Shown here piece by piece: positions 1 to 64,000 of a stretch of DNA of 64,000 nucleotides. The notes under the pieces are model-generated. The model did no database searches, was not told the DNA's origin, and saw only the letters and a program-made list of their open reading frames with translations. The DNA comes from Opisthorchis felineus (lineage: Eukaryota > Platyhelminthes > Trematoda > Opisthorchiida > Opisthorchiidae): positions 1,166,572-1,230,571 of the forward strand of contig SJOL01009403.1 of NCBI GenBank assembly GCA_004794785.1, written 5' to 3'. Made by a program: the position numbers and the translations under genes. Within the stretch, counting starts at the first letter, position 1. Each line of letters begins with the position of its first letter.

Positions 1-96
1 GATTCAGCATAAAATAGCTTCCGCCTCATCGAAACCTGCTTTCTTTTGATGTCCACAAAGGTCCGCCAAGTTTTATTATCTACAGTAGCTACATCC

Positions 97-134
97 ACAC
101 TACTCATCAGGTTGCTGAAAACTCTTTGACAATA
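97..134 (-). repeat. Hammerhead element fragment (stem I arm)
   Basis: The stretch CACACTACTCATCAGGTTGC followed by TGAAAACTCTTTGACA matches the distal stem I arm of the repeat family described at 49170-49330, read on the minus strand. The ribozyme core is missing because similarity stops at 134. Confidence 0.6.
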
Positions 135-3100
135 TATTTACTGTTTGAACTAGATTTTTTTGGTAGAAATGCTTGCTAACAATGCGATACGTTATGTTAT
201 CAGGCCAGAAGTAACAAGCCATTGGCCGCATAAGTCAGCCCTTTGTCTTCGAGCTTATGTGGTCACGAACAAACAACAGATACAACGCCTGGTCTGAAAT
301 ATTCTACATCAAATTAATCTATATCCGATCTGAAAAAAAAATCGTTCAGCTGTAGCACCCTTTCGGTGCCTAACTGCCATGCCACCAGAGGGAGGCACGA
401 GGACTGGGATACTGCCAGGTTGCCTAAGCCTATCCGATCTGAAGAAGGAACACCACGTCATATGCAGTCCTGAGGTGAATTTCGCAATTTGCGCGAAAAG
501 TAACTACCACAAAGCAAGAAACTATCTATATAAACACCGTGAATATACAGAAATATTACAGAGGTCATAAAGTGTGCTTATAAAATTCTCCCAGAGTACA
601 AGTGCAGTAGCCTCCTAAAGGAGAAAAATACTCGTCAAGCCTACACCGATTTTTTCCGTGACTATCCTTACTTGAGAGAACAACCCCTCAGAAACAAAAA
701 CGGGACACTTTCTGGTCCCCCGCATGGCTGGTTTACTCCAAAGGAGAAACTTCACAAAAAGGACACGTGTCAGGGACTAAGATTTACTGGTGGGTTGTCA
801 CACTAGAGTGGCTGGTCTCATAAGCACCTCTGACACATCATTCCATATCTGCGAGCCTTTCTTGAGTAGACCGGGCTTGGTCGGTAATATAATCGAGAAT
901 ATGAGTGCGATACGTTCCAATGGATCGCGCCAAATGGCAATACTGAGTGGGGCTTGCCAATCTGGAAGAATGGCTGAAGCAACGCATCAACTCGATATTT
1001 ATCGAGTTCCCAACTATTATCATCCCTTTTGGTTGTTTCACTCACTGGAATATGCCCTCATGATAACTTTACGGTTTCATAGCTCCTACTTGAGTTTTCC
1101 TAACTGGTACAAGCACTACTAAGTTCGAGTAGTCTGGGTGATAAGGTTTGACCATCTTTACGCTTAGCTAGAGTGCCTCAGTTTTGTGTAGGCAACAGTA
1201 CAGAATGTGTGACGCTTATGCGTCGGGCAAGGTGGAATAATCTTTACCGTACTGACAGAAGTTCCACCTAAAATTTCAAGCCGGTGAATAAGTTATGCGA
1301 CATGGTTTTTATTATTCAACCGTCTCATGAAGAGACCGTCGTGTACCCTCAATGGTTTATTCGGGGGAGAGCTCTTTGACTACTTCCACACTCGGTGGAC
1401 TTTTTAGCTCCCATATTTGGGAACGTCGTTATTTGAAGTAGCTACCAGTCAACGGCAACTTTTGGAAGATGTCTTGCGCAAGCAGTGCACAATTTGGCTT
1501 CGAACAATATACGGGTAGTGTGCATTCCGTAGTGCAGTGTAGGAAGTCAACAAACCTGTGCAGGGAACCTCTTAATCACCAACTGCATCGCCGTACTAAC
1601 TCGTCTCACCTAGACTTTGAGAATAGCCTAGACGTGGAAAAAACTGGTAGTGGGTCCTTCCCACTCCCGTGTGATGGCTGGGAAAATCGCAAACTGGATG
1701 TGACCTAAATTACAGGTAGGTTCATTGATGGAACTGAGTGAGTGAAAAGCACTGAAGGTGGTTGGTTCTCGTTCAACTCTAGGGAAACATGCTCGGGAAA
1801 CATGCTCTGCGGCAGCGTGGGACTGGCTCATGAGGATGACGTCTTTATATGGATGTGCAAGTAAGCAATTGCTAACTGGGAAGTCTATCCTCATAACCAT
1901 GTCAGTCCGATCTAACGTTTGCTTTCATGAGGTGTATCTCTTACGATCAAAATATGACTTGGCTTCGTAGATCGGTGGGAGTCTGTTCGTGTCGAGCGTC
2001 GCCCTTTTTGACGTGTTTCACATACACACCCTTCATGTACGATTACCCGACCCCGTTAAAGGCTGTTTACAGAGCGTCACCACCTTGTGAGTATAAAGTC
2101 ACCCTTTTTAGTTAGAAATAGGACCTTCGAATGGCTATTGCGGTGCTCAAAGTTTACCTAAAACCGCCATCTAAAGGATCAGGAAACCGATTCTCTGTAC
2201 GCCCCAAAAACAGCCAAAGCCCTCAGGCGCTTGCGCTTCCTGTGATCCGGCCTGTTCATATACGCGTAACATGCAATGGCATGTGGTTTATAGTCGAACG
2301 CCTTGTTTGTATCTTTGCAGAACTTGTGCGACCAGCCTGACTGTTCAGTCGTAAAAGTGATATCTTCAACCCAATTTGTGGGTGCTGTTTTCGTATACTG
2401 GTGTGTTACTCGCTCCACTTACCAGACTCTTGAAGCCTTGGCCCCCCCCCTTATTGGTCTAAATCGAGATGTAGCCGGTGTCGTCTTCAGGCGATTACTT
2501 GAACTGACGGGATACGCGAATAAACTGGATACTGGTTTATCTAGCGAGAGTAGATCGATCGAATTAAACAGAGGAACTACCTCATCTATATGACTATTGT
2601 ATGTCTGAGCAGCTACAGAGGAGTGATATCAGATTCGGTAATCCTTACGGGTCAACAACAGAGGATAAATTTCCAGTTAGTAAGACATGAATTTATTGAG
2701 CCATACCAAATCAGAACCGTTGAGATCAAAACCAGGTAATAAATGGACTCTTCCAAGAATAGGGATGAGGTAATCATGGTCAGCCAGCAAGCAGGCAGAA
2801 AAAGTGCGACGATGTTTTAAGAATTTGTATTGTTTGGTAGCAGCTTAGCTTTGGAACGTGTCGCGTATACCATACAAGGGATGAATAACATCAGCTCAAA
2901 AGTTATCAAATTTACCGAGACGGTTACAACGTGTGACCTATCAGTGAATTCCTGGACGGCCCGCACCATTTAGATGGTAGTTTGCAGGATCTAACGAATA
3001 TGGTGTAGCCTTTGCTTATCCGTTTTCAGGCCTGAAACTTGACCACTAGTACTTCACCGCAATTCAAGACTCACTAGAGAAGCAGATGGATTATGGGTGT

Positions 3101-5661
3101 TTAGTGTTAAACCACCCGCTTTGAGATTTACATGCATTACACTAATTTCCCACTCTGGGCTGCAGGAGGTCTCTGGTGCGAACTCCACACCAGATTACTG
3201 TGAATGTCACCTGTAAATTTATGAAACCGAGACTGAGCGTGTATGGGAGTGTCTAGGACGGAAATGGAAACCTATTCTTTCGCAAAGGACTATGCCATTC
3301 GACAATGCGCAGGATAGAAACCATTCCCGTGCTGCACAAGAGTTTGTATGCGCTTGGGATTTAGAGTTGTTGATAAGTACAAGCCCATCTGTCACCTACT
3401 ACAAAATGCAGTACAGCGCACGTTCCCCGCAGCTGGCCCCATATGCTTGGCAAGAACGACACGAATACCAATGCTACTTGTGGAAGCTAGCCTATCCGTT
3501 TTGCTCACCCAAAGTTGTGTTTACAAATATGAATATACGTAGGGAACAAAAAGACACCTCTCGATCCACATTGCAGACTATTTGCCAAAATGGGCATTCA
3601 GCTTGGTAAGTAAGTTTCCAAGGCCTGCCGTTGCAAAACACATTGTAAACGCATACAACTGTAGTGGCGTACCAGACTCTTCCGGGTTACATGTCTTCAA
3701 ATTAAACCAGTCCTTGCTCGCAGACTTTAGCTACGAGACACCTCAAACTCAATCTGTGTTCAGGAAGAAATGGTTCTAAGTTTTCATTACCTTGATAGGG
3801 CTGGACAAAAGACCAATAGGACCAATCATGTTCTACGTCACCAAATCCGTTTCCCCATATTGTTTGTTCTTGTCGTATGAATGAATCGTCTTAGGACCCA
3901 TGATATCACAAAGGTCAGTTAGTCGAACCTTCCTTATGCCGGTTTCATGAAGAGTGACTGCTGTTTATTTTAAAAGTGGTGAGAACGAACCCCAAACTGG
4001 TTGTCGTGGAAACGAAGCTTTTACTGGTCTCAAATTATTTGCTCTGCACTCGGAAATGAAATAAGTGACTGAGGGAGGTGAATACAAAGATTCGATAAGG
4101 AAGATTTTTCCGTTGTGTGGTGCCCGAACATAGGTCTCTAAATCTTCTTATTTGAGACCACAAAAGTGACAGAGTGACCAGACCAAGTTCAACATCTCAG
4201 TCTTTTCACAAGTAACTAAATAGCATTTCTGAGTAGTTTTGTTTAGTCTCCGTCAACTTGGTGAAATATACTGAAACATAAGGTCATTATTTATTCATAG
4301 ACTTGTAGTAGAATACGCACGGTTGAATGAATGACAGCGCAAGGCAAACTGAGAACCGGTCGATGAACACCATAGTGATGGAGCAACAGAACTCCTGAGG
4401 TTGACCAAGTGCACTTCCGGAAGTTGGTCTTGCAGTACTGAGTCCTCGAGGGACTGGGCGTGTCTACAGTACAGTTTCCGTTCAACTACCAACAAATGAC
4501 AGGAAGGTACTTGCGTTTGTGATAGTGGACAGATTGAACGCGGACTTTTAACAAAAGTCTGTTTCTTCCGTCGGTCTCTTGCTTTTTATCTTTCGGAAAA
4601 CGGAGTAAACCACGGTTACAAAACAAGCTCAAACTAGTAGGAATGATACCAGTAATCGGTCAAAAGTGGTTGCACTCATTATTAGAGAGGGATCAAAGGA
4701 TGGATTTTATCCTGGAGTAAAACTACAATTTTATTATCACTGGACAAATCAACAAGGAAACAGTTTGCAGTATGAAACAAACCTGCGTCCAAAGTTGTAC
4801 TTCAATTTTGAGACCAAGCAGTCACGTAGCCCGGATTTGACATTCTTTTGGCACATACCTTCCAAGTAATTCAGGGGAATCACGATAGGGGACGACTCGG
4901 TCAGTAGCTTGCGTCTTCTTTCGTTAGCCACTTTGAACTAATCGTTCACATGATGAACTAAGAACTTGTCAGTTTGGATGGAATCGTGACGTGGATTTTT
5001 GACTCTCCATTTCTCCAGACAGCAATATGTAATTCTGTATGGTTCAAAATGAAAGTGAGAAAACAAGCGAGTAGCGGCGGCAAACCGATAAGTACTTACT
5101 AAAAAGCACAACCATACCAAGAAAAAAGGGGCGAATCCTGCCTAAGATGAGGATTTTCTCTTGAATGACTTAAAGTGCCAATTATCCAAAAGACTGTATA
5201 AGAAAATGGAAACAAGTAACTGAAGTTTCGATCTTATATCGTTCTACACGCTACAGTGTACCTCGGTTAAGTTGGCCAAAGTTTTAGAGTCCGTTGTTAC
5301 AATTACCCACCAAAAAGCCATTGTTCTGACAAGACTTTTAAAGTAGACAGAACATCAGTAGCAACGCAAGATTACAGTCTGTACAAAGGTGCTTTTAGCC
5401 ACACAATTGAGAATGGGCACCCAGGTCGCCTATATGCTGCTGCGGCGAAGTGAGCAGTGGTCACCAGGTAGTGTTCGGTTCTGCCATCGTTGTTAGCCCG
5501 TATACTGTGCGCAATACTAACAAGCTCACTCCTGGTTTTCTCCGCTTCCATTCAACTCAGGACATGCACTTTTTACACATCGCTAGATGCGATGTCAACT
5601 GAACCGATCAAAAAGTTTGATTTGCTGCTTACCGAAATTTCGATGGAGGTTTTTTTGTAAA

Positions 5662-5733
5662 TGAAGTCAATCTACGCTGATAAACCGACACACTGTACAG
5701 CGTTTATGGGTTATTCAGGGTAGATTGGCTTCA
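5662..5733. repeat. Imperfect palindrome, related to 19316-19360
   Basis: TGAAGTCAATCTAC (5662-5675) and GTAGATTGGCTTCA (5720-5733) are inverted copies with 13 of 14 matches. The interior holds CACTGTACAGC. A second copy of the left half and of the CACTGTACAGC block occurs at 19316-19360. This is a small dispersed repeat of unknown family. Confidence 0.55.
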
Positions 5734-6699
5734 CTTGCAGGACGCAAACATAATTAAAAATTCCCAAATCTTCTCACATTACCAACTCTAAGATAACGCT
5801 GAAGGCTGTCGGGGTTCGAAGCACCAAGTGCGGAACTTGGCGTGCTGTTTGCTCTCAGGATTCCCCAACCATCACTGCTCTTATCAGCATTTTCACCGAG
5901 TTTCGAATCCCGTTTCAGCTATGCACAGGCCGTATTATCAGGCCCCAAGTATTTATGAAAGAGGCTATGTTCGTAGTTATGTGCAATGCACTGTGCAAAT
6001 CCAATTTACCGGGTGAACAGCAATGGTCTTGGCATTTCAGTCAGTCAGTATGAATCGAAACACCACCGTGGTACACTCATTCATCCAACATGAGTCCCAC
6101 AGAGCAGCTGGGATGAGTTTTAATCGAGCGTCATAATTTAGGCTTCAACCGTCACTTTCCTTGTATTGCACTCGAAAGATGTTCATCTCCCACAAAGCGA
6201 CATGCCAAACCATAAAAGCCTCTAACTTGTTAATTGGCCTACTGCGAATTTTTCGTTCTATTTTTTAATATCATGACCGTAACATGCCAAGCCCTCTTGA
6301 TCTTCCAGATGACACTTCTCCTCGCGAAAGAATGCTACTGCAGGCCGTAGTTTTATAAAAAGTGCTCACTTGACTCATTGATGCATGTACGATCTGGTTG
6401 GTTTTGAGGTCACCGTTATCTTAGTGTGCTTCACACGCACGAAATCGCAAATAAGATCTTTTGAATACATGTGAGTTGGTACCACTTTCACCTCATTTTG
6501 TCTGAGAGATTTTTTTGGAAGATACTTGGTTATGCTAAAACAGCGCTCAAATCAACTTGCTGGGGACTGGTCATCGTTGTTTTGTTTGATTTTGGTTGTC
6601 ACCATTTCCGGCGTCCAAGTTAAAAGAAATTTCTCTGTTCACCAGTTACGTTGATAATCCAGCTGACAGAAAAATAGATGTTACTTTTCAACAGATACA

Positions 6700-7075
6700 T
6701 TCATTTGCATATAAATCTAATTTTTACACGACACTCAACTGAATCTCTCGTTTAGGATATTCTTCAACTGAACATGCTGCACAAAGGCCGCCTTATGTTT
6801 CACTTGGTACGATATTCGAGATATCGTAGTATGTTCTCATAAAGGATTATGTCTACCTGATGAGCCCCAAGAAGGGCGAAACTGGTCGTGGGCTATCGAA
6901 GAGTTTTCAGCAACCTTGTGAGTAGTTTCCTTAATGAAAACACTGCGACTTCTCGAATATCATACCAACTGAAACATGAGGCGGCCTTTGTGCAGCACAT
7001 TCAGTTGAAGAGTATCATAAACAAGAGATTCAGTTGAGTGTCCCGTGAAAATCAGATTAATATGCAAATAAGTGT
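6700..7075. mobile_element. Head-to-head hammerhead element pair
   Basis: The left arm (about 6700-6845) is in minus orientation and contains TCAACTGAACATGCTGCACA and AAGGCCGCCTTATGTTTCAC. The right arm (6951-7070) carries the inverted copies, AACTGAAACATGAGGCGGCC and TTTGTGCAGCACATTCAGTT. The + ribozyme at 6851-6893 lies between them. Together they form a fold-back of about 370 bases. The right arm continues into the second + copy at 7100-7190, so the + unit is tandem with a period near 290 bases. Confidence 0.75.
6851..6893 (+). ncRNA. Type I hammerhead ribozyme, intact core (copy at 6.85 kb)
   Basis: Core elements in order are: stem I strand GTCTAC (6851-6856), CTGATGA (6857-6863), stem II GCCCCAAGAAGGGC (6864-6877; 4 bp with a 6-nt loop), GAAA (6878-6881), short stem III ACTGGT, cleavage triplet GTC with predicted scission after C6887, and stem I strand GTGGGC (6888-6893). 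GTCTAC pairs with GTGGGC over 6 bp with two G-U pairs. A distal extension, CTCATAAAGG upstream with CCTTGTGAG downstream, pairs with one bulge. All catalytic positions of the consensus (CUGAUGA, GAAA, UH) are present. Confidence 0.82.
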
Positions 7076-7099
7076 TTTTGTCGAAATCAGCCAAGTTTG

Positions 7100-7190
7100 G
7101 GTTCAAGTAGAACATAAGGTTGGCGGAAACTCGGGGACTGTGCCTACCTGCTGAGTCGCAAGAAAGGTTAAATCGGTCATGAGCTATTGA
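7100..7190 (+). repeat. Degenerate hammerhead element copy
   Basis: GTTCAAGTAGAACATAAGGT, GGCGGAAACTCGGGGACTG and CCTACCTGCTGAG are clear family matches. The core is broken: CTGATGA reads CTGCTGA and GAAA reads TTAAA, so it should be inactive. It is the downstream unit of the + tandem that begins at 6851. Confidence 0.7.
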
Positions 7191-8163
7191 AGGTGTTCCT
7201 TTTCTTTACACGGCACTACCTATAAGGCCGGTTAAAACACTGTACCTATTTCGCCCCCGTGGGGGCTCACTGGGTACGCCAAGTCCTCCAATTTCACTCA
7301 ATCTTACGTCATAATTTAACACCGACTTGTACGTATCCGGCTATAAGCACTCACTTGAGGGTAAAGTTGGCGTTAACTGGAGACAAGTGAAATTCACCTG
7401 AATCCGTCGTTTACAGTATACTTCATAGCAGTACTTGCGGCTGATGAATATTATAGAGGAGCGGTTCAGCTAAAGGTTAGCTGAGTCTCCGGTTTGCAAC
7501 AGCGGTTTTTGCTAATATCCAGAGCAAAGTCGTGGTCAGAAACATAGCAGGGAGCATGTTGGATCATCTCTGGATAAATTCGCAGACTCCGAACCTGTGA
7601 AATGCAGTGCAGGGCAAGCAAAGTGACCATAAGAGCGTTCTGCACTTAGCGTGATGATGCTTTGAGTGTGTAGTGCGTACGAAATCTACTACTATCACGA
7701 TTTTGACGAGCAACTTCTTTGAAGGATGAGCTGAAAATTCACTTCCAGCAGAGAAAATCACAAAACGTAAGTGGTTTCACCGGTGTCTCGGACGATGTTT
7801 GAAAAGTAGGTACTATTACTGACCGGGAATCAGCGTATTCTGCTCAATCATGTGACTGAACTAGTGATAACTATACCGAAAATGCTAATAACACGTGACT
7901 GGTTTGGTCATACGACTTAAGGCGATGACATTGGTTACAAAACTCAGAAAGATAGTGATCAATTTTCCTTTTGCAACAAGTTCGGATACTATCTCTTCAC
8001 TGCCGAATCTGACTTCAAAAACTATTTCCAATACCAGTTTTACTTTTTCACCTGAGAGATAAGCCTCGTTGGGCGTTTTGACACGAGCTGTCATTTGTCT
8101 CTTTGAAACCAACTGCTGGTTACACAACACTCTGTGTTGGTATCGATAAGAATGCATGCTTTC

Positions 8164-8282
8164 TTGGTTGTTGATCAGGTGGCTGTGCGCACTGATGATG
8201 TCTCCTCGTATGGTGACGAAACGTTTGCAAGTCAATTGCCAACCTCGGCGAACAGATCAACAGCCACCTGATCAACAACCAA
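8164..8282. repeat. Perfect 23-bp inverted repeat
   Basis: TTGGTTGTTGATCAGGTGGC and the next three bases TGT (8164-8186) are exactly reverse-complementary to 8260-8282 (ACAGCCACCTGATCAACAAC, then CAA). The two arms are separated by 73 bases. The flanks do not continue the match. It could be a fold-back insertion or the ends of a very short element. Confidence 0.7.
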
Positions 8283-10127
8283 TAAACTCACCCGAGCTAC
8301 CAATATTTTGAGGATGTGCTCTCAAAAGCTTTATTTGAGATATACGTTCTGAGACCATGTGAAAACCCTTTCTGCCGTTTCAGTGTTTACTGCCAACCTC
8401 AGTTTAGTTATCTTTTATAGCTCTTACTTCCCTGCTTGTTGTGTCAGCTTACTCCTGACACAACATAAAGTTAACGTACAAAATTTGGTACCCTGCTCTT
8501 TAATCAGCCTTTTCCTACTCTCATACGGAAAAGAGGGAGGACACCCGTTGCGCGGTTGATGCGTTTCTTAGGAAGTCTTTAATCCACAGGAAGCCGCTCA
8601 CCCGTAAATAAAGTATTTTCTATTGATCACTTTCCAGCTGACCAGCTCCACTCAGTTTACGTTGGTTGCATTTGAGTTCATGGGTTTGATAACATAACTG
8701 TTTCACAGATGGGCAGGTGTGAACAACACGGTGAGTTACACGGTGCAACGATAGCGGGTAATCCTAAGACGCATGAATGACAAGCACAGTGGATCGGGCA
8801 CTAGGAGATGTGGTCGTTGCATACCAGGTTGGGCGCGTTTATCTCAGGTGTCCTATTTTTATTCCAAGATAAGAAGACTATGATTTAAAGGGCCTATATG
8901 TAAAGACTCTGACTGTTTATGTATGTACGCTGGACAACCAAACATTCGTGGCAAAAGGCCAGTGAGTGGGAATATAATTTACAGGAATTAACACTTTCAC
9001 TTCTCTTTTGTAGTCGGAAGGTTTATGAAAACTGTTTATGCAGACAGTGCAATCACCAGTAGCTCCGAGTGGATACAGCGTTTTAGTCGAAACTAACCGC
9101 GACCACAAGGGAAAAGAATACTGGTATTTCATATATTTCAGGTCAGTCCGTGCCTCTATTGAAAAAAACCCGTGGACATGAAAACTTCACAGCTGGTGAG
9201 AATAAGTTTGCACGTGAGCCAACTATCACACTTGTTGAGAATAGTGATGTGGTATCGTTGTGACCAGTGGATTCAGGGTGAACTTCTGCTAAATCGTGAT
9301 CACTCACTACAAAAATGCGCTCGGAATTTCGCCCACCAAGGGAAGTTAAATAGGCTATGGTTTGACGGGGTACCTTACCTATCGGACGCTCGCTGAAGAA
9401 CGTAACAGCTTGCAGTGTGATCATCTTCCTCTGAGGAACACTTTCTCTCAGAGGGTCATTTAAGGTGAAGCTCAACTCAAAAGGGACAATATTTGATTGG
9501 CCTTCAGAGGGGTAAAGCTGTATTTTTTAGCATAAAATTTGTGCAATTCTCCTAACAGGGCGCCATATTTTGAACAAAACTTGACTACTGATTAGTTACC
9601 AAGTTTGTCAGGGCAGAGAGGGGACATACATAGCGACTGTTAGCAATGTTTTATTATTTTAGTGACGGATGTGGAACATTCGTGATTACAATAACGATGG
9701 AAAACAGCGATGGTGCAAACGGCCTCAGATGACCGCTGTCATGATAGCCTTAAAGGCGGAGTTAGAATCTCTTGCGCACGCAGGTTCCAAGTAATATTGA
9801 TGGGCGATCGTCAGAAATAGAGGTTTCGGTTTTTTTTTAGTTAAACCCAGATAAACGAGGTGGGGTTCAGTTTGATCTCCGACTCGTGTGAGCTGAGTAC
9901 GACATTATCATGCCGATGTGATAAACACCGACCAATGTATGTGACTGCAACAGCATGAAAAGCGGATGAACTGTTTGCACTCCTGTGGAGTGTAATCCTC
10001 TTGTGTTGTGCACGGGACCCATTGGTTAGACAAGATTAACGCGATTTAAGGTTCAGGTCAAGTTGTACTTGATCTTGTTGGCTAGAGCTTGACTATGGTA
10101 ACAGGACCACATTTTTTAGACGTAATA

Positions 10128-10216
10128 CACTACTCATTAGGTTGCTGAAATTTCGTCGACAGCCCACGACAGGTTTTGCCCTTCTTGGGGCTCATCAGGT
10201 AGGCGCAGTCCCACAT
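10128..10216 (-). repeat. Hammerhead element copy, core mutated
   Basis: Read on the minus strand it gives GGGACTGCGCCTACCTGATG, AGCCCCAAGAAGGG, then CAAAACCTGTCGTGGGCTGT. CTGATGA (complement of 10192-10198) and stem II are intact. The G of GAAA is changed to A, which removes an essential core base. GCCTAC pairs with GTGGGC, as in other copies. Confidence 0.72.
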
Positions 10217-10799
10217 TCTCCTCTGCTCCTCCTGCATTGTGAAGTAATTTTATCGTCGAATAGCTACACTAACCGCTTCTTTGTTTCCTCTTATCTGAGA
10301 ACGGCCTGCTTCTCAAAAGTCTATCGGGTCATTATATTGGTTACTCACTTGTTTTAAAGGTTGGTAGTATCTACTCTCGCTTGGGACCACATTTACAGCA
10401 GACGACGACTGAGGGTCACTTTTCAATGCAGTTCCCAACGATCACCAATGGTCAAGAAAAGCACATTTAACGTGGGTTACACCTATCACCCAATTTGCTT
10501 GCTAATGAAGAAGTGGACGACGCAGAGGTAAAGCTGTGTTTGGGAATAGTGTTGTACTGATTGCCTTTGTAGGCGAAAAGTGAATTTGTTTAAATGAACA
10601 AATGAATCACTAACCGCGGCTCAAACACCCTAACCACACTGTCCAAGACATAAAATCTCTGTGATTTCGATATTTTTCTGTACTGACCATTCATTCGTTT
10701 GTTATTAACAGCCTTAAACTGTTGGAAAACAGATGGATGAGCCTGACAACTAGCCCAGAGTTCAAAGACGAAGTGTCCCACCGCGCCAAAAATGCACTG

Positions 10800-11930
10800 G
10801 CTTGTTCATTTTTTATGCCGTGTCAAAGGAAATCTCGGATGTCAGATCGGTCAGCGTAAATAATTGGTGCGGGCTTGGTGCCCTAACTATCGCGATTATA
10901 ATCAGTTTCGTAATGGAGCCCCTGGCTGACACAGATAATAAATTGAACCCTGGATCATCCACCGTAAAAGTTTACCAAGTGCCATTCAACAGACCCACTC
11001 CCAGAACTATAGTAACATCTGAATCGCGTACAATTATAATGCGTGACCCTGTACTGTGTCAATAAAAGCGCATTGTGCGCGAGTTAGATCTGTCCTAGGC
11101 CACACCTTAGATGCCCCCATCATCATACCTACAAACGCGCTCACGCCACTTTTACAAGTGCTATCTTCCCACTTGCTACTCGAACCCAGGTATCTAGTAA
11201 TGGATATTCAAGTCGCCTCACTTGACGCTTCAAAATTGTATAAACCTGAAGACGCTCGCGGAAAACATGATTGCCTATGCGTATTTTTTGACAGCGATTA
11301 GGGAGTTTCAGGATACAATGTGTCCGTGAAAATCCTCGATGAGGAAGGAGCTAAGTTCTTAATTGAGCTATAGCCTTAGGTTATCCGTACAGTGTTCTTT
11401 GACTCCTTTCGGACTGAACCGAACAACCTACACTTTACCCACGATGAATAGACATACACCACTTCAGATGAACTCGTCCACTACATCCTAAGTTGCAGTC
11501 ACGCAACTGAGTGGCAGTCGAGCAAAGGAGCCTTTAGACACTTTGAAGTATTCGTCACATTGGCTGGAAGTGCTAGACAAACGAAGGTTGACTGCACGAT
11601 CCAAAATATAGCCTGATAGTAATGGACCACCGTGTTTGATTCATAACGCACAGGAAAAGAAGAAAGGGTTTGTATCCCATCAAGCTTTATCGAATAGCAT
11701 CAAACCAGTGGCTAGCGTTCAAAGCTAAGGTAATACCTCTTTTTCTTATGAAATCGTCATCTCAGAATCGCCGATTTTGTCACCTAGATGGCAGAAATAA
11801 AAAACAATACACGGCACCAGTCACGTCTTTTTTTACTTGGGGATTTCGCCCAGCTGGAGTTTGGGCCCGAAAGGAATCCAGAAGAAAAAGCAACTGTGGA
11901 GCTCCACATCTCAACCACCTGAATTAAAAA
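10800..11930 (+). pseudogene. Decayed coding-like region, unidentified
   Basis: Long stretches of frame, such as KEISDVRSVSVNNWCGLGAL and PRYLVMDIQVASLDASKLYK, are broken by single stops and frame changes through about 11610, and a further open frame runs 11670-11927. Reading through the stops gives plausible protein-like sequence (SGYNVSVKILDEEGAKFLIE). I do not recognise a family. It could be an old retroelement or a dead host gene. Confidence 0.3.
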
Positions 11931-13052
11931 AAAATCAAAAAATAGTCGATGAATGTATTGCCAGTATCCGAAAAAATATGGCGCTACACAAGATTGATAA
12001 TGCTGTGCCTTAACTGGTACAAAACACTAACGTGTTCCTTTCGTGTTCCTTAAGTCTTCCGAGACGGATATCTTCTCTCACAGACCACCTTTCTCTCGGC
12101 AATCGGGTATTTATTCCAGAGCTCCCTCCTTATTCTGAGCTAGGCGCCACGTACGACAGTGACTAACAACGCGTAATTACATAGTCTTCTGACCACCTAG
12201 TCTTGCTTTGCTAAAGCGCGTCATCTTGATCTTTTCCGTAAGCGACACAAAGTTCCTGGTAGCAACCCTCAACTAAAGAAGACTAATGTAATACCACGTT
12301 TAGCAAGTAAATAAGTTCTGTTAAGCCGCATAGCAACGATCACACATCATCTCTTAGCCTGTTTTGAATGGGTATAGTTCAGTCCATTAGGTTTTATCCA
12401 GTAAGCGCAATAACTCAAGAACACACACCTTCCAACCATTCCTAACGGGATTTTGACGATATCTGAGCGCCTCTCTCTTAGAATTACGTAATTCCATCCC
12501 TAATAACGACGAACTACATGAATAAGAAGGAATAAGATTTCTTATTGAGAAAACATTCGACTTGCAAAAGTTGGCCTTCTCGAAGTGTTTGCCGGGAGGA
12601 GGTTTCCTGTATAGGGGGTATCCTGTAACATTTTATCTCTCTATGGCGCTAAGCGACCAAAAAATCCCGTTCGTCCAATGTTATCTCAAGTGTAGCGGTG
12701 AGGATTTCAAGTTCAGTTTAAGACATCAACTTCCTGAATAAAGTTGTGCTGGTTTGACATGTAACGGTAAAAAATGATATTGATGTTAACATAAAAGGCT
12801 GATTCTTGCCTATTTATCCACTGGTATGGTGCCACATCCAAGAGTCCTGTGAATACTTACGAAGATATATCGTGTGTGTCCTAAGAAGCACCATGAGGTC
12901 AACAGAGGTCCACTACTCAAACTTTGCTACATTCCTTCTAACTTATTTTGTTGCCTAACTCTAATAATGTTAGACTAGTCTAGAAATTTTTATAGAGTGA
13001 ATGGTGCGTTAATTTTTTTACTGCTTGTTTACGTACACTCCATTCCCATTAG

Positions 13053-13227
13053 TATGCCGCGGTTGCCGCATGCCCATCTCAAACACAGTGGAAAAGTCTA
13101 CTTACAGAACGCTGGAACTTGAAGGCACCCACGCTCATCATCAGTGTAATCGGGTCACGAGCGGAACTGAGCAAGAAGTTCAAAAGGACATTGAAGAATG
13201 GGCTGTGGAAAGCTGCGGAAAGTGCCG
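13053..13227 (+). CDS. TRPM exon: start of MHR1 (first exon found)
   Basis: The acceptor is CATTCCCATTAG and the donor is GCCG|GTAAGC. The exon starts in phase 0 and leaves one base of a split Gly codon. It encodes residues 1-58 of the reconstruction, including [21 protein letters not shown] and [17 protein letters not shown]. These match the TRPM block in which an LLT..W.L motif precedes a beta strand (LLISV) and the RGL.KAA..TG helix of the SLOG-like nucleotide-binding fold. A stop codon (TAG at 13050-13052) sits right at the acceptor, so the exon cannot extend leftwards. It must be joined to an upstream exon ending in phase 0, which I did not find. Confidence 0.9.
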
Positions 13228-16200
13228 GTAAGCAGAGTTCGCTTTATCACGTCTCATGCTTTAATCAGCTTGACCTTAATTCAAAGGCGGAAACTCAGAA
13301 ACATTGAAATGTAAGCAGTCCAGCCAGTCTTTTCTACTGCACATGTATTGTACACACCAACTTTGTGTAGAACGGATTTCAATATATCAGGGCCATATAG
13401 TGCTATCTCAAGCCCACCATCAATCAATGCGTGGCGTCATTCTTCTGTCATACCTATTTTCTTGTAGCAGCGAAATTACTGAGCGAATATGTTACAGAAG
13501 CAGACCTCGAGGTTGTCTGTTAGCATTGGGAAACTTGTTCAAGTCGCACTTGGAGAACTTTCATAACTTATCCACGCTGAATTCTACAGATAATGTACTG
13601 TCAAGACGGCATCCAATTCTGGATGGAAGTATAGTAGCATTGTGTTGGCCGTTTAATTGTGAGATTTGTATACAGTACGAATGTAAACCTTCACGATGTC
13701 TCAGAAATTACTGGTCTGGTTTTTGCCCCAAGTTTGCCGAATTAGTGTTCATGGGCGAACAATTCGATGAAATCCGAGTGCTTTTTTACTTGGGGGAGCC
13801 ACAAGTGTTTTTTGGTTACTTGTTCCAGAAGATCAACCACGCCAAATCTATTTTATTTGAACGAAGAAGTTTCGGTCTTTACCGAATACCAAATTCCACC
13901 AGACAAACTTAAATGACAATGTGTCACTTGCTTGGAACGATTGTGTCGAAACATGCGAACGCCTGACGCTGCAACAAATCACTTCATCAGTGCATCACCC
14001 GGCTTCAGATGGTACATAACTGGTTGTTCCAGTCACATCTTGTTTTGCGGGACAGAATGCACGTAGTTGATAGGTTTTCGAATGGAGAGTTTTTCCCACA
14101 GTCGGATCAGTCGGTCGACGTCAAGAAAATCATGGAATAATGCCGCATTAAAGTGCCGATATTTAAGACAAGCCAGTTTGGTACCTGAACTGTTCGGCCC
14201 ATCAAAGTCCACGACCACTAGGTGAAAATCAGACCACGTTTTGGAGAATTCTCTTGAGCTTTTGAGGCACAAAAGCCGACCAAGCTAAGCACTTTGATAT
14301 TTTATCGAACTGCTGCTTAAAAAACACCATGGATAATTTTCTATGCGTACTAGGGAAATTTTGGAAGCGACCAGCAAACAGTCTAAGTAAAGATACGACA
14401 GCATATAATAGTCAAAAGCAGACCCCCAAAGCAACCCCATTAGAAAGATCGTACAGTAACGGCATCAGCTCAAATTAGGTAACCTGACCCCAGTATCATC
14501 ATCCGTCGACTGCCTTGTTAAAAAACGTTTAAAACTCTTGAAAAGCGGAAGGACACTATGAAATACCAAAATCTGTAGCAGATTTATTCCAGAAAATTCA
14601 TTTTTATAAGGACCATTTAGTTGCCACATAAAACCAATCGTCTGGTCGTTCCTGCGAATGCCGTCCTTCAGAGCGGACCTATATGACCATGTCCTGGAAG
14701 TGGCCCACTACATATTGTGGGCATCGCAGCTTCTGTCTTGCCATTCGGGACAGTTAAGCATGGTTTGGTTTCGTCGGGTCTACTCAGACTATTTTTGTCA
14801 TGCTAGACGTGTTGGGTGACCAACTGGTTCCCTGGAAGTCACGATTTTCAGAAACCGACCTTCAATCGAGCATTCCCTGGTGCAAAGTGTCTCTTTACAC
14901 AAGATTCAAATTACAGGACTGAAGAAAATTGTTCTCCGATTAAGGATTTCTTTCTAATAGGGTTCATGCTAAATAGAAAGCCCCTTATACACACCAGATG
15001 GTTACAGTCACTGCCGGACACGATGCAAGCACAGCCCAGATTTCTGCATTAGCGATTGATGTAGAATGAGGGGATCCGTGGAGAGTCACAAATACAATAC
15101 AAATACAATGCAACTATAAGATATGTACTCTAGTTTCACACCTCATATGTTCTATGCAGCAGCCCATTATTATTCACTTCGTTAAAGCTGTTGGATTTAT
15201 TTACCATTTCTGGAGAGAGCCTTAAGTCATGGCTCCCAAAACACATCATTTCAAAAGTGAGTAGAACTTGTCTTAGACTGTCTACCAAGCTCCATATCAT
15301 GGTTTATCCGTTCTTGAAGTTCACTGCCTTCTAATGCCTTTCTGTTCGCTTTTATATATCTCAACTATAGTAAACTCATTACAGATCACTCTCGTCTAAA
15401 TAGTCCTCCTTTCCCGACGTGACTACTTTGGTTGACTGAAAACAAGCTGGAGCACCGAAACCCAGCTTACTCTTGTCGGAGCTCATTGACAGTGCCAGGA
15501 TTCGAATTCCAAACATGTGACGCGCGAGACGAACACGCAACCATTGCTCCGCCAGTAAGAGCTGGACACATCTAGGCTATCTAGTTTGAACAAACATGTT
15601 TGCTCTTCGGTTGGAAGGTTTCCTCTTTGTACAAAAATACTCCCTCTACACTATTCATCACACTCGAAGGCCATGGGCACTAGAGTCACCATAGCAACAG
15701 TTAACAGTTCTGAATTTCGTTGGACAATGCTTCGTCAATCAACGCTGAGTATACTACAATGTTTCCGCTGCAGGATGTGTGCTCATCATAGGAACCAAGA
15801 CCGACCGCCAAGCCAGTGACCTGTTGGTGGACTAATGTAAACTACCAAGCTATGGGTGGCTGAGCAGCTGTGTAACTAGGATATTCTGATGGTTATTCGC
15901 AAGAAGCTCTTCCCGTTCATGTTATGCAGAAGCCGGCCGACTCACATGATGCACTTGATAAATTCTTGCTACTCACAAACTGTTAGTAAACAGATGACGG
16001 AGTTTTTCATCAATGCAAGCAAATGAATCGACAGGACAACCTCTGTGCAACCAAGCTGGTAGCTTAGTTCCCATATTCGCAATTTACATTGGCGTTAACT
16101 AAGGGTTCAGCTAAATCTCCCGTTTATGACATCCTTCAACTGAATGTGTTGTACAGAGGCTGACGCATTCTTCGGTTGACACGATATCCGAAATACCGAA

Positions 16201-19200
16201 GTCTATTTTCTTGACGTAGCACTATTCATGAAGTTGCTGGAAACCCTTCGACAGCCCACCACCGGTATCACCCTTCTTGGGGCTCATCATGTAGGCACGG
16301 TTTCCGAGTTTCTATAAATGTTTCCTGCTTGTACATCAAAGCGCATTCGATTGGCGAGTACACACACAAGTACAAAGCATCCTGAAGAATAAACTGGGAC
16401 TTCAGTTCAGTCTTTCGTTAATACCAGTAAAATTTGAAAAGCAAACATGAACGACTGCCGTAGTTCCATATCACCTGCTCCGTTTGTGATGCACAGCATG
16501 GAAAACCTGGTCTCGATCACTTGATACTGGCAGACAAGTGCGATGATCGGCGAGTCCGTGGAAAAGGCAAGAGTCCCGCCAAATGATCTGGCCAGTCATA
16601 TTTAGCCAGTCACAAAGGACGGGCGCGTAATCCAGAACTCTACCCACATTCGAATCCGACTGAGCTATAGCAACAGCACTGATTACCTAAATTGAGTCCT
16701 TCCGAACTCTGAACTAATTAACCTGGGGAAGTTGGATGTTTCGGGTGTCCTGACCAAACTAACGGGAATTCAAGTGTTCATATCAAAAGTACGCACTCGA
16801 TGTGAAGAAAGTACACATTATTACTCAGTAATCTATGTGTGTCCATGAAGTACGCGGAGTCTGTAATCTCTTGGTTGCTTTTATTTGCCACCGGTATAAC
16901 GGTTATCGCGAGCTGGCTAACCCCACTACGGTTGACGTCGACTGTCTCTTGGAGCAACTTATTTCCAAAACAGAGTGTGAGTTTGCATTCCACTAAATGA
17001 GTAAAGCGGACATAGCCGTATGGAAGCCTCATGGGAGTGAACACTCATACTGGTGCGCATGTCAGAAAAGTACGTAAGTGCGCTGTATCTCTAAACTGTG
17101 TTCTGGTTGCGATTTCAGGTGCTCGGGTTTCGTAGGTTTGGGTTGCGATTCCTTATCATGTGGCGGCAAACAAAGAAAAATTTTCCATCTATACCACGAA
17201 CACTCTACAGATACCAGTAAAATTTTGCCTGTCCGTTCTTTTACCATGTTCCTACTTGCCCTTTCAACCGAGACGCGTATTTCTTTGCTGAAAATCCATG
17301 TAAAGGTGTGCAAGAATTTTATTTAATTAACTTGACTTAACTTGCCCTGACAATGTCACGTCAATGGACACTGAAGATACTCGGAGCCACGAGCTTAATA
17401 AAATTCAGTGTTGTTGAGTCCTTCGGGAAGAGACATCTGTTTGTGTCTTTTTCTGATCATTTATAGGCTGCTGGATAGTCTCCGACTCAATGGACAGAGG
17501 ACTGACAAAAGTTGCTGGTGAGGCTGTCCGTGATTACAGAGAAGCCTACGGGGGCGACCGCATGGTGCTAGTTGGTGTGACCTCCTACGAGAAGCTAATG
17601 TTTCGGAATTTGTTCAAAACTGATTCAAGAGAGGTACGTTAGAAATTCGTTTGCACGTGTTGATACGGTGTGCCCCCCTAGAGCGACCACCCACGTACAT
17701 GTTGGCAGCTCTGGAGTGGTCTTTTTCGATCGGCCCTGTAGGAGGATGCCGTCGACAGTTTTTACCGTGATAGCAAAGTCAGTAAGACTCCAGCCGCAAT
17801 CGGGCACTAACTGCCAGATAATGATCTGATTTTTATATCATCAACTTGCTACGTGATGTGCACGACATTTTTTTTGTTACACCTCACCTGGTCCATATGA
17901 CTCCTGTACTCTCCTCTCTCGCCAGTCGGACTTTAGTTCCCGATTCGCCCGTCTGTATATTTTTTACAGACAGGATACATCTTGAAGCCAGAATGTTTTT
18001 GAAGTACTACCATCCCGCACAAGATAGCTTTATGAGATAGTTTTTTCCCCGCTGGTCTGCAATGACATTCAATATCATCATGGTCGTGTGTGACGAGAGC
18101 TGGTATAGTGTGTACCTTGCATTTCTCAAGGAAATGCATCCGATTACAGGTTAGCCACCTTTTCAGTTGCATTATATTTTTGCGACATTGATCTGATGGC
18201 ACCTGGTAACCAAGTGAAAACCTTTTGATGAGATGAATTTGGGGTGATTTACTGGAACCAGTGTGTGACGATCAAATAGAATAAACAGGATATTAACTGG
18301 AGAGAAATTGAGAGGGAATTCGATCAGCGTTACCCATCTGAACACTTGGCATACTCTAATTTCTCCGTATGAACCATAGCAATTTCCTCAGTAATTTGGT
18401 GCTTTGTGCTCAACCTTACCAAATATCCCTCGTGACCTTTTAGGGAAAAGACGGACACTATGTGGTTCAGTATCCTGAAAAACTATCGGAAGACGAACGC
18501 GACGAAGGAGTAGTTAGTGCAGACAGTTCCTTGAACCTTCCTTATTGGTCCAAAGATCCTGATGAAATTCATGGCACACAAGACGACAAGCTGGGGCCGA
18601 ATTCGAAGCGTCGAATGAAGCACCATTTCCGATTGAACGAGAATCACCAATTTGTGGTAATGATGGACCGACAGGAAGATAAAGACAGCTCTAACAGAAA
18701 ACACCTTCTGGACTTACGCATCATGCTTGAACGGATCCTGGTTACTTGGGCCAAAGTAAGCTCATGTTTCATCTAATATACGCACCAAAACACCTTAGAG
18801 GAAAAACTCTTTGTGTACCCATTAACTGGGTAGGAAAGTGCTTTCAACTCAATTTTACGAGGTCAGTTCTCTTATTAGAAAGCTTCACGAATGTAGCAAG
18901 AGTCGACAGAACGTGGGCTTGGTGCACTGTGTGAGGGGTCGAGAACTCGCACTACCCTTTTTTCAACCCGCAGGGTGGTTTTTCCGAATGTTGAGCTCAT
19001 ATATTAGGACTCCGTGGCTTAGTTTAACCCGTGAATCGAGATAGTTAACGTAGCAGTTCAGTCAGCTGATGTCTTGCGGAAGCCTACTGCTGGTTTGCCG
19101 GAGGCAAGTGGGGGAATGCCAGACTGTGCTGAAAGAAGCACCGAAACATTAGTTGAAAACAATATTACTTAAGTGGCTTATTCACGAATTTTATGGAGAG

Positions 19201-22200
19201 TAGAGCATCTGTACACAATTTAAATTTCTTTGGGGTAAGGTTTATTATTGCTAATAGCTGTACTCAGTGCCACATGAAAAAATATATAAAATTCTTAACA
19301 CAGATTTCGTCCAATAAGTGAAGCCAATCTATGCCGAAAAGCCAAATGGCACTGTACAGCTCGTTCTTCCTTACTGGGAATCACCAGCAGTGAGAGCCTG
19401 ACGAAACTCGAAACAGTTTTGAATCCACAACCTACCAGCTACCAGGTGAACACTTAACCGTACCGCCAAGAACGGCTGATCAGCAGTGTGATTAACTCGC
19501 GTGTAGGCAGGATAGAGCACCCCTCATCCTTCAATCACGGGATCCGAATCATGTTGTCAAACGTCGACTGGCTTTTCAAGTTGTGACTTCTCAGATGGAA
19601 GGTTAACTCGTTGTGTGAATAATTCTTCTTTCTTAGCTAGTTATGGCTACCTGTGTGAAAATCACCCACATTTTATTTACAAAGCGAATTGCCAGAATTT
19701 GTAGTACACGTGTATACCTTAGGAAAATTTGCGGCTATGATGGAGGAAGTCAGAGGCCTATGACGTAACTTGAGGTTCGTCATACCTCTTACTGGAGGGC
19801 TTTCTGCGCCCGAACAGCGCAGCTACTCGGTAGTTTGTATCCACGCTATTCGACAACCGGACTAAATTAGTTGAAGCTAGCCAACTACCTCGGTCTACAG
19901 GGGTAAAACCGTAGGAATTGTTGGAGATGAGTCCGAACCACCGGAACGAAAAAACAGGACAGCGTCCATTCCGGACAATGAAGCAGACTAGGACCGAGGA
20001 CCTCACCCTAAGCCCAGGGGTCTGCGGTGGATCTAAGTAATATAAACCACAGAAAGCAAAAGACATGCGAGTCAACCCACCATCAATCACCAGAGGGTTT
20101 GACGCAAAAGTTTGCTGTATGCTCCCCATTCAAAGGGGAAAAACATTGTAGAATCAGCATAAAATGCGAATGCGCACACTGGGCGAACCAACTGATTTCA
20201 CTTTAGAGAGCTATTTTCACCCCTTTAAGCTGCGGTAGTCTAGTGTCCAGTTCTCAGTAGGTGTCAGCAGAAAAAACGTAGGAATCGTGCGTGCAACACG
20301 ATGACAATAGAAGCAGGTAAATCACTGAACGTTGGTGCGGTAGTTGTGGGAACGAGCAGACATCAGTCGACACACTTTAAAGATGGCTTCAATACAAACT
20401 GAAATTGTTCCTGAGACAGATTTGAATAATTCCGGAACAGCTTACTGTGACTCTGACGGGTGTTAAAGTACGGTGCACTGAGATAAAAGTTTATTGATTG
20501 TGTTCATTAGTCATTGTCATCATGTCATTCCTGCACAAACATTCCGAGACGGTTGAAATTCTTATATGGGTGATTTGAATAAGTACTTGCCTGAGGTGTT
20601 TTTCGAGGAGCCGTTCTGTTGCACTCCGTGTTTTTCTCAGCTCGAAATTTACTGAATCATTTGGTTTGCACAGGGGAGTAGTGGTAAGGACTTTGTTTTG
20701 CTGCACTGATAATCCTATTTGTTGACAGCCCTCCGAGAACCCAGCAGCATCGAGCACTTCCATAAAAACCCCTCAAACCGAAGAAATCAACAGAAAATCG
20801 GATAAGAATCCGCAGCCGCGGAATAGACCACAGGTATGACATCTAGTTTTTTGTTTTCTAAAAGTACCTACTTCTCTGTAGGAGAAACGGTCCGGCTTAA
20901 ATGTACCTCAGTTGCACTTGCCAAGTCATCCGAGAGCATCGATCGTCCTGCCCTATCTGACCGGCACGCTCCTGGATCAGCCGACGCCACGTCTGAGTGA
21001 CTCCGTAAAACCGGACCAGACAACATCATCAACAGGCAGCACGTCATCCAGACGAAGTTCTAAACCGGGATTTATAGACAAGACCGCACAACCCGAAGGT
21101 GATGGCGAGGTTGTATCTAGTGATACGGTTGCACGCGTTCCCATTTGCGGTATCGTTGCTGGTGGTGGGGAATCCACATTACAGCAGGTGTACGCATCCG
21201 TAACACTCAACCGTTGTCCGATGGTAATCGTAAAGGTGAGCGCAAGCTAGGTCTGGTGTGGAAGTTGGACCTCAGTGGTTCATTCATTTGAGGCCTTCTG
21301 TGTTTGTAAGAACTCATGACTAACAAATACAGCTTCTAGGACATCAAGCTACCTGTTTGTTTGTCGTCGAGCAGCACCACTATATAGGTGCTCAGCGTTT
21401 CTTACTTTTTGGAGGCATTAATTGGCATGACGCCTCAGTCTGTTTGAATTGGTAGACGGAACTAAACAGAAACCACTGTTTGTACCTCTCATAACTAGGT
21501 GAATTTTCGCTGTAATTCAAACTGGAAAACTAGTCTGGAAAAGCTCTGAACTTGAAAATTCCCTTCTGTGTATTAGTCACTAGGCGAGCCCTCGTGTTCC
21601 TATCCAAGAACGAAACCCTGGTCAGCGCTGGAAACCTGATGAAGGTGCTGTAGGTGAATGGCCTAGTTAGTGGTGTGCTGAGACTGGTTTACGTCTGGAA
21701 TGTCACCACTCAATTTCTCGCTGTTGAAATGGATCTAATTTCTGACTTGACAAACATGAAAGGACAGTAATGGATATTTCGCATGTGATGCTGCCTAGAA
21801 GAACCTAGCTATCCTGGTTGCGAGAAACAAGTTGAGTCAAATGAACAGGCTAGCGATACTGAATACCGTCACTTGTGTGAAGCACGACCACCGTTACACA
21901 GATTTTCTGTTCATTTTTGGTTAATCCTGATTGAAAAGGTAATATTCTGCGTCAGCACCAGTAAACTGATAGAACAATCCCTACTTGCCCATCATTGTCC
22001 ATTACACGAGATAAAATAACATATCTCCAAAGTTAGGAGCTTACGCCTCCCGAGAGAGAAACATAAAAGGATTCCGACCAGGTCCCGGGTGTTTCCAGCT
22101 GGAAGCTGTGTTTATCGGACACATCGTTTACCTTCAGTTGGTCTTTGATCAGCTACATTCAGGCACCGGAATTCTGCAAGGCCAGACGATTGATCTAGTC

Positions 22201-25200
22201 ATCTTCACGGATTTTTCATCCTTCACTCTTGCAGAGTAGAATTCACAAGTTTTTATGTCACCAGTTATACATCGGACATGCATGAAATAATATCGCATAT
22301 CAGTCCTGATGATGTCCAGTTACGAGGAGCGCACAACCGTTTTCTGTAGCCAATTAGTTGTCGCAGGATTCTGATGACAAAAACCAAAATGCTGATTTTT
22401 GCAAGTTTGGTGTAATTCTTTGTAGGCTGACGGTAAATTGGGTCTATCAGCGTAAGGGGAGGGAAATAAATATATTGTTCGTAAAACAAGTACAGTGTGA
22501 CGCGGAATCCTGGAAGCCGAATTGAGTAGTTCAGCTTTAGTTACATATTCACGTGAAGTTTCGAAACGGCTGGAAACCGATGCGAAAAGAGATCGAACAA
22601 TTATCCAGCTCCCAGCAAACCGACTACTGTTGTCGCTGTATGGTTACGTAAACAATCAGAAAGGCGAACGCAACACTACCCCTAAACCGTGAGGGTTAAC
22701 AATGCTTGAACACAGCCGGAAACTTCGACGGCCAAAAGTCCCGATCGATTAACCGGGGTTTTATAGTGCTTTAATCTACAGTTTAGCTTGTCCTTTCACA
22801 TCATACTTTTAAAACAAGCGATTTAAAGTTAAGAATAACGAAAACTCCATAGCAGTATTCTTAACAATAAGTGTGCCAACACAAGTCTTCTGTGAAACCA
22901 CAATTCGCACAAGTCTGGTCGATTTGTTCTCCAACCCAATTCTTATTTTTACCAGTGCCCATAGTGAGGAAACATGAATGAATTCGTGTTCACTATCTGA
23001 GTTCATTTCAGGTTGAACGGGACATCTCCGAGGCGTTATGTTCTTCAAACCAGAACACACAGACAACAACTCTCTTCACTTAACGTGATCCGTATATTTG
23101 GTCCAACTTCAACGTTTTTGTCTCTTCGTGTACTAATCGCATTCAAAGAACTCCTGTTTGGACAGTCCTCATCCCGTCTTGGCGCAATTATTTTGGTCAG
23201 TCCACAGCAGAATTCTCGCACCAGGTCAGGAGGAGGACTGTCCAAACCAGAATGATGTGAATGTGAATCCTACAAATCCAGTACCACGTGTAACTATTTA
23301 CGTGTAGTTTTTACCCACGACCACTTTAGGTCAATTTTAGTCCTGTAGTGTAATACTGGTAGTGAAGAGATGATTGTTTAACCCAGACTACACGACGGTT
23401 GTTCATATCTACCGCTGGTTATCATCAAGACTTTGGCCCGATTGACTGTCTCTAACCTCCTGATTAGTCATTTTATTGAGGTAACGTGAGGCTGGATGTC
23501 AAGCTTTACCGGTAACATTGGTTTGAAGTTGGATGTTCAATATTGTGTCTTTCCTTTGATCATTTACCTCTCAAGTGTACCAGATATCACTTGGGGTTTC
23601 AACTAGCCACCCTGATAACACTGCACGCCTGTTTATTATTGGAACTACTGTAATGAACATCCTGTCGATCTGCTGTGAATATCGAACTAATGCCTGTTGG
23701 ATTAGTCAGACACCCGGTCACTCGTGAGTGTTCAGGCTGTTTCATCCGAGTATTCATCGACCTTCACGAAGAGCCTACGGAAAATTATGCTTAGAATTTC
23801 ACCGGACGTCTATAGCAAGGATGTGCTTGGATCACAAAAAGATCAATTGCGGAAGGCTTTTTGTCCTCGCTGGAACTCGCCAGGACAGGTGAGCCTTCCG
23901 TTTGGCTTATCCCATACTTCTCCACTTACTGAGAAGTCCCATTGAGGAGGGTGGGTTCCTTGTGACTCAGCTTTTCAGGATCCTATAACATTTTAACCGT
24001 AAATATCCGGTGAAGCCAGAAGCCCCTAGGTTTACGAGCGTCAGGGGCCTTGTAAAGACTGGTGCGGATCCAGATGAAACTATCCGGCTGTTCACCATTA
24101 GTCAGGATGCTTGTGTCTTATGGAGCTTTTTAGAGCAATAGTGATACATGATTCGAACTCCAAACGGTGCAGACCGGGTGTCAGAATCAAATCAGATCAT
24201 TCGAGTTGGCGTCCTGTGGATACACAGCTGCCATGAAAACCGAAGGCAGCTAAGACACTACCAGTTTGCCTGAGTCTAGACAAGGATAATCAGGAGTAGT
24301 CAGGAATGGGTTCGATTCGCGAGCCTTTCTGGTCGGCAGCTGTCTCGAGCTTGTTCTGTGGTCAGAAGTTGTCTATCCGGTTTGTACACGGTCAACCACC
24401 CCGTCAACTCCACACGGTCAACTAAAATCTGCTTCTATTCCTCATTCGGATATAAAGTCCATTTCCAGTAGAAAGCAATCCAATAGTGCCCAGGAGGGTG
24501 GTTTTGCTCTCCAGTTGACTGGACCTCATCGCCCGAACGGTATTCGGGCTTCGTCTCACAGAAGTCGCATAATGTTATTGGGTGGTTTGCAATTCAGTTG
24601 AAATCACACGTGTGATACTACACACTTGGGTATTTTATTCGCCGTATGTACCGATAACAGTCCAAAGTTGGCAGGAAACTAAGTGAAATTCAAGACTAGA
24701 AGTGCGCAAGGTACTCTCAATGTTCCATTGGAAAATAGGGTTTGATGAATTTATCCCCATGGAGTGACAAACACACTATCAGTCTGAATCCATTTTGAAC
24801 ACGGCAGCTTATAGACATTCTGGAATGAGTTAGAACTTTTGTGGTTTGACCAGGTAGTGAAAATTTACTATGTACCAAATTTCACCCTGAGTTGTGAACC
24901 ACGGGCTGAATCTTTTACGAGTTCCGAAATCACCAGACCATAATACTTGCCAACTTCGTTCTAATTGTACGTCTTCTTCACCTTTCAAGATTCGATGCAC
25001 AAGGTCTTCTAAGATAAGAGGTTAGCATGCAGTAAAGAACACATAGCACATCAGTCTGCCATACCAGACGGCTCCGGACTCTTCGAGCGTCCGAATATTT
25101 ATCAGCAGCGTGTGGCATATTACCTTCAGAACCGAATAAATTGCGTGTAAATATCTGCTTCGTGGCAAATGGATCTTTGCTAACTCTATGGTTGCGTGAC

Positions 25201-28200
25201 GGTCCTCATACTGTATTGTAGGGGGTTGACTATGACGGCCACAGGTTTCAGGCACACCTGTCCAAGGTTCGCCAGAAAATTTAGTGGTTGGTAGCAAAGA
25301 CAGCGATAGTCTTGATAGAACAAATTACTATGCTGCAGGAAACCCAAGATCTTTAGAATGCTGCATTTAAAGTGGACCAGTGTTGATACGGTAGATCAGC
25401 ATTCACGGAAAAGGGCTCATCAGAGCGCTTTTTTGCCAAAGCATCACAGGCAATTTGTGAACTTTACACTTTACTTGCAGCTTTGGGTCTTTCAAAGTTG
25501 TCGTCTGCAAATAACACTATTTTGTTGCTTAGTACCTAATGAAATGAATAACTACACATCCAGCCAGTTGTATCCTCCCGCGGTTCTGGTCAATGAAAAC
25601 CCTACATTGGAAAAAACATTAGGCTTCGAAATGAAAACAAACTGTATACTCTGGCGACAGCTGATTTACCTTTACTCGTACGACCAGCGATGTTGCCTCT
25701 TGGGCATGACAAACCTCAACACACTAACCTTTATTCCAGCATTCCAGAGAGGAAATGCTAGCTAGGATGTTTTCGCACGCCACCAGAGTTTACTCATCGA
25801 CTTCGTTGACTGGCAGTCTTCTCATGAAATTCACCTACAAGTTCCATTTTCTTCAAAAACATTCTCAATCAGAATCCTTGTTCGTTCTGGATGTGGTTCA
25901 TGCTGATTTTTTTCCTACTGAAGAGTTAAAAGTGTCCCACAATTGTTGTCCTGTTCCAAGTAATTCAATATGATTGAATTTGACCCCAAGTCACTTGGGC
26001 AACCTGGCTGGAAATTTGCACAGTCTTCACATCTCCTGCAGAAAATTTGGGACCTAAAACCGGTTGGGTAGAAGATATCAAGTCTACATTGCAACCAATA
26101 GATGCACTTAACCGCCAGACATGTAGACTGCTAAGGACTAGGGACACTTACGCAAAATGATACGATGAAAGCACATCTTTGGTGGCCTTTCGTCTCTTGA
26201 AAATGTATGCAGAGCTCTTAAATAAGGGCTTTAGTGAGAAGGTGGTCTGAATACGAGCCCAGTCTTTCAAACATACCTTGCTCCTGGTGCACTGCTGAAA
26301 ATACCCTGCAAAAACGAAGACACCAAGCAGTGCATTGCGCTGCCCAAAATGCATTGGTTTTACTTGTGCGATCGAATCCCCGCTTGAAAGTCTGGTATAT
26401 CAAAGATTCCTACATCAAAATCGAGTTGAAGTATAATAATAGCAAACAGAGTTGTAGTAAGTTGCGTCCAAGCGCCAGTGGAACCCAATAAATTTCGTGG
26501 TTAAGAGCGATGCAGCACACGCCTGATCCTTGTTTCCTCAAAATATCACCAAAAACGTCTTTATGTTTAAGACCACTCCCAGTCGGTTGTATTACCTCCC
26601 AACCCCTTAAACTAATGTGTATGCGAACAGAGAATAAAAGAAAAAAACATCAATACATATTACTACCTAGACTTCACCTGATCTACCCCATTATTTTCTG
26701 TTATTTTTCCAGGGAACTGGAGGCACTGCTGACGTTATAGCCAATGTGATTGACTTCATCAACTTCAAGAACTCTCTAGAGGAGAACGTTATTACGGAAG
26801 ACGATATAAACCTAAAGTAAGGATTGACCTCATTGTAGGCAAGCGATGACTGAAGTTTTGCCGTCCACCTGATTCCAAATATTTGGCTAAACTTTTGTCT
26901 GGATTTGCTTCAGTTTGCTTAATAGGCGCATCAGCTCTATTCATGACCTGCAACTCTTTAGAAAGAATAGGGTAGTGTCATAAATGCTGCAGCTTACTTT
27001 TGTCTAGACGAGTTACTAGTCCAAAGAGTGCAAAAGAGTCCAAAACACAACAGCACCGCATCAACAGAGAATGGACTATGGATGCCTGAGAAGCCATGAA
27101 AATCGTTCTTAGTAATAAGGACCACACGCAATCCTCTAGTTTGGTGACCTAGGGGAGAGGTCTAGGTGAAATCCCTTTTTTGGCATAGACTTATTTCCCG
27201 CACCCTTATCAGTCCGAGACGTCAGAAAGGATGATTACACATCACTGTTACCACAGCAATGCCGCCAGTAACAAATAATACTGGTGCTTAAATGCCACAC
27301 ATCCGTAAGGAAAAGACCCCTAATGAGGAGTCGAATGAAAATGTGAGTCCAGTAAGTACAAACAGTCTTACGTCGGTATGAAAAAAAGATTAAAAACAAA
27401 ATGTCTGCATATCAGAGCCTTAACGAGACAAACGCATCTGGTTATTGGACAAGAGGAAGACACCACAAGCGTTCTCTGCCAACACCACTCGACATGGACC
27501 CACCATACAACGACAGACTCACCGGACAGACTTGACAGCGTGCTCGCGATTGAGCGCTATGTCCCATAAGGTTCTTAACCACGTGCATGGACAATCATGT
27601 AGACCCCAATCTGGAAGGCGCCAGGATCCTGCAGCACTCAGCTTGGAGGTAGCCGTCTTCATTTTGCGCTGCGACGTCAAGGTCTGTCTGTCTACTGCAA
27701 CCCTTTTGCCAGCAAGAGTTCGGAGTTGGAAAACGTTACTTTCTTCGGTAGGCTGTAGTTGGTCATGCCAAGTAAATGCCCCAACCACCGCAACATGATG
27801 GCTTTCACCTGTGGTTCTACAGATTCTGATACTTTGTATAGAAAAACAAGGGGTCACATCCGAAGCAACAAGACAATATTGTCCGCATAGCCCAATTCCA
27901 CTAGTCTTTCTCTAGAAGCGATTTCAATATCAACGATTCCACGATAATATCGATGATAAAACTGAACAGGAACGGAGAAGACAGCCTTTCTGAAACCCAC
28001 TAGTTGTAGGAAAGCTTCTGGACAGTTCAGCATAAACTGTTACAAGACCGGAAGCTTAGAGAGCATAAAGTATATTCACAAACTTCAGAATAAGCTTTCT
28101 ATGGTCAAGTATATGCAGACTAGCCGACCTATAAACAGAGTCAAAAGCTCCTTTGAAGTCAAGGAAAACCGCAAATGGTGGCCGTCTGTGTGCTCAAGTG

Positions 28201-31200
28201 GTTGGTGCAGTGCGAGGATGTAATCAGTGCACTCCCTGGGCGAAACCCTACTTTCTGCTCTTGGATTTGCATCTCACGTGCCGAAGTTAGACGTCACAGT
28301 AATACTGAAGCCAGTAGTCACGTTATGATAATGTTAGGCTGGTACTTGTTGGGTCGGAACAGTCACCTTGTATATCTTTTTTTTTGAATTCAGGTACGAT
28401 ATGCGATAAGATTCAGCTGTCCGGAATTCACTCTAGTTTCAAAATCAGTTCAGAAAATCCAGTTAAAACAGAACACAAAATGCACCACCGTACTTAGGTG
28501 GTGCATGGAGGCTCATCTGACCTGGCCGCCCGAAGGCGTCTTGAGGCAGAAAGGCATATTAAGAGTTTAGTAACTAAAGCGGATCTAAACTCAAACAGCA
28601 CTGCTCAGTATGAGTGAGCCGAATGAAATATATAGGTTTAAAAGCTGAGGGCCAATTGAGCTCTTGTTGAGAACATTCCAAACAGCGATTCAAACGTTAG
28701 CTTTTCTCATTTATTAGTTTCCCCAAATTATCTCTGACAAGCTCGCTAACGGACGGTGTCATGGATTCTGTTTCTGGACTAGCTGGAACTGCTTCCGTGC
28801 TCCGCTAGACTAGCGTCCCTCATTGTTTGAACTTGCTGGTTCCACTCAGCCTCCTTATCTACACACAAACTTCGTCTGAGGTGACCGTTTAGGGAATTAT
28901 GCTGCGGTTCCGAAGCGACCAAGAGGCGATAGCGGCCGTTGTGAGATCCAGTGGTTGGTATGTGCGGTCTAGGAGACACCACATGCCAAGTCTCGAGCCT
29001 CACCTATGGTGATTGTTATCTCATCCCAATTACCACTAATTTCCTTTGGAAAGGTAGCTTTCAAACCACCACATAGTACGTTTTGGTGGGCTGGCTTCGT
29101 GGCTCGAAGGACTTTTCGGCGGTTAAACGGGAGGTATGATTCCTAGGCTTACCCGGGAAATTTACTGAAAACCTACATTGAACGAAAGCACGGTGCTTAT
29201 TAACACATGTATTCCAGAATGATCGGCAGTCGAGAATTGAGCCCCGCCGCTGGTAGCTAACGGCTACGTGGCCGGTCCGGTTCCATGGTTGTTCAGCAGT
29301 AGTGGGAAGCTGAATAACACAGCGTTGTCCTCTGCACTTAAACGCAGTATGCCGAGGATTTGTAAAAGACGCTCGCCAGTATCCCTTTGCCTTGGATCTA
29401 AAGTAAGCTTGCCACCAAATCGAGCCTGGCATCGACTCCTGTCTGCGTGTTGAAATCTCAAGCAATTGGAATCCTATCTGAACCCTTCATGATAGATTAG
29501 AGAGTGGTTATTTCTCATAAGCAGAAGCTATAAAAAACAGCAGTGCGGTTTCTCACAAAAGTGGACAGACGAACAGCACAGAGCCGACTATTTATAATAT
29601 CTAACTAAGCAGGGAAGCCTCAGCTCGGGATCTGAGAGCAATTCCAAAACCGGCGCAAACAGCTACGACAGCTGAAACATCACTTGAACTTCACAGGCGA
29701 TAGCAACTAGATAGCCTAGACGTCATAAGCCCATTTGCACGCCTGCCTCTTTCATTCAGGTTGTAGAGACGCAGAAACGTCCATCGATAACGTATCGAGG
29801 GTACACTCAGGCGTGCATATTGGCCCGTTTGCTTAAGGGCTGTAACATTAAAGGCAGCAGTAAAACCCAGAGAACGAGGAGACGCAGGCGTTGGAATCGG
29901 TCACTTCCTCAAGTGCTGGCCGACGTGCTTACGCTGAGATCAATATGCGATCCGACCGATGTCACCAAACGATGGCTGATTGGGCACGAAGATATATCTT
30001 TTGATGTACTTCAGGGTTTTACATGATCTGAGCTACGGCCAGAGTGTCCAAACCTATACAAAAGATAGATCAGAAAATTCAATGAAAGCCTTTGGCTCCA
30101 CAGCTCGACCGCAAAACAGAGTTGTTTGGGTTTAGACCGCCATTTTAGATGAACTTTTACGAAGCATTCTGCCACCTATGTTCCAACCCAAACCTGGAAG
30201 GCCAGGAGGTCTTTATCTGTCGAACAACCTGGTTATAGCGATTTTTTGCACGGGTATCCTGTAGTTTAGTTCAGTGGACTGCTCAGATACCCAAACCGCC
30301 GTACTACGGTAAGGCACCACGGTAGACATAGGCCCTTACTGTTCTTCAGACCAGGTAATTGGTATGAATTCCAGGTAGTTTTTGGATGCAGTGTCGTTCT
30401 CGCGGACAAAATCTTGTAGAATGCCCTCTTCAGAAGTTCCTCATCCACATGTTGCGGAAGTGAGTTGGTCTCCAGGTATCCTTTTGACCAACTAGCAGAA
30501 GGCTTTGTCACAGCAAGAATAAGCTTGCTGACCAATGCGAGCGTGTACAGAAATTCAGTCGAAAAGAGACTACCCATGATACGTCTTTCAGCATCTCATG
30601 CACTCTCTCTGAGATAGTTTATAAAAACCAACATCAGGGTATCTGGTTATGACGGGATTAACCTATATAGTGTGATGGCATCTAAAAATGACTTTTCCCA
30701 ACAAGATTTTTACGACTTATTTGATCTCCAGATATACATATAGTTCAACTCACACAAAAATTTTCATTGACAGACATCATTCTCGGTTGTGGCTTCGATA
30801 CAAATGGTTTGAGTTGCTCCGTTGCTAACGCCATCGATTGTTAACATTCTTTCTGGTTTTTCGCTTGCTATAACCCTGTATTTCAAATTATCCTCACCAG
30901 AGACACCATTTATACTCACTTCCACTTTTATACAGGCAATTTCTTGGTCAACACCGACATGCACAAACAACCAGCAGTATCTTATGCGAGTATACGAAAT
31001 CACTCTGGATATAGTTATCACTCATGTCTAGGCTCAGTTAGTTCCAATATTGCACTGCAGAAAATCTGCCACACAGGCTTTTCCCATCGTTCCTGGAAAT
31101 GTATTCTAAATAGGAAGAAGTTGAAATTGAAATAGATACTAAAAAAGACCTTTTAATCGTATTCTGTGTTTTTGTTAGCTGTTGGAATCTTGTTTGTAGC

Positions 31201-34200
31201 GAAATGGAGGGAATTAGGCAGGGAATCAGAAGCAAGAAATAAGGCCTAAGAGATTAGAGTGATTGGGACGCGCGCTGCGGTTGTCCAACCACCACAGATC
31301 AAAGAAAGTTGCTTTTTGTTACAAAATTTGCGAAAATGTGTGGGCGACAAGCTATGACATGGTAACTCGAGATAAAGGTGTCTCCAGTTAGAATGCACAC
31401 TGTAGGCTATTCTTGCCGTCTTTACTTCGGTTCACATAATTCTCCCTGCAAATCACTGGAACTCTTACATCACATGTAACCGATCCCACTGACGGGCTCA
31501 CTGTCACTTCATGAGTGGACTGCATAAAATAGTTTGAAGCCGGACATCCGTTAGGTGAGATACCCAAATGATGTTGGATCAAACCGGTTGATGGTACCTT
31601 ACTCCGACATAATGCACTGATGTGTTAATTTCATTACTGTTCGAAGGTGTAGGCACCCTGTTCTTGAGCATTTTTCGCTCTCAGATCTCAGTCTTCCCGG
31701 CTCTTTCCTTCTATCACTCGGACATTGATTCTTCGTTGTTGTGTTACAGTCTAGAGGCTGTATTTACTGCTGTTGTATGGCTGCAAAAAATAATTCTACC
31801 TCTGCTAGCAAACAGGGAATCATGCGATAAAACCAGTAAATGGTAGATAAATTTTCTAACACCACCGATCATAATACATTTACTACTGCCCGAATAGAGC
31901 AGCCAAAGAGGCAGGAAGAATTCTGGCTGAATGTAGTATTCCTCAATGCAAGGGTAAGTTGAACGCCGTCAAAGTAGTGAAGATAGGATTCAGAAGTTTA
32001 GCTTGTTCAGCTGATTTTACCAACTTTTTAGGCAGTTTAGAATTCACTGGCGCACATCCAAAACTCACAACGTTCAAAGGAATCATCCAGCTCATTAAAC
32101 ATGTGACACTAAGTTGCATTTTCTCATGGATAAAGGAGTTACTGGCCTTCCTTCAACTTCAAAACCGCTTCTGGAGAAAGGCAACATCGGAGACCGTAGG
32201 AAGTAATCTCTACGGAGATAGAAAATCCAGCCAAGTTTGGGGTGGAATGCTTCCGGTGGACCCACCACCCAGAGGATTAACCCCTGCTGGATACTAATTC
32301 TCTTTAGGGAGTGCTGCAGCGTTCGATTTAACTATTTTATGTGCTAACGACTATCGGTCATCTACCGTTGAAGAGTCGCGCAACTGTATGGGTTGTGTGA
32401 ATCACGCGAAACGTCCTACATCAATGCTTAGGAAATAACGCGGTCATTCTAAATCGTCCATTACAACTTATGTTTACACTGATGAAAATGGCTGATTCCA
32501 GTGGGAGGTACCCAGTTGTTGTTTTTTTTTTAAATGTAAACACTTGTTTTCTAGAAAATCATGTCCGTTATCGCCCATCAGCAAATGCGAATGCTGCTAA
32601 GTACAAGTTTTGACCTGCACAAGTAGACCCTGATCTAACCCGGACTACCCACCACAAAATGGTGACATGTGAAAGCACAACCGGAAAATCTTTACGATTG
32701 CAGGTAAAAATCAAACGAACTCTCTGAAGTAAGGCTTTGTATGCGGTTCGCATAAATGGTGAAGTTTTATTGGAAAGTCTGCAGCAACAACCCTGCCACA
32801 ACAAACAACCATTCTACCCCCTCATTCACTTCCAACGCAGGATTAGCAGCATCATTCACGAAACTCGAAGCAGCTCGGGAGCAGAACAAATAAAGATGGC
32901 AAGGAAGAAGAAATTCGCGAAACCCAACGAAAAGACTGAGGCTGAAAAGAAGGAAAGTGAAGGGAAACAAGTGAATTATCGTGCCTACGCACAACAAGTT
33001 ACGCTGTTGCGTGAACTGATCGAGCAGTATCCGCATCTGCTGTCGGTGTTTGATTCAGAAGATACCGACCTGGATGGCTATATGATTTCAGCTTTGCTGA
33101 GTAGCGGTGAGTTACGTTTCAATGAGTACCAGCCACTTGCGTCTTTGTAACAAACATGTTATTTATGGCGAGACTAGTTTAGTTGCGCTAATAACAGAAA
33201 CCTAGGCCGCGTGTCTGAGACAGAGTGAATTACGTAGGCTTCGCGCGATATGTATTTCTTGCGGTTAAAAATGTTCTGTAACCATACCATAAAGGTTCAT
33301 CGAGAATCAACTAACTTTAATGCAGCCCAGCACCTAAAGCTGCTCAAAAGTCTCAGCTTCTGAAGCATTTCAGCTTGTGGATTCAAATGCGACACAGTCG
33401 CTCCACGGCAGGTAAGTAGCGCCTCATTATCTTTTCTTGGGTTGTCCGGCTGTGACTCCACTGCATCTTGCAAAGCCGGAGTTTTTCGCTCAGTTTTCCG
33501 ATCATCCAGTCCGTATGCCGTATCTTCCCACGCATGTGCTCACGTACACACCCGAATCTGGCACGTGTCAAGTCAGAGAGAACGACAGGCCTCGCTCTAT
33601 CCTCGGGTTCTTGGCGAGGGCATATCATGGGCTCAGTCCTCTTGTGCCCGCAGGAACGAGGGGCAAGCCATGCGATCAGGGTTCCAACGGGCCTCAACGA
33701 GCAGAGTGCTGATTTCACTATGAGTGCGCACGGGCACACCTAAATGCCGAAAACCATCCAAGCTCTCCAACCGAAAAATCGATAGCTATCGGTGGCCTTC
33801 ACGTGCAGTCAGGACGCAACACCGAGCTGGTGGTACCGGCAAAAAGGAAAGTTGCCCTCGAGGCTGCAAGCGCTTGCAAGCAGCATGGGTCAAACGACCT
33901 TGTCGATTGTAGTCTCATGGAGTTATTGGCTGGACCGTAGCACTAATCAGCAAAAAGCTTAGACTTATCATTTTGAGCTTCCGCAGAAAACTTTACGCGC
34001 AGTTTGCTCACTTCGAAGACTGGTTGACGGCCATTGGTGGAAGCAGGCAATACTAAAGTTTGGCAATCAAAATTTCACCAGATGTTAATTTATTTATGTG
34101 CCTCGCAACAAGCTGATGTAATTTACTAAGTAATGAAAAGTGTGAAGTATCTGTCTTCAGCCTCTGTGTAAGGTTTTGTAACGCCATCAGGCCCAGAACA

Positions 34201-37200
34201 TGGTCAAGAAGGGAGACAAGTTTCGACTGATAGCAGCCACTCTCGTTCAGCCTTACAGCAAGGACTACCAGCAAGAGCTGCCAGACAAACTTTGGTGGCG
34301 GTTGACACCAGGTATATTGGAAAAACTGAAGTCACTGCGGTACGATAGCTCACAACACCTGGACCTGTTTTCACTTGAGAGGTGGAAAAAGCAAGGGGGA
34401 CCTAACTGAAACTTTCAAACTTACTGGTGGTCACATGAACTTCAACCTTGCCAGTGTGTTTGCCTTAGAGGACATAACAGAACGTATTGAAGCCACGGCC
34501 AAAGATGATGAGTGCACAATGCTCTTTTCACTACAGGTCGCCGTCCACAGAGTCAGGATAGATCTCCCTATCCTCCGTCGACTAACCAGTGTACACCTTG
34601 TTACACTGCTTATAACTGAGTGACTAACTGACTCAGCGAAAATGCAGAGTGCGAACTGAGTGGTCAGAAAACTGAGCGAGATGCCCTGCAATTGCTGCAG
34701 GCTAAACCATATGATTAACAATATAATAGAAAGTAGTACAATACAAAAGAAGGCAGTACAACAGTATAGAATAAAATAGTAACAGTACAATATCAAATGA
34801 TCCCAGATTTTTCGTGAACAGTCGTTCAGCCCTAGTTGGTGCTACATTTTCGGTCAAATGTAGTCAGTTCCCAGACGGTCTTCGAAATAAAACGTTCTGG
34901 TCAAAGCACGTTCAAAAAGCTCCCGTTTTGGGTCTATCGCTTCAAGACACGCACCAGGAATAATACCAAAACAACTAGTTGCTGGAATGGGCTGCTGTGC
35001 ATTCCCACATATAAAGCCTTGACGCATTCGGTGTTTTTAAACAGTTCTAGCCAATAAACGAAAAGTCACAACCCACCGGGAGTTCATGACTTTCATATAT
35101 CTTTTTTTTATTGTTCCGCGAGTTATCCCACGTTACACTCGTTACACTCCCGAAACCTAGTTACAAGGCTTCATTCACCGGTTAACTTTTACATTTGTTT
35201 GTAAGCCGCCGGTAACAACCCCAACATCTTGTATATTCTTGGGTTTTCAGAGTGAACTGGAATCATCAAGCTCTGGGAAGACCAAGCAATCAGGCTAACG
35301 ATAAGCACCAATGAACAGGTGTATAATAGAATTGTAGAATCTAAATGAGTGTGTGATATTCAGAGACGGTTTGTACTTCCTACAAGGTTTGTGTTCATGC
35401 ACGAGTGCTAGAAAAAATTTAGAAGTCAGACCACATACTGACTAAGGTTTGATACCGTTCTGTGTGAAAGAGTAATATGCACATGCTGGGTCTTCCCACT
35501 TTCACGACGAGACTGGATCTTACAGCGCTGTGACGCTTTGTGTACCCGCATAACAAAAATGTACATGTGGCACTCACGGAGCCTGCCATACTATGTTGAT
35601 CATTGGGTAGAGTTCTGATTAACAGAATCGTCTGGTCCTCCAGGTTGGGGGATTGGAACATGTATGGTGACTTGTCCCTTAAAAATGTAGGCTGCTCTGC
35701 GGGTCTTACGCCAACCGCACCTGCCTTGTTGTTAGGATTTTGTGCTTGAGACTTTGGTGGAGGACCCTAACTGTCCTCCTGTCAAGGTCTGGGCGCCTTG
35801 GCAGCATGCCAGCCTGCGTACAAACCCGGCTAAACTATCCATTCCGAAACACAAACAGCTGTCGTGTTTGATAAACCTGCAAATTTGTGTAAATATCAAG
35901 GATCAGTGGTTCATTGGTTGCATTAAATGCCTTACAGAACCAAAAAGTTGAGCGGTTTAGATCGGTTTAGTGATCACTCACAGGATCATGGTGGAGGGGG
36001 TGAGAAAGTTCGATGAAAACTGTTTGGAATAGTCTTTTTGGTCTCCAAAATAGGAGGTAAAATGTACCTTGGTTGACTTTTCCGTTTGCTAAAACCATTG
36101 TTCCGTATGGTATGATACAAAATAGCATGCTGAAGATAGGCATTGCACTTCCATCCTTAACAACAATTCGGAAATCATTGTCAAATGGACGTGTTTTCTA
36201 TTCACGTGTTCTGAAGCTTATCAAGGCCGCTGAAGTAAGTCCATCAAGGCCTTCGCTGTGTGTTTAAAGGACACTTGATGTTACTCATAAGATAACGTGG
36301 ACTTAGTTACACAGCATCTCATATTTTCTTATGTCGACTGACCTATCCGCTCCATGATCACAGAAAAAACCTTAATTTGTAAGTTGTCATAAAACTCGAG
36401 TTATACACTCACCTGCAAACCAATTTGATTTTGCTGGGAGATTCACCTGAATCCTAGCTGAATCTCTTGTGTACGATGAAGAAGAACCTCACAAACGAGA
36501 GATTAAGCTAGGTTTCAGTTGAGTTTCCTATCAAAAGCAACCTGGTATGCAGATGAATGCATAAGTCAAATTTCACGGGTTGAGTTCAAGTAGAACATAA
36601 GGTTGATGGAACTCGGGGACTGCGCCTACCTGCTGAGCCCCAAGAAGGGCGAAACAGGTTGGCATAAAACCTTTGTACCGGCTACTGTCCTTGTCAGTGA
36701 GGAGACAACGAGAAATGCTGTCATCTACCAGCCTTAAGAACCTCATAAACAAGAGATTAAGCTGGATTCCAGGCGGGTCTCCCGTCAAAACCAAATTGGT
36801 ATGCAGATGAGTGTATAAGCCCAATACCAGTCCTCTTATCCTCATTGTGTCATCCAAACTTTTAAAAGGAAATAATTGTCCCATTTCTCAGATGGCGGAT
36901 TTCCGAACCACAAATCCGCCTGGTAAACTTTAGGCGAACAACAGCTCATCTATGTGTGAATGTGAAAGCAGTGTTAAAAGATGGGGAATGAATGTGAGGA
37001 TCAAACATACGGTTCGAAATCTGGTGTTATATCATGATTAAACTCACTTTCCAGATCTAGACGCTGTTCTGTCACCAGCTGGCTGGTGTAGCCAAACCCT
37101 CGTGTTGTCCATTCGGATTCCGTTTCTCCAAAATCACTTAAATCTAAGCTATTAAACTTAAATTCTCAGATATAAGGAAACCGTATTTCTTGTGAGAGGG

Positions 37201-40200
37201 TGCCCCAATACAGTAAGGTCGTTTTTTTATTTAGAGCATCCTCAGGAGACAAAAACAAATGAGAATCAGCACAATGAAAGTCCGCTACATCACTCAATGA
37301 CTCTGAAAACAAATTCAGGCATAAAAAGGTGTTTCTACGTCTTACTTAATGAAACAACATCAGTACAAACTACACAAGATAGGGACCAGAAGCCAACTTG
37401 AAGGGAATTATGCGAGGATTTGAACCCTGGTCATCGAAACCAAATTCACCATGCTACCAGGATTGAAAAACGTGTTGTGTTCCATGTCAGCCAACAGACT
37501 CCGTCCATTTCGCTGTTCTTATTTTCAAGCGAAGCTTCTCTAATGCTACTAACTGGTGAAGCATAAGGATCGCCACCACGATGCCAGCTGAAAGCAGAGA
37601 AAGCTCGCAGCTGATTGGACGTCATGCTTTCGATGCTGACTTCTGTCATCTCCCATAAAGCAAGTAATTGTGTGAAGTGACACGCATCAAACTGGTAGTC
37701 GTTTGACTGTGCCGGAGCCCACTGCTTCAAGCACACAGTTTAATGAGCTAGTATACACCTTTTTGAATTGTATTCCCTCTGACGGATAGTTTACCTGTTA
37801 CCAACAGTCAAGCGGGCACTTGAATAACTGCAACTTCCCTTCTTTCCGCAATGCAGCTGGTATGGACACTCCACGAGATGACCTCAACTTAGACCAACTG
37901 GAGATAGCAATTCGCCTAAACCGGGCAGATATTGCTCGAACAAAAATATTTTTGGAAGGGAAACGGTGGAAGGTAAGTCTTTGAGTCGTACTCACGTAGT
38001 TCATTTTCTACTTAACGGTTGTCCCATCCAATAGGGCAATCCCAGCCACTCTGAACCCATTCTTTTTTCCAGGCCTTTTGGCCAAATCATCAATTTAATG
38101 ACTTTATCTGTGAGCGCACATCACTGAATTTTCTGGTGCCGGTACCAAGGTATTTGAGCGCTGCGACGACTGTGCGGATAAGTTTCGATCCACACCTACA
38201 CGTCACGTGATCCTAATCCAGTCGCACCGTTTGGAGCTCCCACGCCTTGGACGGCATAGCAACCAAGCCACACTCGGCGCGCAGGCCTTGGGCCGATGCC
38301 CTGGTAACTAGGGCCGGCTGGGACGACTAGACAAAGCCGTTGATTCGCACAAGACGTGGCCTACTGCAGTCGCACTTCTGGTCAGTCAAGGCTAAGTGAA
38401 TCAGTCGGTTGGGTCCCAACTGGGTGAAGATGGCTGGCTAAGACTTGTGTCGCTCAGGTACTCAAGATTCACTAAATGAAGCAAGTCGCTTTGTCGTAGT
38501 CTTTTACGAGGCTCTGTCACAAAGCCGGATACGGAGGACTCTAATAATGGCAATGGTGCAACAGTCACGAATGGAGGTTGTTTCAATTAGCCGGATGCTA
38601 TTTGCATCGATGGCCCAGCAGAGCTTACGGATGCAGATGTACCTTGGAGTCAAGCCTTACCTGTTAGTCAACCAGGGTAGCAACCCGGCCGAAATATATT
38701 TCACGAGACACCGGTTTCTGGGATGCGAGCCTTAGACCCATAAAATGGAATGGTAGTCACCGATATTATTGTGGCAAGAGGCCTATTTTGCACCAGTCTA
38801 CCGGGGTTGGGAGAATATACAGTCAGACTCTGTCAACACGACCAAACAAACCTCAACTGGAAGAGAACAGACTATTGTCCTGCAGTTGCTTCTTGATGCT
38901 TACAAGGCGCATTATGGGTCTTTTGAGGAGCTTTGATCTGAGGAGAAAGCCATTCTTTTTTCCGTAAAGTGGTTTCGGTCAGAAACATAAAATCTGATGT
39001 GCCTTCTTCCCAAATTGTGTTAGTCCAATATGGCAGGGAATGCAACTTACTGGTTGAGAAGAGGATACCATCTAGAAGGGAGCCCAACTTAATTTACTGA
39101 ATTGTGAAGTTCCATTTTGAAAAGTCTATCATAATAAACTTGCAGAATTTTCCGTGGAACAAATCTTCTGTGAGTTCTCCGATTTTACTTAGGATCAGTT
39201 TACTGGTTAAGGTAACGTAAGGTAACGTAACTGCGCAAAATAACCCAGTGAAAACACTATAATATCACGCAGAAAATAAGAACTAGGTGTAAACCTACCT
39301 GCTCAGGGCTATAAAGTGGACTAGTCCCCCCTTTGAGCTCAAAGAAAATTACAGTCATGCCACATACAATCATGTCCCGCGGCTATGTAAGCCACCAGGT
39401 GATTATCAATGCTTTTGTTCTGAAACGGTAATCAGCTGATCAAGCCTAAATGAATGAAATTAACCGCTCTCTCGCTGTTTTACCGTTTTTTGGCTGAATA
39501 CATGACGCTGCGTGGAGGTGTTTATTTCTAGTGGTTTAGGGCACTCTTCGATCACTGGAGCCGTCAAAAAATACACTCATGTGGACATCAATTTGATTTT
39601 GACGGGAGACTCACCTGGAACCAAGCTGAGTCTCTCGTTTATGGTGTTTTTAACCCAAATAAGTTTGTTAAACAAACAGGTGAATCTGGGTTTCGGTAAG
39701 GAACAGTCGTTCGAATGGCACCTTGTTTCCGCTGCTGATCAGAAAAGAAAGCGAGTTTTCTCATTTTCCGCAAGGCTACGCACCGTCTATTCATAATGTC
39801 CGGAACAGCTCATGTGTTAAAAAAATGTTTAGGGGGTGGGGCACAGCCGTGAATGACTTCTGCTTCACGATTCTCTCGCAGTGATCAGCAAACTTCCACT
39901 TTTCGTTGGGGATGTCCTTTTAGATCAAATAAGTTAAGCCAGGCTTAAAAGCAATGGCATCTTCGCTTTATCCTGCGAACGGCTCGTGTGGGACATTGAG
40001 GTCTAAAGTGACGAAATAGTCAGTGTTGCTTTAGTTAAGTATGCATCTGGTGGGGCAAACTTAGCTGACTGCATAATTTTCCCATATGAATGAACTCCAG
40101 CCAGTGCCACAGCAGCTCATTCCCGCTGAACTTCGATACCTTCCAGCAATGAGAATACTTTTGTCCGCTGTTAGGACTGGTAACCAGCAAATGTAATGAT

Positions 40201-43200
40201 AACGTTGAAGAAAATCTGCCAGTCTACCAACGTTAACTGGAGGCTTTTTGATGAATATGGAGATAGCTTTCGTTCTAGCCGCAAGGCGAAGAATCCGGGT
40301 ATCCAAACAATAAACAAAAAATCATAGAAGTTTCGACCTATTTTAGCCGAACCTGTCTGTTATCGCCTGCTATCTCATGATCATTCATAGCTACAATGAG
40401 TTTTGATTAATCCGGTCAAACATGATTTCTTCCTTCATCAGAAGTGAACAGCGCAACGCTCGAGATGTGTAAGCTTTAATTGACAGCTCCTCTGGTGAAC
40501 ACTACCGTACGTCGGTGGATTGCTCTTAAAGAGTGCTGGGAATTCAACGAATGCCTGACGCTTCAGTTTTGTATTTTGATCGTATTCTGATTATCTTGGA
40601 ACAGAACCCAGAAAGGCCTATCAATGCTACAGTTCTCTCCATCTGCAGACCATCCATAAAACAGACCCTTGCCGAACAGGCATCAGTATGGGCAGCTTTT
40701 TAGGGCTTATTCCGTATGACAGGACATCTCCGAAAAAGTTCATTTCCAAGGAAGGTTGACCTAGTTTGTTCGTGCATCATGTCTCTTCAAAAGAAGAGGA
40801 AAGGAGTTCATTGCATTCAGGTTACCGAGCTTGAACAAGTCAGTTCCACTATTTACACATTCCATATTTCCTGAAGGATAGCCAGATGTATAATTTAAGG
40901 AGACTTAAACTGCAGCACACTTGAATAGAACGAAAGAGCACTCATTAGTTCACATCACGGAACACTTGCCAAAGTCGCTATTCAGATCGAGCAATAGATA
41001 TTCGGAAACCGGCATCAGTGAACACTAATGATGCGCCAAACTGAACTGTCAACCAGAGATCCCGAATTTATAGTCGTCAGACCAAATGTCCACTGATGCG
41101 CTGGTAGGACGCTGCGCCTATCTGATGCCTCAAACCCATCCCAGAAATCTATGATGTTGTGCTTGGCTTCAATGTGTTAAGACAAGACACGTGAATGTTT
41201 GAAAAATCCCATATCTTATGAGCCTGCTTCCTTCCACCCCTGCTGTTTGTCTACGTCCATTTCCCCATTTAGCGTAGATTCACACCTTTCACCCATTTCG
41301 ATGTGCCTCGAACTTCAATGACCTTTCCCCCGTTTCGCATCTCCACATCACTACATCTAATTCTCTCTGATTATGTGCTAGTTGGCTGCATTTTCTATGT
41401 TTTTCTTGTCTACTCCCCATTTAACCTCAGTCGAATAAGACGTCACGAAATTTCATGAACCGAGTAATTCTGCGAAAACGTTTTTTACTTGGCACTTGTT
41501 TCAAATTACTCAGTGGGAACCTTTGCTTTGTAAATGTCTCTCACTGGAGGGAAAGAAGAAAATGCGCTAGTCCTGTGAAACATTTTCCATTCCGGTTTCA
41601 CCCGATGGTAGGCCCTCCGGAGCAAAATAGCTGCAAGCTGTTCTAAAACAGCTGCTCTAAGCTAAAAACACCGATGACTTTTTTCTCTTAGCCGAACATA
41701 CTTTTACTGAAAACTCTCCAAGACCTCACGACCCGTTTCACCTGTCTTCGTTCTCATTGGGTAGACGGAGTCTCTGAGTTTACCTTCAGTTAACCTTATG
41801 TTCTAATTGAACCCAAATTGAACCCAATTCGCGAAACACTACTCATTTGCACATTAATTTGGTTATGAAGGTAGACTCAGCTGAATTCCAGCTGAATCTC
41901 TCGTTCATGATATCCCTTTATTCGTATATCTGACAGGAATGACTTTCCACGATGCATATTTCTTTCGTTTTCAGAAAGGTGCTTTAGATGATTTCATGTT
42001 CACCGTAATTCTGAACGACCAAAATGATTTTGTGGGCCTTCTGCTGGAGAATGGATTTAACTTGGAACATTTTCTATCGGTTCACACGTTGGAACGCTTG
42101 TACACAGAAAGTCTGAAGAAAACAGTAAGCACTTTTCTACTCACAAATAGGTGCGTGTTTTCTGAAGCTAATTGCTAAGAAAAGCAACATTATGAAACGT
42201 ATATTCGGTGCTATGTTTGGCAATTTATAAGGTCACCTATATTTTCCCAAAGGATATGGTGACTGAGCATGATGTTTTAACCTAATACTTGACGAATTCT
42301 TTTTTTAAGTGGAAGGCAAGTGTTCCACACCTGCAGATATTTTGCAGTCTTACAATGTCCTACTTGTGGCGCCTTTCATCGTCCTGTTTTCGAAATCCCC
42401 TATTTATCTTAACAGTCTGGCTACTGGATGGAATAATACAGGGGACTGGATGGATAACCTTTACACGCCTACTCTGACTTGCACACCAAATTCAGCTTTT
42501 TTCTCGTGTGCACCTCGAACAGGGCTCTCATATCTGAAGAAACAACTTTTTCCCGGTCCCTTGAGCTTCACCATTGTATTAAAAGGTAAAATTTCAAGTT
42601 CTCAAAAGGGACCGGAGAATTCTGGAGAACCTGTCTTTTCTATCCCTACCAGAGACCATTTTTTGGAACTCAGTAGGTGTGGACACCATTTGTCCTGGCA
42701 CCTGATTCCTGTTTGGCTATGGGGAGGCAGGTTGTTCAAAAGACTAGTTCAACTCTGCTGGTTACCTTTCGGAAACATTCCAGATACAACCTAATGAACT
42801 TGACAACTGAACGCACCGTACATTGAGGTAGTCCCACACACTGTGTTTACCACAGCAGGTCAGAAAGCGTGATCTCAGTTGTGGTTGGTTCACTCTTCCA
42901 GTCAACGCTACACACAGTTCCGAGTATTGTGACCTCAGTCGTCTGATGAAAGATCAGATGTGTGGCTGGTAATTCAGGTCATCAATGAGAAGTAAGATGT
43001 CCTTGTTCTTCAAAGGCGAAATAAAGCTTTTTAATTCAGTCGGAGAGGTGTCACGTGAAACTGGTCAGCTCTTGTAAAGTGAAGTTGTTAACGACTGAAA
43101 ATTGATGAGGTCACTAGACTTTTTAATTATCATTTTCTGAAGGAGATCCTGTGCCTCTTTAATGGCGCACACTTGGATCGCATCGGTAAACGTAGGTGTC

Positions 43201-46200
43201 TTTCAGGAGAAAGCAAATATACAGATAACTTGGAAAACGGCCAGCATTTCAATAATTTAGGCTAAGAGACCTAGACTTTCTAGATTTCGGCGGGAAAAAT
43301 GGGGATCGGTTACTGCTACTTAGTTTTAACTGACGATGAGGGTCATGGGTGTCCGGAGACGGTACAGTTCAAGAAATCGATCAAATAACGAAGCTTGCTA
43401 CCGGATTCAATATGAAACCTGAACTGGATGATCGACGAAGTATAGTGATCGAAGCAGTCTAAAATGGCGCTTGTTCAAGGCCGCGTGAGACTGACTTTAT
43501 GGCTGAAGTTTCTCTGATGAAACTGCTGCAAAATCGGACAGTCTACTCGTTCCATCAGTTATTAGAACCAAGAAAGTGTCCAGTCGCTGTGACCTGAGTC
43601 CTTCCTGATATACATACCACCAACTGTGTAGTCCGTTATCCAAATAACGGAAAGTGTACTTCATATATATTAATCGACTATAATAAGCAAAATTCGCGCT
43701 ACCCGTCCCATCTGGTACTTCACGTGTTCGATGTTTTGTACCGTGCGCCGTTGTCTTCCAGGTAATTTAATTTTTTTTAGTTGTTTTGTGCTGTGTAACT
43801 CTAGCATAAAACGCTTGTGCTTGCTTATTGTCAGCTTTACTAGCTAGCAACAGAGTTTATAGTTTTCGGCGGTCCACTGCTTGGCGAATTCATGGTACAT
43901 CTACAAGTCTGCTCATCTTCAAAGCACATATCACCAAGTGTTATGACGTGGCTAAGATGTTGACGAAGTGCCTTGTACAATTCAAATCCACATCATTCTT
44001 GTATGAACAGTCCTCTTCCAGGCCTAACGCAATCATTCTCGTGAGTCCATACCAAAAGGGGGGACTCAAATGTCAACTTTATTAGAGCTAGCCAGCAGTG
44101 CATACCCTTCGCCATGTCGGGGTTTGAACTCCGTACATCAGGCGTGCGAGGTGAGCATGTTACCAACACTCCACCAGCTCCGGCTGGTGTTCACGCTTGA
44201 GCGATGTGATTGCGTTGCCCGACGACACTAAGCGCCTCGTGTTAGTCCCAGTTAGGTCGATTGGTCAAAACGCCTGTCAGGACTTCCCAGTCCGGTAGAC
44301 CCACTAACGCCTGAAACCTGCTGGGCAAACTTTGGTTAGTTGTATATGGTTACGGTATGTGTAGAATTCTAAAATCCCACAACCACCAACAACTGAGGTG
44401 CTTTGTGTGTCATAGTAATATTTGATGATCGGTTTTAATTGAAAACTCCACTGAGCCTCATTGGGACCTTCAGCTTATGATATTCTTCAACTGGATCTGC
44501 TGCACAGTTGTCCTGCTGTCCGATACATCGCGGTATATTTTCTTGATGAAGCACACTGTTCATAGGGCTACTGGATAATCTCCAACCGCTGCAGGTTTCG
44601 ACCTTCTTGGAACTCATCGGGTAGGCGCATTCTCAGAGTTTCTGTCAACATTATGTTCTACTTGAACCTGTATTGTGTGCGATTCGCGAAGCACACTCAT
44701 TTACAAATTAAGCTGGCCAATGAATAAGCTATCCACTATCAAATCTTTCTTTTTTCCTAAAAGAGTTTGCTATGCTAAACATAAAAGTCGGTTATTCACC
44801 TGACAAAAATGCAGTAGAGCGAGTTGATTTTGTTATGGACTTTCCTTTAGCATGGCATTCATTCTGGTGGTGTTCTGCCATATGGAAAATTATGAATACA
44901 TTTATAAAATAACCTAGAAGAATAACATGCAGCACCGACTATGCCTAGCTCATTACCCATGATGAAATTTTCTCTTTTTTTGTGTATCAGGATTATAAGA
45001 CGGAATTGTTCCAGTTGATGTGGAAACGTGCAAGAATCTACAAAATGGAATGGGTGATGCTTCGTGATGTCGGTCGAATTATAAGGACAATCATGGGAGA
45101 CTTTTACCAGCCGCTTTATTTAACCCGACGATTCAGAAATACGGTGATACAAGGAGGGGCGTTTGATTCAAGTGAGGAGGACGAGGAGGTTGGTTCCAAC
45201 CAAGGTCAGTGTTGAATTTTATTACAATCGTAGAATAATATCAGTCTTTCAAAATTCAGTGAGTACGGAACCTGGGCCTGACTCGGCGAACTACGTGAAT
45301 TGAGGAGCATTCTTTAAGGAATTGCGCTTTGAAATCGATGCGAAAATTCTACCTAGGATAGGAACTTAAGTAGGCCTACTGGAAGTGGAATGTCAAATGC
45401 CCTGAAAAGGGGCAGGAATCCGAGACCTCTTGCTCATCGGATGAGTGCTTTGGCACCCGGGCGAAAGTCGTTACGTTTTTTCATATATTTACTTGGGTTC
45501 GAGGTTGATCCGTCACACCTACATCTATTATATCTAACAGCAGACATTTGGCAGTTTGAACAGTGAGTCCGTCCTGTTACTTTTGTGGAGAGACAGAATT
45601 TAGTATCGCACAGATACCCAAAGGACTCGAATCATGCCAAGGGCATTTGTCTGGTTGTTTGCATCAGGTGTACCTCACGGTTATACAAACACTCTTCTGT
45701 GTCAAACGAAACCACTTGTGATTCTCAGTGAATGAGCCCCTGGGCTTTCAAAGTGTTGCGTTGAGGCTTGTTAATCGAAGGTGAGTCAGAATAGCACTGC
45801 CACATTTACGCCGCTTCTGCTGGTGTACCTTAATGGTCAACTTCTATGATGCTCTAGTGTTGAAAGTCCTGGAGCAAATCCCCATTCCATCTTAGCTCAC
45901 GTGTTTAGCCACCTTATTGGAGCTCCCAGTGAAGTTCCGACCAAAATTGTGTTTCATTTGTACGGTCTCATCTTCATAGCTAATCTCTATAAATTAGTAT
46001 CATTTGAAACCCTATAATGCTCAGTATGGTTTCTTCTTTTTAGGAAAACATGGGAAAAAAGACTCTAATAAGCCAGGCGAATCATCCCTTTCATCCAATG
46101 CGACTTCCGCCTCCACTCTACCCGAAGAGGAAGCTGGGGATGAGTTGCACTTGACTCTGAAGAAGTCGCGCTTATCCAAAAGTGTCACAGGGGACACACG

Positions 46201-49200
46201 GGCGAACGACTTATCCCAGGTTCACGGGAAAACCAAGGAAAAGTTAAACTCCGGCACTCAAATAGGTAAGGACAGTTCCAAGACCAAAACTGCACAGAAA
46301 GCAAGGAACCGTGAACGATCACACTCCAAAGAAGATAGTAGACCTCTTTTGGAGCGAATATCTTTACGAGGTGATTCGGAGGACGAGGCAACACTTAAGG
46401 GACAAAGTGACCAGTCGATTGGTGGCTCGACTGAGACATTAGTTACAGACAGGTTGCGAACAAGCTCTAACCATCGTCATTCTAGCTCTCACTACTCAAA
46501 ACAGACCGAAGGACTTCCTCCCATATCGAATAATGGACGGCGCTGTATTGTACGTCCAATCACTGCATTCCAGTTAGGCTATCAGCCATATGTTGGTTAT
46601 GGTGACGCAACACAAACCAACGGATTGCTCATATTTGGTGAAAACGTGCCAACACAACAGGGTACACATCGCACCTTGCCGCTTGGAAAGCACCGTGTTA
46701 TCGATGGATCCTCACAAGTCCGGTTGTCTAACAGTCAACCACCCAGAGCAATCGCTGAAAGTGTGTCAAACCTAAAACTCATCCGGAAACTGTCAAAGTC
46801 TGAGCAAACAGACAAACAGAGTTTGTCGACAACGGAACGCCGAGAATCGTCGTATATACTACAGAAACCATCAGAAAAAGGACATCCGCGTACGTTCTTC
46901 TTTGGGTCTTATACTGACCGCGAAGGGCCTTGACCTTGCTTACCTTTAGGCTATACCCTGCATACAGCCCAGACTGGATTTACTCAAACTCTATACTTTT
47001 ACCACTCTAACTACCAAAGATGAAAGTTTCATGTATTGCACCAACATCACAAGAGGAGAAACGGTTTCAGAGCCTAACAATAGCGGTGTTCTGTTAAGAA
47101 AATCATTATCTAAACACTGGCATGTGTTTGCTAAATATAGAGTATGGAACATGCTATGACATTCTGCCGCTTACAAAGTTGAACATAGGAGGTGAACAGC
47201 TATCCACATTCGCGAAATTCACTGGTTTGAAAACATCAACTTAATTTGCAGATAATCGTATATCGCGAACTTCATGCAATTTGGGTATGAGCGTGACGGA
47301 AATTCTGGGAATGCGCCTGTTCAATGTGCCTCAAGAAGGGAGAAACCGGTTGTGGGCTGTCGAAGAGCTTTCAATAACATCGCAGTCTTCTAACACTTCC
47401 TGTAGGTACTGGGTGTATCTTGGACACCGAATCATTGTGGCACAATGTGCCCTTTTGATTCCAGCCTATTTTTCTTGTGGAACACTAGTTCCCGAAGTTT
47501 CTTATAAGGTCGTGCAGATTCAGCCCTGCATAAAACAAAGAAGTGATCATTCTAACTACAGCCTATACTGGTAACAACCGCTATCGGCTCGTCTCTCGGG
47601 CATGAGTGGATTTCACACTTGCGATAGTACTAACCCATTCACCCGTTATTGGTTATAGTCTAGGTTCTTACCTCAGCTTCAGTCTTGTTCTGGAAAACGG
47701 TAACCACCACTAGTGGTCGGAGGTAGGTTTTGTAAAAACTGGGCCTCCTCAATTTTTCTGAAACCGCTCTTACCGGCTGCATGACCGTACCATATATGGA
47801 GGTCCATGGGCTTAAAAATGTCGGTTAAGGTAACATGACTTGGGTGTGAGAGTTGTTCACACCGAGTTTTCTTTCGATGACCGTGAAAGTGTCTTTATAT
47901 AGGCTTAAGTTTTTAGGTTTATGTAAATCAACTATCACATTCTGTTCTGTCTTTGCATTATACGCTTTAAAACAGAGCACCTGAAAATTGTCCTGGCCAT
48001 CCATAACAGACTAGTTTTACAGCAAGAATCCAAGTACACACTGAGCAAACAAAGGCACCAACCAGGAGAAGGTGTAACTGTGCGACCCCTTGGTAGGAGT
48101 TACTCGATGAAATTTCTGGTTACAACAGAGCTTTAGGCTAGTCTCTTTGTGATAGACTAAGTAATAAAGTCTTGAAAACTTGTCTAAACCAGATTCTTGT
48201 GCAAATGAGTGTAATGTCGAATGCTGTCTAGTTTGGGTTTGAGTAGAACAGAAGAATGATAGAAACTTGGGGACTGTGCTTCCCTGATGAGCGCAAGAAA
48301 GGGTGAAACCGGTCAGAATCGGAATAGTGTGTGCAACTTTTTTAGTACCACTGTTATTTCCCCTTTTTGCAGCTTAGTAAATCAGCTCCTTGTAGCGGCA
48401 CTGACAGGCTGTACGTCGATTATTTCCCCAGTTTGTTTGTTTTTAATAAGCCCACCGTACTGTACCTTTAGCTGTGGTGGTGGTCAAAGTTCATTCTGCT
48501 TCTACTGAGGCGCGATCGAAATCACATGAAAGACGACGATCCCACGCACAATTTGCTGATCCTTCCCCCAGACGGCGATCGAACTCTGCCAGTCCGTTCA
48601 CCTTCACACCCCGAGGAGTCAAAGGGGAACCACGTGCCCGTAACGTACCTAACCAAAGAAAATCCATTATTTCTGGGAGCCGCGTCGCTCATTCACTTTT
48701 GCACCCACTCACTGATCCAGAGATAGTACAGCTCCAGCTAAGAGAAGCGGAGCGAGTCGCTCGTGAACAGCGTCGTGAGAAGGAACGTCGGCGCCGACAT
48801 CGAGTCGCCCAGGGAAAGTTTACCCTACTCGAACGACTGACGGGGAAAGCAAAAGAACACAGTAAGTGACAGTTTTAGAACTTTGTTAGCATCCACAAAT
48901 CCAAGTTTTCTGTTCGGACTGTTTAATCCGTCATTAAATTATTACCAACCAGCATTAGAGTTTAGGAGTATCCGATAAATGTATGAATGCAAACTGCATA
49001 TTTTTAACGCCCGAAGATGGAAAAAATCAATTTTGCGCAGTTTCACAACCTACCGTGCAGTCCATGGGGAGCCTAAGAAATGAAATACTGCCCGGTATAA
49101 CAAGAATAGCCAGCACTGGGGTTGAAAATGCGCAGTAATGGTTCGTTAATGGTAAAACTCGTCTCATCTTTGTTGAATTTCGCTCAACTTTGGTTCAATT

Positions 49201-52200
49201 AGAACATAATTTTGACGGAAACTCGGGGACTGCGTCTACCTGATGAGCCCCAATTAGGGCGAAACCGGTCGTGGGCTGTCAAAGAGTTTTCAACAACCTT
49301 ATGAGTGTTTTCCTCGTCTTGTCTATCTCAAATGAGGTCTCATGGTAGAACTTTGGCAGCATGATCATTTCCTTCGATAAAGTCGTCATCTGCATTGGTA
49401 ATGAGATTTGATTGTGCGCGCGCTAAGTACACATTTCCGCAACAGTAGAAGGAACCCCAATCTCTATGGAGCGCATAATCTTCCATCTTGATTACGAATG
49501 GATGGTCTCAATGGAGCGCTTTCTTTTTGCCAGTCACACAGGGATCACATAATTTCGGACGGATATGGACGCCGTAAACAACTTTTGAAACGACTATTTG
49601 GACGTTTCGTTAGTTTTTCGATTAATGACCATTTTCGGAACCTCCAAATAGGAAAAACAAATCAAGATGCTCTCTTACGAAGGTGTATTCTAATTCGCAA
49701 ACGCTATCAACACCAATCCCTGTGAACTCGACAAATATTTAGTCATACTTCATCTGTTTGCCTCAGGTACATTACTTTTAATCCGTATTGCAACTGTAAC
49801 ATATTCCAAAACATGGAGCTACGCACCGCCCTAAGAATAAACTGTTGGCTACGCTAGTTCGAGTCCGCTTACTTATAGCCCACTTATTTGGCAGGGTAGT
49901 GTATCAATAGTGCCAGCAAAGACAATCGCCTGACGTGACAGTCACGAAGTAGCTGATAATCTGCATCACGAAGTACGCAATTGTGATGTTTCTTGTTTAG
50001 TAAATAAATCATTCAAGGAACCAGAAAGTGTCCTGTCTTCGTCTTTGTCTCACCAACCAGAACAGGGCCGGAAAATATCTGTTCGGTAGGTGTGTTTCGC
50101 CTAGAAGGGAGTTTTGTAATATGAATACAGAGAAGTCAGACAATGGGGCTACACCGCAGACCCAGCAAACGCCGATTCCGAGCATTCATCTCGATGAACC
50201 TAAGACACCTTTCAAAGCATTGATTTTTGAGGCCCAAAGACTAGAGTTTAGGGAGCGGTGTACCCACGACCCCTAGCTACCCGAATTTTGCTGTCGGAAT
50301 TCCGTTACATCAGTCATCTTGATCATATATGTGGGCGAACCCGCAAGCACAAACTTCATGAGTGGTAAGACGAAAACTTTAATGTGACTGAGATTCCGTA
50401 TCTGATCCGCAGGTGAAATTTGTTCGCCTCGGTGGTGGTGAGACTGTCCTAGCCTCTCACTTGCTAAGTACGTAGAAAGCTCGACAGTTCGCTCGGATAA
50501 CTTAATAGGATTGCTGAGGTTCCCGATACAGAACTTTGAGTCACGGGTAGTTTTGACGATCCAGAATATCAGAAGGAAGAACTGGGTTCAAAAGTCTACC
50601 GCACTATTTGCCCAAAAGTGAGCAAAATTACACAACAAACGTCAGTTGTTCACGATCGTGGCGTCAGCATGTGTGCAAGTCTGTCATCGACCTGCACAGT
50701 GCAGTGTCAACGCCCGCGAACCGGACAACGGCAAGCGGATTGTTGGCTCGGCAGTGCGGGCTGCGGTCGGCCCTCTGAGGCCAGTCTCCCGATTGAGGTG
50801 CGAACCGCGGAAAACACGACGGAACAGGTCAGGGCAGGCCCAGCAGACGGGGCACGAACAAGAGCGGATAAGACGGTCAGCTGCGCACATTACGCATGTA
50901 CGCACATGCTAATATACGCGAGTCGGACGGTGCGGCCTTCGTGACAAGATGAATGGCGGGGACGCCGACCAAAAGTACATGGGCTGAGTAAGCAAATGAA
51001 CGGGGGAATTATCGCGATGTCATCTTGGAAGAAGCGACATCAGAGATTAGTTATTATGGTGTGCGGTCAAGTACCAGCTTTGGATTTTTGTAGACCGTCC
51101 GTCGGCTTAGAGTGGAAGCATTCGTACCTACCTAGGAAGCTGGTGCGGTAGATTGCACATATTGTGCAGCAAGAGGCCGACACCTGTTTCATCTGAATAA
51201 TGAGAAATCACATTGACTGGAGCACAATCAACGCTGGTAAATTCTCTTCCATAAAATTCACAGAAGTGGCACATCTTGGTGACCCGAAACTCCAGGAGAT
51301 TGACCCGATTGTCTGCTGGGAACTGTTTTTTTCATTAGGCTTGAAGTGCTCACAAACCTGTCGTGCATTTGTGATCTGTGATCTGTGATCTCCATTATTA
51401 AGATGGTTTGCAAAAACCGAGTCTACAGATCACCCATCTCACACGTGTCATAAAACTACTCAATGATGCTTTAGTTCTTGAGACAGGAGAATGAAATAAA
51501 CATGACCCGTTGGTTCTGGCAGCATATTCTAACTGAGTTGCAAATCATCGGTCGACATAGCGATATCTTTCTTTTCACATCTAACTATTCAATTTTTGTA
51601 TTTCAGGACTAGAAGAGCTGAAACCCTCAAAGCTAGCAAGTAAGTATGTTCCGTACGGCTCGGAGCTCCTTATCTAACCACATTTGTAGTTGGAACCTCA
51701 CGACCATCACTTAGGCCAAGATTTAACGGCATGTTACTTCACATATCTCTGTCACCCTGCGTGAGCTAAAAGTAGGTAGTTAGTTAAACCCCATGTGAAA
51801 ATCTTCAACAGTGAGCAATTTGTAATAGGTGGACTAAAAACGTCATCATACACACAAAATAAGCATATGTGACATTTAGACCTTTGCTGGTAAAATTTTT
51901 CTGCGAATCTGCTCCTTTTTATATCATGTTTGTGGATGGGCGAAATATTTGGGTGGGAGGCAAGTGGATTTTGCGACGAATAACGAAGACTTTGTCATTG
52001 TTTTGTTGTTTTTTTACAGACTTTGCACATTCCGCCACTGTCTACCTTGAGCGTCCAGCGAGAGAGATTATGGTGATGTGCATCTTGTTGGGGAAGCTTA
52101 CCATGGCTCGTCTGTTTTGGACCTACGAGAAGGTATGGAAATCTGGACCCTCCAAACTCAAACCTAGTATTATATACGTTCTGATTGTTGCAGTGTACTC

Positions 52201-55200
52201 CAACGTTAAGGCCCAGAACTCTGGTGAATGAAATGTGCGTTACCAGTTTCAGTAGATTTTATATGAAATATGAACATACTCAGTCTTGGCTAACAATGGT
52301 CACCAATGGCAATAGAAAGTGAGGAAACAGAAGAAGCTGACTGCTAAATTCGCGGAAGACACTCATTTACAAATTAGTTTGGTTTTAACGAGAGACTCAA
52401 CTGAACCCCCGCTGGGTATCCCTTTTATGGCATTCTTCAACTGAACATGTCGCACAAAGGTCGCCTCGTGATTCATTTGGGACGATATTCGAAATATCGC
52501 AATACATTTGCTAGATGGAACTCACTACCCATAAGGTTTCTGGAAACTTTTCAGCAGCCTTATGAGGAGTGTATTCCTCAGACTGATAAATTTTCAAAAA
52601 TGTATGCGAAATAGCAGTAAACAGTATAAAAAAATTGATAAGATTCGTTGGAGCTGAATAAATATGAAGAGAAAATGAGATAATCGGGCGTTTTCCAGAC
52701 CTCAACTTCGGACATTCCAGCGCACTGCAGGATTTGATATGATCTGGGAATGAACCAGCAAGGTGCAAAACAGCTAGTAATAAGAGTGCAAATGCAACTG
52801 TGACCGTAGTTGGACATGCTTTTAGTTGCCTTCTTTAGGACAAATTTTTCTGCAGCCCTGAAGAGTCAACTCATGAGTAACATCAGAAGGAATTTCTGTG
52901 AGCCCATCTCATTCTCAGCGAGGGCTGCGTTACGTGAATAATCCGGTTACATTTGTGTGTAAGCTGTAGCTATGGTTTTAAACCTTCTACGGCTTCTTCA
53001 CAACAAGGGCCCGAACCCAAAGAATTATTAGCAGAGGTCAGCTTCGTTCAAAAATTATGATACCAGCGGCGAGAATTGCGGCGTCCGGCACTCGGTAAAG
53101 CACTAGACTCGCTTCCCAGTAGTTATTTGATGTGACCTAGTCTAAGATAAGAATGACCTCCTTCAAGAAGACATTTTTCCTGGGTGTGTCATACCGCCGA
53201 AAACAAAATGTTTAGGAGCTCTAGAATTCCGATTCCTCCGCATTTCCTTTATCTCTCGGTGGTACTTGCTCACACGATTTCAACCTGACAGGTTCTTGCC
53301 AGCCTATAACTTATGCATCCAGAACCATCATCACGACGTATGAGTATGATGGCTTTAGATATACTGGCCTCTTTTCAGGCCAATGAGACCGTTGAACCTA
53401 CCCAGAGAATGGTTGCAAAATCTCTCTAAAACAGAACAAAATACTCGTTCTTCGTGAGACCATTTACATGGAACAATCCGGGAAGATAGCCCTTCTCCAC
53501 GCTCACTTCATCATGATCTTTTGTTACGATGGACTCACTCTAAGTAAGCCAGACCAAGTAGCCATCGTGAATCTACGTAGGTTGCAGCATAAACGGCAGG
53601 TAATCAGACAAATGTCCACCCAACCTAGACACTACCCCTGGTCCAGTAGCTTTAACACTCCAGCTTCCCGGCCGGACGAAGTGTCCAGTAAAGGTCGAAA
53701 AAACTTTGGTCCGCTAATTGAGTGTAGTTCGCCAGTTGCGTACAATTCGGTGCTCAAGTAGAACAAGGATTTGTCGGAAACTCTGGAAATGCGCCCATCT
53801 GCTGAGCCTTAACAAGGCCGAAACTGGTTGAGGGTTGTCGAAGAGTTTCCAACAACCTTATAAGAAGTGAGCTAGAGTGAGAAGTGAGCTATTCCTTTTT
53901 GAACCCCAAACCAAAGCCACAAAGAAACTCCAGCCACGTGAACATCTGTTCTTTCTGGTAAGATCTCAGAAAACTACATTTTTTATGATGAGTTCTAACT
54001 TTCTTGCTTTCAGGAACCGATTGCTGCCGCACTGACCGCTTCGATTCTGTTTGGTGAGCTTGCCAACAAATGTGACGACGTCACGTGTAAAGAGGAATAC
54101 GAGGAGGCAGCTCGGTAAGCAACGGTTGACTACGGTTGATTCTAGCATTTTCAAAGTCTCAAAAGCTCTGTTGATGATCATACTCTCCATAATCGCTGTC
54201 GGTAAACAATGTGGGCGTCGTACTCCATGACAAGATACCTCCAGACACACTCCATTTGTCAAAATTACTATGCAGTGAATTGAAGAGACACTGCTGATCA
54301 GCCGCTCATGGCCGAAAGGTTGAGTATTCCAACTACCAACAGGAAGAACGTGGATTCGAAACTCTCTAGAGCTTCTTGAGATGCTCACTGCTGATGAGTA
54401 TCAATAAGGACGAAACAGCTGTACAATGCTTCCCGGCCTTTCAGCATAAATTGACTCCCAGGACGAAATCTCCACTGAAATTCCCGGATCTTCTCACGCT
54501 ACCAAGAAACGCAGATGTTGTTGTCCTACTGTCCGTTTTGTCATGAAGACAGTTGCACTCGTACAAAAATAACGATCACACTTTCAACAGTTCATCCTAC
54601 TCCTCCATTTGAGTTGTTCCCTTTGGCTACGGTGCGCTATATTGTTTCGCCCCTGCCTGGCAAACACTCTCAGAAGTGCCCACTTATAGTTGGTCTACCA
54701 CTGAGGAAAATGTTGGTGATGTCGATCACTGTTGCTCTGGTCTCTGAGCTGGACAGCTTGTTTGCGAGTGCTCAATCGCTAGTCTAGGTGACATTGTCAA
54801 TGGGTTGTTGGTATGTATGCATGTGCACATGACTGGCCAGCAGGAATGGACCTGGCATCACTATTTTCGGCCTAAGCAAGTAGTAATTTTGGTTGGTTGT
54901 TGTTGCTTGCGGGATTTGTAGAATTTATGTTTACGTCACTCTCGTTTGAACAATTATATTATTCTGATGAGTCCACATCAAAGGGGGGAAGCACTGGACT
55001 CGAGTTTATGCTTGTTTATTCACCACTTTTCTGACCGGTGGGTATGTGGGTGACCTTTAAACTCGGCTTCATTGCCCTTTCTCACGATCTTTGTTTTACT
55101 GTCTCTAAATTTGTTTTGTGATTTTGAGATTATACTAAATGTTTGGACTTACCAAGAATGGGCCATTTCGTAGAAGAAGTGACCTCTGGTCCTAAACTCA

Positions 55201-58200
55201 CTTTTTCTACCTACTGGATGGGAACCATGTTCCAGAATATAATTTTCACATAAACTTTGATAGTGGTAATGTTAGGTCAACTCGAATTTTTATCTCTTCA
55301 CCCCAAAGGACTTTTGAAGAGAAAGCCGACGAGGTGCTGGAAGAATGTTACCAGGAGGACCGAGTACGCACGCAACTTTTGTTGTCTCGGAAACTTGACT
55401 TTTATGGTGGCACATCTGTGATTCGCCTAGCAGCTCGTGGACGTTGCATCCGTTTCATGGCGCATCCCTGTTGTCAAGAGCTCTTATCCGGGGTGTGGAT
55501 GGGTGAACTTTCGCCGAAATTCACCTTCATACAGGTAAGTAGTTGATCAATAATGACACTACATGGTTTGATGCAAAACGTGTGTAGGGTTCTGATCTGT
55601 TATGGATTTTTGGCTTGAGTAAGACGTGGGAAATTTTTCTATTGGATGGGCGTCTAGAAACACATACTTAAGGCATTAACACAGCAGTCTTGTTGGAAGG
55701 AGAAGAAGCATTGTTTTTTTATACCAACTTTTCCGAACAATATACGGGGATGGGATAGGAAACAAATATGTCATGATCCTAACTGGAGAGAAATCAGTAG
55801 GTTTGTTTGTAGACAGTTTTCAGTATTCGTATTCACGTCAGTTAAGTTTCAACAGTCTCCCTCGTATCTTGGCCCAAACATTCTAGTTATTGCACATCAA
55901 AACGGGAATGTATGGACTTAAGTTTCTTTCGTACTGGAGCCCATCGGCTCCCCTGGTTTTGGAACCCCGGATATCTAATTGAGAGGACGGCCTGTAACCA
56001 CCACCTCACCAGCGCACCCTGGACACAGATGAATTATCACGCCTGAATAAGTGAACATGCTGGCGCTTGAGCAATGAGATTGGTTGGACCAGTGTCTCGA
56101 AAGAGGAATAAAAAGTTACTAGCTATACATCAATGAGTCAAGTTTGGGCAATTCATCGGACTGATTTGGTGTTCTCAGCGAGCAAATGAATAGAACGACT
56201 TTGCCATTAGAGTAAAAATGGTTGGATCTGAACGTTTATATTTTTAAGCTTCGGCGAAGACAGTCATAGTAACTGATTAAACCATGGTATTCTTAACGAG
56301 AACGAAGGTGGGTGTTGTGACGACACCCCCTGTACTCCTCCGCCGGGGTTTCGTGCCGCCCATTTGAAAGCACAACCATGCTGCTTATCGTATGCCACCT
56401 CTCACGATACCGATATCCAGACGACTAGCAACGCTTTCAAGGCCGTAGGACACTACGATTGGTTTGTTTTTCTCCACCTTGCCCTGTACAGCATTTCCTC
56501 ACTTTTGCCCGCCACAAGTTCGCGTGCACAAACTCTCGTCCTCAGGTACCTTCTGGCTGCGACAACTGGTGACGTGAGCCATTTCTGAGTATCTGACGTT
56601 GAACTTCCTACAAATTACTACCCTTCCATCATCGCTAAACCTCATGTAGCATTGCGGATACAGTGGAAAATAGTGTCCACCGATTATTTCAACCAAACTG
56701 TTACATTAAATACACCTCTGAAGCTCACGGAAAGTAGCAAGTTGTAGGTGTTGCGTCAAAAGTTGGGAAACGAGGGCTAAAAATTAGTTGTTTTTTTGGA
56801 CTGCATGGTGCTGTGGCTGTTTATGACGCTATATGGTCGATTCTTCGAACCTTTTCACGACTCGGTCCCGGTTTTCTCAGCTATGATGAGTCTGGTGAAC
56901 CGTTCGAGACGAGTGTTGAATTCGGTGATTATTCCAACTTCTCTCGGAAAAAAAAACTGGGAGTACATTCTTAGCACAACAGCTGTTAACTGGAGTGCCA
57001 GATAACCGTATTCGTGAATGCCTACTATTCCTGGGCACTACCAGTCCTAATCGGGAATGCTGTTGTGACATAGCGAGTCCCAAGATCGAAATTCAAAGGA
57101 AGTGTAAAGTGGTTGAAGCTGAACAGTCTGCTGTTCAACTCTCAAAATTACGCAAGATTGGTAGGGTCACGGGATCGCAGACTACAACATTTTTTCACAT
57201 CGCGCAAAGTATCCAGAATGTTCAGCTTGGAGGACAATGCTATAAGTGTGTAAAACAAGGGTACCACGCCAAATGCTGCCGATCCACTCAACGAACTCAG
57301 GTGGCGTATTTGTCGGTGTCTGATACGCATGGTCAAAACATTACCCCAGAACAGATCATTTTCTTAGTCCTTCCTGGTCCGGCATATAACACAGATTATG
57401 TTCAAAACTCCAACGTTTGGGCGTTCGCCCGTGTACTCCCGTGCTGCAACTACAAACGTACTTGTTGACCGGCAGGTGATCACTGTCAGTAAAATCTGCT
57501 AGCGTTGTTTATCTCACTTTCCTATAAAACCTCCCGAGTGACTATGGTTGGATTCAACATCGTGAATCTTCGCTTTCATAAGTTTTGGAGTACCGTTGCC
57601 GTTTACATAACAGCTGCAGAGTGTACATCAATACTCGGTCGTAATGCCATGTTGCCTTACATGTAACATGTAGCAATGGACTGATCTCAGTGGAACTTCG
57701 CTCCATAGTCTCCATCCTAGGTTTCCCAAAGACGAAGCTGCTAGGATACGATTCTGCCAGTGCCACACACAACTGAGGCCGTACCACAAATCAGCAGCTC
57801 CAAGCCAGCCGCGGTCTACAGCTTTAGCGGCACTTTTTGCGGTGTCACAAATATCTATCGGCGGCGGTCGACCAATCATGGGCCACCGCAATCCAGTACC
57901 ACTCCGCCAATCACACACAGCACCTGACCCGCTGCTTGTTTTAGCAAAAAGGGGGGTGATGCTGTGGTTGGGTGTTCCGGTCATGCCTGTCGAAGTTCTC
58001 TGTTGCCCGTATTCTTTCCGCATATCGTGCCTCCAGTTGATACGCCCACATCTCACGACATCGATATCCAGACGACCAATTGCGTGTGAATGACCCACAA
58101 CCGTAGAAGGTCACGACACTGGGTGGGTTATTCCCCTCCATCTGCACGTCCACCAGCCCATGGTTTTCGTCTCCAGATTTCTTTGCGTCAAGGCGGTGCC

Positions 58201-61200
58201 AAGCCGGGCTCGTATTCAATGACTGGCGATAGTTTCACAAATGTATACTACACTGAACAGAGCTCAAACACATGGTTCGGTACATTCACGGGTAAAAATG
58301 GAAAAGGGGTTTCAGCATCAAGTAGATTACCCCGTAGTCGGACTAAGTCATTGAATCCTAAGTTAAGAGGCCCCAACCGTTTCTCTTGAATACAGAATTG
58401 TTGGTTATGAATGTTCTCCACAAGTGACAGCTAAGAATGCACCGTTCTTCAGCTGTAAACAACTTCCGTAATGTCATCATTCGTCACATCCAGTTGGGTA
58501 CAGTTAGCTGTCTCCACAATGAGATCTTCTATCATTTGTCGGTCTGTTTAGATTCGTCGTTCAAAGTCTTCTCATTTATCACCAAATAAGTTTTCAAAAG
58601 TTCGAAAGATATCATGCAGTACAGATTTGGCGTCCACATATCGGTAAGAGTGTCATGCCGGGTAAACATTCCGTTAAAGTTGTTCGGTTCGTTCCACTAT
58701 AGTGCTGAAACACCGAAGTGCTCCCGAGTCATAATAATTCATATTGCATCGCTTCAAACTAAACTAAGAGTACAAAGTGAGTAAATAACAAGTTTCTAGA
58801 ACGGACACTTGTAATAAGACTCCCATATGTACAAATAAGGTCGAGGCATTCTGGACCAAGTCGAAAACAGTAGTTCTCAGACTGTTCACCTACTCGTCCC
58901 CTGGTTCCCAATACACGGTGCCACAGTCTCCTTATCTATATGCACTACTTGAAACGCAAAAGTTGTAGTCCACACTAATGGTCCCCCGAAGAGTACACAA
59001 CGGCACTCTCAGGCAGGCACAATTCAATGTGCTATTCTTCAGAAAAAAGGTCAATTCACTAGAGACTTCAATCTACTTTTCTCCGTAGTATCTTGAGCTT
59101 GAGAAATGGGTGTTGTTTTTGAAAGTTAGAAAAAAAGCACATTGGTTACATGTGAAATTTTCTCAGGTAAGTGCAATTTGGGAAACATAATCAGTCAGTT
59201 TGTTTTGTTTCACAACTAATCACATTCTTCACATACTTTTTTCGTCTCGGCACGTCTTTTTCAAAATGGGTCTAGGCCAGTAAATCTTAATGATTAAGTT
59301 TAGTCAGCGCATTGTCTACTTGGTCAGCTGTTGTCGACTAGTTTCCATTCTAACTCTGTTATCCTGGGGGTATTATAAAAACCTTATCTGGAATAAAATC
59401 CCTATAATCAGCTCTACCGGCAAGCAAACATCGACTCGAGCAGGAAACATGATTGCATGCACAAACGCGTGTGCTTTGAAAACGTCACAGGAATGTTAGC
59501 AACGAATTAGTTTATTTGAAAAAGGCAGTGAGAACTACAAAGTTGCGGGGTGAATTTCTTTCGTATACTCTGTTCCGCTGTAGAACTTGTAAGAAAGCAT
59601 ACGATACATATTACAGTGAAGCATACATTTGCATAATTCTAGAACAACTCGACCGACCAATAACACCAAAGTAGTCTCGGAGCGCTTCTTAGGTCCTTCT
59701 GAGCGCAGTAGACAGGCTTGAAATGTTTAGTCAGTATGGCCTCAGGGAATTTCAACATCTGTAGTTGTCTGCATCGTGCCATAAGCTAAAATGATTTGTT
59801 AGGTTCAACTCTGTGACCTTTGTCGATTAGGTGCTTACCGACAGACGATTTAACCATGGATTCGATCAGCGTTGGGTTAGGGTTAGCTGACCTAATACGG
59901 AGTTTTTTGGACACGCTCCTTTGCTTGTGTTGTCAGTTGTATCGATGTACTCACTACCGCAACTGCAGGTGAATTGGTAAATCCAATGAGTTGTGGGTGA
60001 AATGAAGTCGGCATGATGACTGGTGACAGTGGTACGCCCCATGTATATGCTTTTGCACAGAACTGCGCCTCAGCGTAAGTCCGGTGCAGGGATAGGTTTA
60101 GTTACTGTTTATGCCATCCCGCTTCGCAAACACACAATCAAAGGTTCTACAAATTCATTACGCTAACAACAAAGCTCATAAACTGCTGTCGGGGTAATGG
60201 TGTGAAATCTAGTTTTACACGCGCAATTTGACTTTCATCTCAATCAAAACGGCTTCATCGCTATACCACGTACCTCCTAACTGGGTCCTGCAGAATAGGA
60301 TACGAAAGCCAGCCACCAGTTCCAATGAAAACTAGCTGATTTGCTGCCTGGTTTCAGCTTTTTCCTACTGCCACGCTCTTGCATGACCATCCCCGTCTCA
60401 CGCTCGCCCTACTGAGGCGAGTGTACTGACCGATCAATACGGCGATTCGCTCACCTGCCCGCGTGGCCTACTCTGCTGACCCATCAACAATAGGCTTTGG
60501 ATATCGGGCGCGACAAATGCGCTGGGAATAAGGTTATTTGCATGTGCAGAAAGCTTATTGTGGAAGGTCAGCACAGACTGCTGACCTGGATACCCCTACG
60601 CAATTCGAGATTCAGCGAACCGATACTTTTGCTCAGCAGGCTCATCAGCATTCGAACTCTCAAGTACAACACAGGCGTCTCATTGGGCGCGCTTGGGTGA
60701 CGGAAATCCAAACCAAACAATTGGTTGGATATCCGAGAACGTTTCCGAATTTGTTCTTGTTTGGAAACGACATGATCTCGGAATATGCGTTTAGTTGGAC
60801 GCATTCAAACCGTTATTCCATGACAATATTTTACGCAGTGTTGCAGCATAATACTAGTGATGCCTTGCAACTGACAGCCAAGGGGCAGTTGGTGTGCAAA
60901 TGCCTGCAGAATGATGTCAACAGAATCATCTTTTCCAAGCAAGTGAAGTTTTTCGGTTTGATGACGTGAATACGCATGTTTGATATATCAACAGCTGCTC
61001 GCATTTCTGTAACATTCAATCAGCAATGGGTCAGTTTTATTGCAGCAATCATCTGGGTTGTTTTCATGATTCGTCGTGTAGCCCACTGCTTCGCTTTCGC
61101 TAACACAACGACGGCTGCTTTCGGTGGTTGAACACACTTTGGGAATTTTTAAGTGGGCACAGGCGGAGGGCCTTTGAAACCAGTCGTTCAAGTTCGTTTG

Positions 61201-63758
61201 GCCCACTGCGCTACCGTGACAAGATGGACATTGAAGAATGTCCACATGAAATACGACCGAGTTGGGGTTGTTTTCACTCCTAAAACTCTTGTTGTTAAAA
61301 GTCGAAAGACTGGTTTTGACAGCTAATCTAGAAGAACGATATGCTTCCGGCGTTCTTCCTATCAGCACTTCAGATAGCACGCTCAAAAAAGCGCCATCTT
61401 ATGTTTAGGTGACTGGGTTTGAGCATAGGTTTTCTTCAGCTGAAAAATTTGACAGGAGTATGCGCATATTTCGTTTGAGATATTCATGCACTTATAAAAT
61501 CTTTTTACTTTGTCTGGATATTTTACTGCGTTAAGGGGCTACACGCAGTCTGGTCAAATCGGTCAGGTAGGGGTATTCAGTGCACTTTTCTCCGGATCCT
61601 AATGATGATTGAATAGTGCTGTGGCACGGAAGCACAGCTCTCTTGATTATGTGGAAGTGACAACCGGAATCTGAGTTTTGGTAGACGGAAAATTCATACT
61701 TATTGGTAACCAAGCCAATCGCTATACTAATTGCCATGCCTTCCAGTCTTTGGGCAAAGATGTTCCAAAAAATGGCTCTCCAGCAAATGAAGACCTAAGA
61801 AACACTCCTCCATTTTATGGACGGAGACAGTAGGTATTGAGAGATATCAAGCCAGTACCGTTTGCCACTCAGTCTTATTTTGTTTCTTCGGACTCAGTTC
61901 ATACAATAGCTGAATGCCCTGCAAATCTAGGCTGATATAAGCATTCGCAACAGGGTAGGTAGTTATCTCTTTTCCCCTATTTTCACCCTGGTGGCTGAAT
62001 GCCAGGCATCATGTTCACTCGTATGGTCTCACTTTCAAGAAAATATATCTTCACTGTTTTGGGCTCCAAGAGTCGGAGAACGTACATATAGCGGTGAGTG
62101 AGACAGGGGGGGATGTTGCCAAACAGGCTTTATAATCTAGCTGAATTATATCTCCAGGCAGTTATGGTCTTCCTGATCTAGACGGGCAACGTATTGGACA
62201 AAGTCAGCGAGGCCTGCGCCATGGGGCCAGGAGTGGTTCATTATAATGTGAGTATGATTACTTAGGGGGAAATGCATTCAGAATGGAAGTAAATTGCATG
62301 CGGATGTCCCATACGGATACTCTGGATTCTTCTGAGTGCTCAATACTTCCCAGCGTTTTGCCGTTGTTTACAAACTTGTAGGATGGATAAAATGTGGCAA
62401 ACTTTGCCCTGTTTGACGAGAATGCGTTCGTAGACCGGCACTTGCACTGTATTCGGTAGCTCGGTGGGCCTGAACCATAAGATTTCACATTGAAATTTTG
62501 TGATGAAGGGACTTTGTAGACTGTAAAGTGTTTCTTTTGGTAAGAACATGCAGGTTGCCTGTTGCGCGAGTAGAAATGTTGCATCATGTAGCTCGGGCAC
62601 CCCTGGCAGATGACCCTTCCCCAATAATGTGAAGGGTGCTCGTAGAAGTGACTTCTATTAATTGAGGGCCACCATTTAGACTTCAGTTCGTTTCTGGAAT
62701 GTGAATGATACCTTTATGGTAATTCTATTGAGAGGAGGTTTTTACTAATACTGTAATTATTCCTCGGTTCAAAGTGGTGCAATATGAAGGAATCTGACTC
62801 CGAGGCAAATTTTTAAACGTATTTTACACCACTGTTAGGAATCTAGGGCTATACGCAAGCTCCAAAAAAGTTTTGAGGCAGAATTCGCCCTGTTGACATG
62901 AGTATGTGTACTGAGTCGCTGGACAGGGCAATCGTTGATCCCAACACTTTGCACGAAGGAAGACACATTAGCCTGCTAGATTTTGGCTTACAAACAGTTG
63001 CAAAAAAGCAGCCATCGGACAAAGCAATTTAGTCGTGTAAAATTTATCGGGCTAATATGATTTTCAACATCGACTTGGCTGCTGCAGTGTAAATATGATC
63101 ATTTGCATGTGGGAATCATGCGTTCTTTCAGAACCCCTTGAGAAATGCCCCTAATGAACTAGCGAAATGGTTGCGCTGGTTTTCCATCGTCGCGTGGATT
63201 AAACGTACCTCATGAGGAAATACAAGTGTTGAGCTACTCTCCATCTATCCAGGTAGGATTACTTACCTAGATAGGGCGATGGGTGACAGACATACATTCC
63301 GAAAGGATTTTGAGCCGATTGCTTTCTAATCCGTCATCAGTTGCATATGTGAGAACCGCCGTTTTTGATCTTGCAGCTACTTATTTGAAGTCCAAAGTCA
63401 GGTTGTCTTCCGATTCTTATTTGAATAAACACTCCGAAAGTGACTGAAATCTAAGAGTGAACGGACAGATATATTTGTGTTCGTCGCAGTTTTATGGGAA
63501 GAGAATTATGAGAGCTGTGGTTGAAAACAAGGCGGTCATATCAGTTTTTAGCGGACTTTATCCTATATCTGAACAATAAAACGACCTAGAAACGATACGG
63601 TCTTATCAGAAACAAAATATAACTCAGCTTCTCATTTTTATCTCTTTGCATTCTAGTTTCTCTCTGGAATAATTGTCGGATTGACCTTCCCGTTACTACT
63701 GCCACAGATTACAAAGTACATTGCAGATGGCAACGATATAGCATCCTCAGCGGATCAG
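13053..63758 (+). CDS. TRPM-family cation channel, partial gene (17 exons of the N-terminal cytosolic region)
   Basis: TRPM channels are tetrameric plasma-membrane or organellar cation channels with a large cytosolic N-terminus (MHR1-4), six membrane helices and a C-terminal coiled coil. Seventeen GT-AG exons join with compatible phases: 13053-13227, 17467-17633, 18444-18755, 20729-20833, 20882-21235, 26713-26816, 32841-33106, 37857-37972, 41975-42124, 44991-45204, 46044-46889, 48472-48861, 51607-51639, 52020-52132, 54014-54114, 55309-55534, 63657-63758. They give about 1258 codons without a stop. Family hallmarks appear in the right order: TLIISVIG and [11 protein letters not shown] (MHR1), [13 protein letters not shown] (MHR2), [14 protein letters not shown] (MHR3), then [13 protein letters not shown] and MWMG-like VWMGEL (MHR4). 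The start codon, any Cys-rich N-terminal exon, the S1-S6 helices and the C-terminus are absent from the window. Which TRPM paralogue this is, including the praziquantel-responsive type, cannot be decided without the S1-S4 region. Confidence 0.93.
13304..13912 (+). CDS. Unidentified 202-codon open frame inside a TRPM intron
   Basis: The first codon is TTG, not ATG; an open stretch of 600 bases in this A+T-rich DNA is longer than most background frames. The predicted peptide is Cys- and hydrophobic-rich ([33 protein letters not shown]) and matches nothing I know. The complementary strand is also fairly open in pieces. It may be the antisense shadow of a decayed element. No splice structure or promoter supports it as a gene. 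Confidence 0.15.
   Translation: MKCKQSSQSFLLHMYCTHQLCVERISIYQGHIVLSQAHHQSMRGVILLSYLFSCSSEITERICYRSRPRGCLLALGNLFKSHLENFHNLSTLNSTDNVLSRRHPILDGSIVALCWPFNCEICIQYECKPSRCLRNYWSGFCPKFAELVFMGEQFDEIRVLFYLGEPQVFFGYLFQKINHAKSILFERRSFGLYRIPNSTRQT
15495..15565 (-). repeat. tRNA-derived SINE-like unit
   Basis: On the minus strand, TGGCGGAGCAATGG (complement of 15541-15554) fits an A box. GGAATTCGAATCC (complement of 15498-15510) fits a B box. The spacing is about 31 bases, as in tRNA-type RNA polymerase III promoters. No functional tRNA cloverleaf is evident. Confidence 0.6.
16100..16320 (-). repeat. Degenerate hammerhead element with arm
   Basis: The arm (TTCAGCTAAATCTCCCGTTT, CTTCAACTGAATGTGTTG) is followed by the ribozyme part read on the minus strand: GAAACTCGGAAACCGTGCCT, ACATGATGAGCCCCAAGAAG, GGTGATACCGGTGGTGGG. 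The core has C to A at the first position of CTGATGA (complement of 16284-16290), and GAAA is changed to GATA. It is inactive by consensus. Confidence 0.68.
17467..17633 (+). CDS. TRPM exon: MHR1 glycine-loop region
   Basis: The exon is bounded by the acceptor CATTTATAG and the donor GAG|GTACGT. Two leading bases complete a Gly codon with the previous exon, giving [20 protein letters not shown]. This is the TRPM motif usually read as GAWI.TGG...GV...VGEAV. The order of Trp-Ile, an Asp-rich loop, Gly-Leu and a Val-Ala-Gly-Glu-Ala helix is kept, but the usual Gly-Gly of the phosphate-binding-like loop is Asp-Ser here. It ends in phase 0 (residues 59-114). Confidence 0.92.
17634..18443 (+). other. 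TRPM intron (0.8 kb)
   Basis: I see no element or RNA gene in this intron, only short background frames on both strands. Confidence 0.7.
18444..18755 (+). CDS. TRPM exon: MHR1/2 linker with acidic/basic insert
   Basis: This phase 0/0 exon of 104 codons has the acceptor CCTTTTAG and the donor [23 protein letters not shown] (around residues 188-199) corresponds to the TRPM block LDPNHTHFLLVDDGT, and RIMLERIL to the following LR..LE..I helix. The first half is a highly charged stretch ([26 protein letters not shown]) without clear counterparts in vertebrate TRPMs. The DDGT..Y..E segment that normally follows the strand is replaced by [10 protein letters not shown]. Confidence 0.85.
18756..20728 (+). 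other. TRPM intron (2.0 kb)
   Basis: The intron contains the left half of the 5662-type repeat at 19316-19360 and a tRNA-derived SINE-like unit at 19412-19470. A 123-codon minus-strand frame (19758-20129) has no recognisable content. The rest shows nothing. Confidence 0.65.
19412..19470 (-). repeat. tRNA-derived SINE-like unit
   Basis: On the minus strand, TGGCGGTACGGTTAAGTG (complement of 19451-19468) resembles a Leu/Ser-type A box and D-arm. GTGGATTCAAAAC (complement of 19416-19428) resembles a B box. It lies next to the 19316 repeat, which may be part of the same element. Confidence 0.55.
20729..20833 (+). CDS. TRPM exon: polar linker
   Basis: The acceptor is TTGTTGACAG and the donor is CACAG|GTATGA; the exon is phase 0/0 with 35 codons. 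The peptide is Ser/Pro/Asn/Lys-rich ([24 protein letters not shown]) and probably disordered. The call rests on intact splice sites, an uninterrupted frame and phase match to both neighbours, not on homology. The next intron is only 48 bases. Confidence 0.72.
20834..20881 (+). other. 48-base TRPM intron
   Basis: GTATGA...TCTCTGTAG forms a minimal intron with a T-rich tract before the AG. It is a multiple of three, but reading through it gives TGA at the second codon, so it must be removed. Confidence 0.7.
20882..21235 (+). CDS. TRPM exon: MHR2 core
   Basis: The exon has the acceptor CTTCTCTGTAG and the donor GTAAAG|GTGAGC, phase 0/0, 118 codons. The first ~80 residues are a Ser/Thr-rich linker ([15 protein letters not shown]). 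[20 protein letters not shown] followed by [12 protein letters not shown] matches the TRPM segment in which VP...VV.EGG...I..V...L....PVVV leads into the Gly-Ser-Gly loop. It is therefore a recognisable part of the ligand-sensing N-terminal fold. Confidence 0.92.
21236..26712 (+). other. TRPM intron (5.5 kb)
   Basis: The intron holds a repeat copy near 23155-23210 that shares sequence with 43995-44060, and a lone B-box-like sequence at 24150-24161. A run of open frames at 25022-26403 on both strands looks like decayed mobile-element coding but is not recognisable. I found nothing firm in 21240-23150 or 23250-25000. Confidence 0.6.
23155..23210 (+). repeat. Dispersed repeat, shared with 43995-44060 and 54945-54995
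   Basis: TGGACAGTCCTCATCC and CGCAATTATTTTGGTCAGTC correspond to TGAACAGTCCTCTTCC and CGCAATCATTCTCGTGAGTC at 43995-44045. A partial third copy occurs at 54945-54995 (GATGAGTCCAC, AAAGGGGGG). In the 44-kb copy it lies beside a tRNA-like SINE unit. Confidence 0.5.
26713..26816 (+). CDS. TRPM exon: MHR2 Gly-loop and helix
   Basis: The acceptor is TATTTTTCCAG and the donor is CTAAA|GTAAGG. It follows VIVK directly with [18 protein letters not shown], the counterpart of the TRPM sequence GSGRA.D.LA. The tail ([10 protein letters not shown]) is acidic. The exon starts in phase 0 and ends with two bases of a Lys codon. Confidence 0.9.
27370..29470 (-). pseudogene. Decayed RTE/CR1-like LINE (endonuclease end and reverse transcriptase)
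   Basis: Read on the minus strand from 29470 to 27370. Near 29280-29100, [15 protein letters not shown] with [13 protein letters not shown] resembles the end of LINE apurinic endonuclease domains (S.R..D.DH.LV.A...). Near 28290, VGFRPGSA resembles the RT motif GFRPGRS. Near 28160-28100, [15 protein letters not shown] is a clear RT motif (FLDFKAAFDSV). Near 27930, [13 protein letters not shown] is the catalytic YADD motif with the second Asp changed to Asn. Near 27770, RWLGHLLGM resembles the tail motif W.GHVLRM. Several stops and frameshifts interrupt it, so it is dead. Confidence 0.72.
28480..28506. repeat. Perfect 10-bp hairpin
   Basis: ATGCACCACC (28480-28489) and GGTGGTGCAT (28497-28506) are exact inverted copies around a 7-base loop. 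It lies just upstream, on the minus strand, of the RT-containing part of the LINE remnant. Confidence 0.6.
32841..33106 (+). CDS. TRPM exon: MHR2/MHR3 boundary
   Basis: The acceptor ATTCACTTCCAACGCAG follows a good pyrimidine tract. The single leading G completes the Lys codon of the previous exon, which decides between several upstream in-frame AGs. The donor is AGCG|GTGAGT. A Lys/Glu-rich linker ([20 protein letters not shown]) precedes [20 protein letters not shown] and [14 protein letters not shown]. This matches the TRPM sequence ...LI.VF......DLD.AIL.ALL, which opens the MHR3 helical repeats. Confidence 0.9.
33440..33900. other. G+C-rich island, unknown origin
   Basis: This stretch is clearly richer in G+C than its surroundings and is open in several frames on both strands (up to 118 codons), a usual effect of base composition. 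No protein family is recognisable. It may be a foreign or mobile insertion. Similar islands lie at 38130-38400 and 50640-50960. Confidence 0.35.
34200..34640 (+). pseudogene. LINE 3'-terminal ORF remnant
   Basis: [15 protein letters not shown] in one frame continues, after a frameshift near 34385, as [20 protein letters not shown] in another. This matches the tail of CR1/Jockey-type LINE polyproteins (L.L.SLE.RR.RGDLIETFK...G). It ends before a run of TACAAT/AGTA-type short repeats at 34720-34800. Confidence 0.62.
36410..36570. repeat. Head-to-head arms of the hammerhead element, core deleted
   Basis: CACCTGAATCCTAGCTGAAT followed by CTCTTGTG (minus-type arm, 36440-36475) is mirrored by CACAAACGAGAGATTAAGCT and AGGTTTCAGTTGAG (plus-type arm, 36490-36525). 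Together they form a palindrome without a ribozyme between the arms. The plus-type arm then runs into the ribozyme copy at 36583-36670. Confidence 0.65.
36583..36670 (+). repeat. Hammerhead element copy, one core change and truncated
   Basis: GTTCAAGTAGAACATAAGGT, GAACTCGGGGACTGCGCCTA, then CCTGCTGAGCCCCAAGAAGG and GCGAAACAGGTTGG. CTGATGA reads CTGCTGA at 36630-36636. Stem II and GAAA (36651-36654) are intact. The 3' strand of stem I is absent. A further + arm fragment is present at 36735-36835. Confidence 0.7.
37410..37462 (-). repeat. tRNA-derived SINE-like unit
   Basis: On the minus strand, TGGTAGCATGGTG (complement of 37448-37460) matches an A box and GGGTTCAAATCC (complement of 37416-37427) matches a B box. 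The spacing is tRNA-like but a cloverleaf is not conserved. Confidence 0.6.
37857..37972 (+). CDS. TRPM exon: MHR3 signature helix
   Basis: The acceptor is TTTCCGCAATGCAG and the donor is TGGAAG|GTAAGT. Two leading bases complete an Ala codon. [20 protein letters not shown] followed by FLEGKRWK is an excellent match to the TRPM sequence QL.LALAWNR.DIA..EIF..G..W. The exon ends in phase 0. Confidence 0.94.
39575..39650 (-). repeat. Hammerhead element arm fragment
   Basis: TTTGATTTTGACGGGAGACT, then CACCTGGAACCAAGCTGAGT and CTCTCGTTTATGG, match the arm that precedes minus-oriented ribozyme copies (compare 41855-41910). There is no ribozyme core. Confidence 0.6.
41708..41915 (-). repeat. Degenerate hammerhead element with following arm
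   Basis: The minus-strand ribozyme part is eroded: CTGATGA reads CCAATGA, but GTGAAACGGGTCGTGAGGTC is still family-like. Downstream on the plus strand are CTTATGTTCTAATTGAACCC, TTCGCGAAACACTACTCATT and GACTCAGCTGAATTCCAGCT. These show how one unit follows the next in the consensus. Confidence 0.65.
41975..42124 (+). CDS. TRPM exon: MHR3 ankyrin-like helix pair
   Basis: This phase 0/0 exon of 50 codons has the acceptor CTTTCGTTTTCAG and the donor AAAACA|GTAAGC. It encodes [40 protein letters not shown] and TESLKK. These follow the TRPM pattern L...M..AL..d...FV.LLLE.G.....FL....L..LY. Confidence 0.94.
42553..42615. repeat. Inverted repeat (10 bp plus extension)
   Basis: CCGGTCCCTT (42553-42562) and AAGGGACCGG (42606-42615) are exact inverted copies. 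TTGAG and CTCAA extend the stem inward with one offset base. Confidence 0.5.
43995..44180 (-). repeat. tRNA-derived SINE-like unit with flanking repeat
   Basis: On the minus strand, TGGTGGAGTGTTGG (complement of 44163-44176) is A-box-like and GGAGTTCAAACCCC (complement of 44119-44132) is B-box-like. The part at 43995-44060 is shared with 23155-23210, suggesting it is the body of the same SINE. Confidence 0.6.
44440..44710 (-). repeat. Hammerhead element copy, near-complete unit
   Basis: The order on the plus strand is arm (TTCAACTGGATCTGCTGCAC), ribozyme (complement of about 44580-44650), then TTCTACTTGAACCTG and CGCGAAGCACACTCATTTAC. The core on the minus strand is CCGATGA (complement of 44614-44620; U to C at the second position). 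GAAA is intact (complement of 44596-44599), and stem II is weakened. It is probably inactive. Confidence 0.7.
44991..45204 (+). CDS. TRPM exon: end of MHR3 and start of disordered insert
   Basis: The acceptor is TTTTTTTGTGTATCAG and the donor is [31 protein letters not shown] with PLYLTRRFR matches the TRPM helix V..VI..L.G....P.Y....F. The last 15 residues turn acidic (SSEEDEEVG), opening the long insert. An alternative GT at 45189 (GGAG|GTTGGT) is weaker. The exon leaves one base of a Gly codon. Confidence 0.9.
45205..46043 (+). other. TRPM intron (0.84 kb)
   Basis: This intron holds no recognisable element. GATGAGTGCTTTGGCACCCG near 45440 sits in a weak tRNA-like context but lacks clear A and B boxes. 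Confidence 0.6.
46044..46889 (+). CDS. TRPM exon: long Ser/Lys/Arg-rich insert, 3' end uncertain
   Basis: The acceptor is TTCTTCTTTTTAG; GA completes a Gly codon with the previous exon. An uninterrupted frame runs to a TGA at 46931-46933, about 295 codons. The content is hydrophilic and probably disordered: [57 protein letters not shown], with a more structured patch near [20 protein letters not shown]. The next exon needs an upstream end in phase 1. GT at 46890 (CCGC|GTACGT, the same hexamer as the donor at 17634) satisfies this and uses nearly the whole open frame. GT at 46266 (ATAG|GTAAGG) is the stronger donor, also phase 1, and would give a 222-base exon. I prefer the long form because of the long open frame; both may be used. 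Confidence 0.75.
47283..47390 (+). repeat. Degenerate hammerhead element copy
   Basis: GACGGAAATTCTGGGAATGC and GCCTCAAGAAGGGAGAAACC, followed by GGTTGTGGGCTGTCGAAGAG, are family matches. The CTGATGA element reads TTCAATG and is lost. GAAA and the GUU|GUGGGC junction remain. Confidence 0.65.
48200..48320 (+). repeat. Hammerhead element copy, core present but 3' stem I lost
   Basis: CTGATGA (48284-48290) and GAAA (48305-48308) are intact and ACCGGTC follows. The sequence then departs (AGAATC instead of GTGGGC), so stem I cannot form. Stem II (GCGCAAGAAAGGGT) is also weakened. Confidence 0.68.
48472..48861 (+). CDS. TRPM exon: basic insert with coiled-coil-like segment
   Basis: The acceptor is GTACTGTACCTTTAG and the donor is ACACA|GTAAGT, phase 1 at both ends. 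The peptide is Arg/Ser-rich ([31 protein letters not shown]). It ends with a very charged helix-forming stretch, [20 protein letters not shown] followed by [12 protein letters not shown]. The second half resembles the Arg/Glu helices that precede MHR4 in some invertebrate TRPMs. The assignment rests on phase, splice sites and lack of stops. Confidence 0.82.
49170..49330 (+). mobile_element. Hammerhead-bearing SINE-like element, best copy
   Basis: The unit reads TTTGGTTCAATTAGAACATA, then GACGGAAACTCGGGGACTGC, the ribozyme core, GAGTTTTCAACAACCTTATG and AGTGTTTTCCTC. The family resembles the schistosome Smα type of non-autonomous element in carrying a hammerhead in the transcribed unit. It contains no coding sequence. 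Confidence 0.75.
49234..49276 (+). ncRNA. Type I hammerhead ribozyme, intact core, sense strand of TRPM intron
   Basis: Stem I strand GTCTAC (49234-49239) is followed by CTGATGA (49240-49246), stem II GCCCCAATTAGGGC (49247-49260; 4 bp with a 6-nt loop), GAAA (49261-49264), palindromic stem III ACCGGT, the GTC cleavage triplet with predicted scission after C49270, and stem I strand GTGGGC (49271-49276). Beyond an internal loop, GGAAACTC (49217-49224) pairs with GAGTTTTC (49284-49291) with one G-U, giving the long interrupted stem I typical of natural fast hammerheads. All consensus core bases are present. Confidence 0.85.
51607..51639 (+). CDS. TRPM 33-nt microexon
   Basis: The acceptor is ATTTTTGTATTTCAG and the donor is GCAA|GTAAGT, both strong. 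The 33 bases encode [10 protein letters not shown] plus two split codons. The exon is phase 1 at both ends, so including or skipping it keeps the frame. It sits exactly between the basic insert and MHR4. Confidence 0.78.
51640..52019 (+). other. TRPM intron (0.38 kb)
   Basis: This short intron has a strong T-rich tract before its AG at 52018-52019. No element is seen in it. Confidence 0.7.
52020..52132 (+). CDS. TRPM exon: MHR4 first helix
   Basis: The acceptor is TTTTTTTACAG and the donor is GAGAAG|GTATGG. AC completes an Asn codon. [20 protein letters not shown] with [10 protein letters not shown] matches the TRPM block in which a short aromatic entry is followed by ...L..WAVL..R..MA..FW..GE. 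The exon ends in phase 0. Confidence 0.94.
52365..52590. repeat. Hammerhead element with palindromic junction and no core
   Basis: The minus-type arm (CACTCATTTACAAATTAGTT, TTCAACTGAACATGTCGCAC, GATATTCGAAATATCGC) leads to CATAAGGTTTCTGGAAACTT. It then switches directly to the plus-type end CAGCAGCCTTATGAGGAGTG. The ribozyme core that should separate the two stem I arms is absent. Confidence 0.68.
53740..53880 (+). repeat. Hammerhead element copy with strong stem I and one core change
   Basis: GGAAACTC (53776-53783) and GAGTTTCC (53843-53850) pair perfectly over 8 bp. The core reads CTGCTGA (53799-53805) instead of CTGATGA; GAAA (53820-53823) is intact and the triplet is GUU. The same A to C change occurs at 7100-7190 and 36583-36670. 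Confidence 0.72.
54014..54114 (+). CDS. TRPM exon: MHR4, EPIAAAL motif
   Basis: The acceptor is TTCTTGCTTTCAG and the donor is [31 protein letters not shown] followed by [10 protein letters not shown] is close to the highly conserved TRPM sequence EPIA.AL.A..L...M.............A. The exon starts in phase 0 and leaves two bases of an Arg codon. Confidence 0.95.
54115..55308 (+). other. TRPM intron (1.2 kb)
   Basis: The intron contains a partial copy of the 23155-type repeat at 54945-54995. A 140-codon minus-strand frame (53966-54388) overlaps the preceding exon and intron and is a shadow. No other feature is seen. Confidence 0.6.
55309..55534 (+). CDS. TRPM exon: MHR4 distal part
   Basis: The acceptor is CTCTTCACCCCAAAG and the donor is [52 protein letters not shown] and [11 protein letters not shown] match the TRPM sequence F...A.ELLD.CY..DE......L......W...T...LA......FIAH..CQ.LL...W.G.L. 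This region directly precedes the segment leading to the membrane domain. It ends in phase 0. Confidence 0.96.
55957..56015 (-). repeat. tRNA-derived SINE-like unit
   Basis: On the minus strand, TGGTGAGGTGGTGG (complement of 55998-56011) is A-box-like and CCGGGGTTCCAAAA (complement of 55957-55970) is B-box-like. It is more diverged than the 15-kb copy. Confidence 0.5.
56990..58390 (+). pseudogene. Ty3/gypsy-like Gag-protease remnant
   Basis: [20 protein letters not shown] (around 57237-57296) resembles the last zinc knuckle of gypsy Gag, with the His of CCHC replaced by Tyr. [11 protein letters not shown] follows, as Gag-Pol linkers do. Near 57610, [13 protein letters not shown] resembles the end of the aspartic protease domain (LLGRDWL). 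Stops and frame changes at 57466 and beyond show decay. The motif [10 protein letters not shown] near 58055 recurs as [10 protein letters not shown] near 56400, possibly duplicated element ends. Confidence 0.5.
60988..62640 (-). pseudogene. Ty3/gypsy-like Gag-Pol remnant (zinc knuckles, RT, RNase H)
   Basis: Read from 62640 downwards. Near 62610-62530, [16 protein letters not shown] with [14 protein letters not shown] fits a decayed double zinc-knuckle array of gypsy Gag. Near 61780-61550, [13 protein letters not shown] and [10 protein letters not shown] resemble RT blocks (PAIFQ..M...L.G; .KC.F....YLG). Near 61470, [14 protein letters not shown] resembles FLGL.NYY..FI.NFS. Near 61190-61030, [29 protein letters not shown] and KTDPLL match the RNase H pattern (P.ACAS..L..TE..Y.VSE.EALAV......TDH.PLL). 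Many stops interrupt the frame. An integrase part was not recognised. Confidence 0.58.
63657..63758 (+). CDS. TRPM exon: start of pre-S1 / membrane-proximal region
   Basis: The acceptor is TCTTTGCATTCTAG and the donor is GATCAG|GTAACT, phase 0/0, 34 codons. [20 protein letters not shown] is a hydrophobic segment that follows FTFIQ without a gap. It corresponds to the TRPM stretch K...GIL.PP.....EF near the pre-S1 region. The channel helices should continue beyond the right edge of the window. Confidence 0.85.
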
Positions 63759-64000
63759 GTAACTCTTTTGCACAAGTTTTATTTATGCAGCAACTTGAAA
63801 GGTTCTACTAGACTAAAACTGAGGTGTGAAAGTTTTCTTAAAGGAAGACCACTCAGAATATTGCTGAAAATTCTACAACAGCAATCTTGTGAATAGTGTT
63901 CCTCCGAGAAAATATAATGCGATATCCCGAATATCACGCCGACTGAAACACTAGGTGACCTTCATGCAGCAGTCGGTTGAAGAATACTGTAAACGACATA
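63759..64000 (+). other. Start of next TRPM intron with a truncated hammerhead element
   Basis: After the donor at 63759 there is a plus-type element from about 63865 to the window end: TCTTGTGAATAGTGTTCCTC, GATATCCCGAATATCACGCC, ACTGAAACACTAGGTGACCT, GCAGTCGGTTGAAGAATACT. It corresponds to the part downstream of the ribozyme in the consensus. The core, if any, would be upstream and is not recognisable. Confidence 0.65.

Follow-up and report, generated by a model that had tools for sequence, protein, structure and literature searches.

Animal retrozymes, those of platyhelminths included, are described as type I hammerhead units of 170-400 nt, which are thought to pass via circular RNA (PMC7229834). 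Since both kinds of element share type I hammerheads and tandem copies, and since they coexist in all animals analysed, Penelope-like elements were proposed as the helpers of retrozymes (PMC7229834). Penelope insertions typically contain direct pLTRs plus one inverted pLTR, and their head-to-head palindromes have been explained by self-priming (PMC3846280). Hammerheads of Penelope-like elements occur in tandem and have a short or missing helix III (PMC7761336, PMC11167929). A weak helix III has, however, also been described for amphibian and many other type I motifs, thus it is not specific to Penelope, whereas most invertebrate retrozyme hammerheads are said to have a stable one. Cleavage as a dimer has been reported for minimal hammerheads. 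Among the matches listed in our literature search, which took in little of the subscription literature, the hammerhead repeats of flukes were schistosome ones, and none came from a liver or lung fluke.

Here, we analysed a 64-kb stretch of Opisthorchis felineus DNA (64,000 nucleotides, referred to as the window), for which a sequence-only reading had proposed a dispersed family of hammerhead retroelements in about 15 copies or pieces. By using a circularised 284-nt unit as the blastn query, and by counting pieces at E at most 0.005, we found one repeat family of 21 pieces after merging of overlaps. These pieces occupy 3223 bp, i.e., 5% of the window, and they can be grouped into 14 loci on both strands (Table 1). 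An all-against-all blastn of the window agreed with the circular-unit search on the family pieces, and the identical search of the reversed window, serving as the control, gave 0 matches to the family. All 15 positions at which a shared unit had been noticed earlier lie inside the pieces of this one family: thirteen are in blastn pieces, while 6851 and 44440 lie 2 and 13 nt outside of them, yet in nhmmer pieces. One correction to the earlier reading is that the copies are decayed, as only three of the 12 hammerhead cores (6870, 48297 and 49253) retain all nine core bases that were checked.

Table 1. Pieces of the hammerhead repeat family in the 64-kb window (unit positions refer to the repeat unit).
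Feature	Coordinates	Strand	Evidence
Short piece on the 3' side of stem I (unit 46-80)	97..131	-	blastn E 2.7e-7
Locus A, unit 80-230 inverted, facing the 6853..7198 part head-to-head	6687..6846	-	blastn
Locus A, complete unit plus ~56 nt, cores 6870 and 7161	6853..7198	+	blastn, Rfam
Locus A, second inverted piece, strongly decayed (62% identity), decayed core 7276	7200..7425	-	blastn, covariance model
Copy, core 10181, first G of GAAA changed	10110..10221	-	blastn, Rfam
Copy of more than one unit (337 unit positions), decayed core 16269	16075..16422	-	blastn, Rfam
Locus B: ~80-bp pieces at 36393-36477 (inverted), 36482-36571 (direct) and 36736-36825 (direct), core 36643	36393..36828	+	
Coreless piece, unit 144-229	39564..39660	-	blastn
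Copy, decayed core 41739, TRPM exon match 59 nt after	41697..41913	-	blastn
Copy, decayed core 44610; extended to 44429 by nhmmer	44453..44716	-	blastn, nhmmer
Copy, decayed core 47334	47232..47378	+	blastn
Copy ending at the predicted cleavage site (GTC, unit 39), core bases intact, without the 3' side of stem I	48186..48314	+	
Best preserved copy, core 49234-49276 above the Rfam Hammerhead_1 cut-off, outer arms predicted paired	49169..49314	+	
Coreless piece, palindromic head-to-head junction 52517-52577	52347..52577	-	blastn
Copy, core 53812 (CTGCTGA)	53716..53894	+	blastn, covariance model
Coreless piece, head-to-head junction ~63880, truncated by the window end	63833..64000	+	blastn

The unit is roughly 290 nt long (284 nt as the blastn query, 291 nt as the natural monomer). 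The monomer, measured from cleavage site to cleavage site, corresponds to positions 6888-7178, has a GC content of 43%, and is complete in one of the 14 loci, namely locus A. The unit is circular in its logic, i.e., the sequence standing 5' of the hammerhead in some copies stands 3' of the hammerhead in others. Three loci (A, the one at 16 kb, and B) are longer than one unit and cover 340, 337 and 367 unit positions, respectively, versus 284. Two direct cores are present only in locus A, and TRF found no array of the unit in the window. Open stretches in the circular unit reach at most 57 codons on its plus strand and 96 on its minus strand. When the 291-nt unit was folded as a circle, its plus strand showed no excess of stability over shuffles (z -0.5) or over randomly chosen genomic stretches, and the minus strand displayed a weak excess of stability (z -1.6).

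We also searched for the domains of a copying enzyme. No reverse transcriptase (RT) or GIY-YIG domain was found by Pfam in six frames over 3.6-18.6 and 33.4-57.4 kb, where 12 of the 14 loci stand (all but those at 97 and 63.8 kb), and only TRPM domains were detected; a domain in an advanced state of decay could escape such a scan. The 291-nt unit is within the size of retrozymes (approximately 150-450 bp between hammerheads), and, as in retrozymes, a GC content below 50% goes together with a lack of coding capacity, judged from the open stretches of the unit and the absence of an RT domain around those 12 loci. Altogether, the type I hammerhead, the unit of approximately 290 bp, the GC content of 43%, the absence of a coding domain in the scan and, as far as three loci exceed one unit, the partial tandem units are shared with metazoan non-LTR retrozymes as described in PMC7229834. 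The family differs from them in three respects: its helix III is a palindrome with a loop of at most 2 nt, it has inverted head-to-head pieces, which the accessible parts of PMC7229834 do not mention for retrozymes, and it forms no long tandem arrays in the 64-kb window.

The 12 hammerhead cores are distributed over 10 of the 14 loci, and three of them belong to locus A, where the 7161 core is decayed. The covariance model was trained on these 12 cores, thus their full recovery (worst E 2.7e-11) was by construction; its sole further match up to E 5 in the 64-kb window was 54348-54453 (E 0.09). At least one checked core base was lost in nine cores. Both the core and stem I are intact in two of the 12, 6870 and 49253, and the 48297 core is devoid of the 3' side of stem I. 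The Rfam Hammerhead_1 cut-off was passed once, at 49234-49276 (34.1 bits vs. the cut-off of 34), and at this place the conserved core and stems I and II are found in the type I order. Of the two hits which the sequence-only reading had expected from Rfam, the one at 49234 was obtained; around 6851, the stretch 6842-6906 gave a match to Hammerhead_HH9 (RF02275) at E 3e-5 (35.5 bits), below the cut-off of 52 for that family. Weaker Rfam matches were present at 10149-10213 (E 0.004), 16232-16306 (E 0.07) and 36620-36673 (E 1.4). HH9 itself is an amniote intronic hammerhead motif. The pattern CTGATGA-N8-30-CGAAA occurs four times in the window vs. 0.19 expected, and two of these occurrences (6857 and 49240) belong to the family. 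In three of the 12 cores (7161, 36643 and 53812) CTGCTGA stands instead of CTGATGA, which is perhaps the mark of a subfamily.

Stem I, stem II and both outer arms noted in the sequence-only reading were formed in the predicted fold of 49200-49305 (z -2.8). However, the minimum-energy fold of the 49253 copy pairs three core bases (CUG) with the helix III palindrome, so this is not a clean active hammerhead. For the 6840-6930 copy (core 6870), the predicted fold contained no hammerhead (z 0.05); upstream of this core an inverted piece stands instead of the usual arm. Helix III is a short, loop-poor palindrome, ACCGGU in the consensus and A-C-N-N-G-U in complete copies, where at best two pairs are closed by two bases. 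In its sequence context (GAAAC-NN-GGUC) it is not the stable helix III of most invertebrate retrozymes. Weak as it is, it retains four bases that Penelope hammerheads usually lack, and it matches the Penelope type only in part. Since such a helix III is hardly able to close alone, the ribozyme would likely cleave itself as a dimer. As a whole, Rfam, blastn, the predicted fold and the covariance model support the claim that the family is dispersed and combines a type I hammerhead with complementary outer arms.

Compensatory changes, whose absence from an alignment of the copies had been named in advance as a refutation, did not appear above the level of shuffles. The stem pairs were formed in 74.6% of the cells across the 12 cores, compared to 33-45% in slid controls, and in 75.4% of the cells when letters were shuffled among the copies. 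Two-sided pair changes among the 12 cores numbered five vs. a shuffled mean of 5.0, and RNAalifold found five pairs in the core alignment and no more. Copies of a mobile element decay independently, and neutral copies are not expected to show covariation; thus, the lack of compensatory excess speaks against selection on these copies, and not against the hammerhead. Since the pair changes do not exceed shuffles, we conclude that the copies in the window are old, decayed fossils.

Head-to-head inverted pieces were found at four of the 14 loci (A, B, and those at 52.5 and 63.9 kb), and at all of them except B the two pieces meet within the outer stem I arms or next to them. Direct and inverted terminal pieces of the Penelope type are present at four loci, with one inverted and two direct pieces at locus B. 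Within locus A, the two arms share 83% of their bases over unit 150-232 and 87% over unit 80-150, while their identity to any other compared copy is at most 75% and 80% for the respective segments. As the arms are closer to each other than to other copies, their sequences fit an origin in one insertion event. Locus A also has one tail-to-tail joint (7198/7200), which is not the usual Penelope order. At locus B, two direct copies of the 80-bp piece (80% identical) flank the hammerhead, and one inverted copy stands in front, an arrangement resembling that of Penelope pLTRs (PMC3846280). The case is less clear than that of locus A, since the inverted arm is 76% identical to the 39.6-kb copy vs. 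74% and 76% to its own direct repeats.

We then considered where the copies end. Sixteen 3' ends were used, leaving out four pieces that repeat another piece's palindromic stretch and the piece cut by the window; the positions are inferred from similarity, so they may be some bases off and may partly mark fading similarity. Five of the 16 ends fall within 6 nt, at unit 229-234 (simulated P 0.0025), and after removal of dependent ends four of 13 still do (P 0.018). Of the others, eight lie at unit 60-105 (P 0.056) and two elsewhere, and the end at 48314 coincides exactly with the cleavage site. An exact ATGAGTGT or ATGAGTAGTGT is present at most 28 nt from the 3' end in six of the 14 loci and internally in three other loci, and no exact match was found in the remaining five. 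Short target-site duplications are a mark of Penelope-like elements, although not every copy bears them. Here, target-site duplications showed no excess, with true pairs averaging 4.2 nt and mismatched pairs 4.3 nt; one 7-nt candidate was present at 49.2 kb. The term 'retroelement', used by the sequence-only reading, is a sound inference, while neither an RT domain in the scanned stretches nor an excess of target-site duplications accompanies it.

The size and emptiness of retrozymes, together with the joints of Penelope, lead us to favour, by a slight balance of probability, a non-autonomous retrozyme-type element whose genomic copies were made by a Penelope-like element's reverse transcriptase; we infer such an enzyme as the mobiliser of the family. 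Multi-unit transcripts would cut themselves at the hammerheads, probably as dimers, and a linear or circular unit would serve as the template. The Penelope-type enzyme would begin copying at a preferred site, to which the five of 16 clustered 3' ends may correspond, and it would sometimes snap back near the base-paired stem I arms, giving rise to the inverted junctions. Against this retrozyme-type reading stands the finding that no locus has two intact tandem hammerheads among the 12 cores checked.

The main rival reading takes the copies for pLTRs, solo or broken, that stem from an autonomous Penelope-like element of this genome but lack its ORF, and we regard it as rather unlikely. The family shares a weak helix III, direct and inverted partial repeats and head-to-head palindromes with Penelope-like elements and their pLTRs, as far as these are described in PMC3846280 and PMC11167929. 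Solo pLTRs have been reported in a rotifer, and the fluke Fasciola hepatica has annotated Penelope repeats, some of which are expressed (PMC11270206). However, unlike in Penelope-like elements, no RT or GIY-YIG match accompanies the 12 loci scanned in six frames, although a badly decayed ORF could escape; the direct hammerheads of locus A, 291 nt apart, leave no room for an ORF, and the four helix III bases kept here are usually absent from Penelope hammerheads.

Less probable still, in our opinion, is that a LINE moved the family as a satellite- or SINE-like repeat resembling Smalpha, and that the inverted pieces arose by rearrangement afterwards. The SINE-like Smalpha element has a tRNA-type box A and box B promoter. 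No such pair was found in the family with the one pattern used, and TRF finds no unit array; moreover, the head-to-head pattern is common to four loci, and at three of these the junction falls within stem I or next to it. On the other hand, flukes are rich in LINEs, and Smalpha, a SINE-like retroposon of schistosomes, carries a type I hammerhead (PMC8490949). Smalpha and Sjalpha, with which the family was compared by description only, are like it dispersed type I hammerhead repeats of a trematode and of similar length (335 bp in a Smalpha example; PMC8490949), and they differ from it in the pol III-type box pair, of which none was found here. Among the three options offered by the sequence-only reading, i.e., Smalpha, retrozyme and Penelope repeat, the second agrees with the size of the unit and the third with the inverted joints, while the strict box A/box B pair belonging to the first is absent.

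The only box A/box B-like pair of the window (one vs. 0.075 expected from 40 Markov controls) heads, at 54309, a second repeat family, with copies at 54280-54510 (+), 19301-19489 (-) and, in part, 5688-5785 (+); the two long copies share 71% identity along 189 nt. At approximately 54386-54429, 3' of the box head, stands a hammerhead-like core whose loop is a palindromic AGCT; Rfam gave a weak match to it (15.4 bits, E 0.74) and none to the 19.4-kb copy. Judging from its sequence, this second family looks like a Smalpha-type SINE. Other repeats in the window are a MITE-like fold-back repeat at 23129-23274, whose 67-nt arms are separated by 12 nt and are 72% complementary and which has a partner of 70% identity 20 kb off at 43974-44057, and a weak repeat in inverted orientation at 689-757 and 49981-50047 (74% identical over 69 nt).

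TRPM domains (LSDAT_euk, TRPM2-like) gave exon-like matches on the plus strand at approximately 13080-13229, 41972-42157 and 55304-55465, so that a single intron-rich TRPM gene likely takes up much of the window. As ten of the 14 loci stand between these matches, they are likely intronic. Although this position, and the amniote intronic hammerheads with their possible role in mRNA biogenesis (PMC6155905), would agree with conserved functional intronic ribozymes of the TRPM gene, we find that explanation extremely improbable, since the copies are on both strands, nine of the 12 cores have lost at least one checked base, and pair changes are not above shuffles. As for other open reading frames, the search with a 311-aa ORF yielded a single relative, a hypothetical protein from Paragonimus kellicotti with 34% identity, and that with the ORF at 48450-48866 (+) likewise yielded one, an unnamed 127-aa protein (56% identical) on a 973-base contig. 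A viroid-like unit with hammerheads on both strands was rejected: the minus core 7276 sits in a separate inverted piece, and the fold predicted for the best copy's reverse strand contains no hammerhead. Exact DNA-pattern relatives were found neither in viral contigs (two patterns) nor in prokaryote genome contigs (one pattern).

To return to the retrozyme-type unit copied by a Penelope-like enzyme, the family belongs to a known kind, and its noteworthy part is the occurrence of Penelope-like joints on a bare hammerhead unit. A bolder proposal, which we put forward tentatively and consider unlikely, is that the family is a missing link between retrozymes and Penelope, i.e., a bare hammerhead unit bearing the fingerprint of its copying enzyme. 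Copying would then start at a fixed internal site just past a ATGAGTGT-like motif, continue beyond a single unit of a circular or multimeric RNA, and snap back near the hammerhead's own stem I, which would yield the head-to-head inverted copies.

The Penelope-like joints seen here bear on the question of which enzyme moves animal retrozymes. If our reading is true, Penelope-type inverted junctions on a bare retrozyme-sized unit would be structural evidence for a link between retrozymes and Penelope. Such a family might also explain some of the many unidentified repeats that have been reported in a fluke genome.
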